A stretch of DNA of 64,000 nt. It comes from a virus. The notes under the pieces are model-generated. The model ran no database searches. It saw only the letters and a list, made by a program, of their open reading frames with translations, and was not told where the DNA came from. The stretch lies in IMG/VR virus record IMGVR_UViG_3300022822_000017, positions 1 to 64,000 of that record. The stretch is one strand, 5' to 3'. Numbering within the stretch: position 1 is the stretch's first letter; each line of letters starts with the position of its first letter. Below, one piece after another: positions 1-64,000 of the stretch. The position numbers were made by a program, and so were the translations under genes.

Positions 1-95
1 TTCCATTTTAGGTCTTTGATAAGTTCTAATTGGTTTTCTGGTACAAGTGATAGCATATTAGCTATCACTGTTGTACATATTCTTCTACCTTTCAT
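1..95 (-). CDS. Partial gene, N-terminal end only
   Basis: The 5' end of a leftward gene runs off the left edge. The ATG lies at 95-93, one base after the TAG of the upstream gene (97-426), so the two are tightly linked in an operon. Only about 31 codons are visible, beginning MKGRRICTTVIANMLSL. This is too little to assign a family or function. It is accepted because frame and spacing fit the leftward run of small genes. Confidence 0.5.
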   Translation of the reverse strand, partial: MKGRRICTTVIANMLSLVPENQLELIKDLKW

Positions 96-96
96 G

Positions 97-426
97 CTAT
101 TGTTCTAAGTGTTCATTAGTTTCATGATTGGCTTGTTCCATCATGTCTGCTTCTGATTCAATGTCTTCCATAAACATCTCACTCCATTCTCCTGGAGTTG
201 TACTTGTAATTACAAACTCTCTTTGAGCTGCAGTGAAATTAGGAAATACATCCTGTACTTTCATGTTATTTTGAAAGTAATCACTGTATTGTTGAGGTGA
301 CATTACCACATAATATGGCTGTTTTGTAGAAGTACATTCTTTTATGAGCATCAGTGTATCTGCTTGCACACATAGTATTGGCTTCTTTGAATCAAATACT
401 TTCTTTAATGGTTCTATTATATTCAT
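97..426 (-). CDS. Hypothetical protein, 109 aa
   Basis: A 109-residue protein with an acidic C-terminal third rich in Glu and Met, and no membrane segment or signal peptide. The middle part contains a VMSPQQYSDYF stretch followed by polar helix-forming sequence. I do not recognise a family. It sits between the 66-residue gene at 439-639 and the partial gene at 1-95 with short gaps, so it is probably co-transcribed with them and with the HNH gene. In crAss-like phages the block opposite the structural genes normally carries replication and early functions, but nothing in this protein shows which. Confidence 0.65.
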   Translation of the reverse strand: MNIIEPLKKVFDSKKPILCVQADTLMLIKECTSTKQPYYVVMSPQQYSDYFQNNMKVQDVFPNFTAAQREFVITSTTPGEWSEMFMEDIESEADMMEQANHETNEHLEQ

Positions 427-438
427 AGCTTTAAGGTA

Positions 439-639
439 TTATGAGTCTTTGAAGAAATCCATTGGATGTTCTCCTGTTACTCTGGTTGATAATATTTTAG
501 TTCTTTGGATGTTGATAATACTATTAGATGTCTTTACTAATGTATTACCTCTATCAAGACTTATTTTCTTTTCAGATACATCTTCAAATACTTGAAGCAT
601 TTTATCTGTTAATTCAATGTAGTTCTTTGCTTTTGACAT
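439..639 (-). CDS. Hypothetical protein, 66 aa
   Basis: A small, Lys- and Glu-rich, probably helical protein (MSKAKNYIELTDKMLQVFED at the start). It overlaps the 3' end of the HNH gene (614-1147) by 26 bases, which suggests translational coupling. No family is recognised and no membrane segment is visible. A longer rightward reading frame lies opposite, but it has no neighbours in its direction and looks like a shadow. The leftward call rests on operon context and codon use. Confidence 0.55.
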   Translation of the reverse strand: MSKAKNYIELTDKMLQVFEDVSEKKISLDRGNTLVKTSNSIINIQRTKILSTRVTGEHPMDFFKDS

Positions 640-1147
640 GTCTATGTAGTTTAAGTGTTATTTTCTTTAGTTTATATAACTCATCAGGTAGTTCATCTAT
701 TTTTAATCTCATAATAGATGATATGTAAGATTTGGTAATCTTTTCTCTGCCTTTATCATTTCTTTCTTTCCTCTTTTCAATGAAAACATTGTTATGTTTG
801 TACTTATGATACTGCTCATTTGCTGTTTTTTCTGATGGTGCTCTATAGTAGAGGTTATCAAGGGAACAGTTAGCAGGATTATTATCCTTGTGAATTAATG
901 GTACATCTATGTCATAGATGTTAACTATTTTAAAGTGTTTTCCCATTAATTGCTTCATTAACTTCTCTTTCTTATTCACACATACTTTTAAAGTATTAGT
1001 GCCTTTATCTAAGTAGCCATATAATATTCTATCTCTTACAACAAGTGTTTTTGAAGGATGTATGTACCAATGTCTAATAACTACACCATCTTCTCTTATA
1101 GAATACTGTTTATTGGTGCCTAGTATGTATTTTGTTTGAAGTATCAT
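614..1147 (-). CDS. HNH-type homing endonuclease-like protein
   Basis: A 177-residue protein whose middle carries the sequence HKDNNPANCSLDNLYY, at about residues 95-111. This matches the H-x-D-x-N-x-x-N-x-x-x-x-N-L core of HNH_3-type nucleases common in phages. The first 90 residues form a compact region before the core; the C-terminal third is very basic (KYKHNNVFIEKRKERNDK) and is expected to hold DNA. Such genes are usually free-standing mobile endonucleases that cut an intron- or gene-less allele. None of the core genes visible here is obviously interrupted by an intron, so its target is unknown. Its start is preceded by about 640 bp of gene-free DNA. Confidence 0.7.
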   Translation of the reverse strand: MILQTKYILGTNKQYSIREDGVVIRHWYIHPSKTLVVRDRILYGYLDKGTNTLKVCVNKKEKLMKQLMGKHFKIVNIYDIDVPLIHKDNNPANCSLDNLYYRAPSEKTANEQYHKYKHNNVFIEKRKERNDKGREKITKSYISSIMRLKIDELPDELYKLKKITLKLHRHVKSKELH

Positions 1148-1785
1148 AGCTGTATTATTAAATTAGATTAAAAATAAATGTTAAATAATTAGGATGGTAA
1201 CTTGAGAATATGGAGATTTACACTATGCTAATCTCTGAAGCACTAGCCTTATTGTCCACCTAGGGTGTACAATTCTTTTGGAGAGTGTGAGAACCTTTAA
1301 TCCTTTTGCTCTACTTTTTGATACTTAAGTCACTGATATCTATGTAGATATGTGTGAAATGGTATATAAAAACACTAACCCTCATCTCCTTTAATGTTGG
1401 GAATAAAGTGTTTTTAGGGTATTACTGCATACTTTAATGGAGAATACTATTGGTTATTAAATGGGTATTAGTAATGTTTGGCTAATGGTTGACACAAATG
1501 TTGGTTTTCCTATTTGGCTATTGTATAAAATCATTTTGATTCTTTGGATGTGAAATAGGGGGTATAATTGTATAGGGTTACACTGTAACACACATATCTA
1601 CATGATTAACAGACAGTTATAACTGTATTATCCCTACCTATTCCCTCCAAAAAGTACATTATACTTCTCTCCCTTAAATATAAAGGTCAGCTTTCTCTAT
1701 TCATTGTCACTGGTTACTAAGTAGAGTTATAAAAATTAACTTATCTCTACAACAAGAGCATTACTAGAGTTACCTGACCATAATT
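1148..1785 (-). other. Gene-free structured region, possible noncoding RNA or long leader
   Basis: No reading frame longer than about 17 codons starts with ATG on the leftward strand here. The stretch begins just after a promoter-like element (1786-1806) pointing into it. It holds several inverted repeats: a 15-bp pair at 1342-1356 and 1589-1603, AAAAACACT facing AGTGTTTTT around 1370-1420, a near-perfect TTGTCCACC/GGTGTACAA hairpin around 1252-1272, GAGATT/AATCTC around 1210-1232, and the 14-bp palindrome ACAGTTATAACTGT at 1613-1626. It could be a noncoding RNA or a long 5' leader of the HNH gene. No tRNA was recognised. Confidence 0.4.
1342..1603. repeat. 15-bp inverted repeat pair flanking 232 bp
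   Basis: ATGTAGATATGTGTG at 1342-1356 is the exact reverse complement of the 15 bases at 1589-1603. The intervening sequence contains a second inverted pair built on AAAAACACT and AGTGTTTTT. In an RNA this would make a long-range stem enclosing at least one inner hairpin. No coding potential is seen between the arms. Confidence 0.6.
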
Positions 1786-1806
1786 AGTGAGGGTATTGCA
1801 ATGGGA
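1786..1806 (-). promoter_or_regulatory. Promoter-like element, copy A
   Basis: On the leftward strand this reads TCCCATTGCAATACCCTCACT. It matches copies B (2149-2169) and C (2495-2515), which lie 29-37 bases ahead of start codons. It follows immediately after the terminator of the 1864-2112 gene, so it is placed to start a new leftward transcript into 1785-1148. Which polymerase uses it cannot be told from sequence. Confidence 0.5.
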
Positions 1807-1811
1807 TACTT

Positions 1812-1849
1812 ATAAGAAAATGTAACAACTCTGCTTTGACACAGAGTTG
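1812..1849 (-). terminator. Intrinsic terminator of the 1864-2112 gene
   Basis: An 8-bp perfect stem (CAACTCTG at 1826-1833 with CAGAGTTG at 1842-1849) lies directly behind the stop codon of the leftward gene. On that strand it is followed by the T-rich run TTACATTTTCTTAT. This is the expected form of a factor-independent terminator. Confidence 0.65.
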
Positions 1850-1863
1850 ATACATTGCTATGA

Positions 1864-2112
1864 TTACATGCTGAAGATAACAGCAGCACCAGGCTTAACA
1901 TTGGTAAGACAAGCCTGAGAAAGGTCACCATCTTCAGGGATTAACATTTTGTATTCCTTGCTACCATCAATAGCAGCTTGGACTTTGTAGTTCTGACCAT
2001 TGTCAGCAGCTAAGAAGAGTTTACCAGTTTTTGGATTCTCCAATACATCCATTTTGGTTGCATTAACTTTAGCTTTAAATTCAGTTACAGTAAGAAATGT
2101 GATTTGTGACAT
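1864..2112 (-). CDS. Hypothetical protein, 82 aa, single-gene unit
   Basis: An 82-residue soluble protein beginning MSQITFLTVTEFKAKVNATK, with a central NPKTGKLFLAADNG segment that suggests a small beta-rich fold. The pattern resembles small hypothetical proteins of other Bacteroidota phages, but I know no assigned function. It stands alone: promoter-like copy B lies 37 bases ahead of the ATG and a clear terminator lies behind it. A dedicated unit next to the control region suggests early or strong expression. A nucleic-acid-binding or host-takeover role would be speculation. Confidence 0.75.
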   Translation of the reverse strand: MSQITFLTVTEFKAKVNATKMDVLENPKTGKLFLAADNGQNYKVQAAIDGSKEYKMLIPEDGDLSQACLTNVKPGAAVIFSM

Positions 2113-2148
2113 AATATATGTTTATTTAAGGCAGAATTGCCAGTACTA

Positions 2149-2169
2149 AGTTAGGGTATTGAAATGGGT
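2149..2169 (-). promoter_or_regulatory. Promoter-like element, copy B
   Basis: On the leftward strand this reads ACCCATTTCAATACCCTAACT. It shares most positions with copies A and C and ends 37 bases before the ATG at 2112. It begins immediately after the T-run of the terminator of the 2212-2466 gene. Confidence 0.6.
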
Positions 2170-2210
2170 TATTTTAAAAACAAAGATGATCCCTGTTATG
2201 GGACCATCTT
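2170..2210 (-). terminator. Intrinsic terminator of the 2212-2466 gene
   Basis: On the leftward strand an 11-bp stem (arms 2200-2210 and 2183-2193, one G-U pair, loop of six) sits just after the stop codon. It is followed by TTGTTTTTAAAAT. The stem and U-tract make this a convincing leftward terminator. Confidence 0.7.
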
Positions 2211-2211
2211 G

Positions 2212-2466
2212 TTAGATAATGTACACTGTATAATGAGTGCTTATTTTCTCTATAGCTTGTAACAGCTCAGTGCTATATCCTAATGTGTCTTCTGAGTGAG
2301 AGAATAATAAGGTATTTCCCACTATTTCTAGGTGACCCATATCAGTCATAATACTCATAGCTTGTGCCATAGATACTACATCAGTAGATGAGGTATATAT
2401 AATGACACATAATAATGTTAATGAGATGATAAATATTGTACATGCAATTGCTCTTCTGATAGTCAT
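2212..2466 (-). CDS. Small membrane-anchored protein, 84 aa
   Basis: The N-terminus has a basic start (MTIRRAIA) and a single hydrophobic segment at about residues 8-26 (CTIFIISLTLLCVIIYTSS), so it is either an anchor or an uncleaved signal. The remaining 55 residues are soluble, with several Met and Glu residues. It is the first leftward gene beside the control region and has its own promoter-like element (copy C, 29 bases ahead of the ATG) and terminator. No family is recognised. A small early membrane protein could act in superinfection exclusion or host membrane takeover, but that is inference from position only. Confidence 0.7.
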   Translation of the reverse strand: MTIRRAIACTIFIISLTLLCVIIYTSSTDVVSMAQAMSIMTDMGHLEIVGNTLLFSHSEDTLGYSTELLQAIEKISTHYTVYII

Positions 2467-2494
2467 AGTTTTAGATTTAGATTGTTCAGTAATG

Positions 2495-2515
2495 AGTTAG
2501 GGTTTTGAAATAGGA
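2495..2515 (-). promoter_or_regulatory. Promoter-like element, copy C
   Basis: On the leftward strand this reads TCCTATTTCAAAACCCTAACT, ending 29 bases before the ATG at 2466. It differs from copy B at only a few positions and starts the leftmost divergent transcript. Confidence 0.55.
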
Positions 2516-2554
2516 ACTGTAGATAGTAGATAGCATGACAGTGCTCTCTTTCTT

Positions 2555-2570
2555 TACATCACATGATGTA
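2555..2570. repeat. 16-bp perfect inverted repeat
   Basis: TACATCA and TGATGTA are separated by CA. The right arm runs into the tandem repeat at 2566-2593. The size and symmetry suit a dimeric regulator site. Confidence 0.5.
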
Positions 2571-2593
2571 GATGATAAGATGTAGATGATAAC
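2566..2593. repeat. Tandem 14-bp repeat, two copies
   Basis: ATGTAGATGATAAG (2566-2579) is followed directly by ATGTAGATGATAAC (2580-2593). A shorter copy, TAGATGATAAC, recurs at 2643-2653. This iteron-like spacing near the divergent junction could bind a replication or regulatory protein. Confidence 0.55.
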
Positions 2594-2787
2594 ATAACAT
2601 CATAGTTAAGTAACAACATAGATACATAGTTAGATAGAGAGTTAGATGATAACAAAAGGTTAGGGTACATAATTATTTATTACTGCCAGGAAAAACTTTC
2701 CATTTCCACAAAGGCTAGGGGGAGTTTCCCTTTTTGGAAAGTGAGTGGGTCATGTTTCAAGGAGGGTTACACATTTCAAATATCTCC

Positions 2788-2822
2788 ACATTTTATTTTT
2801 TTAAAAAATTTTTAAAATGTGA
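2788..2822. repeat. AT-rich 35-bp inverted repeat
   Basis: The arms CACATTTTA (2788-2796) and TAAAATGTG (2814-2822) pair perfectly around a core of only A and T. It could be an easily melted element or an RNA hairpin readable in both directions. Confidence 0.5.
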
Positions 2823-2895
2823 CAAAATCCCCTATTAAAATTTGACCCTCAACAAATCACTATGTGACATATTCCCTATTAATTTTAACATCTTT

Positions 2896-2930
2896 TGTGA
2901 TACTTCCTTTCTCTTTTACCAAGTATCACA
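2896..2930. repeat. 10-bp inverted repeat with 15-base loop
   Basis: TGTGATACTT at 2896-2905 pairs exactly with AAGTATCACA at 2921-2930. No T-run follows on either strand, so an operator or structural role is more likely than a terminator. Confidence 0.5.
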
Positions 2931-2987
2931 GAAAGTGTTAAATTATTCCTTACCTTTGGTATTCATAAATATTTGAATTAGTAAGTT

Positions 2988-3015
2988 CCTACCATTTTTG
3001 GTAGGTTTTACTTTT
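2988..3015 (+). terminator. Rightward intrinsic terminator in the control region
   Basis: CCTACCA and TGGTAGG form a 7-bp stem with a TTTT loop, followed by TTTTACTTTT. It points rightward although no rightward gene precedes it. It may therefore shield the late operon from read-through, or end a short transcript made inside the control region. Confidence 0.55.
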
Positions 3016-3093
3016 CACAACCACTCCACAACTACCTTACTATGTGTCTATAATTAAATTCATTTTAATATGAATAAAGTTAAATATTTTGTT

Positions 3094-3101
3094 TAACTTT
3101 G
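3094..3101 (+). promoter_or_regulatory. Bacteroidota-like -7 box TAACTTTG
   Basis: TAACTTTG matches the TAnnTTTG -7 element known for Bacteroidota promoters. No clear -33 TTTG lies at the usual distance. The first ATG follows only 4 bases later, so the transcript would have almost no leader. The same box and spacing recur at 31042-31049. Confidence 0.45.
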
Positions 3102-3105
3102 AAGT

Positions 3106-3216
3106 ATGGAACAACATAAGTCAAATGAATGCACACCTAAGAGGAGGTTGTATTCCCCAAATTATTTATTCTCAATACAAAGCACATCAGTGTTTTCAAC
3201 TCCTGCTTCATTATGA
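3106..3216 (+). CDS. Short leader reading frame, 36 aa
   Basis: A 36-codon frame (MEQHKSNECTPKRRLYS at the start) begins 4 bases after the TAACTTTG box. It ends with an ATGA overlap onto the next gene's start at 3213. Overlap coupling is used repeatedly in this operon (for example 54707-54710), which supports real translation. It has no recognisable family and could equally be a leader peptide or a chance frame. Confidence 0.35.
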   Translation: MEQHKSNECTPKRRLYSPNYLFSIQSTSVFSTPASL

Positions 3217-3449
3217 CAGTAGAAGAAAAAGTACTGCCCTATATGGAATGGGCACATAAGCTTAGGGTACTAGACCTCAAGCTTGGAATGGAGAAAGCTA
3301 GGGTAAAGGAAAAGATGGAAATCTTGTCTACCAAAGCTAGGAGAAAAGGTATCACAGCACCTATAGTTTTATCTATCCCTAGTTTAGTAGAGGAATTGGA
3401 AGTACAACTTTCAGCTCACTTAGAATTAATTAAGTTCAATGAAAAGTAA
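3213..3449 (+). CDS. Hypothetical protein, 78 aa, helical
   Basis: A 78-residue, Lys/Glu-rich, mostly helical protein that heads the rightward late block. It opens MTVEEKVLPYMEWAHKLRVL and ends in an amphipathic helix. Its 3' end overlaps the next gene (3439) by 11 bases, so the two are likely translated together. No family is recognised. Confidence 0.65.
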   Translation: MTVEEKVLPYMEWAHKLRVLDLKLGMEKARVKEKMEILSTKARRKGITAPIVLSIPSLVEELEVQLSAHLELIKFNEK

Positions 3450-3906
3450 ACTAAGCCAAGAGAATGTAAACCAAATGCTAAAGCAGTGGGGAGAAACAAA
3501 GCTTGGTACAGGTTTATGGGTTAAAGACCCTAATATGTATGAAATACAATTAAAAGGAAATAAAATGACAGAGGAAAGATTTGAGGAAATAGTAGAAGAC
3601 ACTCTTGCACAAATAAAGGAGACTATACTTGTCAAGGGTAAAGAATACAGAAGGAATAAAGACCCTTTTCATAACTTTAATCAGGGAGCAAAGCTAACTG
3701 GTAACACTAAGTATGAAGTATTGGATGGTTTTAAACTTAAGCATGATATATCTATACAGGATATTGTCAATGATTACAAGAAGATGACACCTTCTAGTGA
3801 GAGTATTATTAATGAGAAGATGAATGATATTTTGATCTACACTATAGTTAAGAAAGCTATGATGATAGAGGACACTATATCATTCCATAAGGTAACAAGA
3901 AAGTAA
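3439..3906 (+). CDS. MazG-like or nucleotide-modification-associated helical protein
   Basis: This 155-residue protein contains, from about residue 50, a helix ETILVKGKEYRRNKDPFHNF, then KLKHDISIQDIV and EKMNDILIYTIVKKAMMIED. The order (K-x-x-E-Y, N-F, K-H, E-K-x-x-D-I-x-x-Y) matches phage proteins of the all-helical MazG/Nmad type, which act on nucleotides or accompany base modification. I cannot name the exact family. A catalytic metal site would use the Glu and Asp residues named here. Its place at the head of the late block, far from replication genes, is unusual for a nucleotide-pool enzyme. The first 50 residues have no recognised match. Confidence 0.55.
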   Translation: MKSKLSQENVNQMLKQWGETKLGTGLWVKDPNMYEIQLKGNKMTEERFEEIVEDTLAQIKETILVKGKEYRRNKDPFHNFNQGAKLTGNTKYEVLDGFKLKHDISIQDIVNDYKKMTPSSESIINEKMNDILIYTIVKKAMMIEDTISFHKVTRK

Positions 3907-3926
3907 CAGTATAAAAGAAAACAAGG

Positions 3927-4280
3927 ATGAATACATTAAAGAAAAAACTAACATTACCCAAGAGTGAGTACTACACAAAGCATTTATCAATAGTGAATGT
4001 GTTTTTACCAGTTAAGATGACACCTAAAGAGATTGAGGTTTTGTCTGCATTTATGTCTTTAGAGGGAGACATTGCAGAGCAAAGATTTGGTACCTCAGCC
4101 AGGAAGATTGTCATGGATGAAATGAATATTAAGCCTGGAGGATTAGGTAACTATTTTAAGAGTCTTAAAGAGAAAGGCTTTTTGACAGATGACGCACAGA
4201 ATAAGTTTAAGATATACACTATGTTGTATCCAGACCCAACTGTTCAAAACTATATGTTTCAATTACAAAAACAAGTATAA
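3927..4280 (+). CDS. Winged-helix-like DNA-binding protein
   Basis: A 117-residue protein with MTPKEIEVLSAFMSL at about residues 31-45 followed by KPGGLGNYFKSLKEKGFL, the arrangement of a helix-turn-helix with a recognition helix and wing. Similar small proteins occur in many Bacteroidota phages. The likely role is DNA binding, either regulating the late block or assisting packaging. No ligand domain is present. It is followed with no gap by the GTG-started gene at 4281. Confidence 0.55.
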   Translation: MNTLKKKLTLPKSEYYTKHLSIVNVFLPVKMTPKEIEVLSAFMSLEGDIAEQRFGTSARKIVMDEMNIKPGGLGNYFKSLKEKGFLTDDAQNKFKIYTMLYPDPTVQNYMFQLQKQV

Positions 4281-4682
4281 GTGTCTAGAGTTATATTTAC
4301 AGAAGAATTGATCTCTTCTTTTTATGAGAAGATATCCAAGGAGTACCCTGACCTGCCACCTGCTACTATTGATAAGATATGCAGGGCAGAGTTTAGGATG
4401 ATGAAAGATTCTATGACTTCTGGTAAGTTGGAAGATTTCAGACTGCAGTATTTGTTTAAGTTGACAGTCTCTCCACAAAGAGTTATGAAGCAGTTGACTT
4501 ACATGCACAAGAATAAGGATATTATAAATGAGAGGTCTTTCAATCATTATCATAAGATATTGTTAGACCATATTAAAAATAACAAACTAAAGTTCAAGAA
4601 ATATGAAGAAAGAATCACAAAATACACAGGGTACACAAGGGGACAAATTGATAAAGGAGAATATGTTAGTGATGGACATTAA
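4281..4682 (+). CDS. Hypothetical basic protein, 133 aa
   Basis: A GTG start directly abuts the upstream stop. The protein is helical and basic, with a segment SGKLEDFRLQYLFKLTVSPQ at about residues 51-70. This resembles a motif of conserved crAss-like phage proteins in which an IRLxYLGxF-type strand is followed by helices, sometimes compared with IHF-like proteins. I treat that as a loose resemblance only. The C-terminus (KKYEERITKYTGYTRGQIDKG) is strongly basic and may bind nucleic acid. The gene overlaps the next one by about 20 bases. Confidence 0.55.
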   Translation: MSRVIFTEELISSFYEKISKEYPDLPPATIDKICRAEFRMMKDSMTSGKLEDFRLQYLFKLTVSPQRVMKQLTYMHKNKDIINERSFNHYHKILLDHIKNNKLKFKKYEERITKYTGYTRGQIDKGEYVSDGH

Positions 4683-5088
4683 TGCCATACCTATAGACCA
4701 TGGAATGGATTCAGAACAATGGGCAAGAATAATAAGGACAGACAATATATGTTTTTATGACTCTGTTAAGGGAGATAAGCCTACCTTTATGAATGTAGAT
4801 TCAAGCATAAAAGTGTTTGACGTACAAGATGAAATAGCAATGTCAGCATTAGAAGATATACTTAAAGGAAAAGATCCTGTAGAAGTAGTCACTGCTGCTA
4901 GCACTGTACTAGGTGAACAAGTACATTTTGATAATCATTTGACTGAAAGAGAGGTTGGGCAATTAGAAATAGACAATCCTTTGAGTAGTGAGAATGTTAC
5001 TAGAGTAGACACAGGCTTTACTTCAGAAGAGAATGAGTTCATGGATAGAACCATGAGTGGTATTAACTTAATAGATGACACAGAATGA
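4663..5088 (+). CDS. Hypothetical acidic protein, about 141 aa
   Basis: The frame is open upstream, but the start is best placed at ATG 4663 or ATG 4672. An AAAGGAGA at 4653-4660 lies 11 bases before the second of these, making MDINAIPIDHG the likelier N-terminus. The protein is acidic, without membrane segments, and ends ...SGINLIDDTE. It overlaps both neighbours. No family is recognised. Confidence 0.55.
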   Translation: MLVMDINAIPIDHGMDSEQWARIIRTDNICFYDSVKGDKPTFMNVDSSIKVFDVQDEIAMSALEDILKGKDPVEVVTAASTVLGEQVHFDNHLTEREVGQLEIDNPLSSENVTRVDTGFTSEENEFMDRTMSGINLIDDTE

Positions 5089-5219
5089 TAGAAGTATATT
5101 ATGACCCTATATTAGGGTGTACAGGTTTCAAGTTTAGCAAACCTTTAGGGGGACACAAAAGTCAAAGAGAAAAAGACAATGACCCTATTAACATTAATAA
5201 AAGGAGGAAAAATGAATAG
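5085..5219 (+). CDS. Small protein, 44 aa
   Basis: A 44-codon frame (MIEVYYDPILGCTGFKFSKP at the start, basic C-terminus) begins with an ATGA overlap on the upstream stop. It ends 8 bases inside the next gene. The nested overlaps at both ends fit the operon's style and support translation. There is no known family. Confidence 0.45.
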   Translation: MIEVYYDPILGCTGFKFSKPLGGHKSQREKDNDPININKRRKNE

Positions 5220-5427
5220 TATATACTTATTAGGAGTAGAAGGTAGTAAGAGTTTTGACCTTATAAGACAAGAACAGTCTTACTTAATGAAACTAGAAAT
5301 TTCTGAAGATGTACGTAATTGGTTACTTATGCATGATGTAGAAGTACAATCAAATGGTTCAAGAGTGTTTATCTGTAACAAAGTAAGGTATGTAGATTTA
5401 GGATTAAAAATACAAAAAGATGAATAA
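5212..5427 (+). CDS. Hypothetical protein, 71 aa
   Basis: An earlier in-frame ATG exists at 5179, but the ATG at 5212 has AAGGAGG at 5201-5207, one of the few strong Shine-Dalgarno sequences in the window, so I place the start there (MNSIYLLGVEGSKSF). It is a small soluble protein of alternating strands and helices. It ends 8 bases inside the next gene. Function is unknown. Confidence 0.6.
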   Translation: MNSIYLLGVEGSKSFDLIRQEQSYLMKLEISEDVRNWLLMHDVEVQSNGSRVFICNKVRYVDLGLKIQKDE

Positions 5428-5845
5428 GTACTACAAACCAACAGAAGAAGAATTTGTTGAAGATTTAGAGTGTGAGTTGTATGATGAGGAGTTTAACTCA
5501 TGGACTCCAGTGTTATTAGACAGGAATGCTGCTAGTGCTTTTCTTCCATTGTGGCAAGCTGGGGACATTAGGGTTAAGTATTTAAACACTACTGATTTTA
5601 ATAAAGTAGGATACACTTTAAAGTTAAGTAAGGTAGGTACAGAGACTGTAATAGTTGACATTGCTCCTGATGGTAAAGAAACAAGTGAAGAGAGAGATGT
5701 GTATGACACAGAGAACTTAACTATCTTACATAAAAATGTGGAGGTAGGGTATTTCTATCCACAGAAACCTGTAGATAACATTAAAATGGATGGTAAACAC
5801 TACAGTGTGAAGAACATAACAGAGTTAAGAAAATTATTAATATGA
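5420..5845 (+). CDS. Conserved Bacteroidota-phage hypothetical protein, 141 aa
   Basis: It opens MNKYYKPTEEEFVEDLECEL, an opening pattern shared by a family of short proteins in Bacteroidota phages. A Trp-containing acidic segment (EEFNSWTPVLLD) and a beta-rich middle follow. These proteins have no assigned role that I know. The gene overlaps both neighbours by a few bases and is part of the rightward operon leading to terminase. Confidence 0.6.
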   Translation: MNKYYKPTEEEFVEDLECELYDEEFNSWTPVLLDRNAASAFLPLWQAGDIRVKYLNTTDFNKVGYTLKLSKVGTETVIVDIAPDGKETSEERDVYDTENLTILHKNVEVGYFYPQKPVDNIKMDGKHYSVKNITELRKLLI

Positions 5846-6228
5846 AAGCAAAAATAAATTTATTAAATATAAAGTCTTACCTTGTAGGCAATTTTAGATA
5901 TGCCATTTATGAGAATAGATGGAGCTTTCTTATAAGGAGACATATATTGGAGCAGATATATTGGAGAATTGAAGTTATGGACTATGTTTGTTACAAGGAA
6001 GGCAGTTGTATAATGTGTGGATGTACCACCACTGCTTTACAAATGTCAAACAAAGCTTGTGAAAAACCTTGTTATCCTACTATGTTAAGTAAAGATAATT
6101 GGAATACATTCAGAAGTGGAGGTTTGATTAAGGATATAAGACTACAGGTAATTTGGAAGATGGTTAATAAAAAACCTGAAGTAGTGTACAGTAGTAATGA
6201 ATTAATAAAAATAACTCACAGACTTTAA
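5842..6228 (+). CDS. Cysteine-rich conserved phage protein, 128 aa
   Basis: The central part (about residues 53-79) holds CIMCGCTTTALQMSNKACEK followed by PCYP, giving five clustered cysteines that could bind zinc. The N-terminal half contains aromatic and basic helices (YAIYENRWSFLIRRHILEQI). Similar Cys-rich proteins occur ahead of the packaging genes in other Bacteroidota phages. It may act in packaging or assembly, but that is inference from position. It starts with an ATGA overlap on the upstream gene. Confidence 0.6.
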   Translation: MKAKINLLNIKSYLVGNFRYAIYENRWSFLIRRHILEQIYWRIEVMDYVCYKEGSCIMCGCTTTALQMSNKACEKPCYPTMLSKDNWNTFRSGGLIKDIRLQVIWKMVNKKPEVVYSSNELIKITHRL

Positions 6229-6231
6229 TAT

Positions 6232-6534
6232 ATGAATTGGGAAGCAACACATATTGAGATAGATAAAGTAAAAGCAGGAGAGAAACACATAATGCTATTT
6301 AAAGCTGCTGGAAAAGTCCCAGAAGATTTTAAGATAGATAAGCTAGAAGTATCATGTGGTTGTACCACTCCTGAGTTTGATAAAGAACAAGGAACACTGT
6401 TAGTTACATTTAAAGCTGGAGCAGTGCCTAGACATTTACAAGAAGAAGGGAAGTATATAACAACTAAAAGAGTAATTTTGTCTTCTAATTATGGAGATAC
6501 TACTTTCACTTTTAGAGCAACAATTGTAAAGTAA
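6232..6534 (+). CDS. DUF1573-like beta-sandwich protein
   Basis: A 100-residue beta-rich protein with VSCGCTTPEFDKEQGTLLVT at about residues 40-59. This is the CGCT-centred signature of DUF1573, a family very common in Bacteroidota as periplasmic or surface Ig-like domains. No signal peptide is visible, so here it would be cytoplasmic or virion-borne. It ends with a one-base overlap onto the next gene. A role in the virion or in packaging is possible; nothing decides it. Confidence 0.6.
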   Translation: MNWEATHIEIDKVKAGEKHIMLFKAAGKVPEDFKIDKLEVSCGCTTPEFDKEQGTLLVTFKAGAVPRHLQEEGKYITTKRVILSSNYGDTTFTFRATIVK

Positions 6535-7094
6535 TGGATTTATTCAAAGTAGAAGGGAATTTAGTAATACCAACAGAGCATGCTTTGTTAGTATCTCCTT
6601 ACTCTGATATTTGGGATAGAGACCCAGATCCAAAGAAGTTAAGTGCCAAGAGACAGTTTGCATACATTGAGTTGTGTTGCAGCTATAAGAAAAGCAATCC
6701 TTATAAGGGGTTTGCTGAAGCAGTAAGAAAACAAAAGGTAATACAAGCAATATACAGGGAAGAAGCAGAGTTATTTGTAGAAGACCAACTTATTGTTGAA
6801 GGGATGGAGTTATATGAGAAGTTAAGAGTAGAAGCATCTCCAACCTTGCAGTATTATCTATCAGCAAAAGCAGGAGCTGAGAAAATGTTAAAGTGGCTTA
6901 ATGATTTTGATATGGAAGACCTTAATGAAAGAACAGGTCTGCCATTGTATAAGCCAAGAGAGATAACCTCAGCATTGAAAGATAGCTATGAGGTAATGAA
7001 GACATTAAACTCTATGGAAGAGAAAGTCCAAGAGCAATTGTTTGAGTCTACAAAGACTATAGGTAACAAGGAGATTAATCACTTTGAAAAGTAA
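6534..7094 (+). CDS. Conserved protein before terminase, possible small terminase
   Basis: A 186-residue, mainly helical protein containing ELCCSYKKSNPYKGF and RKQKVIQAIYREEAELFVED, and ending in long helices. Its place two genes ahead of TerL, and its all-helical character, are what one expects of a small terminase subunit. I see no convincing helix-turn-helix, and the sequence does not identify one. Conserved unnamed proteins occupy this place in crAss-like phages. The start ATG overlaps the upstream stop by one base. Confidence 0.5.
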   Translation: MDLFKVEGNLVIPTEHALLVSPYSDIWDRDPDPKKLSAKRQFAYIELCCSYKKSNPYKGFAEAVRKQKVIQAIYREEAELFVEDQLIVEGMELYEKLRVEASPTLQYYLSAKAGAEKMLKWLNDFDMEDLNERTGLPLYKPREITSALKDSYEVMKTLNSMEEKVQEQLFESTKTIGNKEINHFEK

Positions 7095-7097
7095 AGT

Positions 7098-7247
7098 ATG
7101 ACAGTAACACAGACACTTAGCTTACACATAGAGGATAAAATTAGTTATCATGAAAAGCTTAGAATACAATTTGAAGCTAGTGAACAATTTGAGCAGTGTG
7201 CTAGGCATAGAGATGAGGTAACAAAACTTAAAAAGATGTTAGCTTAA
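7098..7247 (+). CDS. UVR-motif-like microprotein, 49 aa
   Basis: A 49-residue protein ending FEQCARHRDEVTKLKKML. This follows the UVR-motif pattern (F-x-x-A-x-x-x-R-D-x-I-x-x-L), a helical hairpin used for protein contact in UvrB/UvrC and in Clp adaptors such as McsA. The stop TAA shares a base with the TerL ATG (TAATG), so it is translationally coupled to terminase. A small partner of TerL is a possible role. The length is below usual gene-calling limits. Confidence 0.55.
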   Translation: MTVTQTLSLHIEDKISYHEKLRIQFEASEQFEQCARHRDEVTKLKKMLA

Positions 7248-9313
7248 TGGTTACAGAAACTAAGATTAGAGACAAAGATGGCAAGTGGCTGAAGAGTGAC
7301 TTGTTCAGAGTAGAAGCTATTAAGTTCCAAAAGTATGGATACTTCTGTTCTGATTATTGGGGAACTGCAGGATGGATAGAATATTGGGAAGAGCAGTTAA
7401 AAAGATGTAAGGATGGATTTGAGATACAAGGAGAGAGAATAACAGGTCATCATTATATGTATCTAAATTTTTGTCAGATACAAGTAGTAAAGAAATTAGA
7501 AGGGAAGAAGGCTTCCAAGAAAACAACTACTTTTCCAGATTTCTGGGATGGAGATTATGATTACTTTTGGTCTCTTGAGATTGCAAGAAATGGGATAGAG
7601 AAACAAGAGTTGGAGGACCTTAACCTAGGGGTGAAACCACACCCTGACTTCCTAACAGGAGGTTTCCACATGATTGTGGGGAAGAGTAGAAGGAAAGGTT
7701 ATAGTTACAAGAATGGAGCAATTTCTGCTAACTATTATAATACTGAAAGAAAAGCACAGGTTATCATTGGTGCATCAGAAAAGAAGTTTTTGTACCCTAA
7801 AGGTACAATGGGTATGACAAGTGATTACCTAAACTTCCTTAATGAGTTTACAGGTTGGAGAAAATCCAGAGATTATGTAGACAAGCAAGACCATAGAAAA
7901 GCATCTTTTAAGAAGAAAATAAATGGGGTAGATATTGAGTCTGGTTATCAGTCAGAAGTATTTGCCCTAACCTTTAAAGATAATGCTGATGCTGCCAGGG
8001 GTAAGGATGGTATAGTTGTATTACTAGAAGAAGCAGGAGCATTTCCTAACTTAAAAGCTTCTTATGCAGCCATCAAACCTGCACTTACTGCAGGGATGTA
8101 CATTACAGGACAAATCATTATATTTGGAACAGGTGGAGATATGAAATCAGGTACAGCAGATTTTGCTGACATGTTTTATAATCCAGTAGCTTATGGCTTA
8201 ATGCCATTCATTAACACTTGGGATGACAATGCCCAAGAGACTACTTGTGGATTCTTCCACCCAGTGACAAAGAACCTAGAAGGGTTCTATGATTTGCAAG
8301 GTAATTCAAACATTCCTGCAGCCTTAGAGTTTGAACAATCAAGAAGAAAAGTCATACTTGAAAGTAGTAATAACAGTACAGCATATCAAAGACATGTTCA
8401 GGAGTTTGCACTAAAGCCATCAGAAGCTTTTTTAACAGTGTCCACAAATGATTTTCCTGTCATAGAATTAAGAGCACAACTTAACAGAGTATTAAGAGAA
8501 AAGTTGATGTTAAAGAAGGGAACACCAGTCTCCCTAAGAAGAGCAGAAGGGGGTAAAATCCTAGCTGAACCAGATCTGGTCAACAAGTTAAACCCAATAA
8601 TACATTACAAAGTAAAGGAAGCAGACTTAACAGGATGCCCTGTTATCTTTGAGTTTCCATCTAATCCACCTAAAGGCTTGTATAAAATAGGGTATGACCC
8701 TTATAGGCAAGACCAAACTTCTGGTGTATCTTTGGCAGCAGTATATGTTTACAAAACAATACAGAAAGGAAACAGCACTAAAAACATTATTGTTGCTACT
8801 TATGTAGGTAGACCACAGACCTCAGATTCCTGCAATAGAATTGTAGAGCTTCTAGCAGAATTATACAATGCAGAAGTAATGTATGAGAATGAAGTACCTG
8901 ATGTAAAGAAATACTTTGAAAGAAGAAAGAAGCTACATTTACTTGCAGCACAACCTGATGGTGTAATATCTAAGAATATCAAAGCTTCAAGAGTAGCTAG
9001 AGTATATGGGTGTCACATGAATGAGAAGTTGAAAGATGCTGGTGCCAAGTACATAAAGCAGTGGCTACTAGAGGAGAGGGATTTTGATGAAAATGGAGAT
9101 GTACTACTAAATTTAGATTTTATATATGATGTTGGTTTACTAGAAGAGTTGATTCTTTACAATAAAAAGGGTAACTTTGATAGAGTTATGTCATTGATGC
9201 AAGTTATGTTTCAAGTAGAGGAAGATGAACTAGGCAAAGAGTACTCTGACACAGGGGAACAAAACCAGAATATAAAAGACTTATTGGAACTTAATTTGTT
9301 TAACAAAAACTAA
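7247..9313 (+). CDS. terL: Terminase large subunit
   Basis: A 688-residue packaging motor. The ATPase part shows a Walker A-like VGKSRRKGYS (G145, K146) and a Walker B-like GIVVLLEEAGAF at about residues 256-267. The nuclease part opens at YKIGYDPYRQDQTSG (about residue 478), whose Asp is the first metal ligand, with a later acidic site in LNLDFIYDVGLLEE. Length and the order ATPase then nuclease fit crAss-like TerL. It pumps DNA into the prohead through the portal, encoded next. The start is coupled to the UVR-like microprotein. Confidence 0.9.
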   Translation: MVTETKIRDKDGKWLKSDLFRVEAIKFQKYGYFCSDYWGTAGWIEYWEEQLKRCKDGFEIQGERITGHHYMYLNFCQIQVVKKLEGKKASKKTTTFPDFWDGDYDYFWSLEIARNGIEKQELEDLNLGVKPHPDFLTGGFHMIVGKSRRKGYSYKNGAISANYYNTERKAQVIIGASEKKFLYPKGTMGMTSDYLNFLNEFTGWRKSRDYVDKQDHRKASFKKKINGVDIESGYQSEVFALTFKDNADAARGKDGIVVLLEEAGAFPNLKASYAAIKPALTAGMYITGQIIIFGTGGDMKSGTADFADMFYNPVAYGLMPFINTWDDNAQETTCGFFHPVTKNLEGFYDLQGNSNIPAALEFEQSRRKVILESSNNSTAYQRHVQEFALKPSEAFLTVSTNDFPVIELRAQLNRVLREKLMLKKGTPVSLRRAEGGKILAEPDLVNKLNPIIHYKVKEADLTGCPVIFEFPSNPPKGLYKIGYDPYRQDQTSGVSLAAVYVYKTIQKGNSTKNIIVATYVGRPQTSDSCNRIVELLAELYNAEVMYENEVPDVKKYFERRKKLHLLAAQPDGVISKNIKASRVARVYGCHMNEKLKDAGAKYIKQWLLEERDFDENGDVLLNLDFIYDVGLLEELILYNKKGNFDRVMSLMQVMFQVEEDELGKEYSDTGEQNQNIKDLLELNLFNKN

Positions 9314-9323
9314 AAATATAACA

Positions 9324-11720
9324 ATGGCAGATATTGGAAAAGGGGTTAGACTCTCACTACAGCAAAAGAACTCCAACAAAAAGCAATGGTTTAAAGACAG
9401 AGCCAATGCATTAAAAGGAGCTTCTTTTACTTCTTCTACTCACAGTGGGGGAGTATCAGAATACAAAAGAAAGAAAGTCAACTATGACTTGTACAACAAC
9501 ATTATAAACCAAGAAGATTTTGCTTATGTATGTAAGCCTTTTGGTGCTGGTTCAGGAGAATTACCTGCAACCTTTACAAACAAGGATATTACTTCTCCTA
9601 GAATAAAGGCAGTGATAGGGATGGAAATGAAAAGACCATTCTCATTTAAGACACTAGCAGTTAATGAAGAAGCTACCAACAGAAAAGAAAAGGTAAAGTT
9701 TGACATGATTAAAGAGTACACTGTATCTCAAATTATGGCTCCTATACAAGCAGAGGTAGAACAGAAGTATCAAGCACAAGCAAAAGGTAGAGAACTTACT
9801 CCTGATGAATCAAAGCAGATAGAGCAAGCAATGGCTGAAGAGATGAAAGCTATGACACCCCCTGAAGTAGGGAAGTACATGTCTAGGCAACATCAAGATC
9901 CAGCTGAAGCACTTGGACATCAACTGTTACAAGGGATTGTACAGAAGCAGGATGTAAAAAGAAAGTTTGACAAAGGTTGGAAACATGCAACATTATCTGG
10001 GGAAGAAATTTACTGGGTAGGACAGGTTAGGGGAAAACCTAGCTTAGGAGTGACTAATCCTATTAGGTTTGATTATGACAAATCTCCTGATACAGATTTT
10101 ATTGAAGATGGAGAATGGGCAGTAGCAGAATATAGAATGACACCATCTCAGTTTGTTACCATGTTTGGAGATGAATTGACAGATGAACAAATAGACCAAG
10201 CATACACTGAAGCAAAAGGTGGAGGTCCTACAAATGCTGGAGATTGGGCATTCAATGAAACTGAAAGCCAAACAGGAAACACTTTATCAGTTTTCCATTA
10301 CACATGGAAAGGACTTAGAAGAATAGGTTTCTTAGAGTATGCTGACTTAGCAACAGGAGAAACTCAGATGACTGTAGTTGGAGAAAACTACAAAATGGAC
10401 AAAGACTTAGGAGACATAAAAATGTCTTGGGAGTGGATTCCAGAAGTATATGAAACTTATGTAGCAAGAGGAGATATGTATCTTAGGATGCAACCTGTTG
10501 AAGGGCAACACAAAGATTTAAACAATTTATTTGAATCTAAGCTACCTTATTATGGAGCAGCTTATGACAACTTAAATTCTGAGACAACATCATTGATGGA
10601 CAGAATGAAAGTGTGGCAATACTACTACAACATCATTATGTACAGGGTAGAGCTATTAATGGCTTCTGACAAGGGTAAGCTATTACTTATGAATATTAAT
10701 GCCATACCTAAGTCTTCAGGTATAGACATAGAGAAGTGGTTGTACTATGCAGAAGCTTTAAAGATAGGTTGGGTTAATCCTAATGAAGAAGGTAACAAAG
10801 GTTTAGATGTGACTAACATGGCTAAACAAGTTGACATGTCTTTAATGTCTGACATACAGAAGTATATTGACTTAGCAGGATACATAGATGACCAATGTGG
10901 GAAGTCTGTAGGTATTACTGATGGGTTAATAGGACAGATTGAGCAAAGAGATGCAGTAGCAAATACACAACAGAATATGTCTTCTGCTTCTACTATCTTA
11001 GAACCTTACTTTGACTTACATAATCATGTAAAGAGAAATGTACTTCAGGCACTGATAGAGCAATGTAAAATATCATACTCTGATTCAGAAGATGAATTTA
11101 TTACATATACTTTAGATGACTTGTCTACTGAAATGTTAAAAGTAGATGCTGGACTATTAGATTCTTCTACTTATGGAATATTTGTAACCTCATCTTCTAA
11201 AGCTTATGAAGCAGTGGAACTAGTTAAACAACTAGCACATGCAGCACAGCAGAACAATTCTATAAAGCTGTCTAGTGTTATTAAAGTAATTAGAGCTGAA
11301 GGAATACAAGAAGCAGAAGAATTACTTGAGACAGGAGAAAATGAAATGACTCAACAAAATCAAGCACAACAATTACAAGCTATACAAGAGCAAGGTAAAA
11401 ATGAAGAAGCTGCAAGACAATGGCAAAGAGAGACAATGGATCTTACTCAAGCTAATACATTGGAGCAAATCCAAGCTAAAGGGGAAATTGACCTACAAAA
11501 GCAAGCTATGCTTTCTATGGGATTCAATGAGAACAAAGACATGGATAATGATGGCACACCAGATATAGTAGAGCTATATAAGGATGGTGCAGATGCAGAC
11601 TTAAAAATGAGGAAGCAGAATTTAGATGAAAAAAAGTTTGAAGAGGACAAGAAACAGAACAAAGAGAAAAACTCTATAGAGAAACAAAAAATAACTCAAG
11701 CAAAACAAAAGAAAGAATAA
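9324..11720 (+). CDS. Portal protein
   Basis: A 798-residue protein whose early region (VNYDLYNNIINQEDFAYVCK and IGMEMKRPFSFKTLAVN) matches the pattern I know for crAss-like portals. It forms the dodecameric ring at one head vertex through which DNA is packaged and ejected. The C-terminal 150 residues are Gln/Glu/Lys-rich and probably coiled coil. They carry a calcium-loop-like DMDNDGTPD at about residue 740. It lies 10 bases after terL, in the expected order. Confidence 0.85.
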   Translation: MADIGKGVRLSLQQKNSNKKQWFKDRANALKGASFTSSTHSGGVSEYKRKKVNYDLYNNIINQEDFAYVCKPFGAGSGELPATFTNKDITSPRIKAVIGMEMKRPFSFKTLAVNEEATNRKEKVKFDMIKEYTVSQIMAPIQAEVEQKYQAQAKGRELTPDESKQIEQAMAEEMKAMTPPEVGKYMSRQHQDPAEALGHQLLQGIVQKQDVKRKFDKGWKHATLSGEEIYWVGQVRGKPSLGVTNPIRFDYDKSPDTDFIEDGEWAVAEYRMTPSQFVTMFGDELTDEQIDQAYTEAKGGGPTNAGDWAFNETESQTGNTLSVFHYTWKGLRRIGFLEYADLATGETQMTVVGENYKMDKDLGDIKMSWEWIPEVYETYVARGDMYLRMQPVEGQHKDLNNLFESKLPYYGAAYDNLNSETTSLMDRMKVWQYYYNIIMYRVELLMASDKGKLLLMNINAIPKSSGIDIEKWLYYAEALKIGWVNPNEEGNKGLDVTNMAKQVDMSLMSDIQKYIDLAGYIDDQCGKSVGITDGLIGQIEQRDAVANTQQNMSSASTILEPYFDLHNHVKRNVLQALIEQCKISYSDSEDEFITYTLDDLSTEMLKVDAGLLDSSTYGIFVTSSSKAYEAVELVKQLAHAAQQNNSIKLSSVIKVIRAEGIQEAEELLETGENEMTQQNQAQQLQAIQEQGKNEEAARQWQRETMDLTQANTLEQIQAKGEIDLQKQAMLSMGFNENKDMDNDGTPDIVELYKDGADADLKMRKQNLDEKKFEEDKKQNKEKNSIEKQKITQAKQKKE

Positions 11721-11738
11721 GGAATAAGTTAAATTTGG

Positions 11739-11780
11739 CTATTAGGGTTAATCTCTAATAGTTAAGTTTAATACTTAACT
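11739..11780 (+). promoter_or_regulatory. Two overlapping hairpins between portal and scaffold-like gene
   Basis: CTATTAG/CTAATAG (11739-11761) and AGTTAAG/CTTAACT (11760-11780) share two bases, so they exclude each other in RNA. A T-rich but interrupted stretch follows. This could be a weak terminator or a processing site that sets portal against capsid-gene expression. Confidence 0.35.
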
Positions 11781-11812
11781 TATCTTAATATTAATACTTA
11801 AATTTACATTAA

Positions 11813-12997
11813 ATGCCAGGAACAGAACAAACCCAAGACAACAAGACTGCAGAAGCACAAGCAGCAACAGACACAGCATTAGACAATTTTCAATGGGATG
11901 ATACAGGAGGAGGAGACTTTTTTGGTATTGCTGAAACAGGAACCAAAGAAGATGTAAAACCTGATGTTGTTTCAGATGTTAAAAAGGAAGATGGAAAAGA
12001 ACCCACTCCTAAAGCTGATACAAAGAAAGAAGGAGAAGAGGAAGATGAAGAAGAAGATAGTTTCTTTGATATTGTAGACAAGCCAGGAGAAACAAAAGAA
12101 GGAGAAGAGGACCAGGGAAGTGATGAGGATGTAGATAAAGATTACTACAAAACTTTAGCTTCTAGAATGAAAGAAGATGGTATCTTTCAAAATGTAGATA
12201 TTCCTGAAGGGGAAGATTTTACAGAAGATAAGTTCATTGAATTACAGGATTTAGAGATAGATTCAAGGGTAGAGGAAGCTTTTGAGGGATTCTTTTCAGA
12301 ACTAGACGCTGATGGTGCTGCATTTTTAAAGCACAAGAAAGAAGGTGGAAGTACTGAAGATTTCTTTAAAACTTATGGTCAGAGTACAGGTGCTCCACAA
12401 GGAGACTTGGATGATGAGTCCTATCAAGAACAGGTCAGCAGATATTACTATGAACAAGAAGGAGAAGATCCTGAAGACATAGATGATAAGATTGAGTGGC
12501 TTAAAGATAGTGGCAAGTTAGAAAAGTATGCACAGAAGTTTGATGGTAAGTTAAAAGAAAATGACAAGAAGACCAAAGAAGATTTAGCAAATAATACCAA
12601 AGCTGCAGAAAAGACTGCAGAAGAAGGTAGGTTAGCTTTTGCTACAAGTGTCCAAGAAGCTTTAGAAGCTATAGAAGAAGTGGACAACTTTAAATTTACT
12701 AAAGAGAGTAAGAAAACTTTACTCCCTTTTATCACTAAAGCCACTGTAAAAGTTGGGAAGAACAAGCATATAACAGGTATGCAGGATAAGTTAAGTGCTA
12801 CACTTAAAGATCCTAATAAAATGTTAGTACTTGCTCAATTATTACAGAATGATTTTGATGTTTCTAGTATCATTAACAGTGCAACCACTGCTAAGACTAA
12901 AACATTGAAGGATGACATTCAAAGAAAAAAGACTTCTGTAAGACCTACAAATTCAGGTAAAGCAGGTAGTAGAAAAAGCCTTTCAGAATTTTTCTAA
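11813..12997 (+). CDS. Acidic scaffold-like assembly protein
   Basis: A 394-residue, very acidic, helical protein with low-complexity runs of Glu, Asp and Lys in its first 110 residues (KKEGEEEDEEEDSFF). It lies between portal and major capsid protein, the usual place and character of a scaffold or assembly protein. The C-terminal basic tail (AGSRKSLSEFF) may contact the capsid. There is no protease motif. The family is not identified by motif, so the role rests on position and composition. Confidence 0.6.
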   Translation: MPGTEQTQDNKTAEAQAATDTALDNFQWDDTGGGDFFGIAETGTKEDVKPDVVSDVKKEDGKEPTPKADTKKEGEEEDEEEDSFFDIVDKPGETKEGEEDQGSDEDVDKDYYKTLASRMKEDGIFQNVDIPEGEDFTEDKFIELQDLEIDSRVEEAFEGFFSELDADGAAFLKHKKEGGSTEDFFKTYGQSTGAPQGDLDDESYQEQVSRYYYEQEGEDPEDIDDKIEWLKDSGKLEKYAQKFDGKLKENDKKTKEDLANNTKAAEKTAEEGRLAFATSVQEALEAIEEVDNFKFTKESKKTLLPFITKATVKVGKNKHITGMQDKLSATLKDPNKMLVLAQLLQNDFDVSSIINSATTAKTKTLKDDIQRKKTSVRPTNSGKAGSRKSLSEFF

Positions 12998-13039
12998 AAA
13001 AGTAATTATAAATTAAAACTAATATTAAAAAGTTAGATT

Positions 13040-14485
13040 ATGGTAGGTAACAAATTAATTACCAAACAAATGCCTTGGCATGCTAACATGACAGAGATGA
13101 ACCATTTAGGTAAAGCTCTTATTGCAAAGCCAGACAAGTTTGAGTCAAAAATTGGACAGTTGTTTACAGCTGAAAAGTATTCTGATAACCCTTTAACTGC
13201 TATGGCACTTAAAGAAGGTAGAGAGGAAAACACCAATTCTTCTATGTGGGAATGGGATATGCGTGCTGCAAGCACTAGACCTTTAGTAGTACTAGAAGAT
13301 GTATCTCCTGGAGATACAACAAAAGGAAAGTTCAAAGGGACTTTCAAAATCAAATTAGATGAGAACTGGTATGAGCCAGGAGACATCATTACTCCAGGAA
13401 CTACTAACAAGAAGTTCCAATGTAGAGTACAAGAAGAGCGTGTTCCTCATGGGAAAGGTTTTATCTACACTTTACGTTTGATGAGTGATAACCCACAATT
13501 GTTTATTCCTTCTATGTATTTCAAAGCAGGAACACAATGGGGTAAATTGTATTCTCAATATGCTGAAGCTGAAACTCAATCAGGTTCTACACAATATGCT
13601 TTGCCTATCACTATGGCAAACAGAATGTCTAGATTCAGAAAGAAGTACAAGGTTACAGGAGATGCACACAATGAGGTATTGGCTGTAAAGATTCCAGACT
13701 CAATGGGTACTTACCATGATTCATGGGTTAAGTATGCAGAGGTAGAGTACTGGCAACAATGGTACAGAGAAATTGAAAGAGGATACTGGTACTCAAGAAG
13801 TACAGATTCAGTATTATCTGCCAATGGTAGACCAATCAGAACAGGACCAGGATTACAAGAGATGTTAGAAGATTCTCACACACAGCGTTATTCTCACTTA
13901 ACTGCAAGGTTAATTGAAGAGTACTTAATGGGTATTTTCTACTCAAGAGTTAAGCCAGGTGCTGCAAGAAAAATCAAAGGATATTCAGGTGAATATGGAA
14001 TGATTAACTTCCACAGAGCTATACAAGATTGGGCAACTAAAACTGGATTTATTCAGGTGGTACAAGATTTATTTATCCAGAAGGGTTCTTCTGAATACAA
14101 TGATAATGCTGTATCTGCAGGTTACCAATTCACAAAATACAGAATGGCAAATGGTGCTGAATTAGAATTAATTCACAATCCACTTTATGATGATAGAGAA
14201 ATCAATTTTGAAATTGACCCTGTTACAGGTTACCCTCTTGAATCTCAAAGAATCACATTCTTAGATTTCTCAGGAGAAGGTAAATCTTCTAACTGTAGAA
14301 TAGTAAACAAAAACAAGTCATACAAACTTGGGTATGTTGCTGGTTTGACCAACCCTTATGGTCCTAATGATGGAAAGTTAATGAGCCATTCAGGTGACTT
14401 CTATGAAATGCATGTTGAGAAACAATCAGGTATGCACATTGAAGACATTGGAAGATGTGGTGAATTAATCCTTTCTAGAAACTAG
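13040..14485 (+). CDS. Major capsid protein
   Basis: A 481-residue protein in the MCP position, with features typical of crAss-like HK97-fold capsid proteins. It starts MVGNKLITKQMPWHANMTEM, has aromatic-rich central strands (VKYAEVEYWQQWYREIERGYWY) and ends in a beta-rich domain. Unlike most genes here it uses CGT for several arginines (for example near 13261 and 13438), as expected for the most highly expressed gene. A strong terminator follows it at once, suggesting that it is the end of an abundant transcript. Confidence 0.85.
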   Translation: MVGNKLITKQMPWHANMTEMNHLGKALIAKPDKFESKIGQLFTAEKYSDNPLTAMALKEGREENTNSSMWEWDMRAASTRPLVVLEDVSPGDTTKGKFKGTFKIKLDENWYEPGDIITPGTTNKKFQCRVQEERVPHGKGFIYTLRLMSDNPQLFIPSMYFKAGTQWGKLYSQYAEAETQSGSTQYALPITMANRMSRFRKKYKVTGDAHNEVLAVKIPDSMGTYHDSWVKYAEVEYWQQWYREIERGYWYSRSTDSVLSANGRPIRTGPGLQEMLEDSHTQRYSHLTARLIEEYLMGIFYSRVKPGAARKIKGYSGEYGMINFHRAIQDWATKTGFIQVVQDLFIQKGSSEYNDNAVSAGYQFTKYRMANGAELELIHNPLYDDREINFEIDPVTGYPLESQRITFLDFSGEGKSSNCRIVNKNKSYKLGYVAGLTNPYGPNDGKLMSHSGDFYEMHVEKQSGMHIEDIGRCGELILSRN

Positions 14486-14504
14486 GAACAAAAGGACAAC
14501 TTAG

Positions 14505-14537
14505 AGTCAGGGATTGAGTTCCCTGACTTTATTTTAT
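14505..14537 (+). terminator. Terminator after the major capsid gene
   Basis: AGTCAGGGA (14505-14513) pairs perfectly with TCCCTGACT (14520-14528) and is followed by TTTATTTTAT. It lies 19 bases after the MCP stop. It is likely to reduce transcription of the downstream neck genes relative to MCP. Confidence 0.8.
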
Positions 14538-14632
14538 ACCATCAGAGAAGATGATTAAAATCAAATACTAAGTTCATTAACATACAATGAAAAGAACTAT
14601 ATACAAGAATTAATATTTATAAGCAAAACATT

Positions 14633-15427
14633 ATGGCAAAAGTAGAAATTAGACCATTAAGTATTCCAAAATGGCATGGTAAAACAGATCAGGAATCTTT
14701 CACACAACCACATACAATAGAAGCTTTATATGACCACAATACAGGTGGTTATGCAACTGGACTAACTGAACAAGAAGTAGAAAAGTATCAAAAAAAGTTA
14801 AAAGTAGACTTATCAAGTACTTTCAATCAAGATGAACCACACTCTTTCTGGAACAGCAAGATGGGTTCAATTAAATTGGAGAATGCAACAATGATCTTAG
14901 ATGATGCAATTGCACTTGAATTTGTCAGAGTTAAAATGCTTAAAGCAAGCAAGTATGTTGCTAACAGTATGAAAGATTGGGAGAATGGATTGTACCCTGA
15001 AGCTACACATGTAATTTTTGATGAATCTGAAGAAGAGAACATCAAAGCAAGTAAAGCTAAGAAAAGACAGGCTGCAGTTAAATTATCCTTAGACCTCTCT
15101 AAAGATGCACAAGCTAGTATCATTCAGATATTAACTAACAAATCTGTAAGAGGTAAAAGTGACAACTATTTGGTTGGGGAGATTGATGACCTTATTAAAG
15201 ATAGATTGGATGACTTCCTAAGAGAAGCTAGTAAAGACAAGAAAGACTTGTTTACTACAGCAGCAGTTATGGAAGCAATTCACAGAAATATCTTGACAAA
15301 AGAAGGTACAGCAGTTTTCTATCTATCAGATAAGATTGGCTATGATTTTGAATCAGCTGTTGAATGGTTCCAAGATCCACAGAACCAAAACATGAAGACT
15401 AGCATCTTAGGTAAACTAAATAGTTAG
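14633..15427 (+). CDS. Conserved crAss-like structural protein after MCP
   Basis: A 264-residue protein opening KVEIRPLSIPKWHGKTDQES and containing YATGLTEQEVEKYQKKLKVD and FWNSKMGSIKLENATMILDD. This recurs in my recollection of crAss-like phages directly behind the capsid gene. The C-terminal part is helical with a Lys-rich middle. It probably belongs to the head or the head-neck junction; a head auxiliary or connector role is possible. No membrane segments or enzymatic motifs are seen. A 95-base leader without clear features precedes it. Confidence 0.6.
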   Translation: MAKVEIRPLSIPKWHGKTDQESFTQPHTIEALYDHNTGGYATGLTEQEVEKYQKKLKVDLSSTFNQDEPHSFWNSKMGSIKLENATMILDDAIALEFVRVKMLKASKYVANSMKDWENGLYPEATHVIFDESEEENIKASKAKKRQAAVKLSLDLSKDAQASIIQILTNKSVRGKSDNYLVGEIDDLIKDRLDDFLREASKDKKDLFTTAAVMEAIHRNILTKEGTAVFYLSDKIGYDFESAVEWFQDPQNQNMKTSILGKLNS

Positions 15428-15446
15428 ACTTCTAAAACAATTAAAA

Positions 15447-16166
15447 ATGAATATAAAAGAAATGCATTATGATTTTAAGAGTAAGCTTAATAAGCTAGAC
15501 TCACAACAATACAGAAACTTAAAGGTTCCTGAGATTGATTGGAAGATTAATGAAGCAATTGAACTATTCACTAAGATTGTGGCTGAACCCAAATTTGCAA
15601 CCAGATTAGGGTTTGAAATAAGTCAGAGAGTAATTGATGATATCAGAACTATTGTTGTTAACTCAAAGTCCTTGACTAAGACTACAGAAGATGCAGACAC
15701 TGCTATCTTTAGTTTACCAAGTGATTACTTTAATTATGTAAGCACAGGTAAATTAATAATGAAAAGTGGAGCATGTGAACTAGCTGCAGACAAGGTATTT
15801 GTAAGACAACATGATGATAGTTTTCAAGTAAGTTCATTTGATAAAAGCTCTTTCCTTTGGAGAGAAGTTAACATCAGATTTTTTAATGGAGGTATAAAGG
15901 TGTTCACATCTGGAGAGTTTTCTGTAAAAAGTTTTAATATAGATTACATCAAACAACCTGTATCTGTGAATAACAGTGAAAGTTTTGTGGGAGGTAGCTA
16001 TAAAACTTTGGCAGGAGTGGTTCTATCTACTAATGTAGATTGTGACTTACCTAGTACAGTCCACAGAGAAATTATAGATTTAGCTGTAGCTATAGCATCA
16101 GGTGATTTACAAGTTCCTGATTTAACAATTAAAAAAGATAAGTTGAATTATAATCAACTTTCATAA
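15447..16166 (+). CDS. Neck adaptor / ring protein 1 (P22 gp4-like tail tubular)
   Basis: A 239-residue protein whose start (MNIKEMHYDFKSKLNKLDSQ, then NLKVPEIDWKINEAIELF) is the hallmark opening of the crAss-like tail tubular or ring protein family that docks beneath the portal. The second half is beta-rich. It would extend the portal channel and receive the next ring proteins, encoded far downstream at 31851-34295. Separation of ring 1 from the others by the surface-protein block is usual for this phage group. Confidence 0.7.
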   Translation: MNIKEMHYDFKSKLNKLDSQQYRNLKVPEIDWKINEAIELFTKIVAEPKFATRLGFEISQRVIDDIRTIVVNSKSLTKTTEDADTAIFSLPSDYFNYVSTGKLIMKSGACELAADKVFVRQHDDSFQVSSFDKSSFLWREVNIRFFNGGIKVFTSGEFSVKSFNIDYIKQPVSVNNSESFVGGSYKTLAGVVLSTNVDCDLPSTVHREIIDLAVAIASGDLQVPDLTIKKDKLNYNQLS

Positions 16167-16190
16167 GTCAAACATTTAAAATTAAAAATT

Positions 16191-17222
16191 ATGTCAAGAA
16201 ACAATGATGTTTTTACAGTATTAATTCCAACAGTTGCAACAATTGCAGTAGCAGGAACAGGCTTAGGTGCCTTAGCAGAAGGTGCTCTTGGAGCATTTGA
16301 TTATGATACAAACTTAGCAGTAGATGGACCAGTAGATAAGTTCTTCTTTGCAGTAGGTATTAAAGATTTAGATGGTGTCTCTGACATCAACAGATCAGGT
16401 GGTACACACATCCAATCAAGAAACATAGTATCTTTAACAAGCAACTGTTATACTGCACCTGTGCAGATGGTTACAGCTAGTGAGTTGAAAGTTATGCGTT
16501 GTGGTGGAGAAGTAGGTGTAAAAGTTGAAATCAGAAACCAAGAAGCTTACAGATTAAATGGTTACAATCAAGTTGTAAAAAACTTTATAGTACCAACATC
16601 TGAATGTGTTGATTGTGATTCTACTTGTGAGGATGAAAATTCTGCTGCAGTTTTACAAAGCTTAGTTGATTTAATCAATGATGATGCTGATAAAGTTGTA
16701 GTTGCAAGTATTACAAGTGTAACTGCAAATTCAGTAGTAACTCAAAGTTTAGTTATGACTGTTAATCCTAAATCATTGAAGAAATTCTCTGAAATTAACT
16801 TAGGATACTTTTTCCCTAACCAAACAGAAATCATTGTGACTTCTACAAAAGGGTTTAAGAATGCTACTATTACTACACCAATGGTGTATGAAGAAGGAGC
16901 AGGAACAGATGTTAAGCAATTAGAGTATGTTGCTAATGGATGGAAGAACAGTACTCCTTACAGAGTGTCTCCTTTAAATGGAGTTGCTTTAGAAGGTGCA
17001 CAGTACTTTGCTGACCAAGATAAGAAGTATGATTTGATACACTTAAGTTATGACCAAGTTTCTGTTTCAGGATGGGAATCTAATGCTCATTTCATGAGAA
17101 CAATCATTGCAACTTCTAATGAAGCAGGAGCTTTAAGTAAGAATGTAGGAGATTTTGTCAATGTAATGACAGCTGGTAAAGTTGATGCTATTGAAGTATG
17201 TGACAACCAACCTTCTTCTTAG
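16191..17222 (+). CDS. Abundant structural protein, head auxiliary or tail-tube-like candidate
   Basis: A 343-residue beta-rich protein starting with a hydrophobic stretch (TVLIPTVATIAVAGTGLGAL). It contains GGTHIQSRNIVSLTSNCYTA and a Cys cluster CVDCDSTC at about residue 139. Proteins with this layout occur in virions of Bacteroidota phages, but their exact place differs between reports I recall. It uses a CGT arginine codon, like MCP, and has its own strong terminator, both signs of high expression. I favour a head decoration protein, with a tail component as the alternative. Confidence 0.5.
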   Translation: MSRNNDVFTVLIPTVATIAVAGTGLGALAEGALGAFDYDTNLAVDGPVDKFFFAVGIKDLDGVSDINRSGGTHIQSRNIVSLTSNCYTAPVQMVTASELKVMRCGGEVGVKVEIRNQEAYRLNGYNQVVKNFIVPTSECVDCDSTCEDENSAAVLQSLVDLINDDADKVVVASITSVTANSVVTQSLVMTVNPKSLKKFSEINLGYFFPNQTEIIVTSTKGFKNATITTPMVYEEGAGTDVKQLEYVANGWKNSTPYRVSPLNGVALEGAQYFADQDKKYDLIHLSYDQVSVSGWESNAHFMRTIIATSNEAGALSKNVGDFVNVMTAGKVDAIEVCDNQPSS

Positions 17223-17244
17223 TATTCTTTAAATTAATATAAAT

Positions 17245-17280
17245 AGGGGTTAAGGATAAACCTTAACCCTTATTTTTTTA
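17245..17280 (+). terminator. Strong terminator after the 16191-17222 gene
   Basis: GGGTTAAGG (17247-17255) pairs with CCTTAACCC (17261-17269) around the loop ATAAA, followed by TTATTTTTTT. It is a textbook intrinsic terminator. It separates the capsid block from the surface-protein block. Confidence 0.85.
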
Positions 17281-17309
17281 GTATCTTACAAACACTTAAA
17301 AATCTTAAG

Positions 17310-18251
17310 ATGGCAGACGTAAATCATACATTAACTACACTACAAGATGTTAACTACATCTTAAACAATGAGCCTACAGCCATTGGATTTACTCTCTCTG
17401 AGATAGACCCTTGTACAGCAGATAAGACCATTTTAGTAGGTACTATTGAGCCTGGGGTTAACTACAAGTTACCTATAAAAGTAGATGGCAGGTATAGTGT
17501 AAAGCTAGAACTGTTAGATACTGAATCTACTATTATAATAAACCATTATGTAAAGTTACAATTATCAACTATAGAGAGCATATTTTCTGTTACCTGTGAT
17601 TGTGGTTGTGGATGTGCAGATTGCACAGACCTAAACTTAGACATATACAAAGCACTACTAGCAACAAGAAATAAGATAGATACCTTAAAATATTTGTCTT
17701 CTCCTAAGTATGACTCTTTCTTTCAGAAAGTTCATAAGGGAATTAGTTGTTTAATAGAGCCACAAATTTATTGTGACATTACTACAGAATCTGTAACAGG
17801 TGTATCACAATACAATTCACAACTTACTAAAGATTTGATATCTTTAGATTATTTAATAATGTACTTTGCTGACCTTAGAGATGTTTCAGATTTAGATGAG
17901 ATTGCTTACATCAATGATAAGTATCAATCAGAGTCTATACTTTGTTGTATAAACTCTTCTGGAGTTAACATCAAAGAAATACAAGACATAGTAAATAGCA
18001 CAACAACTACTACTTTATGTCCTGTATGTCCTGAGTACACAACAACAGCTTGTCCAACAACAACAACCACTACCACTGAAGAAGTAACAACTACTGAAGA
18101 TCCAGTAACAACTACTACTACAGAGGACCCAGTTACAACAACAACTAGTACAAGTACAACAACAACAACTAGCACCACAACAAGCACAACTACAACTACC
18201 ACAGCAGCACCAGATGATTGTGAGTTAGTAGGAACTGCAGATGAGGTATAA
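17310..18251 (+). CDS. Cys-rich surface protein with Thr-rich stalk
   Basis: A 313-residue protein. The N-terminal 90 residues are beta-rich, followed by a dense cysteine motif CDCGCGCADC at about residues 95-104 and a helical middle. From about residue 230 a Thr-rich linker with TTTTT runs and TTEDPVTT repeats leads to the end, DDCELVGTADEV. A very similar end closes the next protein. The linker DNA uses mixed ACA/ACT codons, so selection is on the protein. It is likely a virion surface or head-fibre component; the exact site is unknown. Confidence 0.6.
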   Translation: MADVNHTLTTLQDVNYILNNEPTAIGFTLSEIDPCTADKTILVGTIEPGVNYKLPIKVDGRYSVKLELLDTESTIIINHYVKLQLSTIESIFSVTCDCGCGCADCTDLNLDIYKALLATRNKIDTLKYLSSPKYDSFFQKVHKGISCLIEPQIYCDITTESVTGVSQYNSQLTKDLISLDYLIMYFADLRDVSDLDEIAYINDKYQSESILCCINSSGVNIKEIQDIVNSTTTTTLCPVCPEYTTTACPTTTTTTTEEVTTTEDPVTTTTTEDPVTTTTSTSTTTTTSTTTSTTTTTTAAPDDCELVGTADEV

Positions 18252-18266
18252 AATAATTATAGAGAT

Positions 18267-19001
18267 ATGACAATAATATTGACATTAACAACAGCAGGTA
18301 TAGACACTACTGCTTTTAATCTTTATTCCAATGCAGACAGTTATACTGCTATACAAGATACTGCCACTAGAGCAGAATTGATGGCAGGTAAAACAGTTAC
18401 AATGCCAGCAGGTACTACAGCAATAAAATGTGTAGCTACAGGTGAGTGTTCTTCTGAATTGTTTGTATCAGTAATAAACAAGTTAGCTCCATCAGGTTCT
18501 ATCTCTGGAGGAGATTTATTAACATGTGTTAATACAAGTAACATCTTAACTGCAAATGTAGTTTACCAAGGTACACCTTCTTACTTGTGGTCTCCAGGAG
18601 GAGCAACTACACAAAACTTAACTGTCAATAGTCCAGGTACATATTCAGTACAGGTTACAGATAGTTACAATAACAAGACAAGTACTATCACTAAAATAGT
18701 TTCAGAAAATGTAATAGCACCTTCAGTCAACATAGTTGAGACAGGTTCATTACCAGGTTCTGTAACACTAAGTGCAAGTGGGTCTACTGCACAAGGTAGT
18801 AAGACTTATTTGTGGAGTACAGGAGAAACTTCTGCTAACATTATAGTAAATGGACCAGGAGTGTATGATGTTACAGTAACAGGAGGACTTAATGGATGTA
18901 CAGCTAATCAGAGCATACAAGTTCTTGATTGCTCAATGATAGGGACAATAGAAGATGTTACCCCAGAATGTGAAATGGAAGGTAATGCAGAAGAAGTATA
19001 A
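18267..19001 (+). CDS. Ig-like (SprB/PKD-type) surface protein
   Basis: A 244-residue protein. Residues 1-70 form a small domain (LTLTTAGIDTTAFNLYSNAD) shared with the next gene. Two Ig-like repeats follow, with YLWSPGGATTQNLTVNSPGT and YLWSTGETSANIIVNGPGVY. Their pattern (W-S-x-G-x-T-T, G-x-Y-x-V-x-V-T) matches SprB/PKD-type repeats of Bacteroidota adhesins. The C-terminus DCSMIGTIEDVTPECEMEGN holds two copies of the terminal tag. A role in binding surface glycans is plausible. Confidence 0.65.
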   Translation: MTIILTLTTAGIDTTAFNLYSNADSYTAIQDTATRAELMAGKTVTMPAGTTAIKCVATGECSSELFVSVINKLAPSGSISGGDLLTCVNTSNILTANVVYQGTPSYLWSPGGATTQNLTVNSPGTYSVQVTDSYNNKTSTITKIVSENVIAPSVNIVETGSLPGSVTLSASGSTAQGSKTYLWSTGETSANIIVNGPGVYDVTVTGGLNGCTANQSIQVLDCSMIGTIEDVTPECEMEGNAEEV

Positions 19002-19022
19002 ACAAGTTAACAATTATAAATT

Positions 19023-19931
19023 ATGATAACAAAAATAACATTAACAACAGCAGGGATTGATACTACATCATTTACTTTGCATTCAGATGCAGACAATTAT
19101 GCTGCAACTCTTGCAACTGTAAGTAGGTCTCAATTACTAGCAGGGTATGATGTTACAGTTCCTAGTGGCACAACAATAGTTAAAGTACAAGCTACAGGAG
19201 CTTGTTCTACTAGCATTTTGTTGTCAATAACAGCTACAACTGCAGCACCTGCAAATTGTCAAGTATGGACAGCTACAATGGCTGGACAAGTTCAATCAGG
19301 AGAAAGCATGACAGTTAATGCTGTTCTTTGTGATGGAAACAGTATTACTTATGTTTTATATGAAGGAGAGTCTGTAAACTTCTGTGGTACTATAACTAGT
19401 AGCACACTTAATGGAGGAACACTAACCTCTGGTTCAGCTTGTACTTCTGCTTACAGAAGTGTAGTACTTGCATCTAGTGGGAACAATGATTACAGTGCTT
19501 GTGCTTCATCAAGTTACACAAATTTCTATATGCCTAATGGTTCAAGACTATTAACTGCAACAAACATTTTTAGTGCTGCAAGTGGTGGAACAAGACCAGG
19601 TGCACTTTTCTTTAGAGAAGCATCTACAATAGGTTGGAGACAATGGACTGGAACTGCATTTGGAGGACAAGGAGAATGTGTTTCTACAGATTGTAAAACA
19701 TGGACATTGACTAGTAGTAATCATCCATCAGGAGAGTTTACTGAAATAAGATATACTCCTTGTGAAGGAGGTCCTCAGATAACAATAACTACTGGAGGTC
19801 AGACAAGTCAATCTTTCTGTGCTGATATAGACTTTATAGAGATAGTAGATATGCCAGGATGGGATGGAGTTAAAGATGACAACATGGTTGGTGGATACAG
19901 TAATTTAACAGCAACAAGTCAAAGCTGTTAA
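19023..19931 (+). CDS. Surface protein sharing the N-terminal domain of its neighbour
   Basis: A 302-residue protein. The first 70 residues (LTTAGIDTTSFTLHSDADNY, GTTIVKVQATGACS) are paralogous to the start of the 18267-19001 protein. The rest is a beta-rich region with many Gly, Ser, Thr and Cys residues and two similar halves around CQVWTATMAGQVQSGE and CKTWTLTSSNHPSGEF, so it may contain two related domains. No enzymatic motif is seen. It overlaps the next gene by one base (TAATG). Likely a virion surface or receptor-binding component. Confidence 0.6.
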   Translation: MITKITLTTAGIDTTSFTLHSDADNYAATLATVSRSQLLAGYDVTVPSGTTIVKVQATGACSTSILLSITATTAAPANCQVWTATMAGQVQSGESMTVNAVLCDGNSITYVLYEGESVNFCGTITSSTLNGGTLTSGSACTSAYRSVVLASSGNNDYSACASSSYTNFYMPNGSRLLTATNIFSAASGGTRPGALFFREASTIGWRQWTGTAFGGQGECVSTDCKTWTLTSSNHPSGEFTEIRYTPCEGGPQITITTGGQTSQSFCADIDFIEIVDMPGWDGVKDDNMVGGYSNLTATSQSC

Positions 19932-20374
19932 TGACTGATGAACTAATTAAATTAATAAAACAACTTGTAAAGGTCACCCATTCAAGGGTGATCTTTGTAG
20001 GGAGTTTTGTAGACACCATAAGAGGTATATCTGGAACACCAAGAGATATAGACATTATTGTAAGAAAAGAAGACTTAGCTGCCTTAGAAGTTCTAGGAGA
20101 AGTTATCCCTTTAAAATACAATCCTATGTTTAAAGGTAGAGAAAGATATTTCATAAAGACTGAAGTTATACCTATAGATGTATTTGTAGGAGATGGTCAT
20201 TTAAGTGGTGCCACATTTGAAGATGTACTAGTAGGAGAAACACTTGTAAAGGTGTACTCTAAAGAAAGTGAAATAGAATCAGCTGCAAAGCTTGCAGAAC
20301 ATGTTGAATCAATTCATTTAAGTACCTCAAGAAAGTATTTAAAAAGAGCAAACAAATTAAAAGAAAGACTATAG
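19931..20374 (+). CDS. Minimal nucleotidyltransferase-like protein
   Basis: A 147-residue protein with RVIFVGSFVDTIRGI and, 8 residues on, RDIDIIV. This is the GS...DxD core of the nucleotidyltransferase (pol beta-like) fold (G25, S26 and D41/D43 by eye), with a possible third acidic residue in VIPIDVFVG. These enzymes move NMP onto small molecules, proteins or RNA. It is coupled to the surface gene before it and to a glycosyltransferase after it, so modification of a virion component or sugar activation is more plausible than toxin-antitoxin use. Confidence 0.6.
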   Translation: MTDELIKLIKQLVKVTHSRVIFVGSFVDTIRGISGTPRDIDIIVRKEDLAALEVLGEVIPLKYNPMFKGRERYFIKTEVIPIDVFVGDGHLSGATFEDVLVGETLVKVYSKESEIESAAKLAEHVESIHLSTSRKYLKRANKLKERL

Positions 20375-21294
20375 TGAGATATATATGTGCACAACCTACT
20401 AACAATTACTATACTTGGCAAGTAGAGGTGTTGATACAGAACTTTAAAAAGCAAGGAGTTAATCCTAATCAGATTGATATCTTGTGTTCTACTACTACAG
20501 GGGAGATTCCTGAAGTATGGAAAAGGTTACAAGCACATTATAACACTGTAAGGTTCTTCTTTTACAAAGACACAAGAAAGGATAAAAGTTATATACCTTC
20601 TATCTATTTTAATTTAATGAAAAATCACATGATGGCTCACCCTGAATTAGAAAAAGAAAGGTTATTTTTACATGACAGTGATATAGTGTTTACTAGACCC
20701 CCAGAAGTTAGTTGGGTTGAAGGTAAAACCTGGTATATGAGTGATACAAATTCATACATAAACTATGACTATATACAGAAGAAAGGAGATGACATCTATA
20801 AGATGATGTGTCAGATTATAGGGATAGACCCACTGATACCAAAATTAATGAATAGTAACTCTGGTGGTGCACAGTATATAATCATAGGAGAGAACTGGAA
20901 GTTTTGGGAAAAGGTAGAAAGAAATAGCATTGAGTTGTATTCTTATTTTAAAAGAGTTGAAAGCTCTTATGTTAAGAAGCATCAGAATGACTACCCCATA
21001 CAGAAGTGGACTGCAGGAATGTGGTCATTGCTTTGGAATGCTTGGAGAAATGGTCATGAAACCAAAGTAGATACAAGACTAGATTTTGGGTGGAGCACTC
21101 AAGATATTGATGTAACTAAAAAGAATTGGATTTTACATAATGCAGGAGTGACTGACAATCAAAGTAGATTGTTTTTTAAAGGAGAGTACTTACACAAGTT
21201 GCCTTATAAAAGAATACTAGATATAGACAAAGACAAAGCTAGTTTCTATTATTGGACAGAAGTACAGGAAGCAGGTAAAAATACAATTTTATAA
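20374..21294 (+). CDS. Glycosyltransferase-like protein with DxD motif
   Basis: A 306-residue protein starting at a GTG that overlaps the previous stop. It has a Rossmann-like opening and FLHDSDIVF at about residues 97-105, the DxD metal/nucleotide-sugar site of GT-A enzymes. NSGGAQYIIIG follows, as found in several GT-A families that test acceptor binding. It is probably cytoplasmic and would transfer a sugar to an acceptor. Its neighbours are fibre and surface proteins, which suggests glycosylation of virion proteins. The donor and acceptor cannot be read from sequence. Confidence 0.65.
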   Translation: MRYICAQPTNNYYTWQVEVLIQNFKKQGVNPNQIDILCSTTTGEIPEVWKRLQAHYNTVRFFFYKDTRKDKSYIPSIYFNLMKNHMMAHPELEKERLFLHDSDIVFTRPPEVSWVEGKTWYMSDTNSYINYDYIQKKGDDIYKMMCQIIGIDPLIPKLMNSNSGGAQYIIIGENWKFWEKVERNSIELYSYFKRVESSYVKKHQNDYPIQKWTAGMWSLLWNAWRNGHETKVDTRLDFGWSTQDIDVTKKNWILHNAGVTDNQSRLFFKGEYLHKLPYKRILDIDKDKASFYYWTEVQEAGKNTIL

Positions 21295-21312
21295 AACATA
21301 AACAATAAACCT

Positions 21313-21618
21313 ATGGCTAGCATCATTAAACAAATAGATTACCTATACAGAGAGGTAAAATGCCTAAAAGCAAAACAGAGTGTACAAAGTGGTACAGGTG
21401 GTGGAGGAGCTGGAGGTAGTGGAGACAAACATCTTACATACATTCAACCTGCTGAACTAGAAGAGTGGGTAATAGAACATAACTTAGACAAATATCCATC
21501 TACAGTAATTGTAGATGATAATGAAGTGGAAGTAGAAGCTTCAATTCAACACATTACCAGAAATAAATTAATAATAACATTCACACCTGGCTTCTCTGGA
21601 AAAGCCTACTTAAACTAA
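21313..21618 (+). CDS. Short fibre/collar protein, 101 aa
   Basis: The protein has an N-terminal helix (IIKQIDYLYREVKCLKAK), a Gly-rich hinge (GGGGAGGSG) and a C-terminal beta domain EEWVIEHNLDKYPSTVIVDD...FSGKAYLN. That domain is a widespread phage fibre module with the pattern W-x-I-x-H-N-L-x-K-Y-P-S. It probably trimerises through the helix and attaches a fibre to the particle. It leads three successive fibre genes. Confidence 0.7.
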   Translation: MASIIKQIDYLYREVKCLKAKQSVQSGTGGGGAGGSGDKHLTYIQPAELEEWVIEHNLDKYPSTVIVDDNEVEVEASIQHITRNKLIITFTPGFSGKAYLN

Positions 21619-21624
21619 ACTACA

Positions 21625-22569
21625 ATGGCAGAAAGAAAATTTCTATCAGATATTAATTTATCTGGAAATCAATTGCTGAGAGCTGTGTTTCACAATGCAT
21701 CATCAGCACCAACATCACCAAAGGAAGGTCAAGCCTACTTTAACACAGCAAGTAATACACTTTTAATCTATGCAGGAGGTTCTTGGGTAGATGCATTAGG
21801 TGCAAACTCAGCAACACAATTAGGAGATGGTACTAGAAATGGTACTACCTATGGTATTGACTCTGATGGGTCTCAAGATGACATTATCTTACAAAGTGCA
21901 ACTACCTCTTTAGCAGGTCTATTAAGTGCTGCTAAGTTCAATGAGATTGTAGCCAACAATGCTAAAGTGTCTAATGTAGATCACCCATTAGTTGAAGCAC
22001 CAGTACCTTCTGATGCAGTGTTTACAGATACTGAAACATTAACTACTTTAGGTTTGGCTGGAAACAACCTTACTTATGTAGATGAAAATGGAGATACAAC
22101 TACTTTAGATTTAACTCTTTATTTAGATGATACTAATGCAGCAAGAATTGCAAGTGGAACTTTAAATGGTAGTACAGGTATTGCAACATTCACAAGAGAT
22201 GATGCTAGTAGTTTTGAGATTAACATGTCTGCATTTTTAGATGCAATTACTCTAAACAATACTTTGACAAGTGATTCTACAACAGAAGGATTAACTGCAG
22301 CTCAAGGTAAGGTATTAAAAACATTAGCAGATTCAAAAGCTAAAAGATACTCAGGTACTTTTGGTAATGGTTCTTTACTTGTTTTATCAGTACCTGCTTC
22401 AACACACCAAGTAAATTCTAATGGACAATTTTCAGTTTTTACTGCACTTGTAAGTACAGGGGAACAAGTAGAATGTGAAGTTGTAATAAACTACACTAAT
22501 GGAAACATTACAATTGAAACTAATGAAGCTGTTGGAAATGCAGATTTATTAGTGACAGTAATTGGATAG
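21625..22569 (+). CDS. Tail fibre protein
   Basis: A 314-residue fibre protein. The N-terminal region has ISLxG-like LSGNQLLRAVFHNASSAPTS, then GQAYFNTASNTLLIYAGGSW, a module found in many phage fibres. A repetitive beta region and a late TEGLTAAQGKVLKTL helix typical of fibre proteins follow, ending in a beta domain that could be the tip. It shares the MAxRKF start with the next gene, which suggests a common docking site. Confidence 0.7.
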   Translation: MAERKFLSDINLSGNQLLRAVFHNASSAPTSPKEGQAYFNTASNTLLIYAGGSWVDALGANSATQLGDGTRNGTTYGIDSDGSQDDIILQSATTSLAGLLSAAKFNEIVANNAKVSNVDHPLVEAPVPSDAVFTDTETLTTLGLAGNNLTYVDENGDTTTLDLTLYLDDTNAARIASGTLNGSTGIATFTRDDASSFEINMSAFLDAITLNNTLTSDSTTEGLTAAQGKVLKTLADSKAKRYSGTFGNGSLLVLSVPASTHQVNSNGQFSVFTALVSTGEQVECEVVINYTNGNITIETNEAVGNADLLVTVIG

Positions 22570-22599
22570 TTATCTGAGTAACATTTAAAAAACAATACA

Positions 22600-23049
22600 A
22601 TGGCAAAAAGAAAATTTATAGTTAATATAGAAGCTACCTCTTTCATAAAGAAGAATGGTACTTCCTCTCAGATTTTAAGGGCAGATGGAAGTGTGGATGG
22701 TAACATTTATACTTCTCTAAAAAGAGTGGGTAGTAACTTACCTACTACTGTTTCTAAGGTTTCAGGTAATCACACTATAGATTTTTCAGCTAACAATAAC
22801 TTCCTGATAAATGCATCAGGAAGTTATAGTATTGTTGCTTCTATTTCAGCAGCAAATGTTGGTCAATCTGGCATGATTACTATAGTAAATTCTGCAGGAG
22901 TGACTCCAGGAAATTTACCTAGTAACCTTCTTACATCAAATGGACATGAACCAGCTTGGGTTACAGCAAGTGGTAAAACTTCCATATTATCTTATTATGT
23001 GATAAATGCAACACAGGCAATAGTAAATTACATTGGTGACTTTTCTTAA
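22600..23049 (+). CDS. Short fibre protein, 149 aa
   Basis: It starts MAKRKFIVNIEATSFIKKNG with SSQILRADGSV, the recurring x-x-x-L-x-A-D-G-S motif of phage fibres. A beta-rich tail follows, ending in IVNYIGDFS. The N-terminus resembles that of the 21625-22569 protein, so both may attach to the same base. It directly precedes the first giant Thr/Ser-repeat gene. Confidence 0.65.
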   Translation: MAKRKFIVNIEATSFIKKNGTSSQILRADGSVDGNIYTSLKRVGSNLPTTVSKVSGNHTIDFSANNNFLINASGSYSIVASISAANVGQSGMITIVNSAGVTPGNLPSNLLTSNGHEPAWVTASGKTSILSYYVINATQAIVNYIGDFS

Positions 23050-23060
23050 TATAAAGATAT

Positions 23061-24764
23061 ATGAATATAGGGTTCAGCAAAATCATAGAGTGGAACACAT
23101 CTAAATCCACTACTACAAGTTTTAATACTTCTAGGAATACTAGTACTAGCTACATTACAACTAATGTTACAGCTACTACTTGGAGTACATCTAAGTCTAC
23201 TACTACTGATTATGTTACCTCACATTCAACTCAGACTAATGTTCCTACATCTAGGTCTACAACTACAACTTATAACACATCTAAGTCAACAACAACTACC
23301 TACATTACAACTAGGTCTACAACAACAAGCTATAATACTAGTCACAGTACAACTACTACCTTTGATACAACTATTTCAACAGTTGTAACATGGATTACTA
23401 GTCACAGTACTAATACAGTGTACAACACTACTAAAAACACTAGTACTACTTATAACACATCAAGAGCTACTAATACAACTTTTAGTACTTCTAAATCTAC
23501 TACCACTACTTTCAGTACTACTGTGAGTACTAGCACTAGTTATCTTACTTCTAGAGCTACTACCACATCATGGAACACAAGTAAAAGTACTACCACTGTT
23601 TATAATACAAGCAGAAATACTACTACTACTTATGAGACTTCTAAGGCTACCACAACAACATGGTCTACAAATAGGTCTACATCAGTATCACAGTCTACAT
23701 CAAGGTCTACCACAACCACATATAACACTAGTAAAAGCACTACAACTACTTACAATACCAGTAGAGCTACTACTACAACATACAGTACCAGTAAATCAAC
23801 TGTTACAACATACAATACAAATCATAGCACCACTACTACTTTTAACACAAGTATTGCTACTACAACAACTTGGAATACACTTAGGTCTACAAGCACTACT
23901 TACAATACAAGTAAGATAACTAACAGTAGCTTTAACACTAGTAGAACTACTACAACTAACTTTACAACTAGTAAGAGTACAACTACCACTTGGATTACTA
24001 GTAGGGCTACTACAACAACATATAACACTAGCCATAGTACTACCACTACATGGAATACTTCTTACAATACAGTTACTACTTATAATAGTAGCACAAGTTT
24101 TACTACTACTTGGAGTACAAATAGAAGTACAGCAAAATCTCATAGTACAAGTAAAAGTACTACAACTACCTGGAGTACATCAAAATCCACTACTACTACT
24201 TGGAATACTAGCAAGAGTACTACTACTACTTATAATACTTCAACAAGTACTATAACAAACTACAATACTTCTCACAGTACTACAACTACTTTTAACACAA
24301 GTATAAGTACAGTGACTACATACAACACATCTAGGTCTACAACCTGGAATACAAATGTATCTACAAATACTTCTTTTAGTACTACTAGGACAACAGGTAC
24401 AACTTTTAATACAAGTAGAAGTACAAATACAACTTGGATAACATCTAAAAGTACAACTACTACTTATTACACTAGTCACAGTACTACTAAGAGTACTAAT
24501 AGTATGAGAAATACTAGTAGACTTACTAATGTAAGTACTACTACAAGCTATAATACCCTTGTAGATACTACAACTACTTATATTACATACTATAATGTAA
24601 TAACTAGTTGGAACACAACAAGGTCAACAACTACTACTTACAATACAACTACTGGTAGAAGTACTAGTTGGGTTACATCAAGAAGTACAACAACAACTTA
24701 TGACACTTCTGGAGGAGGAGGAGGAAATTATGACCCATCACCACCATTCCCATCTCCATCATAA
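23061..24764 (+). CDS. Giant Thr/Ser decapeptide-repeat protein 1
   Basis: A 567-residue protein made, after about 10 leader residues, of roughly 53 copies of a 10-residue unit: aromatic (Y/W/F), then N/S-T-S-(K/R/H)-S-T-T-T-T. It ends in GGGGGNYDPSPPFPSPS. The DNA repeat is 30 bases long, but Thr codons vary, so the protein pattern is what is kept. An aromatic and a basic residue recur every 10 positions, which would align in ladders if the chain forms a solenoid or fibre. The density of Thr/Ser makes it an obvious O-glycosylation substrate. No known family is recognised. Confidence 0.75.
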   Translation: MNIGFSKIIEWNTSKSTTTSFNTSRNTSTSYITTNVTATTWSTSKSTTTDYVTSHSTQTNVPTSRSTTTTYNTSKSTTTTYITTRSTTTSYNTSHSTTTTFDTTISTVVTWITSHSTNTVYNTTKNTSTTYNTSRATNTTFSTSKSTTTTFSTTVSTSTSYLTSRATTTSWNTSKSTTTVYNTSRNTTTTYETSKATTTTWSTNRSTSVSQSTSRSTTTTYNTSKSTTTTYNTSRATTTTYSTSKSTVTTYNTNHSTTTTFNTSIATTTTWNTLRSTSTTYNTSKITNSSFNTSRTTTTNFTTSKSTTTTWITSRATTTTYNTSHSTTTTWNTSYNTVTTYNSSTSFTTTWSTNRSTAKSHSTSKSTTTTWSTSKSTTTTWNTSKSTTTTYNTSTSTITNYNTSHSTTTTFNTSISTVTTYNTSRSTTWNTNVSTNTSFSTTRTTGTTFNTSRSTNTTWITSKSTTTTYYTSHSTTKSTNSMRNTSRLTNVSTTTSYNTLVDTTTTYITYYNVITSWNTTRSTTTTYNTTTGRSTSWVTSRSTTTTYDTSGGGGGNYDPSPPFPSPS

Positions 24765-24785
24765 AATTAAATTAAAAGAAACAAC

Positions 24786-25394
24786 ATGGCAATAGATCAG
24801 ACATATTATAAAATGGGAGATGTTACTACTACTAATCATCTTACTTCTCCTAATACAAAAAATATTAATGCTTGGTACAAAGAGTGGAAACCTCTTTTAG
24901 ATGCAAGTGTATTTGATGCTTACATAGTAGGAAATGTGGCTGAAAAAATATTTGGTAAATCTATTATACCTACAGTAGATTTTGATGTAGCTTTGCTAGG
25001 AGACATAGCAGAGGATTATGAAAGCTTAAAAGTGTTAATGGATGAAGCTGTAAGAATAGGTTTTGACAACAAATTTTTAGTTGATATATTTCACAATGAT
25101 GCTTTGTTAGACATACAGAATTTTAAGCCTATTGTTCAGATAAGACAGTTTAATCATTTTAAAAGGTCTAATGCTGATGGCTCAAACAAAAAAGAATACA
25201 AAGTAGAAGGTAAAGACCTTGAAGAAATTTATGGTGGGATGGTTAAAGCAACCTATACTAATACTGATATTATTCCTGTTAGTTGTTATAAAGCAAGAGC
25301 AAGGTTTAAAGATGGAGACTACATTGGAATACAAATAAATGTAAAAGATGCATTTGATGCAGATGACAACCTTTTGGGTAAAGAATTAATTTAA
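24786..25394 (+). CDS. Second nucleotidyltransferase-like protein
   Basis: A 202-residue protein with AYIVGNVAEKIFGKS, then TVDFDVALLG at about residues 65-74, and later FLVDIFHND. This is the G-N...D-x-D arrangement of the nucleotidyltransferase fold (D-F-D, then another acidic strand). It is longer than the 19931-20374 protein and not closely similar in sequence. It sits exactly between the two giant Thr/Ser-repeat genes, so it probably acts on them or on a sugar used for them. That link is inference from position. Confidence 0.55.
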   Translation: MAIDQTYYKMGDVTTTNHLTSPNTKNINAWYKEWKPLLDASVFDAYIVGNVAEKIFGKSIIPTVDFDVALLGDIAEDYESLKVLMDEAVRIGFDNKFLVDIFHNDALLDIQNFKPIVQIRQFNHFKRSNADGSNKKEYKVEGKDLEEIYGGMVKATYTNTDIIPVSCYKARARFKDGDYIGIQINVKDAFDADDNLLGKELI

Positions 25395-25411
25395 GATAAA
25401 AAGAAAAGAAT

Positions 25412-27046
25412 ATGCCTAATACTTCCCATTCTACTACAACTTCTTGGAACACTTCAAGAACTACTTATGTTGTTACTAACACAAGTCATACTACAACTAC
25501 AAGTTGGAGTACAAGTAAAAGTACAGGTTATTCTAGGTCTACATCTAAAATTACTAATGAAAGTTATAGTACTTCAAAAAGCACTGTTACAACATGGTCT
25601 ACAACTGTTTCAACAGCTGTACCAGTAAACACACAAAAGACAACTACATATTATACTTCTAAAAGTACTATTACAAATTATTCAACTAGTTTAACAACTA
25701 CCACAACTTATGGTACATCAAGAAGTACCACTACAACTTTTGCAACTTCAAAGAGTACAGTAACTGTAAGGTCTACTTCAAGAACTACTACTTTTGCTAC
25801 AACTAGAAGTACAAGTACTACCTGGTCAACCTCTAGAAGTACTACAACAACTTACATAACTACTAGGGCTACTACTACTACTTATGCCACAAGTAAGGCT
25901 ACAACAACTACTTTTGCTACTAGCCAGAGTACAACAACAACTTTTAATACCAATAAGTCAACTACAACTACTTATACCACTAATTATAATGTTATAACTA
26001 GTTTTAATACATCAAGGTCTACTACTGTAACTAATTCTACAACAAAGAATACCTCTACTTATCATAGTACTAACAGAAGTACCACAACTACTTATAATAC
26101 TGCTAGGTCAACTACAACTAGTTGGGCAACAAGTAAATCCACTACTACTACATTCCTTACATCTAGTAGCTGGACAACTACTTTTAGTACTATAACAAAT
26201 TTTACAACTACTTATAATACTTCTCATAATACTAACACAACTGTTAGTACCTCAAGAAGTACTAATACAACCTGGTCTACTACTAGAAGCACAGTTACCA
26301 CATACAATACTAATCACAGTACAGTGACAAGTTATAACACTAATCATAGTACTACAACAACATTTGCTACAAGTCATAGCACTACTACCACTTATGCTAC
26401 TAACCATGCAACTACAACTACATGGACAACTACATACAATAGAATAACTAGTTTTGATACAAGCAAGTCAACTACTACAACATATAATACTTCTCACACT
26501 ACCTCTACTACTTTTAGTACTAATCACAGTACTACTACTACATGGAGCACTAGTCAAAGTACTATAACTAATTACAGTACAAGTCATGCTACAAATACAT
26601 CTTGGTTAACTGACAGAAGCACAACCACAACTTGGAACACTACTTCTTCTATTACCACTACTTATAACACTAGTCATACAACTGTAACTACTTATAATAC
26701 CAATCATAGTACAGTTACTAACTATTCTACAAGTAGTTCAAGAAACACTACATGGTCTACACAGAGAAGTACTACAACTACTTACTCAACAAGCCATATT
26801 ACATTAACAAACTATAATACTAACCATAGCACAACTACCACATACAGTACATCAAAAAGTACTACAACCACATACAACACATTAAAAGCAACAACTACTA
26901 GTTATAACACAACTTACAATACCACTACTACATTTAGTACAAGTACATCTAAGTTGACAAACTATTCTACTAGTCATAGCACAACAACAACCTGGTCTAC
27001 CAGTAGATCTACAACAACTACTTTTACAACAACATGGTATGTTTAA
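25412..27046 (+). CDS. Giant Thr/Ser decapeptide-repeat protein 2
   Basis: A 544-residue protein that is almost wholly the same 10-residue repeat as 23061-24764, again about 53 units. It starts within the repeat (MPNTSHSTTTSWNTSRTT) and ends TTTFTTTWYV, with no clear cap. Units carry NHSTTTTF, SRSTTTTY and similar variants. The two genes are paralogues, but the units are shuffled and diverged, so they are not a recent copy. Likely a fibre-like surface component; the lack of an N-terminal docking domain means it needs a partner. Confidence 0.75.
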   Translation: MPNTSHSTTTSWNTSRTTYVVTNTSHTTTTSWSTSKSTGYSRSTSKITNESYSTSKSTVTTWSTTVSTAVPVNTQKTTTYYTSKSTITNYSTSLTTTTTYGTSRSTTTTFATSKSTVTVRSTSRTTTFATTRSTSTTWSTSRSTTTTYITTRATTTTYATSKATTTTFATSQSTTTTFNTNKSTTTTYTTNYNVITSFNTSRSTTVTNSTTKNTSTYHSTNRSTTTTYNTARSTTTSWATSKSTTTTFLTSSSWTTTFSTITNFTTTYNTSHNTNTTVSTSRSTNTTWSTTRSTVTTYNTNHSTVTSYNTNHSTTTTFATSHSTTTTYATNHATTTTWTTTYNRITSFDTSKSTTTTYNTSHTTSTTFSTNHSTTTTWSTSQSTITNYSTSHATNTSWLTDRSTTTTWNTTSSITTTYNTSHTTVTTYNTNHSTVTNYSTSSSRNTTWSTQRSTTTTYSTSHITLTNYNTNHSTTTTYSTSKSTTTTYNTLKATTTSYNTTYNTTTTFSTSTSKLTNYSTSHSTTTTWSTSRSTTTTFTTTWYV

Positions 27047-27070
27047 ATTATTTATTATCTTAGCACAGAA

Positions 27071-27643
27071 ATGGATACAATAAAAGATAGAATAACTTGG
27101 TTACAAGGAGAAGATAAAAAGTACAGTAAGCTTTATTCTTCTGGATATCCTCATGGGGGACCTATGGGATTAGTAACAGTCTTTGATATTCCCAAAGAAA
27201 AAAAGTGTATAGATTTAGGATGTGGATTAGGAGAATTGAGTAAACACTTTACAGACTACACAGGAGTGGATGTCTCTAGCTGGGTTATAGGCTCAAACAA
27301 ACAAAGAAAAATTAATGGTACTTACTACCATGCTTCTTTAGATAATCTAACTTGTATAAACAAGAACCAATATGATGTAGGTATCTGTTCAGATGTAATG
27401 GAGCATATCCCTGAAGAAAAAGTAGGAGTTATTTTAAAAAGTATATCTTTGTTAAAAGTAGGAACTTTTTATTTTGACATAGCTCTTCTGCCAAGTTCTA
27501 ATGTAGATGAAGAAGGAAAAAATTTACACCTTACTCTTTGGAAACAAGAAAGATGGGTAGAAGAACTAAAAAAGTATTTTAAATTAAAAGAAGGTAAAAT
27601 TTGTGAAGGAAGTCTTAGAGTAAGTTGTACCTTGAAACAATAA
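27071..27643 (+). CDS. Class I SAM-dependent methyltransferase
   Basis: A 190-residue protein with KCIDLGCGLGELSKHF (motif I, SAM binding) at about residues 47-62, VDVSSWVIG (acidic motif II region) and VGICSDVMEHIP (motif IV region). The fold is the common Rossmann methyltransferase, most like those in polysaccharide and nodulation-type clusters rather than DNA methylases, as no target-recognition domain is present. The neighbouring genes suggest a sugar or protein acceptor. A TATCTTAG sequence, one base off the Bacteroidota -7 box, lies 7 bases ahead of the ATG. Confidence 0.7.
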   Translation: MDTIKDRITWLQGEDKKYSKLYSSGYPHGGPMGLVTVFDIPKEKKCIDLGCGLGELSKHFTDYTGVDVSSWVIGSNKQRKINGTYYHASLDNLTCINKNQYDVGICSDVMEHIPEEKVGVILKSISLLKVGTFYFDIALLPSSNVDEEGKNLHLTLWKQERWVEELKKYFKLKEGKICEGSLRVSCTLKQ

Positions 27644-27667
27644 TTATTAATAATTAAAAACAGAAGT

Positions 27668-28069
27668 ATGAATGCACAAACAATTATTTTAATTATCCTA
27701 GGATTAGGATTTTTTATTACAGCACTACTAGTGCTAAAGAAAAGAAAACCACAAAGTATTAATGTTACAACAACCACTAAAGCAGTAGCTACAACTACAG
27801 TAAAGCCTAGTGATGTTGATCCAAGTGATGTTAAACCAAGTGATCCAATTGCTACTACAACTACAACTACAAAGGCACCACAACCTAGTCCTAGCATTGA
27901 TGCTACTAGATACAAGCCTAACCCTAGACCAAAGAAGAATCCAGCTCCAAAAAAGAAACCAAATCCAAGACCTAAAAAAGAAGCAGTTAAAGTTGCACCT
28001 AAGAAGGTTGTTAGAAAGGTTAAAGAAGAGCCTAAAGCAAAACCAAGAAAACCTAAAGCTAAAAAATAA
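27668..28069 (+). CDS. Membrane-anchored Lys/Pro-rich protein, 133 aa
   Basis: A single N-terminal membrane segment (IILIILGLGFFITALLVL, about residues 6-23) is followed by KKRK, a TTTT linker, and a long basic Pro/Lys tail (PRPKKNPAPKKKPNPRPKKE). The arrangement suggests an inner-membrane protein with the tail inside or in the periplasm. It could bind DNA or polyanionic cell-wall polymers. It may belong to the lysis group a kilobase downstream. No family is recognised. Confidence 0.6.
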   Translation: MNAQTIILIILGLGFFITALLVLKKRKPQSINVTTTTKAVATTTVKPSDVDPSDVKPSDPIATTTTTTKAPQPSPSIDATRYKPNPRPKKNPAPKKKPNPRPKKEAVKVAPKKVVRKVKEEPKAKPRKPKAKK

Positions 28070-28077
28070 GTTACAAT

Positions 28078-28986
28078 ATGGAAATGTTTGACCAAAAAGT
28101 TCTTAAAGAGAGGATTGGAGAACTTAAGAAAAGTAATAACCTAAAGACATTAGAACCTGTAGAAAGGTATTTACTTGAAAAGTTAAAGAAGACTGGTGTG
28201 AAAGCCAACTATGATGTATTGTGTGAGGAGATGCCTTACTTTGATACAATAGGTTACACAGAGTATGCAACCAACTTTATTATGTCCCCACTTAATCTAA
28301 AGATGAAAGAAGACATGATGAGGGATGCAGAGCAGGATACAGATGAATATGAAATATTAGATTATGCATCTCATTTTGCTGATAACATTAAGAATAATTT
28401 AGCTAATAAATACAAAGACAGATTATCTGACTTTGATGGATACAAAGAGGTTACAGCTTTAGTAGTTTTACCAGGGTCTAATAAACTAAAGTCAGCTGTT
28501 TGTATCAACAAGTTAAAAGAGATAAAGAGATTGTATGGTGATGATGTTTATTTTAAACCTCACCCACTTACAACACATGCTTTCATTGGTGAGTTGAAAG
28601 ACTTATTTGGTGAGAACAGTATATTACCTAGAGAGATTGATTTGTATTATTTCCTAGCAAAAGTAGATAAGGTCTACACAACCCACATAAGTGAAAGTGC
28701 AGTTTATGCCATAGCTTTGGGTAAGAAGATTGAGCCTATTGATGTTTACAATGAAATAAGACAAGGATCTTTTTACAGTATAAATGTAGGTCTTTTTGAA
28801 AATCAATATGAAGGCAAAGAGTGGATTAACAAAGTCTTCTCAAGTCCAAAGTCAGGAGTGATAAATCCTAATCTTGATAAAGATTGGAAAAAGAAAGTAG
28901 ATTTATATTTAGAATACATTTTAGAAAAAAGGGAAATGTATAAAGATTGGTACATAGACAGTAGAGTACCAAAAGAAAAAAAGTAA
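28078..28986 (+). CDS. GT-B-like (KPHP-motif) polysaccharide transferase
   Basis: A 302-residue protein with VYFKPHPLTTHAFIGELKDL at about residues 157-176, followed by VYTTHISESAVYAIALGKKI. The KPHP motif and the TxxSESAxxxxALGK segment are those of GT-B-type capsule and CDP-glycerol/teichoic acid transferases, where they bind the nucleotide donor. The N-terminal acceptor half is helical and unlike a known family. With the DxD enzyme at 20374 it gives this block two glycosyl-transfer folds. Confidence 0.6.
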   Translation: MEMFDQKVLKERIGELKKSNNLKTLEPVERYLLEKLKKTGVKANYDVLCEEMPYFDTIGYTEYATNFIMSPLNLKMKEDMMRDAEQDTDEYEILDYASHFADNIKNNLANKYKDRLSDFDGYKEVTALVVLPGSNKLKSAVCINKLKEIKRLYGDDVYFKPHPLTTHAFIGELKDLFGENSILPREIDLYYFLAKVDKVYTTHISESAVYAIALGKKIEPIDVYNEIRQGSFYSINVGLFENQYEGKEWINKVFSSPKSGVINPNLDKDWKKKVDLYLEYILEKREMYKDWYIDSRVPKEKK

Positions 28987-29042
28987 AGAAGTAATTTAAT
29001 AAAGTACCCCCTAGTGACAGCAACAAATATAAATCCCAGGGA

Positions 29043-29615
29043 ATGACAACATTTGTACACACATTAAAACAAGCAACTATGGAAGGATTCTCCTTGTACA
29101 TACAGTACTTTATTAAATTGTTTCTCAGTATTAAGCTTTTTGCAACCCCAAGTGGGATGGTATCTGGGATTTCAGTAACTACTGTATTATTATTAAGTTC
29201 AGTTCAACAGTCAATACTTCTGTTATTAGGACTATTTATGTTAGACTTTGCAACAGGTATAGCAGCTTCAATAAAAGAACAAGTAGATTACAGAAAAAAG
29301 AACCCTGACTTTCCTAAGAACAATTTTGTATCCTCTGAAAAACTAAAGCTGTCACTAGTTAAACTCTTTACATATACTACTGTAATATTATCAGTAAATG
29401 GTATAGAAACTATCTTCAAAATAAAAACATTTTCTTTTCCTAGCATTACAACACATAATTATTCTATCACTTTAATTGTGATAGGAGTGTGTACTACAAT
29501 AGAATTTTACTCTATCTTCTTTGAGAACTTCAAAAGGATGGGGTTTGACATTATTAGTGGTATTACTAAAACTGTCAAGGCTGCTAAAAAAGTTTATGAT
29601 GAAGTAAAAAAATAA
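29043..29615 (+). CDS. Holin-like membrane protein (phage holin 4 type)
   Basis: A 190-residue protein with at least three hydrophobic segments. One reads SILLLLGLFMLDFATGIAAS, the D-x-x-T-G-I-x-A-A signature of the phage holin 4 family. A loop rich in Lys (EQVDYRKKNPDF) separates it from two later segments. It would form the timing pores of lysis. It is followed after 4 bases by the lysin gene, the expected holin-lysin order. Confidence 0.7.
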   Translation: MTTFVHTLKQATMEGFSLYIQYFIKLFLSIKLFATPSGMVSGISVTTVLLLSSVQQSILLLLGLFMLDFATGIAASIKEQVDYRKKNPDFPKNNFVSSEKLKLSLVKLFTYTTVILSVNGIETIFKIKTFSFPSITTHNYSITLIVIGVCTTIEFYSIFFENFKRMGFDIISGITKTVKAAKKVYDEVKK

Positions 29616-29619
29616 AACA

Positions 29620-30225
29620 ATGGCAACAAAAGTAAAAAGTTACACAGATAAAGAACTCCTTGACAGAATGAAAAGCTTAGATAGCTTTACTCACATGCCA
29701 GAGTCACACCACATAATTGCATTAAGAAGCAAAGAAGATGTGGCAGACAGGTATGATGATAAACTCTATCTGTTTAAAGGAGAGAAGTTTGTCTCAGTAA
29801 TGAGTTGTACAACCAACAGTGGTAAGTATGGCTTATTAAACTTTATGAAGTGGAATAAGAAAGGCACTGCTGTAATTAAATTTGATGAAGTATATTATGA
29901 TACTTTCATGAAATCTGATGGGGACTGTGTTAGACACCACAATAGTAAGATGCCATGTCTAAGACAAATGGGTCCTATGAAGTATTATAGAGACAACAAC
30001 AAAGACTTAAAGATAGATGAAGCTGGAGAAGTATTTGAAGCTAACAATAGTACCAATATACATGGGAACTCTTATGTAGCAAAGAAAGGAATAATTTCCT
30101 GGACAATTGGTAAATGGGGTACAGGATGCATAGTTGTAAATGACCTTACAAAATACTTTGAAGTTTTACTGTTAAGAATAAAGTTTAACAAGTTAATTAC
30201 CTTCACAGGTTTAAAAGAATTTTAA
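29620..30225 (+). CDS. Endolysin-like protein with YkuD-type motif
   Basis: A 201-residue protein with IHGNSYV (H148, G149) and, 21 residues on, KWGTGCIVVND (C170). The H-G...T-G-C order is that of the L,D-transpeptidase/YkuD fold catalytic site, which here probably cleaves rather than makes peptidoglycan cross-links, as in other Bacteroidota phage lysins. It has no signal peptide, so it would need the holin just upstream. The N-terminal half (HIIALRSKEDVADRYDDKLY) is also seen in such phage enzymes. Confidence 0.65.
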   Translation: MATKVKSYTDKELLDRMKSLDSFTHMPESHHIIALRSKEDVADRYDDKLYLFKGEKFVSVMSCTTNSGKYGLLNFMKWNKKGTAVIKFDEVYYDTFMKSDGDCVRHHNSKMPCLRQMGPMKYYRDNNKDLKIDEAGEVFEANNSTNIHGNSYVAKKGIISWTIGKWGTGCIVVNDLTKYFEVLLLRIKFNKLITFTGLKEF

Positions 30226-30227
30226 TT

Positions 30228-30731
30228 ATGAGTGAAAACCCAAAGCTAAGAAAGAATGGAGGACCAGGCACCAAGACAGGAAATTTCCTAAGAGGTGTAC
30301 TAGGTGCTGCTCCTAAACTTATTGACCTTGTTACAGGGGGTAAGTTCACAGATGCCATTAGTTTAATTTCAGGTTCCCCTACTAATGCAGGGTTATCTGC
30401 AGATGAAGCTGACAAGGTGTTTAACATGATACAAGAAGATATCAAAGACATACAGAATGCTAGGCAGATGCAAACAGAGATAGCTACTTCTGCTAACTCA
30501 ACTAAACTAGCTAAAAACTTTGTTTACTATTTAGCTATTGGAGTGTTTACATTCTCAGTAGCAGTAGTAATACTTTTATTCTTTAAGGAAGTTCCTGAAA
30601 AGAACAAAGATGTAGTAAACTTTATTTTAGGAGTACTCATAGGTACAGGTCTAACAGGAATCTTTAACTACTTTTTTGGTAGCTCTAAAGGGTCAAAAGA
30701 TAAAGCAGACTTACTGTCTGCACTAAAATAA
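30228..30731 (+). CDS. Two-helix membrane protein, holin-like
   Basis: A 167-residue protein with a Gly-rich start, an amphipathic helix (SADEADKVFNMIQEDIKDIQ), two membrane segments at about 98-118 and 128-148, and the tail GSSKGSKDKADLLSAL. The tail and layout resemble the holin of 3TMs family found beside phage lysins. It may be a second holin or an antiholin. It overlaps the next gene by one base. Confidence 0.6.
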   Translation: MSENPKLRKNGGPGTKTGNFLRGVLGAAPKLIDLVTGGKFTDAISLISGSPTNAGLSADEADKVFNMIQEDIKDIQNARQMQTEIATSANSTKLAKNFVYYLAIGVFTFSVAVVILLFFKEVPEKNKDVVNFILGVLIGTGLTGIFNYFFGSSKGSKDKADLLSALK

Positions 30732-30985
30732 TGGCAACTACTACAACAGACAAAGCTATTTTCTCAATGGAATTGAGTAAGTTAATCCCCTTAATTGTGG
30801 GATTAATGTTGGCTACAAATACTGTGTCTCTTACAATACAAAGACTATCTAACCTAGAGGAGAAAAGTGATTATGACATCAAGGCAACCAAAAGAAGAAT
30901 AGACAACTCAAGAACAGAGATTAAGTATGAAACAGAGATCAAAGATTTAAGGAGAGACTTGAAGCACTGTAAAGAGAAAAGTTAA
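30731..30985 (+). CDS. Small membrane protein with coiled coil, spanin-like candidate
   Basis: An 84-residue protein with one N-terminal membrane segment (LIPLIVGLMLATNTVSL) and a long charged helix rich in Arg, Glu and Lys. An inner-membrane anchor plus periplasmic coiled coil is the layout of an i-spanin, which helps break the outer membrane. No o-spanin lipoprotein is visible beside it. It closes the lysis cassette, followed by a weak terminator. Confidence 0.55.
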   Translation: MATTTTDKAIFSMELSKLIPLIVGLMLATNTVSLTIQRLSNLEEKSDYDIKATKRRIDNSRTEIKYETEIKDLRRDLKHCKEKS

Positions 30986-31009
30986 GATTAAACTGAAAGA
31001 TAATTAAGG

Positions 31010-31040
31010 TTCTACAAGCTAGAAGTTTAATTATTTTTTA
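31010..31040 (+). terminator. Weak terminator after the lysis cassette
   Basis: TTCTA (31010-31014) and TAGAA (31020-31024) form a short stem followed by GTTTAATTATTTTTTA. The stem is short but the U-rich tail is strong. A promoter-like box follows at once. Confidence 0.4.
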
Positions 31041-31041
31041 C

Positions 31042-31049
31042 TAACTTTG
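31042..31049 (+). promoter_or_regulatory. Bacteroidota-like -7 box TAACTTTG
   Basis: TAACTTTG is identical to the box at 3094-3101, and the ATG follows 5 bases later (TGTTCATGGAACA against AAGTATGGAACA there). It would start a near-leaderless transcript for the nuclease and ring-protein genes. No -33 element is clear. Confidence 0.45.
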
Positions 31050-31054
31050 TGTTC

Positions 31055-31837
31055 ATGGAACACAAGGAAATTGGTAGAAAGCTTATTGAGCACTTCAAAG
31101 TAATGATATTTGATGAGCCTTCTCACACATACAAAGTAGCAGGAAAAGGGTTAACACCTGTATCAACTTTCATTAAGAAATTTGTGAAACCTTTTGATGT
31201 AGACAAGGTAGCACCTTTCTCTGCAAAGAAAGAAGGAGTTACAGTAGAAGAGATTAAAGCAAAATGGGACAAGATAAAGAATGAAGCCTGTGACAATGGT
31301 ACTAAAGTACATGACTTTGGAGAAAGATTTGTAATAGATAAATACAAAGTAGAGTCTGATTTAGAATACAGTAGTGTTTTACAACACTTAAAGAATGATG
31401 AAAAGTTACAACCTAAGTCAGAAGCCTTAGTAAAGTTTTGGAAGAAAATGCCAGAACACTACTATCCAGTAGCTTTAGAGCTTAGGATGTTTTGTTTAGA
31501 GATGGGCATTGCAGGTACAGCAGATATAATACTTGTGGACAAAAGAGATGGTAGTTTAGTTATTGCTGATTACAAAACCAATAAGGATTTGTTTAAACAG
31601 TACAAACAACAAAAGTTATTAGGTATCTTTAAGCACATGAATGATACTCCTTACAGTAAGTACAAAGTTCAGCTTTCTACTTATCAAATTCTACTAGAAA
31701 AGGTAGGATTTAAAGTGAGTAGAAGATTTTTAATTTGGTTAAAAGAAGATGGGGAATATGAAATATTTGACACCTCTGATATTACCAAAGATATTATAAG
31801 CTATTTTAAAGCTAAAGTAGAATATGCAAATTGGTAA
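31055..31837 (+). CDS. PD-(D/E)XK family nuclease
   Basis: A GTG lies upstream at 31049 but falls inside the promoter box, so ATG 31055 is chosen. The protein contains ALELRMFCLEMGIAGTADII followed by SLVIADYKTNKD. This is the G-x-x-D...D-Y-K-T core of the RecB/Cas4-like PD-(D/E)XK nucleases (D and E/D ligands with catalytic Lys in DYKT). Such nucleases recur beside the neck genes of crAss-like phages. The role may be DNA processing for packaging or degradation of host DNA. The C-terminal part completes the fold. Confidence 0.75.
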   Translation: MEHKEIGRKLIEHFKVMIFDEPSHTYKVAGKGLTPVSTFIKKFVKPFDVDKVAPFSAKKEGVTVEEIKAKWDKIKNEACDNGTKVHDFGERFVIDKYKVESDLEYSSVLQHLKNDEKLQPKSEALVKFWKKMPEHYYPVALELRMFCLEMGIAGTADIILVDKRDGSLVIADYKTNKDLFKQYKQQKLLGIFKHMNDTPYSKYKVQLSTYQILLEKVGFKVSRRFLIWLKEDGEYEIFDTSDITKDIISYFKAKVEYANW

Positions 31838-31850
31838 AACATAAAAAGTA

Positions 31851-32576
31851 ATGGCACTAACAGGAAACATTATACAAAGGGTTCAAAGTCTTTATAGTAA
31901 AGGCATAGAATCTGGGTCTTCAAGGTTAATGAGAAGACACATTTATTCTAAAATGGTAAGTGTCAGAGCACTCTTATTCTTTAATAAGATAAATAAAAGA
32001 CAATTCATTTCTAAGTTTAATTACACTATGCTATCTTGTGTAGAGTTAATTAAGACTACAGAAGATAATTGTCCTTGCTTGCCTGCACCAGGATGCAAGA
32101 TTCTAAGAACTAAACATAAATTACCTAAGCCTGTAAACAGTATCAATGGTTATATGATTGACTCTGTGATGTCTGTAAACCATGGCACCATCTTTCATGA
32201 GGTAACTTACAAAAGTAAAATATGGAGAGCTGCAGATAAGTACTCTTCAAGTAAGCCTGACTTCTTTATAAAAGATGACTATTTATACATTACCTCTACA
32301 AGAACACTAGAATCCATAAACATCTTAGGTTTGTTTGCACATCCTTTAGATGCTTTAAACTACCCTTCAAAATGTGAAGAGGTAACAACTTGTCCTACAC
32401 ATCCCACTGAAATGGAGTTTCCTTTAGATGAGGAATTGGTAGATGCTTTAGTAGAACTTACTGTACAAGAAATTGCTGCAGGATTTGCAGTAGGGTATGA
32501 AGATAAAAGGAATGATGGATCAGACCATGTAGAAGGTTCACAACAACCACAGAGAAGACAACAGAGAAGACAATAG
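31851..32576 (+). CDS. Putative tail ring protein
   Basis: A 241-residue protein. The N-terminal half is helical and basic. From about residue 100 a beta-rich part includes HGTIFHEVTYKSKIWRAADK and NILGLFAHPLDALNYP, the latter close to the conserved GLFExP segment of crAss-like ring or tail tubular proteins. The C-terminus is Gln/Arg-rich (SQQPQRRQQRRQ). Its place before two further conserved neck genes and the muzzle supports a ring of the short tail. The ring number cannot be set from sequence alone. Confidence 0.5.
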   Translation: MALTGNIIQRVQSLYSKGIESGSSRLMRRHIYSKMVSVRALLFFNKINKRQFISKFNYTMLSCVELIKTTEDNCPCLPAPGCKILRTKHKLPKPVNSINGYMIDSVMSVNHGTIFHEVTYKSKIWRAADKYSSSKPDFFIKDDYLYITSTRTLESINILGLFAHPLDALNYPSKCEEVTTCPTHPTEMEFPLDEELVDALVELTVQEIAAGFAVGYEDKRNDGSDHVEGSQQPQRRQQRRQ

Positions 32577-32579
32577 CCT

Positions 32580-33056
32580 ATGAATAATATATTATCCTCA
32601 TATAAATATTACAGGTCAGCAGGAGGTGGCTTAGAAGTTAATAGAAAGGACTTTTGTAAAATTGTAAATGAGTTTAATAAACACATCATGCAATTTGTTT
32701 TTGATGGAGATGAAGTTAAGCTGCCTGAAAAGATGGGCACTATCTCTGTAAAAGGTAAAAAGATTAAAACAGAGTTTGATGAAGAGCTAGGTAGAATTAC
32801 TAACCAGGCTGTAGATTATCAAGAAACTAATAAGCTTTGGGCAAAGTGTCCAGAGTGTCAAAAGAAAAAGCAAATGGTTTATCATTTGAATGAACACTCT
32901 GATGGCATTAGATATAAGTTCTTTTGGAGTAAAGAAAGAATGATAGTAGAATACAAGTTGTTTTACACTATGATTTTTACAAGAACAAACAAAAGACATT
33001 TGTCTCAGTTAATACAAAAAGGACAAGAGTTCTATGTTGAACCTACTAAATTTTAA
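32580..33056 (+). CDS. Conserved crAss-like neck/tail protein, 158 aa
   Basis: A 158-residue basic protein with KIVNEFNKHIMQFVFDGDEV, then LPEKMGTISVKGKK, and a CPECQ motif at about residue 98 that could hold metal with other residues. The first half resembles a HU/IHF-type pattern (helix, then basic strands PEKMGTISVK), as seen in conserved crAss-like proteins of this region. It is probably a structural component of the tail; DNA binding is possible. It is flanked by other ring genes with gaps of 3 bases. Confidence 0.5.
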   Translation: MNNILSSYKYYRSAGGGLEVNRKDFCKIVNEFNKHIMQFVFDGDEVKLPEKMGTISVKGKKIKTEFDEELGRITNQAVDYQETNKLWAKCPECQKKKQMVYHLNEHSDGIRYKFFWSKERMIVEYKLFYTMIFTRTNKRHLSQLIQKGQEFYVEPTKF

Positions 33057-33059
33057 ATT

Positions 33060-33314
33060 ATGAGTGAAATAAAAATGACTAAAAGTTCTTCAGAAGGAAC
33101 TGGTGTACCAAAAGGTGCAGAAATATTAAAGAAAGACACTACTGTAAGAGTAGAGAAAATTGAAAATGGGTTTATAATCTCTAAAAATACAGAGATAAGA
33201 TACAAAATAAAAGATAGGACTGACTATGCTTATGTAGACAAAAAGTATTTTAGTGAAACAGACCCTATGGAGATTAAGCTAAATGGCAAAAGTCTTTCAG
33301 ATGATTTTAAATAA
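33060..33314 (+). CDS. Small conserved protein, 84 aa
   Basis: An 84-residue protein with TTVRVEKIENGFIISKNTEI, a segment seen in small proteins beside crAss-like and other phage tail genes. It is soluble and beta-rich. It may be a tail assembly chaperone or minor tail component, but nothing in the sequence decides this. Confidence 0.55.
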   Translation: MSEIKMTKSSSEGTGVPKGAEILKKDTTVRVEKIENGFIISKNTEIRYKIKDRTDYAYVDKKYFSETDPMEIKLNGKSLSDDFK

Positions 33315-33329
33315 TTAAAAAATAAGTAA

Positions 33330-34295
33330 ATGAAGGAACTAACTTACACTACTGTAAATAGGATATTCTCTAAGATAGCTAGAGACTTAGGATTAGATAA
33401 CTTTTCTGAGGTTGATGCTATTGAATGGGCAGGAGAAGCTTTAGAAGCTATTGATGCTGTCACTATGCTAGAAGAATGTGTAGAATTTGTGGAAGTAAAA
33501 AACCATGCTGCACAGTTACCTTTGTTTACAAACTCAATTATACAAGTAGCACAACACAATGGAGTAATCACTACTCCTGTTAAAGTTGAGACTGCAGAAG
33601 AAGAAGAACATGAATTTCCTGACCATACTTGTGGTATAGAAAGTGATGCTGGGTATTCTCACATACCTGTAGATGATAATGGTTATCCTTTGTTTGACTC
33701 TGATGTTTACAAATGGAAGCCAAACATCAATGTACAAATAGAGTACAACAACTTTAAATGTTCTGATGCTTACAAAAACACTTGGACTCCAGTTAGGCTA
33801 GCAGACCATTCATTTTTTAACAGTATAGTTTGTAAAGAGCCAGACAGTGAGCAACTTTATTCTAACTCTAGGAGTGAATACACTATTGTAGGAAACAACA
33901 CATTAAGATTTTCTTTTCAAGAAGGTTATGTTGCAATAGCAATTAACAGACAAAAGTTAGATGAGAATGGACACCCAATGATTCCTGACCATTATTCTTA
34001 CACAACTGCAGTAACTATGTACATCACAATGAAGATGATGGGTAGAATGTGGTACAGTGGGAGAGAAGGTTATGAAAAAAGATACTTAAAAGCTGAAGCT
34101 GATTGGCAATGGTATTGTAAACAAGCAGGTAACAGAGGATTAATGCCTAGAGGTATTGACCAATTTCAAAACATGCTTGACCAATCTCAATACTTATTAC
34201 CTAATAACTTTAGGTACAATCAATTCTTTAAAGACTTAAGTAGACCAGAGAGCAGAAAGTTCAATGACCCAGATGGAAGAAATAATGTGCAATAA
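33330..34295 (+). CDS. Tail ring/stabilisation protein
   Basis: A 321-residue protein opening IFSKIARDLGLDNFSEVDAI followed by WAGEALEAI, the hallmark start of a conserved crAss-like neck protein. The C-terminal half has AVTMYITMKMMGRMWYSGRE and RYLKAEADWQWYCKQAGNRG, helices typical of the same family. It probably forms one of the ring layers between ring 1 and the muzzle. It lies directly ahead of the muzzle gene, as in other members of the group. Confidence 0.7.
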   Translation: MKELTYTTVNRIFSKIARDLGLDNFSEVDAIEWAGEALEAIDAVTMLEECVEFVEVKNHAAQLPLFTNSIIQVAQHNGVITTPVKVETAEEEEHEFPDHTCGIESDAGYSHIPVDDNGYPLFDSDVYKWKPNINVQIEYNNFKCSDAYKNTWTPVRLADHSFFNSIVCKEPDSEQLYSNSRSEYTIVGNNTLRFSFQEGYVAIAINRQKLDENGHPMIPDHYSYTTAVTMYITMKMMGRMWYSGREGYEKRYLKAEADWQWYCKQAGNRGLMPRGIDQFQNMLDQSQYLLPNNFRYNQFFKDLSRPESRKFNDPDGRNNVQ

Positions 34296-34305
34296 ATAAT
34301 ATACT

Positions 34306-37300
34306 ATGGCTCAGAAAACACAACAAGGTCCTGTACCTAAAAGAGGTTTAATTACTGACACTTCACATCTTAATCAACCCCCAGGTGCATTAACTTTTGC
34401 ACTTAATGTTGTTAATGAAAGTGAAGATGGAGACATGGGTTGGAGATCCAATGAACAAAGTAATGAGCCTTGTTATACTTTAACAAGTGGATATATCCCT
34501 TTAGGGGAAATTTACATTGACAAGAATGATAGTTTATTGCTGTCAGTATCAGAAGATGGTACTATGTCTGAAATAGGCATCATTGGTGTTAACTGTCAAT
34601 ATACTGTTTTAGTAAATGCAGACTTAGGATTCAAAGCTGAAAATCAAATTAGTGGTACTTATAGATTAAGAAGGGGTTGTGAAAGAACTTTTTACTTTAC
34701 TACACCCACTCCTATGCTATTTAATATGGATAAACTCAATGACTTTAAAGTTGATGAGACAGACTCTGATAGTGATTGGGACCCTGCAAAGTTTAAGTTG
34801 TTTAAAGTTTATGAAAGTATTCCAACTTTTCAGTTCATTGAAGTAATAGAAAATGGACTACTAGCTCCAGGTTCTTACAATGCTTCTATACAATACTTAG
34901 ACAATGACTTAAATCCTACAGAGTGGATTACAACTTGTGAGCCAATTAAGATTTATAATGATTCAGTAAGTAAGAAGTACAGTGCTATAGAAGGTTCAAC
35001 CAATGTTGTAAATGCTGCACTTAATTTTGGATTAACTAACAAAGCAATAAAGTTTAGCTTTACTGACTTTGATACATCTTATCCTTACTATAGAGTAGCT
35101 ATCATTTCATCTAACACAGGTAGTGGTTTAGTGAATGAGGTAACTTTTTCAAGCCCTATTTCAACTAACATAAAAACATATACTCATACAGGTTCTTCAT
35201 CTACTGTTACCACTGGTACAGAAAATGAGATACTGGCATTTAACAATGTCATTGAAGAAGCAGAATTTGTAGAGCAAATAGAAAACAAATTAATACTTGG
35301 AAAGACTAAAGGTGTACAGATTAACTTCTGTGGACTACAGAAGTATGCAAGTAAAATAAAGTCAGATGTAAGACTAGAAGAAACAACCCTTAACATCATA
35401 GGTGGCAATAACCCTAAAACAGCTACTGTAAACTTTGATGGAGTAGGTTATATGCCAGGAGAAATATATTCTTTTGGAATAGTCTACATATTTGAAGGTA
35501 GTATTCTTTCTCCTGTGTTTCACATACCAGGAAAAGCAGAAGGACATATCTCTAGCATGTCAGACAACAACTTACTAGATTCTCCTTACCAATCTACTTC
35601 CTGTAAAGGATTCTGGGGACTAGATTCTCAAGGTGGTACTTTGCTAGGTCAGCCTATTAGGCATCACAGATTTCCTACAAGGTCAGAAATTAATGAACCT
35701 TTATTTACTGAAGACACTAATGCTGAAAGTTTTACATTAAATAATCTTGTACTTACTTTAAGTGCTAGTGCAGTTACAGGTACAACCATATCTTATGAGG
35801 TATCTTATAAAATAGATGGTACACCTAAGACATTTAACACTTCTTTCTTGTCATCAGTATTTGATCCTGCAGAAGGGTTAGAAAGGACTGTTGCAACTAC
35901 AAGAGGAGTTATAACAGAAATAATAATAACAGAAGACATAGATGGTGCAGGGTACACAGAGATTACACCTGGAGTAGAATCCACATCTGGAGTAACCTAT
36001 GCTCAATCCATAGTAGCAAGAGTAGTAGAAACTGAAGATGCTGTCTACACTTCTAAAATAATGGGTATTACTTTCTCAGGAATAACTGTTCCTGAAGAAG
36101 TTTCTACCAATGGGTACAAAGTAATAGGGTATTACATAGTTAGAAATGAAAGAACTGAAGATGAGAAAACTGTTTTAGATTCTGGAGTAATGACACCTAT
36201 GATGTTAGAAGAAAGAGGGTTTGTGGCTCATGGTCATATCTTTCCTAATTTATCTGACACTAGTAGAATAGACAAAGACATCTTTGGTCTTATACATCCA
36301 GAGAATAAGTTTAATGGTCTTGAGTATAAGAACTTAACACAAATTACACAAGAAGGAGAATACAGAATAGTTTCTCAGGCTTTATCATCAGTGCTTACAC
36401 AAGATGTAGGTGCAGGAACTTCCTATGACCCTGATGTACACAAAGGTTTTGATGGAGATGGAATTACTTTGCATACTCTTACAAGAGATACTAAAGTTTC
36501 TTATCATCAGAAAACTAAGGAATGGATTAACCCTGAAAAAAGAGGAGAAGTTTTTTACCTTAATGCTTTAAACTATAAGACAGTTAAAGATAGTGATGAC
36601 AAAAGTCAAGATGTTTATAATGTATCTGGAGATAACAAAATAGGTATAGTACAACTAGAAGAGGATATTACTGATGTAAATGACATACATAAAAAATTAC
36701 CTTATGTAATGCTTAAAAGAGATCTCTCTTCTCCTTATGGAAGTTTCAGAACTCTACAGTATTACAAGGAAAATGTAAATCCAATTTACTTTGATACTAC
36801 CACAGAAGATAAAGATGATGTTACCAAGAATGGGGAACAAGCTTATATCTTAAATGGAGATAGTTACATAGCACCTATGAAATATCATAGTGCACTGTTT
36901 AATAATTTTAGTCTTGCAGATAGAGATACCAAGTCTTCTTTTTGGACTATCCTTGCAGGAGTATTACTAGTAGTAGTAGGGGTTGCAGGAGCATTAATAT
37001 CTGGAGGTAGTTCTTTGGCACTTGCTGCAACAGGACTTGCTGCTTTGTCAGCTACAGCTGCAGTAGTAGTTACAGCTGTATCAATTGCAGCAATAGGTTA
37101 TGGTCTATCTACTTTGTCAAGTGGTATAGAAATGGCTAATGTAATTGAAGTGTATCAGAAAATGTATGAAGCAGGTCTTAGGGACACTATACAAGATGAT
37201 GACACTAAGACTATATTTGATGACAGAAACCAAGCTGATGATGAATTTCAATGGCTTGGAGATGTAGTATCAAACTTATGGTTTGAGAGTGGAGTAAATA

Positions 37301-39957
37301 TAGCACTTAGAAATGGTGTTACTTCTATACACTCTGCTTACATAGATGCTCCTACTGCTATGACTGACTACTATCCAGAGACTGAAAACTTGACTACCAA
37401 TTCAATAGAAGGGTATTTAAGATACATGACAGGTGCTGGAAGTGCTCCTCAGAACTATTTAGATTCTTACATGTTAGAGAAGCTGACTGTAGTAGATGCA
37501 GAAAATTCTGATGGTAGATTATACAGAGGGTATGCAGGTGCAGAGATATATGCATTGAACAGAGATTACCAAAGAACTAACAAGCAAAAAATATTCTATG
37601 CTTTAGGTTTAGAGTATGACTGTTGTTCAAACTGTACAGAAGACTTTCCTCACAGAACATATTACTCAGAGCAATCTTTTCAAGAAGAGCTTATTGATAA
37701 TTATAGAGTTTTCTTACCTAACAATTATAGAGACCTTGAGGGTGAGAAAGGGGTGATAACTGATTTGTTCAGAATACAGAACAATTTATACATCCAAACT
37801 GAAGGAGCTTTATGGCATTTGCCACAAACTATACAAGAAAGAGTAACAGGGGATGTTGTGTCCTTCATTGGTACAGGAGAGTTTTTTGCTATCCCACCAA
37901 GAAAGATCACTGACACTGATAAAGAGAGTGCAGGTACTCTGCACAATTGGGCAAGAATGAAGACACCAAGTGGTGTATTCTTTGTATCTGCTACAGAGGG
38001 GAAAGTATATTTATTTGATGGGAACAGTTTACAGCCAATAGTTGGAGGTAATGAAACCTGGTTCAAGAATAACTTACCAGTAAAAGCAGATTTAGACTAT
38101 TTAATTTCATCAGGAGTGAATTATCCTTTGGCAAATAATCCCTCAAGCAAATTTGGTACAGGGTTTATTTCAACTTATGATACACAAAAAGAAAGATTTA
38201 TATTAACTAAAAAAGATTATGTTCTTTCTAGTGGAATTTTAGATAGCACAGATTACATTACTTGTTCAAAAGATGGGCAGATAATAATCTTTGAGCCAGT
38301 AAGTGAAATAATAGCAGCAAGGCTAGCAGATGGTTGGAACTATGAAGGTTTAGAAGATTGCAAAATGAAGTTTTCTTCAGAAGTAGTCACACAAACAACT
38401 GAAATAATACAAACAGAAACTATCATTGCTAACAAGGCTGATATCCATGTGTTCTTTGATACATCAGGTTCATTTGATGTAACAGCTTTAGGACAGATAG
38501 ACAATACTATAGATGCTTGGTTAATTAACTTTAGAGCTTCAAACCCAAGTTGGACAGGAGATGTGTTTAAATACAATGACCAAACAGAGAGATGGGTAAC
38601 TTATGCAGACATAATTGCAACTGATAACAGAAACAATTATAATGGTATCACTTCAGATAAAGATGTAGTAGTAATTTCATTTTGTAATGAAGCTTCTCCT
38701 TCTTATCACAGTAGTGCTAATACTTTGCAAGCTACAACTACAGCATTCCTAGATGACTATGATAAGTTTACAGGTACTAACTTGAATGGAAACAATCCAG
38801 CACAAGATAGTCTGTACTCTAGCTTTAAGTCTTTTAAAGGAATACATTATCCTATAGTATTTCCTAATGACCATTGGACAGCACCTTCACAAGCTTTTGT
38901 GTTAAACTCTCTAGCTGCACTGAGAGGTACAAGATATACTTTTTCAGAAGTAAATGCTTTGACAGAAAACTTAGGTTTTGCATCAGGTGCATGGGATATT
39001 TTAAAAGCTTCTTTACAAGAGCCTAATTCTTATCCTAACAATGGACTAGAAAACTTTGGTTGGTTAATTAAACATGATAGGTTTAAAGATGCACAAGGAA
39101 GTGTTATAGATACTACAGAGTTTACTAATGACATTACTTTACTTTTAGAAGGTAGTAATACCACAGTAGAAGAGCAAGTGTTAGTAAATGTAATAGACAC
39201 TGTAGTAGACTATACATCAGGTAGAGTAGAGTCTGACCCTATACAATATGACTTGTCTTGGACTATGAGTTATTCTTTAAAAGATAAAGAATGGGTATCA
39301 TGGCATTCATACACTCCTAACTTTTATTTCTATAGACTACAAGAACATTATTCTTGGAGAAGTGGAGATAGCCAATTATGGAAACATAACAAAGCTAACC
39401 ACTATCAAACTTTCTATGGTGTAAGACATCCTCATATCATTGAGTATGTAGACAACAAGAAACCTAGGGAAACTAAAATTTGGGACTACTTGAATATACA
39501 ATCTCATGCACAAGAGTTTAATCCTACTTACCAGGACTATGTTGATAAGGACATTACTTTCAACAAGCTTATTGCTTACACTTCTAAACAGTCAACAGGG
39601 TTAGTAAACCTGGTTGTCAAAGATGAAGAGTTGGACTACTTAGACAACCAAGTAGTAAACAATGTAGACAGTATCTTAGTTGACAGAACAGAAAGAGACT
39701 GGCACTTAAATGATTTAAGAGATGTAGTAGTTGATTACACTCTTCCATTATTCAGAAGAGACAATCTTTCATTACAATCTGAACATTATACAGATAAGGT
39801 GCTTAACACTATTGTATTAGATTACAATAAGGAATGGAATGAACTACAAAGTTTTAGAGATAAATATTTGGTACTAAGACTTATTTTTGATAATTTTGAT
39901 AACATAAAATTAATTACTAACTTTACAGAGGAGATTGAACACAAGTCTTTTAGTTAA
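34306..39957 (+). CDS. Muzzle / tail stabilisation protein with VWA-like insertion
   Basis: An 1883-residue protein. The start (KRGLITDTSHLNQPPGALTF, ALNVVNESEDG) is the signature of the crAss-like muzzle or stabilisation protein that closes the tail end. Two unusual parts are visible. Residues about 879-945 are strongly hydrophobic (ILAGVLLVVVGVAGALI and more). At D1385 a DTSGS sequence in ADIHVFFDTSGSFDVTALGQ has the MIDAS form of von Willebrand A domains, which likely span about 1378-1570. The remainder is beta-rich with Asn-Pro-rich turns. A 14-bp palindrome, TAAGATTAATCTTA (39955-39968), overlaps the stop codon. Confidence 0.8.
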   Translation: MAQKTQQGPVPKRGLITDTSHLNQPPGALTFALNVVNESEDGDMGWRSNEQSNEPCYTLTSGYIPLGEIYIDKNDSLLLSVSEDGTMSEIGIIGVNCQYTVLVNADLGFKAENQISGTYRLRRGCERTFYFTTPTPMLFNMDKLNDFKVDETDSDSDWDPAKFKLFKVYESIPTFQFIEVIENGLLAPGSYNASIQYLDNDLNPTEWITTCEPIKIYNDSVSKKYSAIEGSTNVVNAALNFGLTNKAIKFSFTDFDTSYPYYRVAIISSNTGSGLVNEVTFSSPISTNIKTYTHTGSSSTVTTGTENEILAFNNVIEEAEFVEQIENKLILGKTKGVQINFCGLQKYASKIKSDVRLEETTLNIIGGNNPKTATVNFDGVGYMPGEIYSFGIVYIFEGSILSPVFHIPGKAEGHISSMSDNNLLDSPYQSTSCKGFWGLDSQGGTLLGQPIRHHRFPTRSEINEPLFTEDTNAESFTLNNLVLTLSASAVTGTTISYEVSYKIDGTPKTFNTSFLSSVFDPAEGLERTVATTRGVITEIIITEDIDGAGYTEITPGVESTSGVTYAQSIVARVVETEDAVYTSKIMGITFSGITVPEEVSTNGYKVIGYYIVRNERTEDEKTVLDSGVMTPMMLEERGFVAHGHIFPNLSDTSRIDKDIFGLIHPENKFNGLEYKNLTQITQEGEYRIVSQALSSVLTQDVGAGTSYDPDVHKGFDGDGITLHTLTRDTKVSYHQKTKEWINPEKRGEVFYLNALNYKTVKDSDDKSQDVYNVSGDNKIGIVQLEEDITDVNDIHKKLPYVMLKRDLSSPYGSFRTLQYYKENVNPIYFDTTTEDKDDVTKNGEQAYILNGDSYIAPMKYHSALFNNFSLADRDTKSSFWTILAGVLLVVVGVAGALISGGSSLALAATGLAALSATAAVVVTAVSIAAIGYGLSTLSSGIEMANVIEVYQKMYEAGLRDTIQDDDTKTIFDDRNQADDEFQWLGDVVSNLWFESGVNIALRNGVTSIHSAYIDAPTAMTDYYPETENLTTNSIEGYLRYMTGAGSAPQNYLDSYMLEKLTVVDAENSDGRLYRGYAGAEIYALNRDYQRTNKQKIFYALGLEYDCCSNCTEDFPHRTYYSEQSFQEELIDNYRVFLPNNYRDLEGEKGVITDLFRIQNNLYIQTEGALWHLPQTIQERVTGDVVSFIGTGEFFAIPPRKITDTDKESAGTLHNWARMKTPSGVFFVSATEGKVYLFDGNSLQPIVGGNETWFKNNLPVKADLDYLISSGVNYPLANNPSSKFGTGFISTYDTQKERFILTKKDYVLSSGILDSTDYITCSKDGQIIIFEPVSEIIAARLADGWNYEGLEDCKMKFSSEVVTQTTEIIQTETIIANKADIHVFFDTSGSFDVTALGQIDNTIDAWLINFRASNPSWTGDVFKYNDQTERWVTYADIIATDNRNNYNGITSDKDVVVISFCNEASPSYHSSANTLQATTTAFLDDYDKFTGTNLNGNNPAQDSLYSSFKSFKGIHYPIVFPNDHWTAPSQAFVLNSLAALRGTRYTFSEVNALTENLGFASGAWDILKASLQEPNSYPNNGLENFGWLIKHDRFKDAQGSVIDTTEFTNDITLLLEGSNTTVEEQVLVNVIDTVVDYTSGRVESDPIQYDLSWTMSYSLKDKEWVSWHSYTPNFYFYRLQEHYSWRSGDSQLWKHNKANHYQTFYGVRHPHIIEYVDNKKPRETKIWDYLNIQSHAQEFNPTYQDYVDKDITFNKLIAYTSKQSTGLVNLVVKDEELDYLDNQVVNNVDSILVDRTERDWHLNDLRDVVVDYTLPLFRRDNLSLQSEHYTDKVLNTIVLDYNKEWNELQSFRDKYLVLRLIFDNFDNIKLITNFTEEIEHKSFS

Positions 39958-39986
39958 GATTAATCTTAATAAACATTCATCTACAA

Positions 39987-41432
39987 ATGAAGAAAACTAG
40001 AAAAACTAAAAGAACTATTGGCAAATATGCCATGGGTTCAGGGAACACAGGAGTAATCAAAGGTTACATGCCTGACCCTTCTGAAGTCTTAAGACAGAAT
40101 GAGATTAATTTAGACATAGCTAAAGCTGAAGCTGCTGACAATCCTTTTGTAAAAGGTCTTGACATGATAGGTCAATTAGCCACACAAACAGGTTTAAACA
40201 TGTTAGGTGGTGCTATGAAAAAAGGCAAACCTAATGTTGACAAAGTACAAAAAGGAATAAACAAAGACATGGATGATGGTCTTATGGTGTTAGCAAAAGG
40301 TAGTGGAGTAGAAGGTGTACAAGGTAAAGGAGAACAAGTTCCTGTCAGAGTAGAAAAAGGAGAACTTCTTGAAACTCCAGATGGGGTAGTTACTAAAGAA
40401 GGTGGAGAGAGACATGGTAAAGATGGAGAAGGTGGTAACACTAAATTTGTTGAAGAAGGCACTATTGTAACTTCTGATAATGAAGATATTAAGATTGCTG
40501 GAAAGACCATGGCAGAAAGAAAAGAAATTAGAATAGCTAGACTAAGTAAAATATCTAAGTCTTTAGAGACAGACCCTACTGATGCTCTAGCTAAAGAAAC
40601 TTATAAAAGGACTTCAGAAAAAAATGAGTATGAAGAGCAAGCTGACTTACAAGTTCAAGAGTTTGCAAGAATGATGGCAGGAGAAAGTGAAAAGATGTTT
40701 GCAACAGGTACAGGCAAAGAAGGAGTTAAAAGTTATAGTAAAGGTACAGATGGTAAAGGTGTTAAATCTTTTGGTGGGAAACTGCTAGATGGTTTTAAAG
40801 ACTTTGCAGGAGGATTTACACCAGGAGATGTTATGGGTATAGCTGGTAATATCTTTCAAGGAAACTCTGCCCTTAGTCAAGCAAGAAACAATGCAGCTGG
40901 CAGTACCCCTAATGAAAATCAATTTGCTAACTATGGAGATGATGCAATGGCAACTTTAGGAGAAGCTGATGCTCAAATAATAGGTATGCAAGGTCAAGCT
41001 GAAAAGAAGTTAGACCAAGAAAGAACTGGTGCTATCAATAGAGTTAGAAAATCCTCTAGGAGTGCCAATGTAGTTAATGCAATGCAATTGGGAATAGATG
41101 CTCAAGCTAATGCATCAATGGCAGATATATATAGTAAGTTTGCACAAACAACTTTAAACAATATTTACAAAAAAGCTGGATTACAAACTGATATTGACCA
41201 AAAGAAAATGACAGGAGCAGGTGTAGCTGATATTGCTAACAGAATGGATGCTGATAATGCAGACACTCAATTGGGGGTTGCCAAAGAAACTTATGCAAGA
41301 AGCTTACAACAAACAGGTAAAGACTTAAATCAAAATAAAAAGTCTAATGTTTTAGCTAATCTTACAGCACAGTTATCTAAGTATGGTTTAATTGCACAAG
41401 ATGATGGAACTATTACTACTAAAAAAGTATAA
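39987..41432 (+). CDS. Cargo/internal virion protein after the muzzle
   Basis: A 481-residue protein with a basic start, a Met/Gly-rich helix, then VPVRVEKGELLETPDGVVTK, HGKDGEGGNTKFVEEGTIVT and SDNEDI. The pattern (V-x-V-x-x-G-E...P-D-G...G-T-x-V-x-S-D) marks a conserved crAss-like protein encoded just after the muzzle and thought to be internal cargo or tail-associated. The rest is helical. It may be packed in the tail lumen and ejected ahead of the polymerase. Confidence 0.65.
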   Translation: MKKTRKTKRTIGKYAMGSGNTGVIKGYMPDPSEVLRQNEINLDIAKAEAADNPFVKGLDMIGQLATQTGLNMLGGAMKKGKPNVDKVQKGINKDMDDGLMVLAKGSGVEGVQGKGEQVPVRVEKGELLETPDGVVTKEGGERHGKDGEGGNTKFVEEGTIVTSDNEDIKIAGKTMAERKEIRIARLSKISKSLETDPTDALAKETYKRTSEKNEYEEQADLQVQEFARMMAGESEKMFATGTGKEGVKSYSKGTDGKGVKSFGGKLLDGFKDFAGGFTPGDVMGIAGNIFQGNSALSQARNNAAGSTPNENQFANYGDDAMATLGEADAQIIGMQGQAEKKLDQERTGAINRVRKSSRSANVVNAMQLGIDAQANASMADIYSKFAQTTLNNIYKKAGLQTDIDQKKMTGAGVADIANRMDADNADTQLGVAKETYARSLQQTGKDLNQNKKSNVLANLTAQLSKYGLIAQDDGTITTKKV

Positions 41433-41434
41433 GC

Positions 41435-43402
41435 ATGGGAAGATTTTATAAAGCAACACCTGGGAATTTCATAGATAATAAGATGTATGAAACACCTTTT
41501 GAAGAGATTGCAGGCACTATAGGTCAAATAGACAAAAACATTACTGAAACTTATGATGAAGGAAGAAACATTTTAGATGCTTCTGAATCTCAAAAATTAG
41601 AATCAGATGATCCAGCAGTTACTGCAAGGTTTGGTAAGTATAGTGACATAGTAGAACAAAGTACTATAGCTATGGATAAGAACCCACTTGACTTTGTAAA
41701 GCACAATGGTAAGCTAAGGAAAGCTTCTAGGGACTTGTCAACTGATATGAAGACAGGTATCATTGGTAGAGCACAAGAACAGTTTGAAACTTACAATAAG
41801 GAAACAGCTGAACTAGATGCAAGAACAGATTTAACTCAAACTACTAAAGACCTTAAAAAGTCTCACATACTTGCTCAATATAAAAAAGCTGGCTCTTTGA
41901 ACTACAATCAAGAAACAGGTGCTTTCAATAAAATAAGTACTTTTAACTCTGACTTAGTTGGAGAGATTGTAGATGAAGATGCTTACTTAACTAAAGTAGA
42001 CAAAGGTTTCCAATTCCAATCAGAAGGAGGAGGTAGCAGTAGGGTAGGTAAAGTTGCAGGAAGTAATGATGACATGCTAATCACTAGTTCTAGTAATAGA
42101 ACTACTAGGAGTGCTGCTAGAGTTCAATCATATTTAGAAAAAGATTTAGACTCTAAAGACTATGTAAAAAGTAGGAGACAAATACATCAAATGGAAATGG
42201 ACATGAATGGTCCCTCTAAAAAGTTAAATAAAGATGGTACTCCTATGACACCTCAACAATTAGCTGAACAAGACAAAAGAGACCTTGTTGCTAAAGGTGT
42301 AGAGAAACTTACAGGAAGTAGAGGAGCTTACAAAACATCAGCTTCTGGATTACCTGGAGCAGGCACTAACAAGAAAAAATCTACAGGAAGAGTAGATACA
42401 GGTACTGACATTGATGATACTTCTTCTACAGTAATGCCAGCAGAAACAATTGTTAAAACTAAATCAAAAGATACAAAACTTCAAAGAATATTTGACTTTG
42501 ATTCAAATGACATTCCTATTACTAATGACATGACAGATGCTGAAAAATTACCTTTACAAAACATGGCAGCATCTAAAGAAAAACTTACTAAAGCAGGATT
42601 TAAAAATGCAGAGAGTTTGTATTCTAATACTGTAGATGGATTTACTTTAGACAAACTTGATGTATTAAGTACTGCTTTAGTAGATTCAGGTCTTTTAGAT
42701 ATAAATTTACCAGCTTTTGAAAAAAGAAAAGCTTCTATTGATTACTTAAATACCAAGGCAGCTCAAAAGACTAGAACAACTCTTATAATTCCTGAGTTTA
42801 ATGATGGAGTTGAAGCAACAGAAGGAGACATATTAGAAGCAACAGAAGTTGTTAGAGGCATGGTTAACTCTACAGATCAAACTCAAGCAGTTGGAGAAAT
42901 TTATATAACTGAAGGAGGTAAAACTAAAAAATTACCCTCTGGAATGAGTTTTAATGACTTGGCAACTAAATCAGGAGCTGTATATATTCAACCAACAGGC
43001 AAAGGTCCATCTAGTGTACAAGAAATAGGTAGTGACAAAAATGGTTGGAAAGACAAAGCAGGTAATTTAATAAAAGCACAAGAAGCTAATAAAGAAAAAG
43101 GTATTAGGAAAGGACAGACACTAAGTAGAGCTTACATAGCTGAGAACCTTCCTGACACAAAAATAATGACTCAGAAAGTAGCTGGAAAAAATATTTACAA
43201 CAATACAAAGAACCTTATCCATATAGTTCCTGGGGACATGAAGCAAGAAATTTTTACTGTCTATGACATAAATGGTAAAATGAAAGAAGTTAAAAGGTAT
43301 GTAGCAATAGCTAAACTTCTTAGAACTAACCCAGATGGAACTCCAGGAGAAACTGTAAGTGTTAAAATAGTGCTTGACCCAGAAGATTACAAAACAAACT
43401 AA
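41435..43402 (+). CDS. Cargo-type virion protein, 655 aa
   Basis: A 655-residue protein with a helical, charged N-terminal half (FIDNKMYETPFEEIAGTIGQ), a low-complexity Ser/Thr/Gly middle and a beta-rich C-terminal third. Its position between the previous cargo protein and the giant polymerase-bearing protein matches conserved crAss-like virion proteins. No enzyme motif is seen. It probably joins the ejected set. Confidence 0.6.
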   Translation: MGRFYKATPGNFIDNKMYETPFEEIAGTIGQIDKNITETYDEGRNILDASESQKLESDDPAVTARFGKYSDIVEQSTIAMDKNPLDFVKHNGKLRKASRDLSTDMKTGIIGRAQEQFETYNKETAELDARTDLTQTTKDLKKSHILAQYKKAGSLNYNQETGAFNKISTFNSDLVGEIVDEDAYLTKVDKGFQFQSEGGGSSRVGKVAGSNDDMLITSSSNRTTRSAARVQSYLEKDLDSKDYVKSRRQIHQMEMDMNGPSKKLNKDGTPMTPQQLAEQDKRDLVAKGVEKLTGSRGAYKTSASGLPGAGTNKKKSTGRVDTGTDIDDTSSTVMPAETIVKTKSKDTKLQRIFDFDSNDIPITNDMTDAEKLPLQNMAASKEKLTKAGFKNAESLYSNTVDGFTLDKLDVLSTALVDSGLLDINLPAFEKRKASIDYLNTKAAQKTRTTLIIPEFNDGVEATEGDILEATEVVRGMVNSTDQTQAVGEIYITEGGKTKKLPSGMSFNDLATKSGAVYIQPTGKGPSSVQEIGSDKNGWKDKAGNLIKAQEANKEKGIRKGQTLSRAYIAENLPDTKIMTQKVAGKNIYNNTKNLIHIVPGDMKQEIFTVYDINGKMKEVKRYVAIAKLLRTNPDGTPGETVSVKIVLDPEDYKTN

Positions 43403-43419
43403 AATAAAATATCATTAGT

Positions 43420-46400
43420 ATGAATGAAGAAGAGTTTTTATTAAAGTATAACTTGAAGTACAATGAGATTGGTGCACTTACTACATTAAATGATGTCTAT
43501 GTAAGTGAGTTTTCTAATGAAGAGGGTAGTGTTAAAAGTCATGTTTCAAAAGCAGATTTTGACCTTAACAACAAACAACAAGGAGAGGTTATTAAATCAG
43601 GCTATGAGTTTGATGAAACTAGTGACTATGGAGAGTATGACCAAAAGAAACAATCTGTAGCTAAAGCTAAACTAAATACTTATCTTCAAGACCCTAGTTT
43701 TACTACTTTAAGTGAGTTGCCTGAAAATGGTTCTAAAGACCCTAACTATCAAGTAGCTTTTGATGGAATAATGAAAGAGAAGCAGAAAAAGGGAGAGGAC
43801 TATTTTTCTTCTTTTGAAGCTATGGAACAAAACATTAGCAGAACTAGACAACAAGATATAGAAGATAATGTAGTTCTTTCTTCTTTGGAAACAGATGAAG
43901 AAAGAAAAAGTTACATAGCTAACCAAGCAAACCTTAAAAAGTTAGAAAAGGAACATGGTAAAGATGATAAAACTTTAATTAAAGAAGCAGCAGAGATAGA
44001 GGACTTAGCTATAGGACCAAATGGTATTCCTATGATGAGACCAGATGAAGATGCTAACATTATAGAAAAAGGTATGTTTTCTGTGATGAAAGGTTTTTCT
44101 GATGCAAAGTCTTGGGCACTAGCAGGTATGACAAGTGCAGGAGAAGGAATAGAAGATGAGAAAGCAAAAGCAGAATACTTAAGACTAAAAGATGAAGAGC
44201 ATGTTTTAATTGCACCTATTGCAACTAAAAAGAAGATGGAGCTTCAGGCTAAAATGGATCTTTTAGAGAAACAAGCAGAAGATGTAGGCTACTGGTCTAG
44301 GGACTATGCTATGCTTAATAGGCAACACCAACAAATGGGTAAGAAAATAATGGAGTTAGATAACTTTGTTAATAAGGCTCAATTTGATTGGAGTATATTT
44401 TCTTCTAAAACTATTACTGATATAGCATCTTTAGGTTTTACAGATGTACATGAACAACTACTTATTGATTTAGCTATCAGTAAGAAAATGGAAAACAAAG
44501 AAGAATTAAGTGACTTAGAAAAAGGATACTTAGAAACTCAACATACATTAAAAGATATTGATGGTTTACCATTAGAGCAATCTTTTATGCATCAAGTTAC
44601 AGGAGGTACAGTACAATCCTTTTCTTTTCTTTTAGGAGGTATAGGAGGTAGAGCAGCAGGTAAAGTTATCTCAAGAGGTATCACTACTAAACTTGCTAAA
44701 TTGTCTACTCCTTTAGTAAAAACTCTAGCAGTGTCTGCAAATGTGGGAACACAAACTTTGTTACACTCAAACACTTATAATGAATCTCTAAAACAATATG
44801 TAGGAGATGTAGAGATTACAGAAGATGCAGAAGGACAACCTGTATTTTTAGCTAGACATGATTTGTACAATTCTATAAAAGAAGAGAACAGATTAAAACT
44901 TGTAGGACTTGATAGAGCTATTTTCCAAAATGAAGGAAATGCAAAAGTAGTTGCTGAACTAGAGGCATCAAAGAAAAGTTTAACAGCTTATGACAATAGT
45001 GTTAAGATGCCTATGTCAGGTGCAAAGTCTTTATTGTATGGAGGATTTGAAACACTTAAAGAAGTAGGGTCTGAACAATTTGGTGGTGCTATCTTAGGTA
45101 AACTAGGTTCTGGAGCAAAAGGTTCTATTGCTTGGATGGGTAAAAAAGCTAACATTGGTCCTAACAAATTAAGTATAGGATTAGAAAAAGCAAGAAGAAA
45201 ATTCTCTAGCCTTGACAGTAATGCTTTAAATGATTTTAACAGAATGGCAACTGCTGTACCTGGTAAAAAATTAATTGGAGGGCAAGGAGAAGAAATGTTT
45301 GAAGAGGTACTAGTGCAAGTTATACCTACTGTAGGTAGTGATTGGCAAGATTACAAGAATCAATTAAGTGAATTAACTAAAGCTGATTTCTATGTAAAAA
45401 TTGCAGCACAAACTTTTTTGATGAGGTCTGGTATGAAAGGAGTTTCAAGTGCCAAACAAAAGTATGACACTTTTACTAAACTGTCTTCTAAAGACAGAGC
45501 CACAGCTAAGAAAGCACAAGAAGAGATGGAAGTTCTTTTTAAAACAATGGGTAAAAAAGGTGGAACCCAGGCAGATTTTAACAAGGCATTCATGCAAATA
45601 GGAGAAGGTAAATTCTCTATAACTGATTACAACAATGCTATACAAGGCTTACAAGAGTCAGGAAATTTTGAAGAGGTTTCTACTCAAGAAGAAATGAAAA
45701 GAGACTTTGCTCAAAAGCAAATTCAAGCAGTACAAGCACAAGGAAAGTTAAAAGAATTTAAGAAAGCTCTTAACAAAGCTAAGTACAATAAGAATTTAGA
45801 TGCAGGAACTAAAGGTCACATGGCTTTCTTATCACAAGAAATAAATGAAATTGAAGGAGATGATGCTACCTATGTAAACAGTACTCAAGTAATAAACTTA
45901 AAGTCTAAAAAGAAATATACTGATAGAGCACTTGCTAAGTTAGAAACTTCTGCTCTTAATCAAGATATTAATGAAAGTGAAGCTTTAGATGAGATTAATA
46001 AAAAGCTGAACACTAAAGATAAAACTGTTAAAGAAATTTTCAAAGGAGACTTAAAGTTTTCTCTTGGGAACATTGCAGGTATGTCTAATAATGCACAAGA
46101 ATATTTAGCATTAGAGCAACAAAGACACTCTATGACTGAAGCTTCTAATGAGTTACAAAAAGAAATTGAGAGAGTTACTGACTTCAAACATCAAAATGTA
46201 TTGATGAATGAACAAGATTACAGTGCTTACATTGCTAGAGTAAACAAGAAAGTTTTTAAAGGAGAAATCACTGCTGACCAATTTCAAAAGTATATAGCTG
46301 ACCAACCTAGGTCTGACTTTAAAAAGAATTTAACTCCTGAGAGTTTAAGTAAAATTAACAGTGCTATACATGAAGAGTTAGTTAGCAATGAAACTGCTGT

Positions 46401-49400
46401 AAGAAAGTATTCTGCATTCCAAAAGCAAATGGAAGCAAGAGCTAAAGAAAAAGCAGCAGCAGAGAAGGCAGCTGCTTCCTTTAAAAAAGGAGGAGATGAT
46501 GTAACTAAACCTGATGCAGAAACAATCAAAGCACAAGGACAAGAAACTGTTGCAGAAACAGCTACACCTTTGACAGAAGAAGTAGTGGCAAAAAGTGTAG
46601 AAACTCCTAAAGCCAAGACTACTGCTGAACAACAAGAATATCATCAAGTTAATTCTGATAATATCTTTGGTGCATTAAATGCAGTAGCAGAAGCAACATC
46701 TGTTTTACCAGAAACAAATGTAACTTCTGAAACAAGAAAAGATAAACTTGTTCAAAGCAAACAAGGAGCAATAGAACAAGCTAAACTAGAACAAGTTGTT
46801 ACAGACTTAAAAGCAGAAAAAGTTGCTTTAAGAGATAAAGATGGAACAATTTCTGATGAAAACATGAAAAGGTTTAAGTCTATACAAAAACTTATTTCAA
46901 AAGCAACTAAAAAAGCTACTAGGGCAGATACTTCAAATGGTGTATTTCATGCAATTAAAACTAAAAGTCCTGTAGATGGAGATCCAGTTGTTTTAACACA
47001 ATCAGATGCAATAAAAGCAGAACAAGATATACAAGAAATAATAACTAATGGTCTTAAAAATAAAAAAGACAGCAATGATATTTTATCAGAAATAACATCA
47101 AAATATAGTTTTGACATTTCTACTGTAAGTAGTATTCTTAATTATATTGAGGACCAAGATTCAAGTGTACCAGAAGTAGGTAACAACAAACAATCATTTG
47201 CAGCATGGAGAAAAGCTTCTTATGACAATAAGAGAGTAGAGGAAGACACAGATGATACAGAAGACCTTGATGAAGATGGTTACATAGAAATGATGTTACC
47301 AGGAGGTACATACTTAAATGATAAAACTACTGCAACCCTTAAAGCTTATTATGAAGATAAGATTAAATGGGAAGGAGTTTCTCCCACCTTTCAAGACTTT
47401 TGGCTTGAAGCAATTCAAGAAGGTTTTATTGCTAAGAATGATTTAAGCAAAGAACAAATTAAAATGCTTGGTTTAAATTGGCAACAAGCTGGTAATGGTA
47501 AGAGTAATTGGGAATCTATTTGGGACAAGAATTATGTTAAGCCTAATAGTTTTTTATCACAAGTCTTTGAAGAGAATGGTTCTTTAGTTAAAACAGAGGA
47601 AGAGGTTATTGCAGAAATAGAAGAAGCATCTGAAGCTGCTGTAATTAAAGCAGAGCCACAACAAGTAATAAACCCTACAACAGGAGCAGTAGTTCCAGTA
47701 ACTTCTGTAGCAGGTAAAACTTCAGTAGTTACTGCTAAAGCTAATTTTAAAGCAATAGCTTATCAGAATGAAACATCAGATGTACAAACAGTAAATGGTA
47801 AAAAAGTAATACAAGTATCAAAACAAGATACTAATCAAGGTGTACCAATGCTTGCTGAAAGTAAAACTATAAACATTGTGGCTACTTTAAATAGTAACCC
47901 AGGAGATATATGGTCAGTAGCAATGGCAACAGAAGCTGAATGGGATATACCAGTAGAAGTTACAAATACTGCTAATTGGACAACAGAGTTTATGCCTTTT
48001 TCTACATGGGTAAAAAGAAATATCAAAGGAAGAAGCATTGAAGACTTTCAAAATTCTCCAGAGTACATTAACAAAGTGCCTATGTTGTATAGAAACAACA
48101 AACAGCAAGTTGTTGGTGTAGTAGCTGACTCTGATTGGTACAGTCCTTTGACAATAAAAGATTCAAGTAAAAAGAATGGAGAATTTGTAGAGCTTAATAA
48201 CCCTACTGCTGCACATGCTAAGTCTATAAAGGAAGGTAAAGACAACACTATAGCACTTAGACAAAAGATAGCTAGTGGAGAGGTTACAAACATGGAAGTT
48301 GAAACTAGAGATGGAAGTCCTTATGCTAAAGTCCCTAGAAATCTGCCTGCAGTTTCACTAGAGAAAGCTTCTCCTACTTCTGAAATTGTATTCTTTAAGA
48401 CAGGTAATTTCTATGGCTTAAACAATGAAAAAATAAATGAAGACAAGACTAAGGCTATTACTAATCCAGGTCTTATTAAAAAGTTAAATCAACAGAATAA
48501 TTCAGGAAACAATAGTGCTTATTATATGAGTCCTGTTTATATCAAAGATGGTGTACAGTTTTATGAAGTGATAGCTGTTCTTAGAAAAAATGAGAACAAT
48601 GAAAATAGTGCTTTTGATGCAGACATACAAACTTCTAAGTATATCTTAGGTGCACAAAAAGTTTTAAAGTTTCCTGATGCAAACCAACAAGAGTTAGGTA
48701 TTACTAAAACAGAAGCTTTAGCTCTTCAAGCATTAGTGAAAGCTCAAACAGGTTTAGATATTCAAGACTATGGTGTAGCTAAAGAACTAGTTCATGGATT
48801 AATTGCAATACAAGGTTTAAACAGTGATGCTAAAGACAGTAAGTTTACTGTATCTTCTAAGAATGTACCAATAATGTACCAAGATAAAAATGGTAACCTT
48901 GATACAAAAGAAGTAAGTTTTACAGATGCATTGTTCTTAGGACAAAGTACAGTAGTGCAAAACACTTATGTAAACAGTAATAATTCAAAAGGTATTACAA
49001 TCTCTAAAAATTCAGAGGGATCTTTTGATGTAAATGTAGCTGAAACTTATGAAAAGTTTTTAAGGAAGAGATTGTTTACAGATGTTGTGAGTTATGATAT
49101 AGGTACTGAAGGTAATCCAAAATTTACCCATTCAGTTCAGCCTATCATTAAGCTAAAAACTACCACAGCAGTGTCTGTAACTGTTGCACCTCAAGTAAAG
49201 AATGAAGTAAAGCCTACAATAGCTGTAGCAAAAGAGACATTAACTGAAGAGCAAAATGAACAAGTCTTAGCTGCACAAAATGCTTTAAGACTGTTAAATG
49301 CTTTAAATGAAGGCTCTATTTCTGAAGACTACATAGGAGATTTAAAAAACATAAGTAATGTAAAGAAAGCATTAAACTTAGTTTCAACTTTCTTACCTAA

Positions 49401-52400
49401 ACAACAAAGAGAGTTAGGTGGTTACATGTTTTCTTTAATAGCAAACAACAGTACAGAAGCAAACAACTTAAATAACACTGAGTTTAAACAGTTAATTGAA
49501 AGACTTTATAAAGATAACTTTAGAGCAAAGAAAGCTGAGATTACAGCACAGTACAATATCATAAAAAGTATTGCAGATAGTGGCAACAGTTCAGAAGCTA
49601 TACAAGAGCTTTTAAAGAACTTAGTTGCTACTGTAGACAATTTAGATATGGTCATTAATAACTTTGACCAAATCTATTTAAAAAAGATAAGGGAAGCAGG
49701 TAAGAAGAAATTTATAGATACTAATGTTAAGTCTGCAAAAGACTTAGAAAAAGAACTAGACAAAGAAGCTTCACAAGCTGAACAAGGGTATGTAAAAGAT
49801 TACAATCAATCTTCTAATGAAGTAGTACATAAAGATAAGATTAGCAAGAAGCTAAAGAAAATATTTTCTGAGGTGAGTACAGGTGAGACTGGTTTTATGG
49901 GTATAGATTTATACCAAAACTATGACAAGGTGTACAACAAGATAGCTAGCTTTATGTCTAACCCTTTACCATTGTCTCCAAACTTTGATACAATGATAGC
50001 TAAACTGGAGACAATTCCAGAGTTTGCTTCTATTGTAGCAAGTTTAAAAGAGTCTGATGTTGATGTTCAAAATGGGTTTGTATCTAACATGTATAAGTAT
50101 GCAGCTAATGCAAAGTTTATAGCCTTTACTACTAATGGACAAACTGGTTTAGAAGGAGAAGTTTGGTTTAGTAACAGAAACAATTTAAAGCAAAAGATAA
50201 GAGAAACTTGGGACAACAACTTTAAAAGGAGTGATGTTGTTACACAAGATTCACTTAACCAAGAAAAGTTACAAAAGTTAGCTGACCAATATGATAGTTG
50301 GAAAGGAGAAGGCTTTAACCAGGACCCAGAAGTACTTAAAGAATGGTTAAGAAGTTTTGGTCTTGATATTTCTGAAGGTACTTGGGATGAACTTGTTGAA
50401 GGTAATCTTATGATTAACAGAACAGGTCTTAGTAATGAGAAGCTATCTTTTGAAGACTTGTTTTATGATGAAGGCAAAAGAAGAGACAGATTGTTTTCTA
50501 GTTTAGCAAACTATGCTAAGACTTATGCTAAAACTAGTTCTGCAATAGACTTTACTAAAAATGATAAGTTAGTTCCTTTTGAAGATATGAATAATATCAT
50601 GAAAGGGTTAATTGAAATTGAGTCTCATCACAATGCATCTCTTGCAAACATTACAAGAAGAGATGGTGGTAAGACTGTAAGTGAGATAGTTTTTCCTAGT
50701 CATTTCCTAGACACTTTTAATGCTCTATCTAATAGTGCTGGTACAGATAAAGCTGGCATCAAAGCACTACAAGAAACTGCTTATGCAGAGAACTCTTATT
50801 GGTTAGACTTATTAATGAATGAACCTGCTATGGCTGATGTATTCAGTTATGGAGAAACAGGGTTGATGTCTATGAGAAACATGGACAAGCCAATGAATGA
50901 TTACAGTAAAATAGAAAACTTAAGTTCTCTGGATTACATGTATCATCAAAGAGCAATGTTCCAATTCATGAGAACAGAACCTTTCCCAAGATATAAAGGT
51001 TTTAAAATGAGAGTAGCAACAATGTCAATACCTACATCTTCTGATAAAGGTAGAATGATGTTACTTAAAGTTCCTGTATTTGACTTACTTGCAATGGAGA
51101 ATACTCTTACTGCAAATGACAATGGAACAGTAAACTTTAGTCAAGACTTAAATGACTTACTTTTTGAGCAGTTAGTGAAGCCTGAACTTAACAGAATAGT
51201 AGAACATAAACTACTTGAAACTGAGCCAGACATAAAGAACTACAACAAAGGTGCAGTAAGATTTAATGCAATGGCTGGGTTGAATACTCTTAAAAACTCT
51301 GAAGGAGTGTCTGCTGTAAAATTCTTAGAGCAAGGTGGGTCAATAAAAGATTTCACATCTCAATATAAAGATGCTGCAGTTGCTCACATTAAAGAGTTAA
51401 TGGAGAATGATGTAGTGCAAAACTTAAGTGTTATTGGAGACACAAATCAAAACTCTGATAACTTTAACAAAAAAGAGTACATAAGTAGAAACACTGCTAC
51501 TACAAATCAAAAGAAGAAATTAGCTGAATTTGACTATGTAATAAATAGTTACTTTAACAACACAAACATAATGCAAACTATGGCAGGAGACCCTGCTATA
51601 TACTTCAACTCAAAAGGAAGTGATTCTACTATAGATGACAAAGCTTTACAAGCACAGTACTCAAAAGAATTAGGAGTAAACATGGGTAAAAGACTTGCCT
51701 TAATGATTGCACCTGGTATTGTTACAGCTAACTCTGATACTCAAAAACACATTCAGCTGTTCTTGAAAGACCAAAGTGAAGTTGCTAGTATGGCAGAAAA
51801 CATTGTAGAGTTTCATTATGGAAAGGATGCTTTAAAAGAAGAGTTCATGGGTAAAACCTATGACCAACACATTAAAGATTTAAGAGATAAGAAGTCTACT
51901 GATGTAGTTAAGGAACAATTAAATTTAAAGTTTGCTAAAGTAGCTAAATTCTTTGATATTGAATCTACTGATGCACAAGAGTACACTACACTTAGAGAAC
52001 ATTTAAGATTGTTAGTAGGAGAAGGTAAAATTACTCAAGACAAGGCTGATGAAATTCATGACCATGTGTTTGTAAAAAAGTTACCTTTAGATAGAAATGA
52101 TAAAGATGTTCAATTGGTTTTACAACCTATGAAGCCTGTTTACACAGGGTCTGTTATCAAAGATGGTATCAATAGAATAATGTATATCAAATCTTCTTCT
52201 TTCCCATTAATTCCAGACCTAATTACTGGAACAGGTTTAGAGCCACTAATGAATAAGATGAATGAGATTCAAGAACTTTCAGGAGGTAAAACTGTAAGAG
52301 CTTCATATCAATCTGCTAATAAAGTAGGTGCTATGGCAACTGAAATAGATCCTTTTAGTCAAAATGATTTAGATGGATTAACTACTAATTGGAACAGTAC

Positions 52401-53208
52401 AGATTTACACCCTACTGATAGTATGGTTCTTAATGGTATGGGTCTTAAAATACAACAAGACATACCATTTAAGTCTGCTGTAAAAGGAGATGATAAGGTA
52501 TCTATGGGTACACAAATTTTCAAACTATTATTTGGAGATGGAGTTGCAGATATTAACACAGATGACTTTGATGGTGCTTCATTACAAGAAGAGTTCTTTG
52601 AAGCTTTTTCTGTAATGATAGACATTAGCAAGCAAAACTTGTTAGACAAATTAGGGTTAGATGAAAACTACAAGCCTATTGATAAAGCTGAATCTTTTGA
52701 AAAACTTAGTGAGTTATTAAAAGAATCTGCAGAAGAAAGAGACTTCTCTGATAATGATTTAAAATTATTAGATGTAAATGAATCAACAAAAAGGGATGGC
52801 TCTAAGGTAAATCACTTTACCTTGCCACTATGGTTTTCTGGGAACAGTAACAAGTTTGAATCTATGCTTACTGCTATTGTAAACAATAAGATATTTAAAC
52901 AAAAATTACCAGGAAACTCTTTTGTAGTAGGGTCTGAAGCAGGTCTTACAATAAGAACACAAGAAGATTTGTTCCAAGAAACAGAAGAAGTTGTAGAAGA
53001 AGTAGTAGTGCCACAAAAAGCACAACCTGTTGCAACTGACTTGACTGCTGAACAAAAAGCAGAAGCTAAACCTGAGTTATCAATGTCTTTTGTAAGTAGG
53101 TCTGAACTTACTAACTCTGAAGATATAGATAAAACTCTTGAAGATAACAATAGAATAAAAGATGAGTACACAGAACTTGAAGACTTAATGGGTTGTTTAT
53201 GGCAGTAG
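43420..53208 (+). CDS. Giant virion protein carrying the first half of the virion RNA polymerase
   Basis: A 3262-residue protein. Residues about 1-390 are charged helices, 391-448 hydrophobic (SFSFLLGGIGGRAAGKVI) and 650-1150 mainly coiled coil. The middle is a conserved-looking beta region (about 1430-1760). The C-terminal 700 residues carry blocks I recall from crAss-like virion RNA polymerases: TMAGDPAIYFNSKG (about 2720), IKSSSFPLIPDLI, YQSANKVGAMA (about 2962), GTQIFKLLFGDG (about 3030) and KQKLPGNSFVVGSEAG (about 3160-3175). These correspond to the beta-like half. No DxDxD loop is found here; it lies in the protein starting at 59121. Confidence 0.75.
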   Translation: MNEEEFLLKYNLKYNEIGALTTLNDVYVSEFSNEEGSVKSHVSKADFDLNNKQQGEVIKSGYEFDETSDYGEYDQKKQSVAKAKLNTYLQDPSFTTLSELPENGSKDPNYQVAFDGIMKEKQKKGEDYFSSFEAMEQNISRTRQQDIEDNVVLSSLETDEERKSYIANQANLKKLEKEHGKDDKTLIKEAAEIEDLAIGPNGIPMMRPDEDANIIEKGMFSVMKGFSDAKSWALAGMTSAGEGIEDEKAKAEYLRLKDEEHVLIAPIATKKKMELQAKMDLLEKQAEDVGYWSRDYAMLNRQHQQMGKKIMELDNFVNKAQFDWSIFSSKTITDIASLGFTDVHEQLLIDLAISKKMENKEELSDLEKGYLETQHTLKDIDGLPLEQSFMHQVTGGTVQSFSFLLGGIGGRAAGKVISRGITTKLAKLSTPLVKTLAVSANVGTQTLLHSNTYNESLKQYVGDVEITEDAEGQPVFLARHDLYNSIKEENRLKLVGLDRAIFQNEGNAKVVAELEASKKSLTAYDNSVKMPMSGAKSLLYGGFETLKEVGSEQFGGAILGKLGSGAKGSIAWMGKKANIGPNKLSIGLEKARRKFSSLDSNALNDFNRMATAVPGKKLIGGQGEEMFEEVLVQVIPTVGSDWQDYKNQLSELTKADFYVKIAAQTFLMRSGMKGVSSAKQKYDTFTKLSSKDRATAKKAQEEMEVLFKTMGKKGGTQADFNKAFMQIGEGKFSITDYNNAIQGLQESGNFEEVSTQEEMKRDFAQKQIQAVQAQGKLKEFKKALNKAKYNKNLDAGTKGHMAFLSQEINEIEGDDATYVNSTQVINLKSKKKYTDRALAKLETSALNQDINESEALDEINKKLNTKDKTVKEIFKGDLKFSLGNIAGMSNNAQEYLALEQQRHSMTEASNELQKEIERVTDFKHQNVLMNEQDYSAYIARVNKKVFKGEITADQFQKYIADQPRSDFKKNLTPESLSKINSAIHEELVSNETAVRKYSAFQKQMEARAKEKAAAEKAAASFKKGGDDVTKPDAETIKAQGQETVAETATPLTEEVVAKSVETPKAKTTAEQQEYHQVNSDNIFGALNAVAEATSVLPETNVTSETRKDKLVQSKQGAIEQAKLEQVVTDLKAEKVALRDKDGTISDENMKRFKSIQKLISKATKKATRADTSNGVFHAIKTKSPVDGDPVVLTQSDAIKAEQDIQEIITNGLKNKKDSNDILSEITSKYSFDISTVSSILNYIEDQDSSVPEVGNNKQSFAAWRKASYDNKRVEEDTDDTEDLDEDGYIEMMLPGGTYLNDKTTATLKAYYEDKIKWEGVSPTFQDFWLEAIQEGFIAKNDLSKEQIKMLGLNWQQAGNGKSNWESIWDKNYVKPNSFLSQVFEENGSLVKTEEEVIAEIEEASEAAVIKAEPQQVINPTTGAVVPVTSVAGKTSVVTAKANFKAIAYQNETSDVQTVNGKKVIQVSKQDTNQGVPMLAESKTINIVATLNSNPGDIWSVAMATEAEWDIPVEVTNTANWTTEFMPFSTWVKRNIKGRSIEDFQNSPEYINKVPMLYRNNKQQVVGVVADSDWYSPLTIKDSSKKNGEFVELNNPTAAHAKSIKEGKDNTIALRQKIASGEVTNMEVETRDGSPYAKVPRNLPAVSLEKASPTSEIVFFKTGNFYGLNNEKINEDKTKAITNPGLIKKLNQQNNSGNNSAYYMSPVYIKDGVQFYEVIAVLRKNENNENSAFDADIQTSKYILGAQKVLKFPDANQQELGITKTEALALQALVKAQTGLDIQDYGVAKELVHGLIAIQGLNSDAKDSKFTVSSKNVPIMYQDKNGNLDTKEVSFTDALFLGQSTVVQNTYVNSNNSKGITISKNSEGSFDVNVAETYEKFLRKRLFTDVVSYDIGTEGNPKFTHSVQPIIKLKTTTAVSVTVAPQVKNEVKPTIAVAKETLTEEQNEQVLAAQNALRLLNALNEGSISEDYIGDLKNISNVKKALNLVSTFLPKQQRELGGYMFSLIANNSTEANNLNNTEFKQLIERLYKDNFRAKKAEITAQYNIIKSIADSGNSSEAIQELLKNLVATVDNLDMVINNFDQIYLKKIREAGKKKFIDTNVKSAKDLEKELDKEASQAEQGYVKDYNQSSNEVVHKDKISKKLKKIFSEVSTGETGFMGIDLYQNYDKVYNKIASFMSNPLPLSPNFDTMIAKLETIPEFASIVASLKESDVDVQNGFVSNMYKYAANAKFIAFTTNGQTGLEGEVWFSNRNNLKQKIRETWDNNFKRSDVVTQDSLNQEKLQKLADQYDSWKGEGFNQDPEVLKEWLRSFGLDISEGTWDELVEGNLMINRTGLSNEKLSFEDLFYDEGKRRDRLFSSLANYAKTYAKTSSAIDFTKNDKLVPFEDMNNIMKGLIEIESHHNASLANITRRDGGKTVSEIVFPSHFLDTFNALSNSAGTDKAGIKALQETAYAENSYWLDLLMNEPAMADVFSYGETGLMSMRNMDKPMNDYSKIENLSSLDYMYHQRAMFQFMRTEPFPRYKGFKMRVATMSIPTSSDKGRMMLLKVPVFDLLAMENTLTANDNGTVNFSQDLNDLLFEQLVKPELNRIVEHKLLETEPDIKNYNKGAVRFNAMAGLNTLKNSEGVSAVKFLEQGGSIKDFTSQYKDAAVAHIKELMENDVVQNLSVIGDTNQNSDNFNKKEYISRNTATTNQKKKLAEFDYVINSYFNNTNIMQTMAGDPAIYFNSKGSDSTIDDKALQAQYSKELGVNMGKRLALMIAPGIVTANSDTQKHIQLFLKDQSEVASMAENIVEFHYGKDALKEEFMGKTYDQHIKDLRDKKSTDVVKEQLNLKFAKVAKFFDIESTDAQEYTTLREHLRLLVGEGKITQDKADEIHDHVFVKKLPLDRNDKDVQLVLQPMKPVYTGSVIKDGINRIMYIKSSSFPLIPDLITGTGLEPLMNKMNEIQELSGGKTVRASYQSANKVGAMATEIDPFSQNDLDGLTTNWNSTDLHPTDSMVLNGMGLKIQQDIPFKSAVKGDDKVSMGTQIFKLLFGDGVADINTDDFDGASLQEEFFEAFSVMIDISKQNLLDKLGLDENYKPIDKAESFEKLSELLKESAEERDFSDNDLKLLDVNESTKRDGSKVNHFTLPLWFSGNSNKFESMLTAIVNNKIFKQKLPGNSFVVGSEAGLTIRTQEDLFQETEEVVEEVVVPQKAQPVATDLTAEQKAEAKPELSMSFVSRSELTNSEDIDKTLEDNNRIKDEYTELEDLMGCLWQ

Positions 53209-53573
53209 ATAAAAAGAACAAAGATTTTATAGAAGAATTTGCAATAAGTGAGAAGAGACACAGGGAACTTATTCTCACTATCAAAGGCATAGTTAATGAA
53301 ATGCCTAAGACTGAAATAGACCTTTCTTCTTTAGAGACAGTAAAGGATTCTATTAACAAACTCATTAGTACTCAAAAGTTTGCAAACACTACTCCTGACA
53401 ATAAAGTAGAACTATTGGACAGTATTAAGAATTTAAGTGCTAACTTTGTAGAAAGCATGGTTGAGTTAAGAGCTGCAGTTGAGCTATCTAACAGACCCAA
53501 AGAGTATGTTTTTCATGTTGAAAGAGACAATGAAGATAATAAGATTACTAAAGTAATAGCTAAAACTAAATAA
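53199..53573 (+). CDS. Hypothetical helical protein, 124 aa
   Basis: The ATG at 53199 overlaps the 3' end of the giant gene by 10 bases. The earlier TTG at 53193 is less likely. The protein is helical (VDKKNKDFIEEFAISEKRHR) with a Val/Ile-rich end that suggests strands. The next start overlaps its stop (TAATG). It is the first gene of the cassette that interrupts the polymerase. No family is recognised. Confidence 0.6.
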   Translation: MAVDKKNKDFIEEFAISEKRHRELILTIKGIVNEMPKTEIDLSSLETVKDSINKLISTQKFANTTPDNKVELLDSIKNLSANFVESMVELRAAVELSNRPKEYVFHVERDNEDNKITKVIAKTK

Positions 53574-53740
53574 TGAAAGCATTTGCAATTGTACAAGATA
53601 CACAGAACACTGGAGACCAGGACTTATCTGCATATCAAACAATTGAAAATGCAGATTATAAACTATCACTAAAATCAGATACAGACCATGAACATGAAAT
53701 AGGTAACATGAAATTGTTATTTGAAAACTCTTTATTATAA
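53573..53740 (+). CDS. Small protein, 55 aa
   Basis: A 55-codon frame beginning MKAFAIVQDTQNTGDQDLSA, whose ATG overlaps the upstream stop by one base. The coupling and the lack of any other frame support it. It is soluble and acidic, with no known family. It falls below the usual gene-length limit. Confidence 0.5.
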   Translation: MKAFAIVQDTQNTGDQDLSAYQTIENADYKLSLKSDTDHEHEIGNMKLLFENSLL

Positions 53741-53783
53741 ACACAATTACTATTAATATATACAACCATTAACAACAAACACA

Positions 53784-54431
53784 ATGAGCTTAATCCAAAG
53801 AATTTCAGACTTAACCATCAGGGTTGGTACTGAATTTAAAACAGTAAAAACGTTAATAGCAGGAACTGCATCTGGTAGTTTAACAGCATTAACAACAACA
53901 GTAAAGACAAGTATTCTTGCAGCAATCAACTCACTTAAAACTGAAGTAGATGGCAAGCAAGCAAATTTAGGTTACACACCTGAAGATGAAAACAACAAAG
54001 GTCAAGCAAATGGATATGCTCCATTAGATGCTAATGCCAAAGTACCTGCTGCACATTTACCTGCTTATGTAGATGATGTATTAGAATCAGCTGATTTTGC
54101 TAGTTTACCAGCTTCTGGTGAAACAAGTATTATCTATGTAACATTAGATGATAACATCACTTACAGATGGACAGGTTCAGGGTATGTAGAGATTTCTAAA
54201 TCTTTAGCTTTAGGAGAAACTTCTTCTTCTGCATATAGAGGAGATAGAGGTAAGATTGCTTATGACCATTCACAGATTACAGATGCTAACCCACACCAAA
54301 CTACATTTGAGCAATTATTAGCAAAACCTACAACAATTGCTGGGTTTGGAATTACAGATGCATTTACTAAAGATGAAATTGGAGATGTAACCACAAACTA
54401 TGTGTCTGCATTTGAATCAGCTTTGCTATAA
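53784..54431 (+). CDS. Tail fibre protein with common YRGDRG module
   Basis: A 215-residue fibre protein. The start MSLIQRISDLTIRVGTEFK is a helical anchor shared with the next gene. LGYTPEDENNKGQANGYAPL and a KVPAAHLPAYVDD segment are frequent fibre modules. AYRGDRGKIAYDHSQITDAN ends in the NPH motif seen in many fibres, followed by GITDAFTKDE. It probably binds the particle through the N-terminal anchor. It heads the fibre run of the cassette. Confidence 0.75.
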   Translation: MSLIQRISDLTIRVGTEFKTVKTLIAGTASGSLTALTTTVKTSILAAINSLKTEVDGKQANLGYTPEDENNKGQANGYAPLDANAKVPAAHLPAYVDDVLESADFASLPASGETSIIYVTLDDNITYRWTGSGYVEISKSLALGETSSSAYRGDRGKIAYDHSQITDANPHQTTFEQLLAKPTTIAGFGITDAFTKDEIGDVTTNYVSAFESALL

Positions 54432-54434
54432 TAC

Positions 54435-54710
54435 ATGAGTCTAGTATCTAAAATATATGACTTAGCTGCAAGAATTGCACTAGAAATTAAATCACTTAGG
54501 GAGTCAAGGTTGAAAAATACCTCTGACACCCTAGATGGTGATTTAGATATTACAGGTTATGTTAAAGCAAATGGAACTGTTGAGGGATCTAATTTATCAG
54601 GTAACAACACAGGAGACCAAGACACTATATACCCAATGGTACATAGTGCAAATATGATGATGAAGCAACAAACTGAATTTATTAAATCTATAAACAACAA
54701 TTGGATATGA
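54435..54710 (+). CDS. Short fibre protein with shared anchor, 91 aa
   Basis: It starts MSLVSKIYDLAARIALEIKS, closely similar to the N-terminus of the 53784-54431 protein. LDGDLDITGYVKANGTVEGS and NLSGNNTGDQD follow, standard fibre elements. It lacks a tip and may be a short accessory fibre. Its TGA overlaps the next ATG (ATGA). Confidence 0.65.
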   Translation: MSLVSKIYDLAARIALEIKSLRESRLKNTSDTLDGDLDITGYVKANGTVEGSNLSGNNTGDQDTIYPMVHSANMMMKQQTEFIKSINNNWI

Positions 54711-54913
54711 CATCAGAAGAAATAGCTATTATGGCTTTGCAACAAACTAATTCTGAATTAGTAGCTGCTGTTAATACAACCAAAGCAAATATAGAATCAT
54801 CAATAAATGATGCAGTTGTCTTAGCTGGAGATACAGTAGTAGCAGGGTTAATATCAGTTACTAGTAATTCCATAGCTTCTAAGACTATGTTTCTTAGATA
54901 CTTAAATAAATAA
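54707..54913 (+). CDS. Small Ala/Thr-rich protein, 68 aa
   Basis: The ATG at 54707 overlaps the upstream stop in an ATGA. An in-frame TTG at 54701 is less likely. The protein is largely helical (SELVAAVNTTKANIESSIND) and resembles a short coiled-coil stem of a fibre. Function is unknown, but position suggests a fibre accessory. Confidence 0.5.
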   Translation: MTSEEIAIMALQQTNSELVAAVNTTKANIESSINDAVVLAGDTVVAGLISVTSNSIASKTMFLRYLNK

Positions 54914-54916
54914 ATT

Positions 54917-55528
54917 ATGCCAACAAATCAAGACATAGTAGACAACATAGTTGTTTTAGATGACTCAGTTCAAGAACTATTAATAGAAGCAGGAGTGACT
55001 AAAGATGCTGCTGATGCTTTAATAGCTGCTTTTCAAGCAACAAAAGACAGAGTAGATAATGAACTAAGTGAAGTAGATAATACTACAGATGCTAATAAGC
55101 CTTTGAGTTTGTCTATCATAGAAGCACTACTACTTAAAGTAAATATAAATACTGTAAGTACTGTAAATGGGGTTTCCTTATTAACAGGTGTACCTTTAGT
55201 TATAGAAAGGGGTGCAGTATCAAGAAGAACATTATCTTATGAATTAAGAGGGACATTAAGAAGTCCTGCAGCACCATTACCAGTTGCTGATGATTCAGTA
55301 GTAATAGAATCTATAGGAGAATTTATCTATGTAGAAAGCACAGGAGAACCTGATGAAGATGAAACATGTTTTACATCAGTACACCCAGATACAGGAGTAG
55401 CTATAGGACAATGGTTATTAGAAATACCACATCCAGACTACTTAAATGCAGCAGACTTATTTAAAGATGCTATCTTAGATGAATGGATGGAAGATGAAGA
55501 AATTAGAATAGCAGGTTACAACAACTAA
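54917..55528 (+). CDS. Fibre-associated protein, 203 aa
   Basis: The protein has an N-terminal helical part (NQDIVDNIVVLDDSVQELLI), then NTVSTVNGVSLLTGVPLVIE, a strand-turn motif seen in phage fibres, and an acidic beta-rich end with SVHPDTGVAIGQWLLEIPHP. It ends a short run of fibre genes ahead of the paralogous pair. Likely part of the tail surface. Confidence 0.6.
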   Translation: MPTNQDIVDNIVVLDDSVQELLIEAGVTKDAADALIAAFQATKDRVDNELSEVDNTTDANKPLSLSIIEALLLKVNINTVSTVNGVSLLTGVPLVIERGAVSRRTLSYELRGTLRSPAAPLPVADDSVVIESIGEFIYVESTGEPDEDETCFTSVHPDTGVAIGQWLLEIPHPDYLNAADLFKDAILDEWMEDEEIRIAGYNN

Positions 55529-55540
55529 AAAACAATTCAA

Positions 55541-56965
55541 ATGATAACATTAAAAGCACGTAGAACTCTGAATGCTATTGAGACAGGGACTTTAGATAGT
55601 TCAGGTTTAGAAGCTAGATTAGCAGACCCTGGACATTTAGCAGAATTTTACAGTCTGTTAGCAACTAAAAGCCAAACTAGAAGAATGGCTTCAAGTGAAT
55701 TAACAATGGAAGCAATTGCTTTTAGTGAAAAAGCTCACAAAGCTATTTTTCAATCTTCTACAAATTACAATACAACAGCTGCTCAAGCAGTTGCAGATAG
55801 TCCTGTAGCTATGGCTAAAATGGCTGTGTCATTAGATGCTTTAACAGTAGCTATTGAGAACCCAGTATCATGGGCATTATTTACAAACAGTCCTTACTAT
55901 GAAGTAAACATTAAAACTATTGTAGCATTATTTGCTGGATTAGATGCAAGTCTGTATGAGTCTATTCAAGAAATGATAGAAGACCCTGCAGCAACTTATG
56001 AAATTGCAGCAAATGATAATGCAATGACTGCACTTGTAAATAGTACAATAGCTATGACTAAGGCAGTAGACACAATTACAGCAATGGATGACATTGTAGC
56101 TGATACCTCAGCATTTACAATTTTAGCTAATCATGGTCCTAGTTTAAACTTAGTTGCACAAAGTGCAATAGCTATGTCTGCAACTACTGATGAAGCTAGA
56201 GCAATTGTAGTAGGTATTCCTTCTGGACTTAGAATCTTTGCTTCTTACCCAGTTCTTTGGAAATCTCTAATGGAGACTTCAGAAACTTTAGCCACTAATA
56301 TGTATAGTTTAATTATTGTACTTACAGAAATAGACCCTACTGTCTTTACAACAGTAGAACAAATATTTGGTAATGAAATATCAATGGACAAAGTTGCAAG
56401 TAACAGTCCTACTATGGTAGCAATAATGCATGAAGAAGGTACATTAAATGCAATGATTGCTAGTGCTCAATTAGATGTTGTATTAGCTAATCCTGTGTCA
56501 ATGGGATTATTTGCAGCAGACACAACAATTATGAGTGACCTTATTGGGTCATCAGCATTCACTGCTTTACTAGGAAGTCCTTTAGCTAAAGAAGCAATTT
56601 TTGCTTCTCCTTCTTTGATAACAACAATGACAGAAGCAGGTTCAGATTCTCTTGCAACACTAGAAGGGTTGTCTGTTAACTTAACAGGACCCACACCAGA
56701 CACTAAGATTGGACAATTTCAAAGCTTAGGTCTTACAGGTAACATTATTTTGTTAACTGCTAGGATAGGTTCTATTACTGCTGCTAAAGTTGACAACTAC
56801 TTTAAAGGAGATGGTCAATCAACTGCAACATTTGCTTGTCCAGGTACTCATGCAGCAAGTGAGTATCCAATAATCAATTTACCATTTACTAATATCCAAT
56901 GGGATATTAACTCTATTGCAGCAACTGCAGCTGCTAAGATTACAGTAACTTATGTTTCATTTTAA
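55541..56965 (+). CDS. Tail fibre protein of S-x-x-A-M repeats, paralogue 1
   Basis: A 474-residue protein. After a conserved opening (GHLAEFYSLLATKSQTRRMA) it consists of loosely repeated helical units such as SPVAMAKMAVSLDAL and STIAMTKAVDTITAM, a pattern common in long phage fibres. The C-terminus from about residue 385 is a beta-rich tip. It is paralogous to the next gene over its whole length. CGT arginine codons are used in the first codons, rare here. Confidence 0.7.
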   Translation: MITLKARRTLNAIETGTLDSSGLEARLADPGHLAEFYSLLATKSQTRRMASSELTMEAIAFSEKAHKAIFQSSTNYNTTAAQAVADSPVAMAKMAVSLDALTVAIENPVSWALFTNSPYYEVNIKTIVALFAGLDASLYESIQEMIEDPAATYEIAANDNAMTALVNSTIAMTKAVDTITAMDDIVADTSAFTILANHGPSLNLVAQSAIAMSATTDEARAIVVGIPSGLRIFASYPVLWKSLMETSETLATNMYSLIIVLTEIDPTVFTTVEQIFGNEISMDKVASNSPTMVAIMHEEGTLNAMIASAQLDVVLANPVSMGLFAADTTIMSDLIGSSAFTALLGSPLAKEAIFASPSLITTMTEAGSDSLATLEGLSVNLTGPTPDTKIGQFQSLGLTGNIILLTARIGSITAAKVDNYFKGDGQSTATFACPGTHAASEYPIINLPFTNIQWDINSIAATAAAKITVTYVSF

Positions 56966-56984
56966 CAACTAATAAGATAACATT

Positions 56985-58427
56985 ATGCCAACACTAAGAG
57001 CACTAAAAACATTAAATGAAGTAGAGTCAGGAGCATTGGATGGTGCAGGTCTTGAACTAAGACTAGTAAATCCAGGGCACTTGGCTGAGTTTTATAGTTT
57101 GTTATCTACTAGAAGTCAAACAAGAAGAGTAGCATCTAACACATTAACTATGACAGCAATGTCAGTAAGTGAGTTAGCACACAGAGCTATTTTAGCATCT
57201 GCAAGACATGATAATACTTCTGCTGCAACTGCAGTATCAGGTAGTTTAGTAGCTATGAATAAAATATCTATATCATTAGATGCTTTAAACATAGCTATTG
57301 AAAACAGAGTTTCATGGGGGTTATTTATAACTAGTGCACATTATGAAAACAACATTAAGAGTATTGTATGTTTGTTTGCAGGATTAGATCCTGATGACTA
57401 TTTTAGTTTAACAGACATGATTGAAGACCCATCTGCAACATATCAAATAGCTTTAAGTGACAAAGCAATGGAAGCTTTAGTAAACAGTACAACAGCAATG
57501 GCTATAGTTGTAGAAACAGAGACAGCTATGCAAGACATAGTTGCCAAAGAATCTGCATTTACTATTCTTGCAAATAATGTTCATAGTGTTAATGAACTAG
57601 CAGGAAGTACAATAGGTATAACTGCTGTTACAGATGCAGCAAGAGCAATAATTGTTAGCATACCAGCAGCATTAAAAGACTTTGCATCACATAATTCTGT
57701 ATGGGAAGATTGGATGTCAACATCAGAAACTTTGTCTGATACTATCTATGATATTCTACTTATTTTAACAGAAGTGGATGGAGCTGAATTTGAAACTACA
57801 GAGCAAATATTTGCTAATCCTGTTCCAATGAATAAAATTGCAAGTAGTACTTCTGCTATGATAGCAATATTAAATGAAGCAACTACTTTAGGTATTTTTA
57901 TTAATAGTCCTGAAATAAGTATTGCACTTACTAACCCAATATCAATGGGATTACTTGCAGGAGATACTTCAGTAATGGTTGGACTTGTTGAGAATGAAGC
58001 AACATTTCCTATCTTATTAAACAGTACTTTATCTAAGTCAGTTATGTTTGAGTCTAATGATATAGTAAATGCAATAGCAGGTAATGCCTTTGCAATAGCT
58101 ACTTTAGAAGCTATAGCAGTGGAAGTATTAGCTCCTACTTTACCAGATGGAGTAGTTGGAACTTATCAATCATTTGGATTCCCTGGTAAGATGCTTATGT
58201 TAGCAGCAAGAATGAACTCTATTGTAGCAACTACAACAGATGTTGCATTTAGAGGAGACCCAATGTTTGGCTCTGAAGCTGGAACAACTAATGCTTATGC
58301 AGGTAAGTCAGCATCTACTGATTATAGAAACCACATTGCAGCTTATACTGACATGGAATGGGACCCTAAAGTAATCACAGCTACTGCAGCAGCACAAGTA
58401 TATGTAAGATATGTAGATTTTAACTAA
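56985..58427 (+). CDS. Tail fibre protein of S-x-x-A-M repeats, paralogue 2
   Basis: A 480-residue paralogue of the preceding gene, with the opening GHLAEFYSLLSTRSQTRRVA and the same unit order. The N-terminal 200 residues are clearly more alike than the C-terminal tips, where the sequence past about residue 390 differs. That is what is expected if the tips bind different targets. Together the pair gives the phage two fibre types, or two parts of one. Confidence 0.7.
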   Translation: MPTLRALKTLNEVESGALDGAGLELRLVNPGHLAEFYSLLSTRSQTRRVASNTLTMTAMSVSELAHRAILASARHDNTSAATAVSGSLVAMNKISISLDALNIAIENRVSWGLFITSAHYENNIKSIVCLFAGLDPDDYFSLTDMIEDPSATYQIALSDKAMEALVNSTTAMAIVVETETAMQDIVAKESAFTILANNVHSVNELAGSTIGITAVTDAARAIIVSIPAALKDFASHNSVWEDWMSTSETLSDTIYDILLILTEVDGAEFETTEQIFANPVPMNKIASSTSAMIAILNEATTLGIFINSPEISIALTNPISMGLLAGDTSVMVGLVENEATFPILLNSTLSKSVMFESNDIVNAIAGNAFAIATLEAIAVEVLAPTLPDGVVGTYQSFGFPGKMLMLAARMNSIVATTTDVAFRGDPMFGSEAGTTNAYAGKSASTDYRNHIAAYTDMEWDPKVITATAAAQVYVRYVDFN

Positions 58428-58435
58428 AACATCCT

Positions 58436-58840
58436 ATGGCACAAGAGCTAAATTATTATGGAAAGATAGCAGAGACAGGTTTAACTGTCATTGCTAAAAT
58501 ATATAACAGTCAAGGAGTGCAAGTGGGTGGAGACATTCCTTGCACTGAAGCTGGTACTCTTTCTATTTATATTGGAAGTATGCCTACTGCTCCTATTGGA
58601 GAATATGGTGTCAGGTTTTTCAATGGCTTAATTCTTTTAGGTCAGGGTCCAATCTATTGGAGTGGTACTGCTGAACTTAACTTTGATGCTTACAATAAAG
58701 TATCTGACACACATAAAATACAAGGATTAGACAGAGACCATCCACTAACTGCTACAAGAGATTCTATGAAAGCTGGAGATGTTGACATTGACATAGCAGG
58801 AAATGGAGAAACCTTATCAATATTTACTAGAAAAGAATGA
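58436..58840 (+). CDS. Minor tail protein, 134 aa
   Basis: A beta-rich protein with an opening typical of small tail accessory proteins (two Ig-like strands, then APIGEYGVRFFNG). The segment THKIQGLDRDHPLTATRD and the late GDVDIDIAGNGETLSI are close to a pattern in many phage tail proteins, where a GLDxxxP motif precedes a short beta tail. It may cap or connect the fibres. The next ATG overlaps its stop. Confidence 0.6.
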   Translation: MAQELNYYGKIAETGLTVIAKIYNSQGVQVGGDIPCTEAGTLSIYIGSMPTAPIGEYGVRFFNGLILLGQGPIYWSGTAELNFDAYNKVSDTHKIQGLDRDHPLTATRDSMKAGDVDIDIAGNGETLSIFTRKE

Positions 58841-59130
58841 GAAGTTCCTTAACTTTGGGCACTAGAGGTAAGTTGTCTAGTAGAGTAAAAAGAACCCTAG
58901 TAATAGCTTCTTTTGGTTTTATACAAGTTATAAATACTGCAGCAGTAGCAGAGAATGCACAAAGAGCACAGATAAATGATGCTAATTTTGTACATTACAC
59001 TGTTGAAGCACCTGAAGTAAGAGACACTAAACAAGTCAGTGATTACAATGCAGAGGTAGATAAAAAGAATATCATTGATGATGATAAAGAAGTCCTTTTA
59101 ATAATTAAAATGTTTACACAATGGCTATAA
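58837..59130 (+). CDS. Hypothetical protein, 97 aa
   Basis: A basic N-terminus (MRSSLTLGTRGKLSSRVKRT) is followed by a moderately hydrophobic stretch (LVIASFGFIQVINTAAV), then a helical charged part. It could have one membrane segment. It starts with an ATGA overlap on the upstream stop and ends 10 bases inside the polymerase gene. No family is recognised. Confidence 0.55.
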   Translation: MRSSLTLGTRGKLSSRVKRTLVIASFGFIQVINTAAVAENAQRAQINDANFVHYTVEAPEVRDTKQVSDYNAEVDKKNIIDDDKEVLLIIKMFTQWL

Positions 59131-62100
59131 AATGTCTTAAAACCACTAAGATTATTCCTTTAAAAGAAGCTTACCTTAAAGCTGTCAAAGATGACATGTC
59201 TGATAAAGAAGTAAGAGATTTAAGTACTAAACTTGTAGTAGATTATTTTAATACTCTTGACAAAGAAATGTCAGAGTTAAAGAAAGGACTAGGAAACACA
59301 AAAATACAACCTAAATCTGTTACTTATGAAGCAAAATCTTTAGAGGAACTTAATCCTTTAGTTGCTCAAGAAGTGGTTACAGAGAAAAGAACTGTAACAA
59401 GAAATAAAAAGAAACCAAGAATAAGTGCCATAGTTCCTGGTAATCAAGTAGTGTATTTAGGAGATTATTCAGGTGCAGAATTAAAAGGAAATGAAGTATT
59501 AGCTCCTTCTAAGGTTAAGTTGAATGGTACTTTAATTGATTTGTTTGAATCAGATAAGTCTGGGTACAAATACATTATTGAAAATGCAGATGGTAGTTTT
59601 CAAATCAATGAAGATAAGATAGACCCAACACTTTTTGAAAACTTTGGTTTCAGAACTCCAACCTCTTCTCATGGTTCAGGTTCTTTTATCAAAATAGTAG
59701 GATTTATTCCTGCAATAATGGGTGACTTAATGATTACCCCTAAGAATTTTGTTACCCAAATGGGACAAGATTTTGATATTGATAAACTTACTGCTTATCA
59801 ATACCACCATGCACTAAATAGTGAAGGTAAGATTGTAAAGTTAAATGAAAGTTTTAAAGAAAACTCTCTTGAAAGCTTAAAGAAAGATTTAGTAGAGCTA
59901 AGTAAACAAGGTTCAATAGCAGGTAACACTGGTATTGCAGTTGCCTTTTTAGACAAAGCAATTACAGAAGCTAAATATGGTCTTACTGAACAAGAATTAA
60001 CTGACATTATACTTTCAGAAGATGCTGAGGTTGAAGCTAAAATCAAAAAAGCAAGTAATGCTTTTGATATGAAGATGGCTCAAAACAAGTTTATTGAAAT
60101 ACACAATATTGTTTACAATAATCAAAGTCCTGAAATCCAAAGAAGAATAAATAAAGTTCTTTCTATGGATGTGGCAACAAGTCAAGCTGAAGGAATTGAA
60201 GCAGCTACTACCTCTGGTAATTCAGCTATAAACATTCTTTCTCCTAACTACCAGATGAACAAGTTAATATCTGGTTCAACAGGTTCTACTGCTATTGGAA
60301 TTTATGCCAAAGGAGTAACATTTAACTCTTTAGTACAACAATCTAAAACCTCTTTAGGTCTTATAGCACTTAATGATAAAGGAGAAGATATAGCTAAAGA
60401 AATTAGAATAGGTAACATAACCTCTGATGGTACATTTGGTAGAAGTAAAACTATAAGTAGAAAAAATGCTAGTGAAGTAGAGTTGTTTTTAGCTAGGACT
60501 ACTACTGAAGTAATGGATGAAAAAGTAAACACTGCAACAGATAATGAGAAAGCACAAATTCTAGGTAGAGTTGGTATTACTCATATTGACTCTGTGGCAG
60601 TAGATAACCTTTTATCTTTACTAGGAGTGGATTTAGAAATAAAAACTATATTAGAATCTGAATACAATGTGGAAAATAAGTTTCACAAAAAAGCAATTGT
60701 AGATGGTAAACCTGTGTTTTATGAGCAGTACTCAATACCATATTTACTACATTCTCAGCCTATAATACAAGAGTATTTTGATAGATTAAAAAATGCAAAA
60801 TCTATTGTAGGAGATTCTCAACCTAACATTGAAGATGTAATCTTTGAAGAATTAACTAGAGGACACAAGTTTACTGCAAAAAGTGCAGAAACTGCTCAAT
60901 CAGATATGACAGGTAAAGCCTTAGTTGCTAACTTAGGTGCATCTGCAAACACTACTAGTCAAAAAGAAATACTTAATATTTACAGAAATTTAATAGCTGA
61001 TGCTAAACAAGTAAAAGAGCTAAACCAGGTAGTTGATTTATCAAATGTTGGTAAATCTATGTGGGAATTGAAAGATAAGATTGAAACTTTTGAAGAGTTA
61101 AAAAATCCTGATGGCAAGTTTAATAAACTCTTTGACAACCCTTTGTCTCTTATGGGAGAGATACAAGATGGAGAGTTTGTAGCTACAACTAATCAAGGTA
61201 AAATGGTTAGTACTGCTTTAGAGATGGGTAGAAAATTATTCTATGACTTGTACCCTTATTATGACTCTTATATTGAAGAGAAAATACATAACATTGAAAC
61301 AAGTGCTAATTACACAGGTTCTAAAACTGCACTACAAGAAGTAATTTTTCAAGAGATTAAAAAATATGTAACTTCTGACCCTAAAAATGGTGTGTTTACT
61401 GCATCTCCTACACTATCAAGAGAGAAAATCTTCTTTAATAAAGATGGTAATCAATCTCTTAGTAGATACATGGGAGACCTTAGAAGTAAAAACTCTATCA
61501 TTAAAGACAATGTATTATTAAATGCATTATCTCACACTGTAGGTATAAATGGTAAACCAGATATCATCAAATTTGATAACACTGAAGGAGCCAACATAAC
61601 AGAAGAAGATTTCCATATAGCATTCAAAGAATTATTAGTTAGTGATGTAGCTCTTCCAGATAGAAATGGTCAACCATATTCTACTAGAAAAATGGCACAA
61701 GAATTAGTAGCTTATTCACACTTATCAGGTGGAATTATAAGTGAAGTTATTGAATTTCACAAGTACATACCTCTTGAGTACTATGAAGACTTAGTTGCTA
61801 TAAACACTACAAGTACAGGTAAAAAGCAAAAGACCAAGAGTATCAGAATGATGCAAAGGTATGACACTAAGATAAACAAATGGGGAGACTCAGATTTGTT
61901 AAGAAATTTTGAGACACAGTTCTTTCAAAACAATCCTAATTATGCACCTATACTAACTAAAAAACAAAAGGAACAAAATGCTACTATTGATGGAGATAGA
62001 ATGCATCTTACTATAGAAGAAGGAGCAACTCACAAAAAGTTTGTTGCATTTAAAAATCCTAGTGAAAACCTTAAAACTGAAAAGTGGACCCTTTACAGGT

Positions 62101-64000
62101 TAATGGACAACTCAGGGCACTATCAAAAGATAGAAGTTGTGGGTGACTTTGGTTTATCAGAGTATGATACTACTAAATCTGTTGCTTCCACAAATGTTGT
62201 AAAAGAATTAAGTCCTGCTCAGAAAGCTAAAAATAATGCATTTGTCCCTGCACCTGCTAAGACTAACTTGTCTGCTGTAAAAAGACAGCCACAAGAATTT
62301 ACTATAGAACCAACTGACAATGTTTTGGATGTTCTTAAAAAGATTAGTTTAGACAATACTTTTGAAAACCCAGGACTTTCTAGTGTTGCTAAAACAATGG
62401 TAGATTTATTTCAAGATAAAGTACTTACAACTAAGATCCAAATTATCAATGATGCTAATGCACCTATTGGAGGGTCATACACTAAAGATACTCTTACAAT
62501 TAACCTAGCAGTGCCTAATGTAGCTGAAGTATTTGTACATGAATTTGTACACTCTGTTACTGCTGACTATATTAATGTACATTTAAACAAAGATGGTAGT
62601 TTAAAAGAAGGTGCTCCAACTGATGTAAAAGAGCTCAATGAAGTATTTAAAGAATACTCCAGAGAACTACTTAAAAAACATCCTAAAGAAAGTGCAATAT
62701 TTGCTGAGAAATGGGCAACTTATAAAGCTAACAAAACTTTATTACCAGAACAAAGAACATCAGTAGAGTTTACAGACAGAGAAAAGTCTGTATTCTATGC
62801 AGCATTAAACTTGAAAGAATTTTTAGCTATTCCTTTATCTAATAACAAAGAGTTTTTAGAGGAAACAGGTAAAATGAAATACAAGTCTTCTGCTACACTT
62901 AGTATAGGACAAAAGTTTGCAAAAGTATTCCAAAGATTATTGAACACTATTGCAAGTAAAGATAATACTGTAGGAAAAGATTTAATTGAATCTACTTTAA
63001 GTTTTGTAGCACAAAGAGCAAGTAAAACAAAAGCTATTCAACAAAGTATTTCTAATTCAGAGTTACAAAGACTTAAAGCATTATATGGAGATGAGTTTGA
63101 AACTGACCATTTACCAAATAATCCTCAAGAAAAGGTAGGAGATGTCATAAATAGGAGTATTGTAGAGGTAGAAAATATTTTTGAGGCAGAGGGAGGCACT
63201 TTAGAAGGAGGTATAGTAACTTTTGATAAAGGTAGTTACAAAAGTAATTATGATGCAATGATAGGCTCTGTACAAGGTCTAAAAAATTATAATAGAGCTA
63301 ATTTTAATGTTAGCTATACAAATGATTGGTATGAGACAAGAAGAGTTGGAGATAAGATACAAATTAGATTAAGTTTCCCAACTAACCTACAAAATGATTT
63401 AATTAAAAATAATGGTGTACTTAAAAAAGCAGATGTTGAACAAGAATACAGAGACATAGAATACTCTTTAACTTCAGAGACAAATGAACAAAGTTCACAA
63501 AATGCTGAACACTATTTAGAAGATAAAAAAGAGTTTTTAAAACAAATCTATAGAAGGATTAATGTCTTGAAGCAAACTTATGAAAAAGATGCTTCACAGT
63601 TAAACCAACTAAAGAAATTACAGTTAATAAGAACTCAACTTCACAGAGACATTGAATTTTTATCTACTGAAGATGCAACAAATGAAATAATACCTATTTT
63701 CAATAGGACTTTCATTACTCTTAAAAGAGATTTAGATATTATAAAAAATGACTTCTTAAAAGGAGAACCTATTTTAGAAAACCTTTTATTAGGTAGAAAG
63801 TATTTAGATGATTTAAGTAAGATATATAGTTCTACAGGAGAAAAGAGATTTTCTAAAGAATACTTTGGTAACATGGAAGAGGGTCCAATGAAAAAGAAGT
63901 TTGAAGACTTCCAATCAGAGTACTCTAATGTTAGTGAACTATTAAGTCTTGCAGAAGATACTTATGTTACAGAAAATATAACTAAAGAAGATGCAACAGT
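59121..64000 (+). CDS. Virion RNA polymerase, second half with DFDID loop and zincin domain (partial)
   Basis: At least 1626 codons without a stop from ATG 59121 to the edge. IVGFIPAIMGDLMITPKNFV leads to MGQDFDIDKL. D217, D219 and D221 form the metal-binding DxDxD loop of the beta'-like half in crAss-like virion RNA polymerases, related to YonO and cellular two-barrel polymerases. At residue 1140 HEFVH is a zincin HExxH site, with a likely third ligand in LNLKEFLA about 95 residues on. The first 100 residues look like a linker. The beta-like half is at 43420-53208. The gene runs off the window. Confidence 0.8.
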   Translation, partial: MAIKCLKTTKIIPLKEAYLKAVKDDMSDKEVRDLSTKLVVDYFNTLDKEMSELKKGLGNTKIQPKSVTYEAKSLEELNPLVAQEVVTEKRTVTRNKKKPRISAIVPGNQVVYLGDYSGAELKGNEVLAPSKVKLNGTLIDLFESDKSGYKYIIENADGSFQINEDKIDPTLFENFGFRTPTSSHGSGSFIKIVGFIPAIMGDLMITPKNFVTQMGQDFDIDKLTAYQYHHALNSEGKIVKLNESFKENSLESLKKDLVELSKQGSIAGNTGIAVAFLDKAITEAKYGLTEQELTDIILSEDAEVEAKIKKASNAFDMKMAQNKFIEIHNIVYNNQSPEIQRRINKVLSMDVATSQAEGIEAATTSGNSAINILSPNYQMNKLISGSTGSTAIGIYAKGVTFNSLVQQSKTSLGLIALNDKGEDIAKEIRIGNITSDGTFGRSKTISRKNASEVELFLARTTTEVMDEKVNTATDNEKAQILGRVGITHIDSVAVDNLLSLLGVDLEIKTILESEYNVENKFHKKAIVDGKPVFYEQYSIPYLLHSQPIIQEYFDRLKNAKSIVGDSQPNIEDVIFEELTRGHKFTAKSAETAQSDMTGKALVANLGASANTTSQKEILNIYRNLIADAKQVKELNQVVDLSNVGKSMWELKDKIETFEELKNPDGKFNKLFDNPLSLMGEIQDGEFVATTNQGKMVSTALEMGRKLFYDLYPYYDSYIEEKIHNIETSANYTGSKTALQEVIFQEIKKYVTSDPKNGVFTASPTLSREKIFFNKDGNQSLSRYMGDLRSKNSIIKDNVLLNALSHTVGINGKPDIIKFDNTEGANITEEDFHIAFKELLVSDVALPDRNGQPYSTRKMAQELVAYSHLSGGIISEVIEFHKYIPLEYYEDLVAINTTSTGKKQKTKSIRMMQRYDTKINKWGDSDLLRNFETQFFQNNPNYAPILTKKQKEQNATIDGDRMHLTIEEGATHKKFVAFKNPSENLKTEKWTLYRLMDNSGHYQKIEVVGDFGLSEYDTTKSVASTNVVKELSPAQKAKNNAFVPAPAKTNLSAVKRQPQEFTIEPTDNVLDVLKKISLDNTFENPGLSSVAKTMVDLFQDKVLTTKIQIINDANAPIGGSYTKDTLTINLAVPNVAEVFVHEFVHSVTADYINVHLNKDGSLKEGAPTDVKELNEVFKEYSRELLKKHPKESAIFAEKWATYKANKTLLPEQRTSVEFTDREKSVFYAALNLKEFLAIPLSNNKEFLEETGKMKYKSSATLSIGQKFAKVFQRLLNTIASKDNTVGKDLIESTLSFVAQRASKTKAIQQSISNSELQRLKALYGDEFETDHLPNNPQEKVGDVINRSIVEVENIFEAEGGTLEGGIVTFDKGSYKSNYDAMIGSVQGLKNYNRANFNVSYTNDWYETRRVGDKIQIRLSFPTNLQNDLIKNNGVLKKADVEQEYRDIEYSLTSETNEQSSQNAEHYLEDKKEFLKQIYRRINVLKQTYEKDASQLNQLKKLQLIRTQLHRDIEFLSTEDATNEIIPIFNRTFITLKRDLDIIKNDFLKGEPILENLLLGRKYLDDLSKIYSSTGEKRFSKEYFGNMEEGPMKKKFEDFQSEYSNVSELLSLAEDTYVTENITKEDAT

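Follow-up and report, generated by a model that had tools for sequence, protein, structure and literature searches.

The region between positions 17310 and 28986 of the window, by which we mean the whole stretch of 64,000 nucleotides of crAss-like phage DNA analysed here, probably comprises two separable protein-glycosylation cassettes, one built around a GT-A enzyme and poly-Thr tracts and the other around a KPHP GT-B enzyme and decapeptide repeats (Table 1). More generally, the co-occurrence of the genes across phages lends good support to the proposal that transferases encoded by phages act on Thr/Ser-rich proteins of the fibre type. An ORF check placed every gene on the + strand at the coordinates of Table 1, in agreement with the original prediction of genes running in one direction among fibre genes, a context borne out by the tail fiber match of 21625-22569.

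Table 1. Features of the proposed glycosylation region, in window coordinates.
Position	Strand	Feature	Evidence
17310..18251	+	Protein of the virion region, ending in a mucin-like (Thr/Ser)n tract; candidate acceptor for the DxD enzyme	phrog_15330, 2.3e-9
18267..19001	+	Structural module protein	N-terminal domain common to tract proteins at other GT loci; weak PKD
19023..19931	+	Second copy of the N-terminal module of 18267..19001	tblastn
19931..20374	+	Small protein, nucleotidyltransferase-like by motif only	One partial homologue
20374..21294	+	Predicted GT-A enzyme (phrog_4417), GT8-like fold, DxD invariant; partner is a poly-Thr tract protein
21625..22569	+	Tail-fibre-type protein	phrog_22284 tail fiber, 3.7e-24; PF22337, 5.8e-6, just below Pfam cut-off
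22600..23049	+	Adaptor-like protein	Homologues frequently encoded shortly before a decapeptide-repeat protein
23061..24764	+	Decapeptide-repeat protein A, aromatic-N-T-S-K/R/H-S-T-T-T-T
24786..25394	+	Small protein between two repeat genes, nucleotidyltransferase-like by motif only
25412..27046	+	Decapeptide-repeat protein B
27071..27643	+	SAM methyltransferase	PF13489, 1.2e-8
28078..28986	+	Predicted KPHP GT-B enzyme (phrog_26179), dedicated partner of the decapeptide repeats	Fold nearest CMP-Kdo transferases

The KPHP enzyme and the decapeptide repeats

Repeat proteins A and B, originally described as almost wholly made of Thr/Ser repeats, do contain 60% and 62% Thr+Ser, respectively, arranged in a strict period of 10 residues (lag-10 identity of 0.48-0.49, with 0.14-0.21 at odd lags). 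Positions 2, 6 and 8 of the unit are almost always Thr, position 2 having been counted on 3028 units from other phages only, since the search pattern demanded Thr there and the 105 units of the window had to be left out; the spacing of the aromatic residues is even in 6196 of 6506 cases. A pattern scan found the same decapeptide in at least 119 viral DNA stretches, with a long repeat protein in 116 of those listed. This recurrence is more than chance, and A and B are members of a widespread family that has no name. Neither protein matched an entry in Pfam or PHROG, blastn of A against phage records, with the low-complexity filter on, returned nothing, and single-sequence relative scans with A, the KPHP protein and 24786-25394 brought up nothing beyond two records of the phage in the window. 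A homologue of 22600-23049 (E<1e-4) is present in 62 of the 105 listed repeat loci whose upstream flank measures 600 nt or more, 47 of them having it within 700 nt.

The genetic pairing of repeats and KPHP enzyme was recovered from both sides. Among loci selected by repeat DNA alone, a KPHP homologue was found in 77 of the 81 listed with at least 1 kb downstream, and in the remaining four the DNA stretch ends before the place of the KPHP gene. This gene is always downstream and on the same strand, with a median gap of 59 nt (85 proteins, in 84 of 112 listed repeat loci). Conversely, loci selected by KPHP alone (best 80 of 422 IMG/VR relatives) have a Thr/Ser-rich ORF upstream in 75 of the 76 cases with more than 400 nt upstream, typically 56-62 nt away. 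All IMG/VR scans took the best 80 relatives, of 150, 159 and 422, so that these counts lean to near relatives, and the loci sampled include many fragments and some near-identical sequences. The listed loci selected by GT, MCP or tract contained no KPHP match except in the window's phage. The pair recurs in cultured phages, namely Vibrio phage KVP40 and Caulobacter phages Lullwater and Cr30, with [FYW]xT enriched in KVP40.0254 (12/19, p 0.002) and Lullwater gp41 (20/34, p 5e-5), and without significance in Cr30 gp254 (7/26, p 0.25). A KPHP profile search of genome contigs retrieved a single contig, from a Flavobacteriales MAG, in which a repeat gene immediately precedes the KPHP gene.

For the KPHP enzyme, these numbers speak in favour of the original idea that the enzymes of the region modify the repeat fibres, an idea that gained no such support for the DxD enzyme or the presumed nucleotidyltransferases. 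The pair first suggested for co-expression, 23061-24764 with 20374-21294, looks wrong: among the 119 listed repeat loci the DxD enzyme was seen only in the window's own phage, and elsewhere it is found with poly-Thr tracts.

As anticipated, the product of 28078-28986 has the marks of a KPHP transferase. Its motif is K160-P161-H162-P163, and all 40 alignment rows keep K160, H162 and P163, while D46, a candidate for the catalytic Asp of Kdo transferases, is kept in 39 of the 40; its model is a GT-B fold (pLDDT 93.4). The 14 best structural matches of this model are all Kdo transferases (Z 8.6-10.5), among them KpsC (6mgb; Z 10.5, rmsd 3.9 over 224), KrkA (Z 9.7) and WbbB (Z 9.6), while the first polysialyltransferase appears at Z 8.4. 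The predicted structure thus resembles CMP-Kdo transferases best, with a Z of about 10 being a distant fold match. The beta-Kdo transferases KpsC and WbbB and the retaining KrkA (Z 8.3-10.5 overall) share only 11-16% identity with the KPHP protein, which has no match to a Pfam transferase family or in NCBIfam, and no relevant one in a PDB sequence search with KPHP profile A1; unlike these enzymes, it has a Thr-rich protein, and no polysaccharide locus, as its genetic partner. A further likeness to them is the Kdo-8-phosphate synthase encoded beside KPHP in some phages (395.5 bits, cut-off 242), at 14-22 nt in 9 loci, which come from few lineages, several near-identical; the synthase was not seen in the window's phage.

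The GT8-like enzyme and the poly-Thr tracts

The DxD glycosyltransferase of the original prediction is also recognisable as such. Both acidic residues of the motif in 20374-21294 (D101/D103) are invariant in 34 of 34 family alignment rows, and the model is a GT8-like GT-A fold that matches glycogenin, LgtC and GlyE with Z of 13.7-15.1. The fold and the DxD are common to these GT8-type enzymes, of which glycogenin and GlyE act on a protein or glycoprotein, but the phage enzyme has no match in Pfam, NCBIfam or PDB sequence searches, and its partner is a poly-Thr phage protein. In the window, the proposed acceptor is 17310-18251, whose C-terminal tract has a Thr+Ser fraction of 0.87 over 30 residues, and its homologues in GT-bearing crAss-like relatives also have tracts. 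Besides the window's two loci, tblastn matched 18267-19001 in 15 loci, over some 65 residues, and 19023-19931 in 13.

Among the best 80 of 150 IMG/VR relatives, a tract lies upstream of the GT in 65 of 72 related loci, with a background of 9 in 582 other ORFs, and in 44 of 49 loci after dereplication. Enzymes without a Thr/Ser-rich protein, on which the original prediction had been staked, are rare: for the DxD enzyme 7 of the 72 loci, together with Enterococcus phage 9183, and for KPHP the one locus of 76 (L476), together with Stenotrophomonas DLP_6. Close relatives defined by the head protein have tracts in 4 of 4 cases with the GT and in none of 14 without it; there are at least two changes on the tree, and whole records agree.

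In cultured phages, the GT is encoded close to a major tail or capsid protein that carries a poly-Thr tail. The Thr tail of the major tail protein is present in all three GT-bearing phages shown and in none of seven homologues without a nearby GT, these seven being drawn from 62 records with a phiFL2A-type tail protein and GT absence being judged within 3.5 kb. Of 74 GT-bearing phage records, 13 were examined, and a clear Thr run near the GT was found in 10, weaker Thr-rich ends in two (521B and LP65) and none in 9183. In bIL285 it is the major tail protein that has the run, some 1.3 kb downstream of the GT, and in LP65 the Thr-rich end belongs to orf51, two genes upstream of the GT and annotated as found by 2-D/MS.

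The reverse test of the pairing was weak, the GT being present in only 7 of 31 listed tract loci flanked by 2.5 kb on either side; four of the 24 loci lacking it there have it elsewhere in the record. These 24 tract genes have 84 neighbours (191 in a wider list), and the 69 scanned included a few other glycosyltransferases, of PF11397 (three), PF00535 (two) and PF13704 (one), but not at most of the loci.

Proposed mechanism and alternative explanations

In the first cassette, the GT8-like enzyme would move a sugar from a nucleotide sugar onto Thr/Ser in the mucin-like poly-Thr tracts that virion proteins carry, the one here being 17310-18251. In the second, the KPHP enzyme would glycosylate Thr in the decapeptides of A and B, most likely with Kdo or a related CMP-activated keto acid, the probable site being the nearly invariant Thr two residues past each aromatic, or one close to it. 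Decoration may take place in the host cytoplasm, ahead of assembly, and the decorated proteins would then form a sugar-bearing fibre or brush on the particle, presumably to the benefit of the phage; binding to mucus or hiding of the particle, as originally suggested, might be such a benefit. A bolder version, which we put forward tentatively and hold to be possible rather than probable, is that of a widespread and unnamed system in which the Kdo-transferase-like enzyme attaches Kdo, or an acidic keto sugar akin to it, to the Thr of [FYW]-x-T decapeptides without any intermediate. The products would be beta fibres with an acidic sugar coat, as long as thousands of residues, and some phages would make the Kdo with enzymes of their own.

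Kdo is a sugar of LPS and capsule, and in fold the KPHP protein goes with the Kdo transferases of surface polysaccharides, as would suit enzymes that alter host surface glycans (LPS/O-antigen) against superinfection, the Thr-rich proteins then being undecorated fibres that just happen to be close by. Pelagimyophage glycosyltransferases encoded among the fibre genes are read in this manner (PMC7029224). Such a role would have no need of a Thr-rich neighbour, yet 75 of 76 and 77 of 81 loci have one, and it leaves the poly-Thr tail on a major tail or capsid protein unexplained, which makes it unlikely. It is quite unlikely, too, that the Thr/Ser repeats serve as undecorated structural spacers or beta fibres while the adjoining enzymes modify another part of the virion. 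The even spacings and the Thr at positions 2, 6 and 8 do fit alternate residues of a beta strand, TxT-like arrays are known from ice-binding beta solenoids, and many Thr tracts have no GT near; but a bare fibre does not explain why the gene after the repeats nearly always encodes a KPHP protein, nor why KPHP adjoins Lullwater gp41 and Cr30 gp254, which are short and lack the even spacing or are less rich in Thr.

The two nucleotidyltransferase folds of the original prediction come down to a G[SN]...DxD-type motif in 19931-20374 and 24786-25394, which we take to suggest that activity. Neither protein has a Pfam or NCBIfam match or a credible PHROG match, and a PDB sequence search with 24786-25394 gave nothing credible. 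Since they recur almost nowhere, the former having one partial homologue (in locus L029, 36% over 85 aa) and the latter none in the listed repeat loci other than that of the window's phage, their membership in the system is without support. That such proteins put AMP or UMP on Thr/Tyr of the repeats, with the glycosyltransferases serving other targets, is therefore highly improbable: 24786-25394 does lie between the repeat genes and 19931-20374 beside the DxD enzyme, but the constant partner of the repeats is KPHP.

Relation to known systems and accompanying genes

As the two cassettes are proposed here, they are akin to virion glycosylation in mycobacteriophages Che8, Corndog and Myrna (Freeman et al. 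2023, as cited in PMC12619734 and PMC12363180), where, according to these citing accounts, phage-encoded glycosyltransferases decorate virion proteins. A phage-encoded transferase genetically tied to a structural protein is also what we find, and the C-termini of capsid and tail tube subunits, which bear the mycobacteriophage glycans in the same accounts, are where the poly-Thr tails sit in the GT-A phages. The hosts differ, and this comparison is one of descriptions, the kinship of the enzymes aside; as far as those descriptions go, the recognisable Thr tract or decapeptide acceptors and the Kdo-transferase-like GT-B of the second cassette set the present system apart.

Bacteroides general O-glycosylation modifies Thr/Ser in the phylum infected by crAss-like phages. 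Its acceptor motif, D-S/T-A/I/L/V/M/T, occurs twice in A and not at all in B, so that the original statement that the repeats lack it is right for B and nearly right overall. Searches of openly available papers brought up, by their listings, no link of these Thr tracts or repeats to these enzymes.

Because each enzyme recurs in many unrelated phages beside its own kind of Thr-rich protein, our results suggest that dedicated enzyme-target pairs, as yet unnamed in databases, serve phages in making fibres and tails coated with sugar. PHROGs lists the function of entries 4417 and 26179 as unknown; the comparison gives both likely substrates, and many of their relatives can thus be read as candidate virion-modifying enzymes. 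The poly-Thr tails of major tail or capsid proteins and the [FYW]-x-T fibres are where particle glycans may be sought, and cultured phages make the question testable: KVP40, Lullwater and Cr30 for the KPHP pair, and Enterococcus phages phiFL and Lactobacillus phage LP65 for the GT-A pair. Sugars on phage particles are relevant to adsorption, immune recognition and phage therapy.

Lastly, 27071-27643 is a SAM methyltransferase, as first predicted, and may methylate the glycan. It has nine distant tblastn matches in repeat or KPHP loci, and methyltransferases of other families often adjoin the repeats, a weak parallel across these loci.

The repeat proteins and their gene region

The virus record around the window comprises 67,838 bases and is of crAss-like type, with terminase, portal and major head families present. 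The ORFs on which the original prediction of a fibre-modifying system was built are genuine and all run in one direction. The two small proteins that it took for nucleotidyltransferases, an identity that is at most putative, hardly occur in other loci. Elsewhere in the window, two adjoining fibre-type proteins are clearly alike, and both match phrog_7809.

Features of the window and of loci fetched from other viral records (L-numbers)
Feature	Source	Coordinates	Remarks
Third Thr/Ser protein	window	17310-18251	tract mucin-like, unlike the A/B repeats
DxD enzyme (GT)	window	20374-21294	phrog_4417
Repeat protein A	window	23061-24764	Thr+Ser 60%
Repeat protein B	window	25412-27046	Thr+Ser 62%
Small protein	window	27668-28069	133 residues; N-terminal hydrophobic segment, Thr runs, Lys/Pro-rich end
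KPHP enzyme	window	28078-28986	
crAss ring protein	window	33330-34295	PF24228
crAss muzzle protein	window	34306-39957	PF25731
Fibre-type protein	window	55541-56965	
Fibre-type protein	window	56985-58427	
Kdo-8-phosphate synthase	L188	5373-6809	
Methyltransferase-like protein	L236	1883-2929	349 residues
GT, broken frame	L414 (phiFL2A)	5001-5892	
Major tail protein and overlapping ORF	L415 (SA2)	4117-4930	
Major tail protein and overlapping ORF	L418 (TPWB06)	4164-4926	

Proteins A and B, for which neither Pfam nor PHROG holds a describing family, are built of ten-residue units, namely, aromatic-N-T-S-[KRH]-S-T-T-T-T. Relatives were sought in IMG/VR with a degenerate DNA pattern for this unit, which occurs in at least 119 stretches; among the matches listed, 116 contain a long repeat protein, the longest of 3392 residues. 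In 3028 units from other phages, positions 2 and 8 are each Thr in 99% and position 6 is Thr in 98%; the remaining Thr/Ser positions are variable. Aromatic-to-aromatic spacing is even in 6196 of 6506 cases, which fits a chain that, judging from sequence, would form beta strands with a single aromatic/Thr face.

The KPHP enzyme as partner of the repeats

When the neighbours of repeat genes were clustered without prior choice of family, the commonest family, of about 301 residues, was present in 84 of 112 loci among the matches listed, downstream on the same strand at a median gap of 59 nt, and it is homologous to the window's KPHP enzyme. Among these matches, a KPHP homologue was found in 77 of the 81 repeat-selected loci with at least 1 kb downstream; in the other four the stretch stops inside or just past the next gene, or inside a further repeat ORF. 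Conversely, within the best 80 of 422 KPHP-selected loci, upstream sequence exceeds 400 nt in 76, and all but one of these (75) carry a Thr/Ser-rich ORF there. Two of the loci counted come from the window's own phage, and four are shared with the repeat set. The pairing is tight in both directions, and the co-occurrence of enzymes and repeat proteins that the original prediction proposed as a check is borne out for KPHP.

In the window, KPHP lies about 1 kb downstream of B. Between them are a methyltransferase and a small protein that begins with a hydrophobic segment; the latter has no homologue in the fetched loci outside the window's phage. The methyltransferase-like family seen in L236 overlaps or abuts the repeat genes in 21 repeat loci among the matches listed. 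KPHP relatives also occur in four kinds of cultured phage (27 records): Thr-rich KVP40.0254 lies two genes upstream of one in KVP40, Lullwater gp41 and Cr30 gp254 are each directly upstream of theirs, and that of Stenotrophomonas DLP_6 has no Thr-rich neighbour.

The KPHP model, predicted from a 40-sequence alignment (pLDDT 93.4), has Kdo transferases as its closest solved structures, namely, KpsC (Z 10.5, rmsd 3.9, 224 aligned), KrkA (Z 9.7) and WbbB (Z 9.6), followed by a polysialyltransferase (Z 8.4). On this fold, KPHP may work like a Kdo transferase; we stop short of counting it among them, because family and structure-database searches gave no sequence match. Kdo-8-phosphate synthase, of which one representative scored far over the curated cut-off, was detected by tblastn in 10 repeat-selected loci among the matches listed and in two of the best 80 of 422 KPHP-selected loci; the sets selected by GT, MCP or tract gave no hit. 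It lies 14-22 nt from KPHP in nine loci; several of the loci are near-identical, so that the independent events are few. Among the matches listed, 10 repeat-selected loci encode a GT29-like protein. Based on the fold likeness, the adjacent synthase and the GT29-like protein, CMP-Kdo is our best guess for the donor, one that could equally well prove wrong. In one locus (L188), the synthase directly follows KPHP and carries a C-terminal extension of about 200 residues.

The DxD enzyme and poly-Thr tracts

The GT model is GT8-like GT-A (pLDDT 94.1), close to glycogenin (Z 15.1, rmsd 3.4, 223 aligned) and LgtC (Z 14.6). Leaving aside the window's phage, 72 GT-selected loci had enough upstream DNA, and in 65 (44 of 49 after dereplication) a dense Thr/Ser tract ends within 3 kb upstream of GT, against a background of 9 in 582 other ORFs of the dereplicated loci. 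Among relatives from other phages chosen by their major head protein, 51 have downstream sequence of at least 2.5 kb and none of these has GT or a tract, but only 17 reach at least 8 kb. On a tree built from 18 distinct head proteins, tracts occur in all four GT-bearing phages and the other 14 lack both, a label that needs at least two changes; one locus (L092) has a head protein 92.7% identical to that of the window's phage, yet the opposite label. The whole records of these 14 phages contain no phrog_4417, KPHP profile or six-Thr-codon run, using Thr-run and KPHP searches that do detect the window's record and a phrog_4417 search that detects other records.

The reverse relation is weak and counts against the proposal. 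Among the matches listed, 31 tract loci have 2.5 kb of sequence on either side; GT was found in only 7 of them, and elsewhere in the record for 4 of the remaining 24; other glycosyltransferases lie near a few GT-less tract genes. Poly-Thr tracts are thus commoner than the DxD enzyme, and the tract is a poor predictor of GT, GT a good predictor of the tract.

Proposed mode of action and cultured phages

Beyond the gene pairs, repeat grammar and predicted folds, which we regard as established, each enzyme would glycosylate its own partner protein before assembly, and the particle would bear sugar-carrying tails or fibres, with the SAM methyltransferase possibly capping the sugar. Mycobacteriophages are cited as encoding enzymes that glycosylate their capsid and tail tube proteins, the glycans being C-terminal (cited in PMC12619734 and PMC12363180), pelagimyophage glycosyltransferases have been interpreted as host-surface modifiers (PMC7029224), and a survey of low-complexity regions names poly-threonine tracts only in passing (PMC6821194). 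An open literature search found nothing on these pairs of enzyme and Thr tract or repeat. The proposed system would be a form of phage virion glycosylation, a process already known, with a linkage that is possibly new.

A natural experiment comes from cultured phages. Among the 13 GT-bearing records fetched, terminal Thr runs are frequent in nearby virion proteins: phiFL2A, R3.3, PLE3 and bIL285 have one on the major tail protein and 4995_1 on the major capsid protein; in R3.3 the protein directly before GT ends in one too. In seven homologous major tail proteins from phages whose fetched stretch lacks GT, Thr/Ser runs do not exceed three residues. In Enterococcus phage phiFL2A the GT frame is broken in two pieces and the tail protein is still Thr-tailed. 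Staphylococcus phage SA2 and Arcanobacterium phage TPWB06 each have a major tail protein with a terminal Thr run; a second ORF, overlapping it in a different frame, prolongs the Thr-rich stretch, as would be the case if a tailed version arose by frameshifting.

Follow-up and report, generated by a model that had tools for sequence, protein, structure and literature searches.

Two large open reading frames (ORFs) on one strand of a viral genome, separated by ten further genes, each resemble a different part of the same virion RNA polymerase (RNAP). This raises the question of whether the enzyme is genuinely divided between two chains and, if so, how the division came about. The stretch of DNA analysed here (the window) comprises the first 64,000 bases of the 67,838-bp IMG/VR virus record IMGVR_UViG_3300022822_000017, a metagenomic contig. 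The phage it comes from (the window phage) is crAss-like and related to Fipvunavirus, and its virion RNA polymerase has two barrels and belongs to the family represented by gp66 of Cellulophaga phage phi14:2. PHROG matches and the annotation of the Fipvunavirus member Flavobacterium phage FpV4 reveal a Fipvunavirus-like gene order in which terminase, portal and head protein are followed by tail and cargo genes ahead of the RNAP block; no near DNA relative was found among named phages. The original prediction, made from the DNA letters, held that a fibre cassette had been inserted into the polymerase gene.

A polymerase encoded by two open reading frames

The N-terminal part of the polymerase is contained in protein A (43420..53208, + strand, 3262 aa), and the C-terminal part in protein B (59121..64000, + strand, continuing to 67826 in the record, 2901 aa), which in addition carries a gp33/gp65-like virion protein. 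Both match the 4401-position profile phrog_16227, A at positions 1287-3088 (E 4e-189) and B at positions 3404-4332 (E 1e-117). FpV4 gp32 is one ORF of 4287 aa, with which A is collinear to residue 2985 (A 1433-3184 aligned to gp32 1243-2985) and B from residue 2988 onwards (B 105-1296 aligned to gp32 2988-4217), leaving only two gp32 residues unmatched between them. Alignment to phi14:2 gp66 places A and then B in the same order as against gp32, and the two halves thus correspond to one chain in phi14:2, as had been predicted, and in FpV4 as well. A profile spanning the break and including both window halves matched the gp66 structure (PDB 6VR4) at E 2e-55; 6VR4 was reached by profile only, as single-sequence PDB homology searches with each half alone gave no match. 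The halves retain 69 of 78 and 43 of 48 near-invariant polymerase positions, together 112 of 126. The DxDxD catalytic loop with its flanking conserved blocks, a trait of the crAss-like virion RNA polymerase family, is present in the window phage: A has the blocks GDPAIY, GTQIFK and KQKLPG close to its C-terminal end, and the metal-binding loop DFDID (59769..59783, + strand), with its aspartates at positions invariant in family alignments, occupies residues 217-221 of B. These locations, and that of the ten same-strand genes between the halves, agree with the original prediction. The split of the polymerase across two ORFs is therefore confirmed as real and goes beyond chance.

The family trait of both barrels on a single polypeptide is absent from the window. 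A holds the beta-type region together with strand one of the beta'-type barrel, and the remainder is on B, which rules out an arrangement with both barrels in the 59121 protein and is the reason why the enzyme is filed as a variant of the phi14:2 gp66 family. According to predicted structures and family alignments the break cuts into the beta'-type catalytic barrel downstream of the first strand. The last conserved block of A, KQKLPGNSFVVGSEAG (52897..52959, + strand), is aligned across the family with this first strand, which corresponds to strand 525-535 in a model of the core of the closest relative, contig L007 (pLDDT 81, pTM 0.78), and to strand 24-31 in a model of the L007 barrel alone (pLDDT 81). 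In these models the break is a low-confidence loop that follows the strand KLPGNGFVVGSE and precedes the strands leading to RTPTSSH...DFDID. The L007 model matches 6VR4 at a Foldseek E of 1.5e-26, and the part of the barrel that contains the break has 6VR4 as its first match, along almost the whole segment, followed by the largest (beta'-type) subunits of cellular RNAPs. The break is thus not simply one between two domains, since the beta'-type barrel itself is cut. On the far side of the break, A continues into a 78-aa C-terminal extension (52972..53205, + strand) with no FpV4 counterpart, and B starts with an N-terminal extension of 104 aa (59121..59432, + strand) ahead of the point where the FpV4 alignment resumes. 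The break loop measures 8 to 27 residues in most relatives, with far longer in-frame inserts in contigs L039 and L045. In L045 (IMGVR_UViG_3300000983_000001) the insert is several hundred residues long (RNAP ~2750-3330) and is located exactly at the window's break loop; one stretch of it, ASTIFELxP...IY..Y, is similar to how the gp33-like protein of contig L078 begins.

Relatives were collected in three IMG/VR scans (~47 and 46 contigs in overlapping sets, plus L153-L158). Wherever both halves could be located in a relative (about 50 contigs), the two sides of the break share one ORF, and this holds for the closest kin too, which are 44-56% identical. In a tree of the catalytic part the window is grouped with L007 and L158 with a support of 100/100, and both of these are unsplit. 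Since the unsplit relatives include the closest kin, the split is a derived state in the window lineage. The relatives have neither the break nor the gene cluster between the halves, and the intervening genes are not common to all of them, which upholds the view that the order in the window is not ancestral.

The window polymerase is a new variant within a known polymerase family, a natural split enzyme broken inside its catalytic barrel in a phage whose checked relatives all have it as one chain. Like phi14:2, with gp66, gp67 and gp65, the window phage has the two-barrel polymerase, the gene order and the terminal cysteine pairs described below; in phi14:2, however, the polymerase is one chain, whereas in the window it is cut and its C-terminal part is fused to a gp65-like protein. 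Cellular two-subunit RNAPs also build a two-barrel active site from two chains (beta and beta'), as is proposed for the window, but there the cut lies between the barrels while here it lies inside the second one, and a break of the beta/beta' type was not encountered. Zeta-group crAss-like phages have RNAP ORFs that are disrupted by stops or frameshifts, even in DxDxD, with boundaries that vary among relatives (PMC7886860). Their polymerase ORFs are broken as in the window, which differs from them in its two clean ORFs, the signature at the new chain ends and the gene cluster between the halves.

Terminal cysteines at chain boundaries

The comparison of chain ends uncovered a cysteine rule that is a more general result than the split polymerase. 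The giant proteins of the polymerase block are nearly free of cysteine, with 64 non-terminal residues in 294,326 (0.022%, from 54 non-redundant boundaries and leaving out the terminal cysteines) versus 1.15% in neighbouring ORFs. At the boundary between the RNAP and the downstream chain (57 non-redundant cases) the polymerase has a cysteine among its final 10 residues in 56 and the downstream chain has one among its first 10 in 54, to which contig L064 is added as a 55th if a TTG start is used. The upstream chain usually has its cysteine no more than 7 residues from the C-terminus, and the downstream chain has it at residue 3-6. The outer ends behave differently from these paired ends: the C-end of the last chain carries a cysteine in 1 of 54 and the N-ends of first chains have no terminal cysteine.

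The number of cysteine pairs follows the number of chains. Six contigs in which the polymerase and the gp65-like protein form a fused single chain have no cysteine at all. FpV4, which shares the terminase-to-RNAP order and ~30% identity with the window, makes two chains (gp32 and gp33) and has one pair; its boundary follows the polymerase with no genes between the chains, whereas in the window the boundary lies inside the polymerase with ten genes between. Intestiviridae (Rudgehvirus jaberico, cr271_1, cr8_1, ctbg_1) have gp66 and gp65 fused, a polymerase-gp65-like fusion as in the window, and carry the pair only at gp67/gp66, their one remaining boundary; this boundary precedes the polymerase and the chains contain more internal cysteines, while the boundary of the window lies within the polymerase. 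Phages with three chains, phi14:2 and crAss001 among them, carry a pair at each of the two boundaries. In crAss001 the partner genes gp47 and gp50 are located on opposite strands and yet retain both the C-terminal and the N-terminal cysteine, which implies that the signal acts at the protein level. Across the sequences compared, the terminal cysteines are shown to track chain breaks and not fold positions, and the rule holds at nearly every genuine boundary. A DNA-level origin of the cysteine codons was considered and rejected, given that TGT and TGC are both used, that positions vary and that the crAss001 genes have opposite orientations.

The window obeys the rule at its new ends. The only cysteine of A is Cys3259, the fourth residue from the end of 3262 (TGT, 53194..53196, + strand), and B has Cys5 in its N-terminal sequence MAIKC (TGT, 59133..59135, + strand), the only other cysteine of B being residue 2315. 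The old boundary now sealed within B has none, and neither have the two cargo-like proteins of 481 and 655 aa encoded upstream (39987..43402, + strand); the outer end before A is likewise without cysteine. The terminal cysteines might alternatively be individual packaging or assembly tags, involved in portal, scaffold or metal binding, instead of a pair that joins chains. Each of them does sit at a flexible end; such tags are nevertheless unlikely, as last-chain C-ends and first-chain N-ends lack the cysteine, fused chains have none, and there are as many C-end/N-end pairs as breaks, also in the case of partner genes on opposite strands.

A few contigs depart from the pattern. In L066 (IMGVR_UViG_3300001450_000135), a real or apparent exception, the polymerase and the gp65-like protein are two ORFs without cysteine; it may be a frameshifted fused chain like that of L053, while L043 seems to be related to L049 and frameshifted. 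The cysteine pair offers annotators a marker that helps to tell real chain ends from frameshifts. Some gut phages have additional internal cysteines in these chains. In L007 the ORF breaks at 5141-5153 and 14498-15047 have no terminal cysteine, ~75 residues are missing at the first, and the breaks are probably assembly defects. L142 and L147 (cr109_1 and cr113_1) have structural and RNAP genes with tens of in-frame standard stops and retain the terminal cysteines; the stops fit reassignment of a stop codon. Unlike the cargo, which is free of cysteine, three adjacent proteins at 17310-19931 of the window are rich in it (14, 6 and 11 residues), and two of them start similarly (LTTAGI). Terminal cysteines in crAss-like polymerases were not found described in a literature search that covered the subscription literature in part.

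The ten-gene cluster and the relocated boundary

The cluster between A and B (53199..59130, + strand) consists of ORFs starting at 53199, 53573, 53784, 54435, 54701, 54917, 55541, 56985, 58436 and 58837. Four of them (53784, 54917, 55541 and 56985) match PHROGs of tail or virion-appendage proteins (E 4e-24 to 1e-6) and the remaining six have no family match in the PHROG search; the claim of clear tail fibre genes is thus fair for four of the ten and does not extend to the others. ORFs 55541 and 56985 are tandem paralogues with 50% identity. Neither Pfam nor Rfam searches of the cassette gave a match, and homologues of the fibre-like protein 55541 were absent from the named-phage collection and found among the relatives only in the near-identical contig L005. 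One cassette gene partially matches FpV4 gp20, which is encoded in the upstream structural region of FpV4, and the window phage has a further fibre-like gene near 21.6 kb. The exchange of fibres within the polymerase locus that the original prediction envisaged is hypothetical.

The sequence of B shows that more than the arrival of this cluster is involved. Beyond the polymerase, B continues into the gp33/gp65-like protein (gp33/gp65 HMM, E 2e-86), which matches FpV4 gp33 and its homologues in L094, L091 and L100. This protein is the product of a separate gene in FpV4 and in the closest relatives, while in the window the ancestral boundary between RNAP and gp33-like protein is sealed in frame (63009..63515, + strand, B residues ~1297-1465). 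As a result of the fusion the phage still makes two chains, with a boundary that once followed the polymerase and now lies within it, a shift of about 1,300 codons in the upstream direction. According to the insertion account, a fibre cassette cut a single-chain polymerase gene, the halves pair non-covalently and the terminal cysteines are incidental. This would agree with the two unmatched FpV4 residues between A and B, with the in-frame inserts that the break loop accepts in L045 and L039 and with the similar ATGGC overlaps found at both cassette ends. It does not explain the fusion of B, the extensions of both halves or the lone cysteine at each new end, and the chance of finding a cysteine within the terminal 10 residues of both proteins, of which A has one and B has two, is ~2e-5. 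Insertion is therefore inadequate as a full account and, taken by itself, improbable; the unexplained extensions and fusion identify the window as a case of a relocated chain boundary and not of simple insertion. The new tail of A and head of B have no detectable homology to native tails and heads by shuffled alignment scores, and the native ends of distant relatives are also unalignable. The idea that native tails and heads had been transferred directly to the new ends found no support in these scores and was rejected.

An assembly chimera or a decayed polymerase is very unlikely. The junction of A with the cassette is identical in the IMG/VR contigs L005 and L006, three assemblies in all; the identity of both contigs with the window covers the end of A and extends into the cassette, which speaks against an accident of assembly on the 5' side. 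Both contigs end inside the cassette, and the junction with B, found in no other contig, rests on the window's own record, which is what a chimera has in its favour. Against this, B picks up the alignment almost exactly where A leaves it, near-invariant positions are preserved, and B has its N-terminal cysteine and a start that overlaps the preceding gene by 10 nt, like other genes here. An interrupted gene whose parts are joined by a (trans-)intron or a split intein can be dismissed as barely conceivable and was rejected, for although self-splicing elements are abundant in crAss-like phages (PMC7886860), the cassette has no Rfam match and no intron or intein family among its ORFs, and A has its own stop, B its own start and both a terminal extension. 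The relocated boundary thus remains the preferred reading, and the original interpretation is upheld in part. By eye, a deletion between the ATGGC copies would leave A ending in GCLWL-stop and overlapping the ATG of B, like native boundaries; this empty site is merely suggestive because ATGGC is a common gene start.

A possible disulfide-linked string

It is proposed that the ancestor made two chains from the block, one with gp67 and gp66 fused and the other a gp33/gp65-like protein. In the window lineage an in-frame fusion would have closed the old boundary, and a new one would have opened in the variable loop that follows strand one of the beta'-type barrel. The fibre-like cluster, which occupies the new boundary, may have arrived with it or later, and each new end has a flexible extension with a single cysteine. 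In the virion, the C-terminal cysteine of one chain may form a head-to-tail disulfide with the N-terminal cysteine of the next, replacing the peptide bond of the fused versions, so that the giant chains would form one string that is packed, stoichiometric and threaded through the tail. The reducing cytoplasm of the host would release the chains, and the split barrel would complete itself from A and B. In the window the joint would hold both parts of the catalytic barrel together through ~180 flexible residues instead of a short loop. We consider this sequence of a moved boundary, a disulfide string for ejection and reassembly into an active barrel to be probable as a whole; the comparisons above establish collinearity, the break point, the derived state, the fusion of B and the cysteine rule, and the disulfide, the string, reassembly and activity are inferred. 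The earlier suggestion that the halves could still assemble appears to gain indirect support from the terminal-cysteine signature that both new ends bear.

In the crAss001 virion, disulfides link subunits in the portal vertex and in the tail, and the cargo cannot get through the tail without partial unfolding (PMC10172136). Published crassvirus disulfides are those of tail and portal-vertex proteins, with none documented between polymerase-block chains, and the cargo is unresolved in virion structures. A broader reading, which we put forward tentatively and with somewhat more doubt than confidence, is that crAss-like phages in general join their polymerase chains into a covalent string through lone cysteines, and that this joint is portable and was in the window moved into the catalytic barrel, giving an enzyme that would be active only once two chains complete the barrel. 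In either form, the cysteine rule offers a testable idea of how several hundred kilodaltons of crAss-like polymerase may be held together through packaging and ejection.

Genes of another kind are also found at a chain boundary. In contigs L067, L068, L075, L077 and L084 a gene of 157-160 aa, ferritin-like by eye, lies in the ~500 bp between the gp67-like and gp66-like genes, a precedent suggesting that additional genes may be tolerated where two chains meet.
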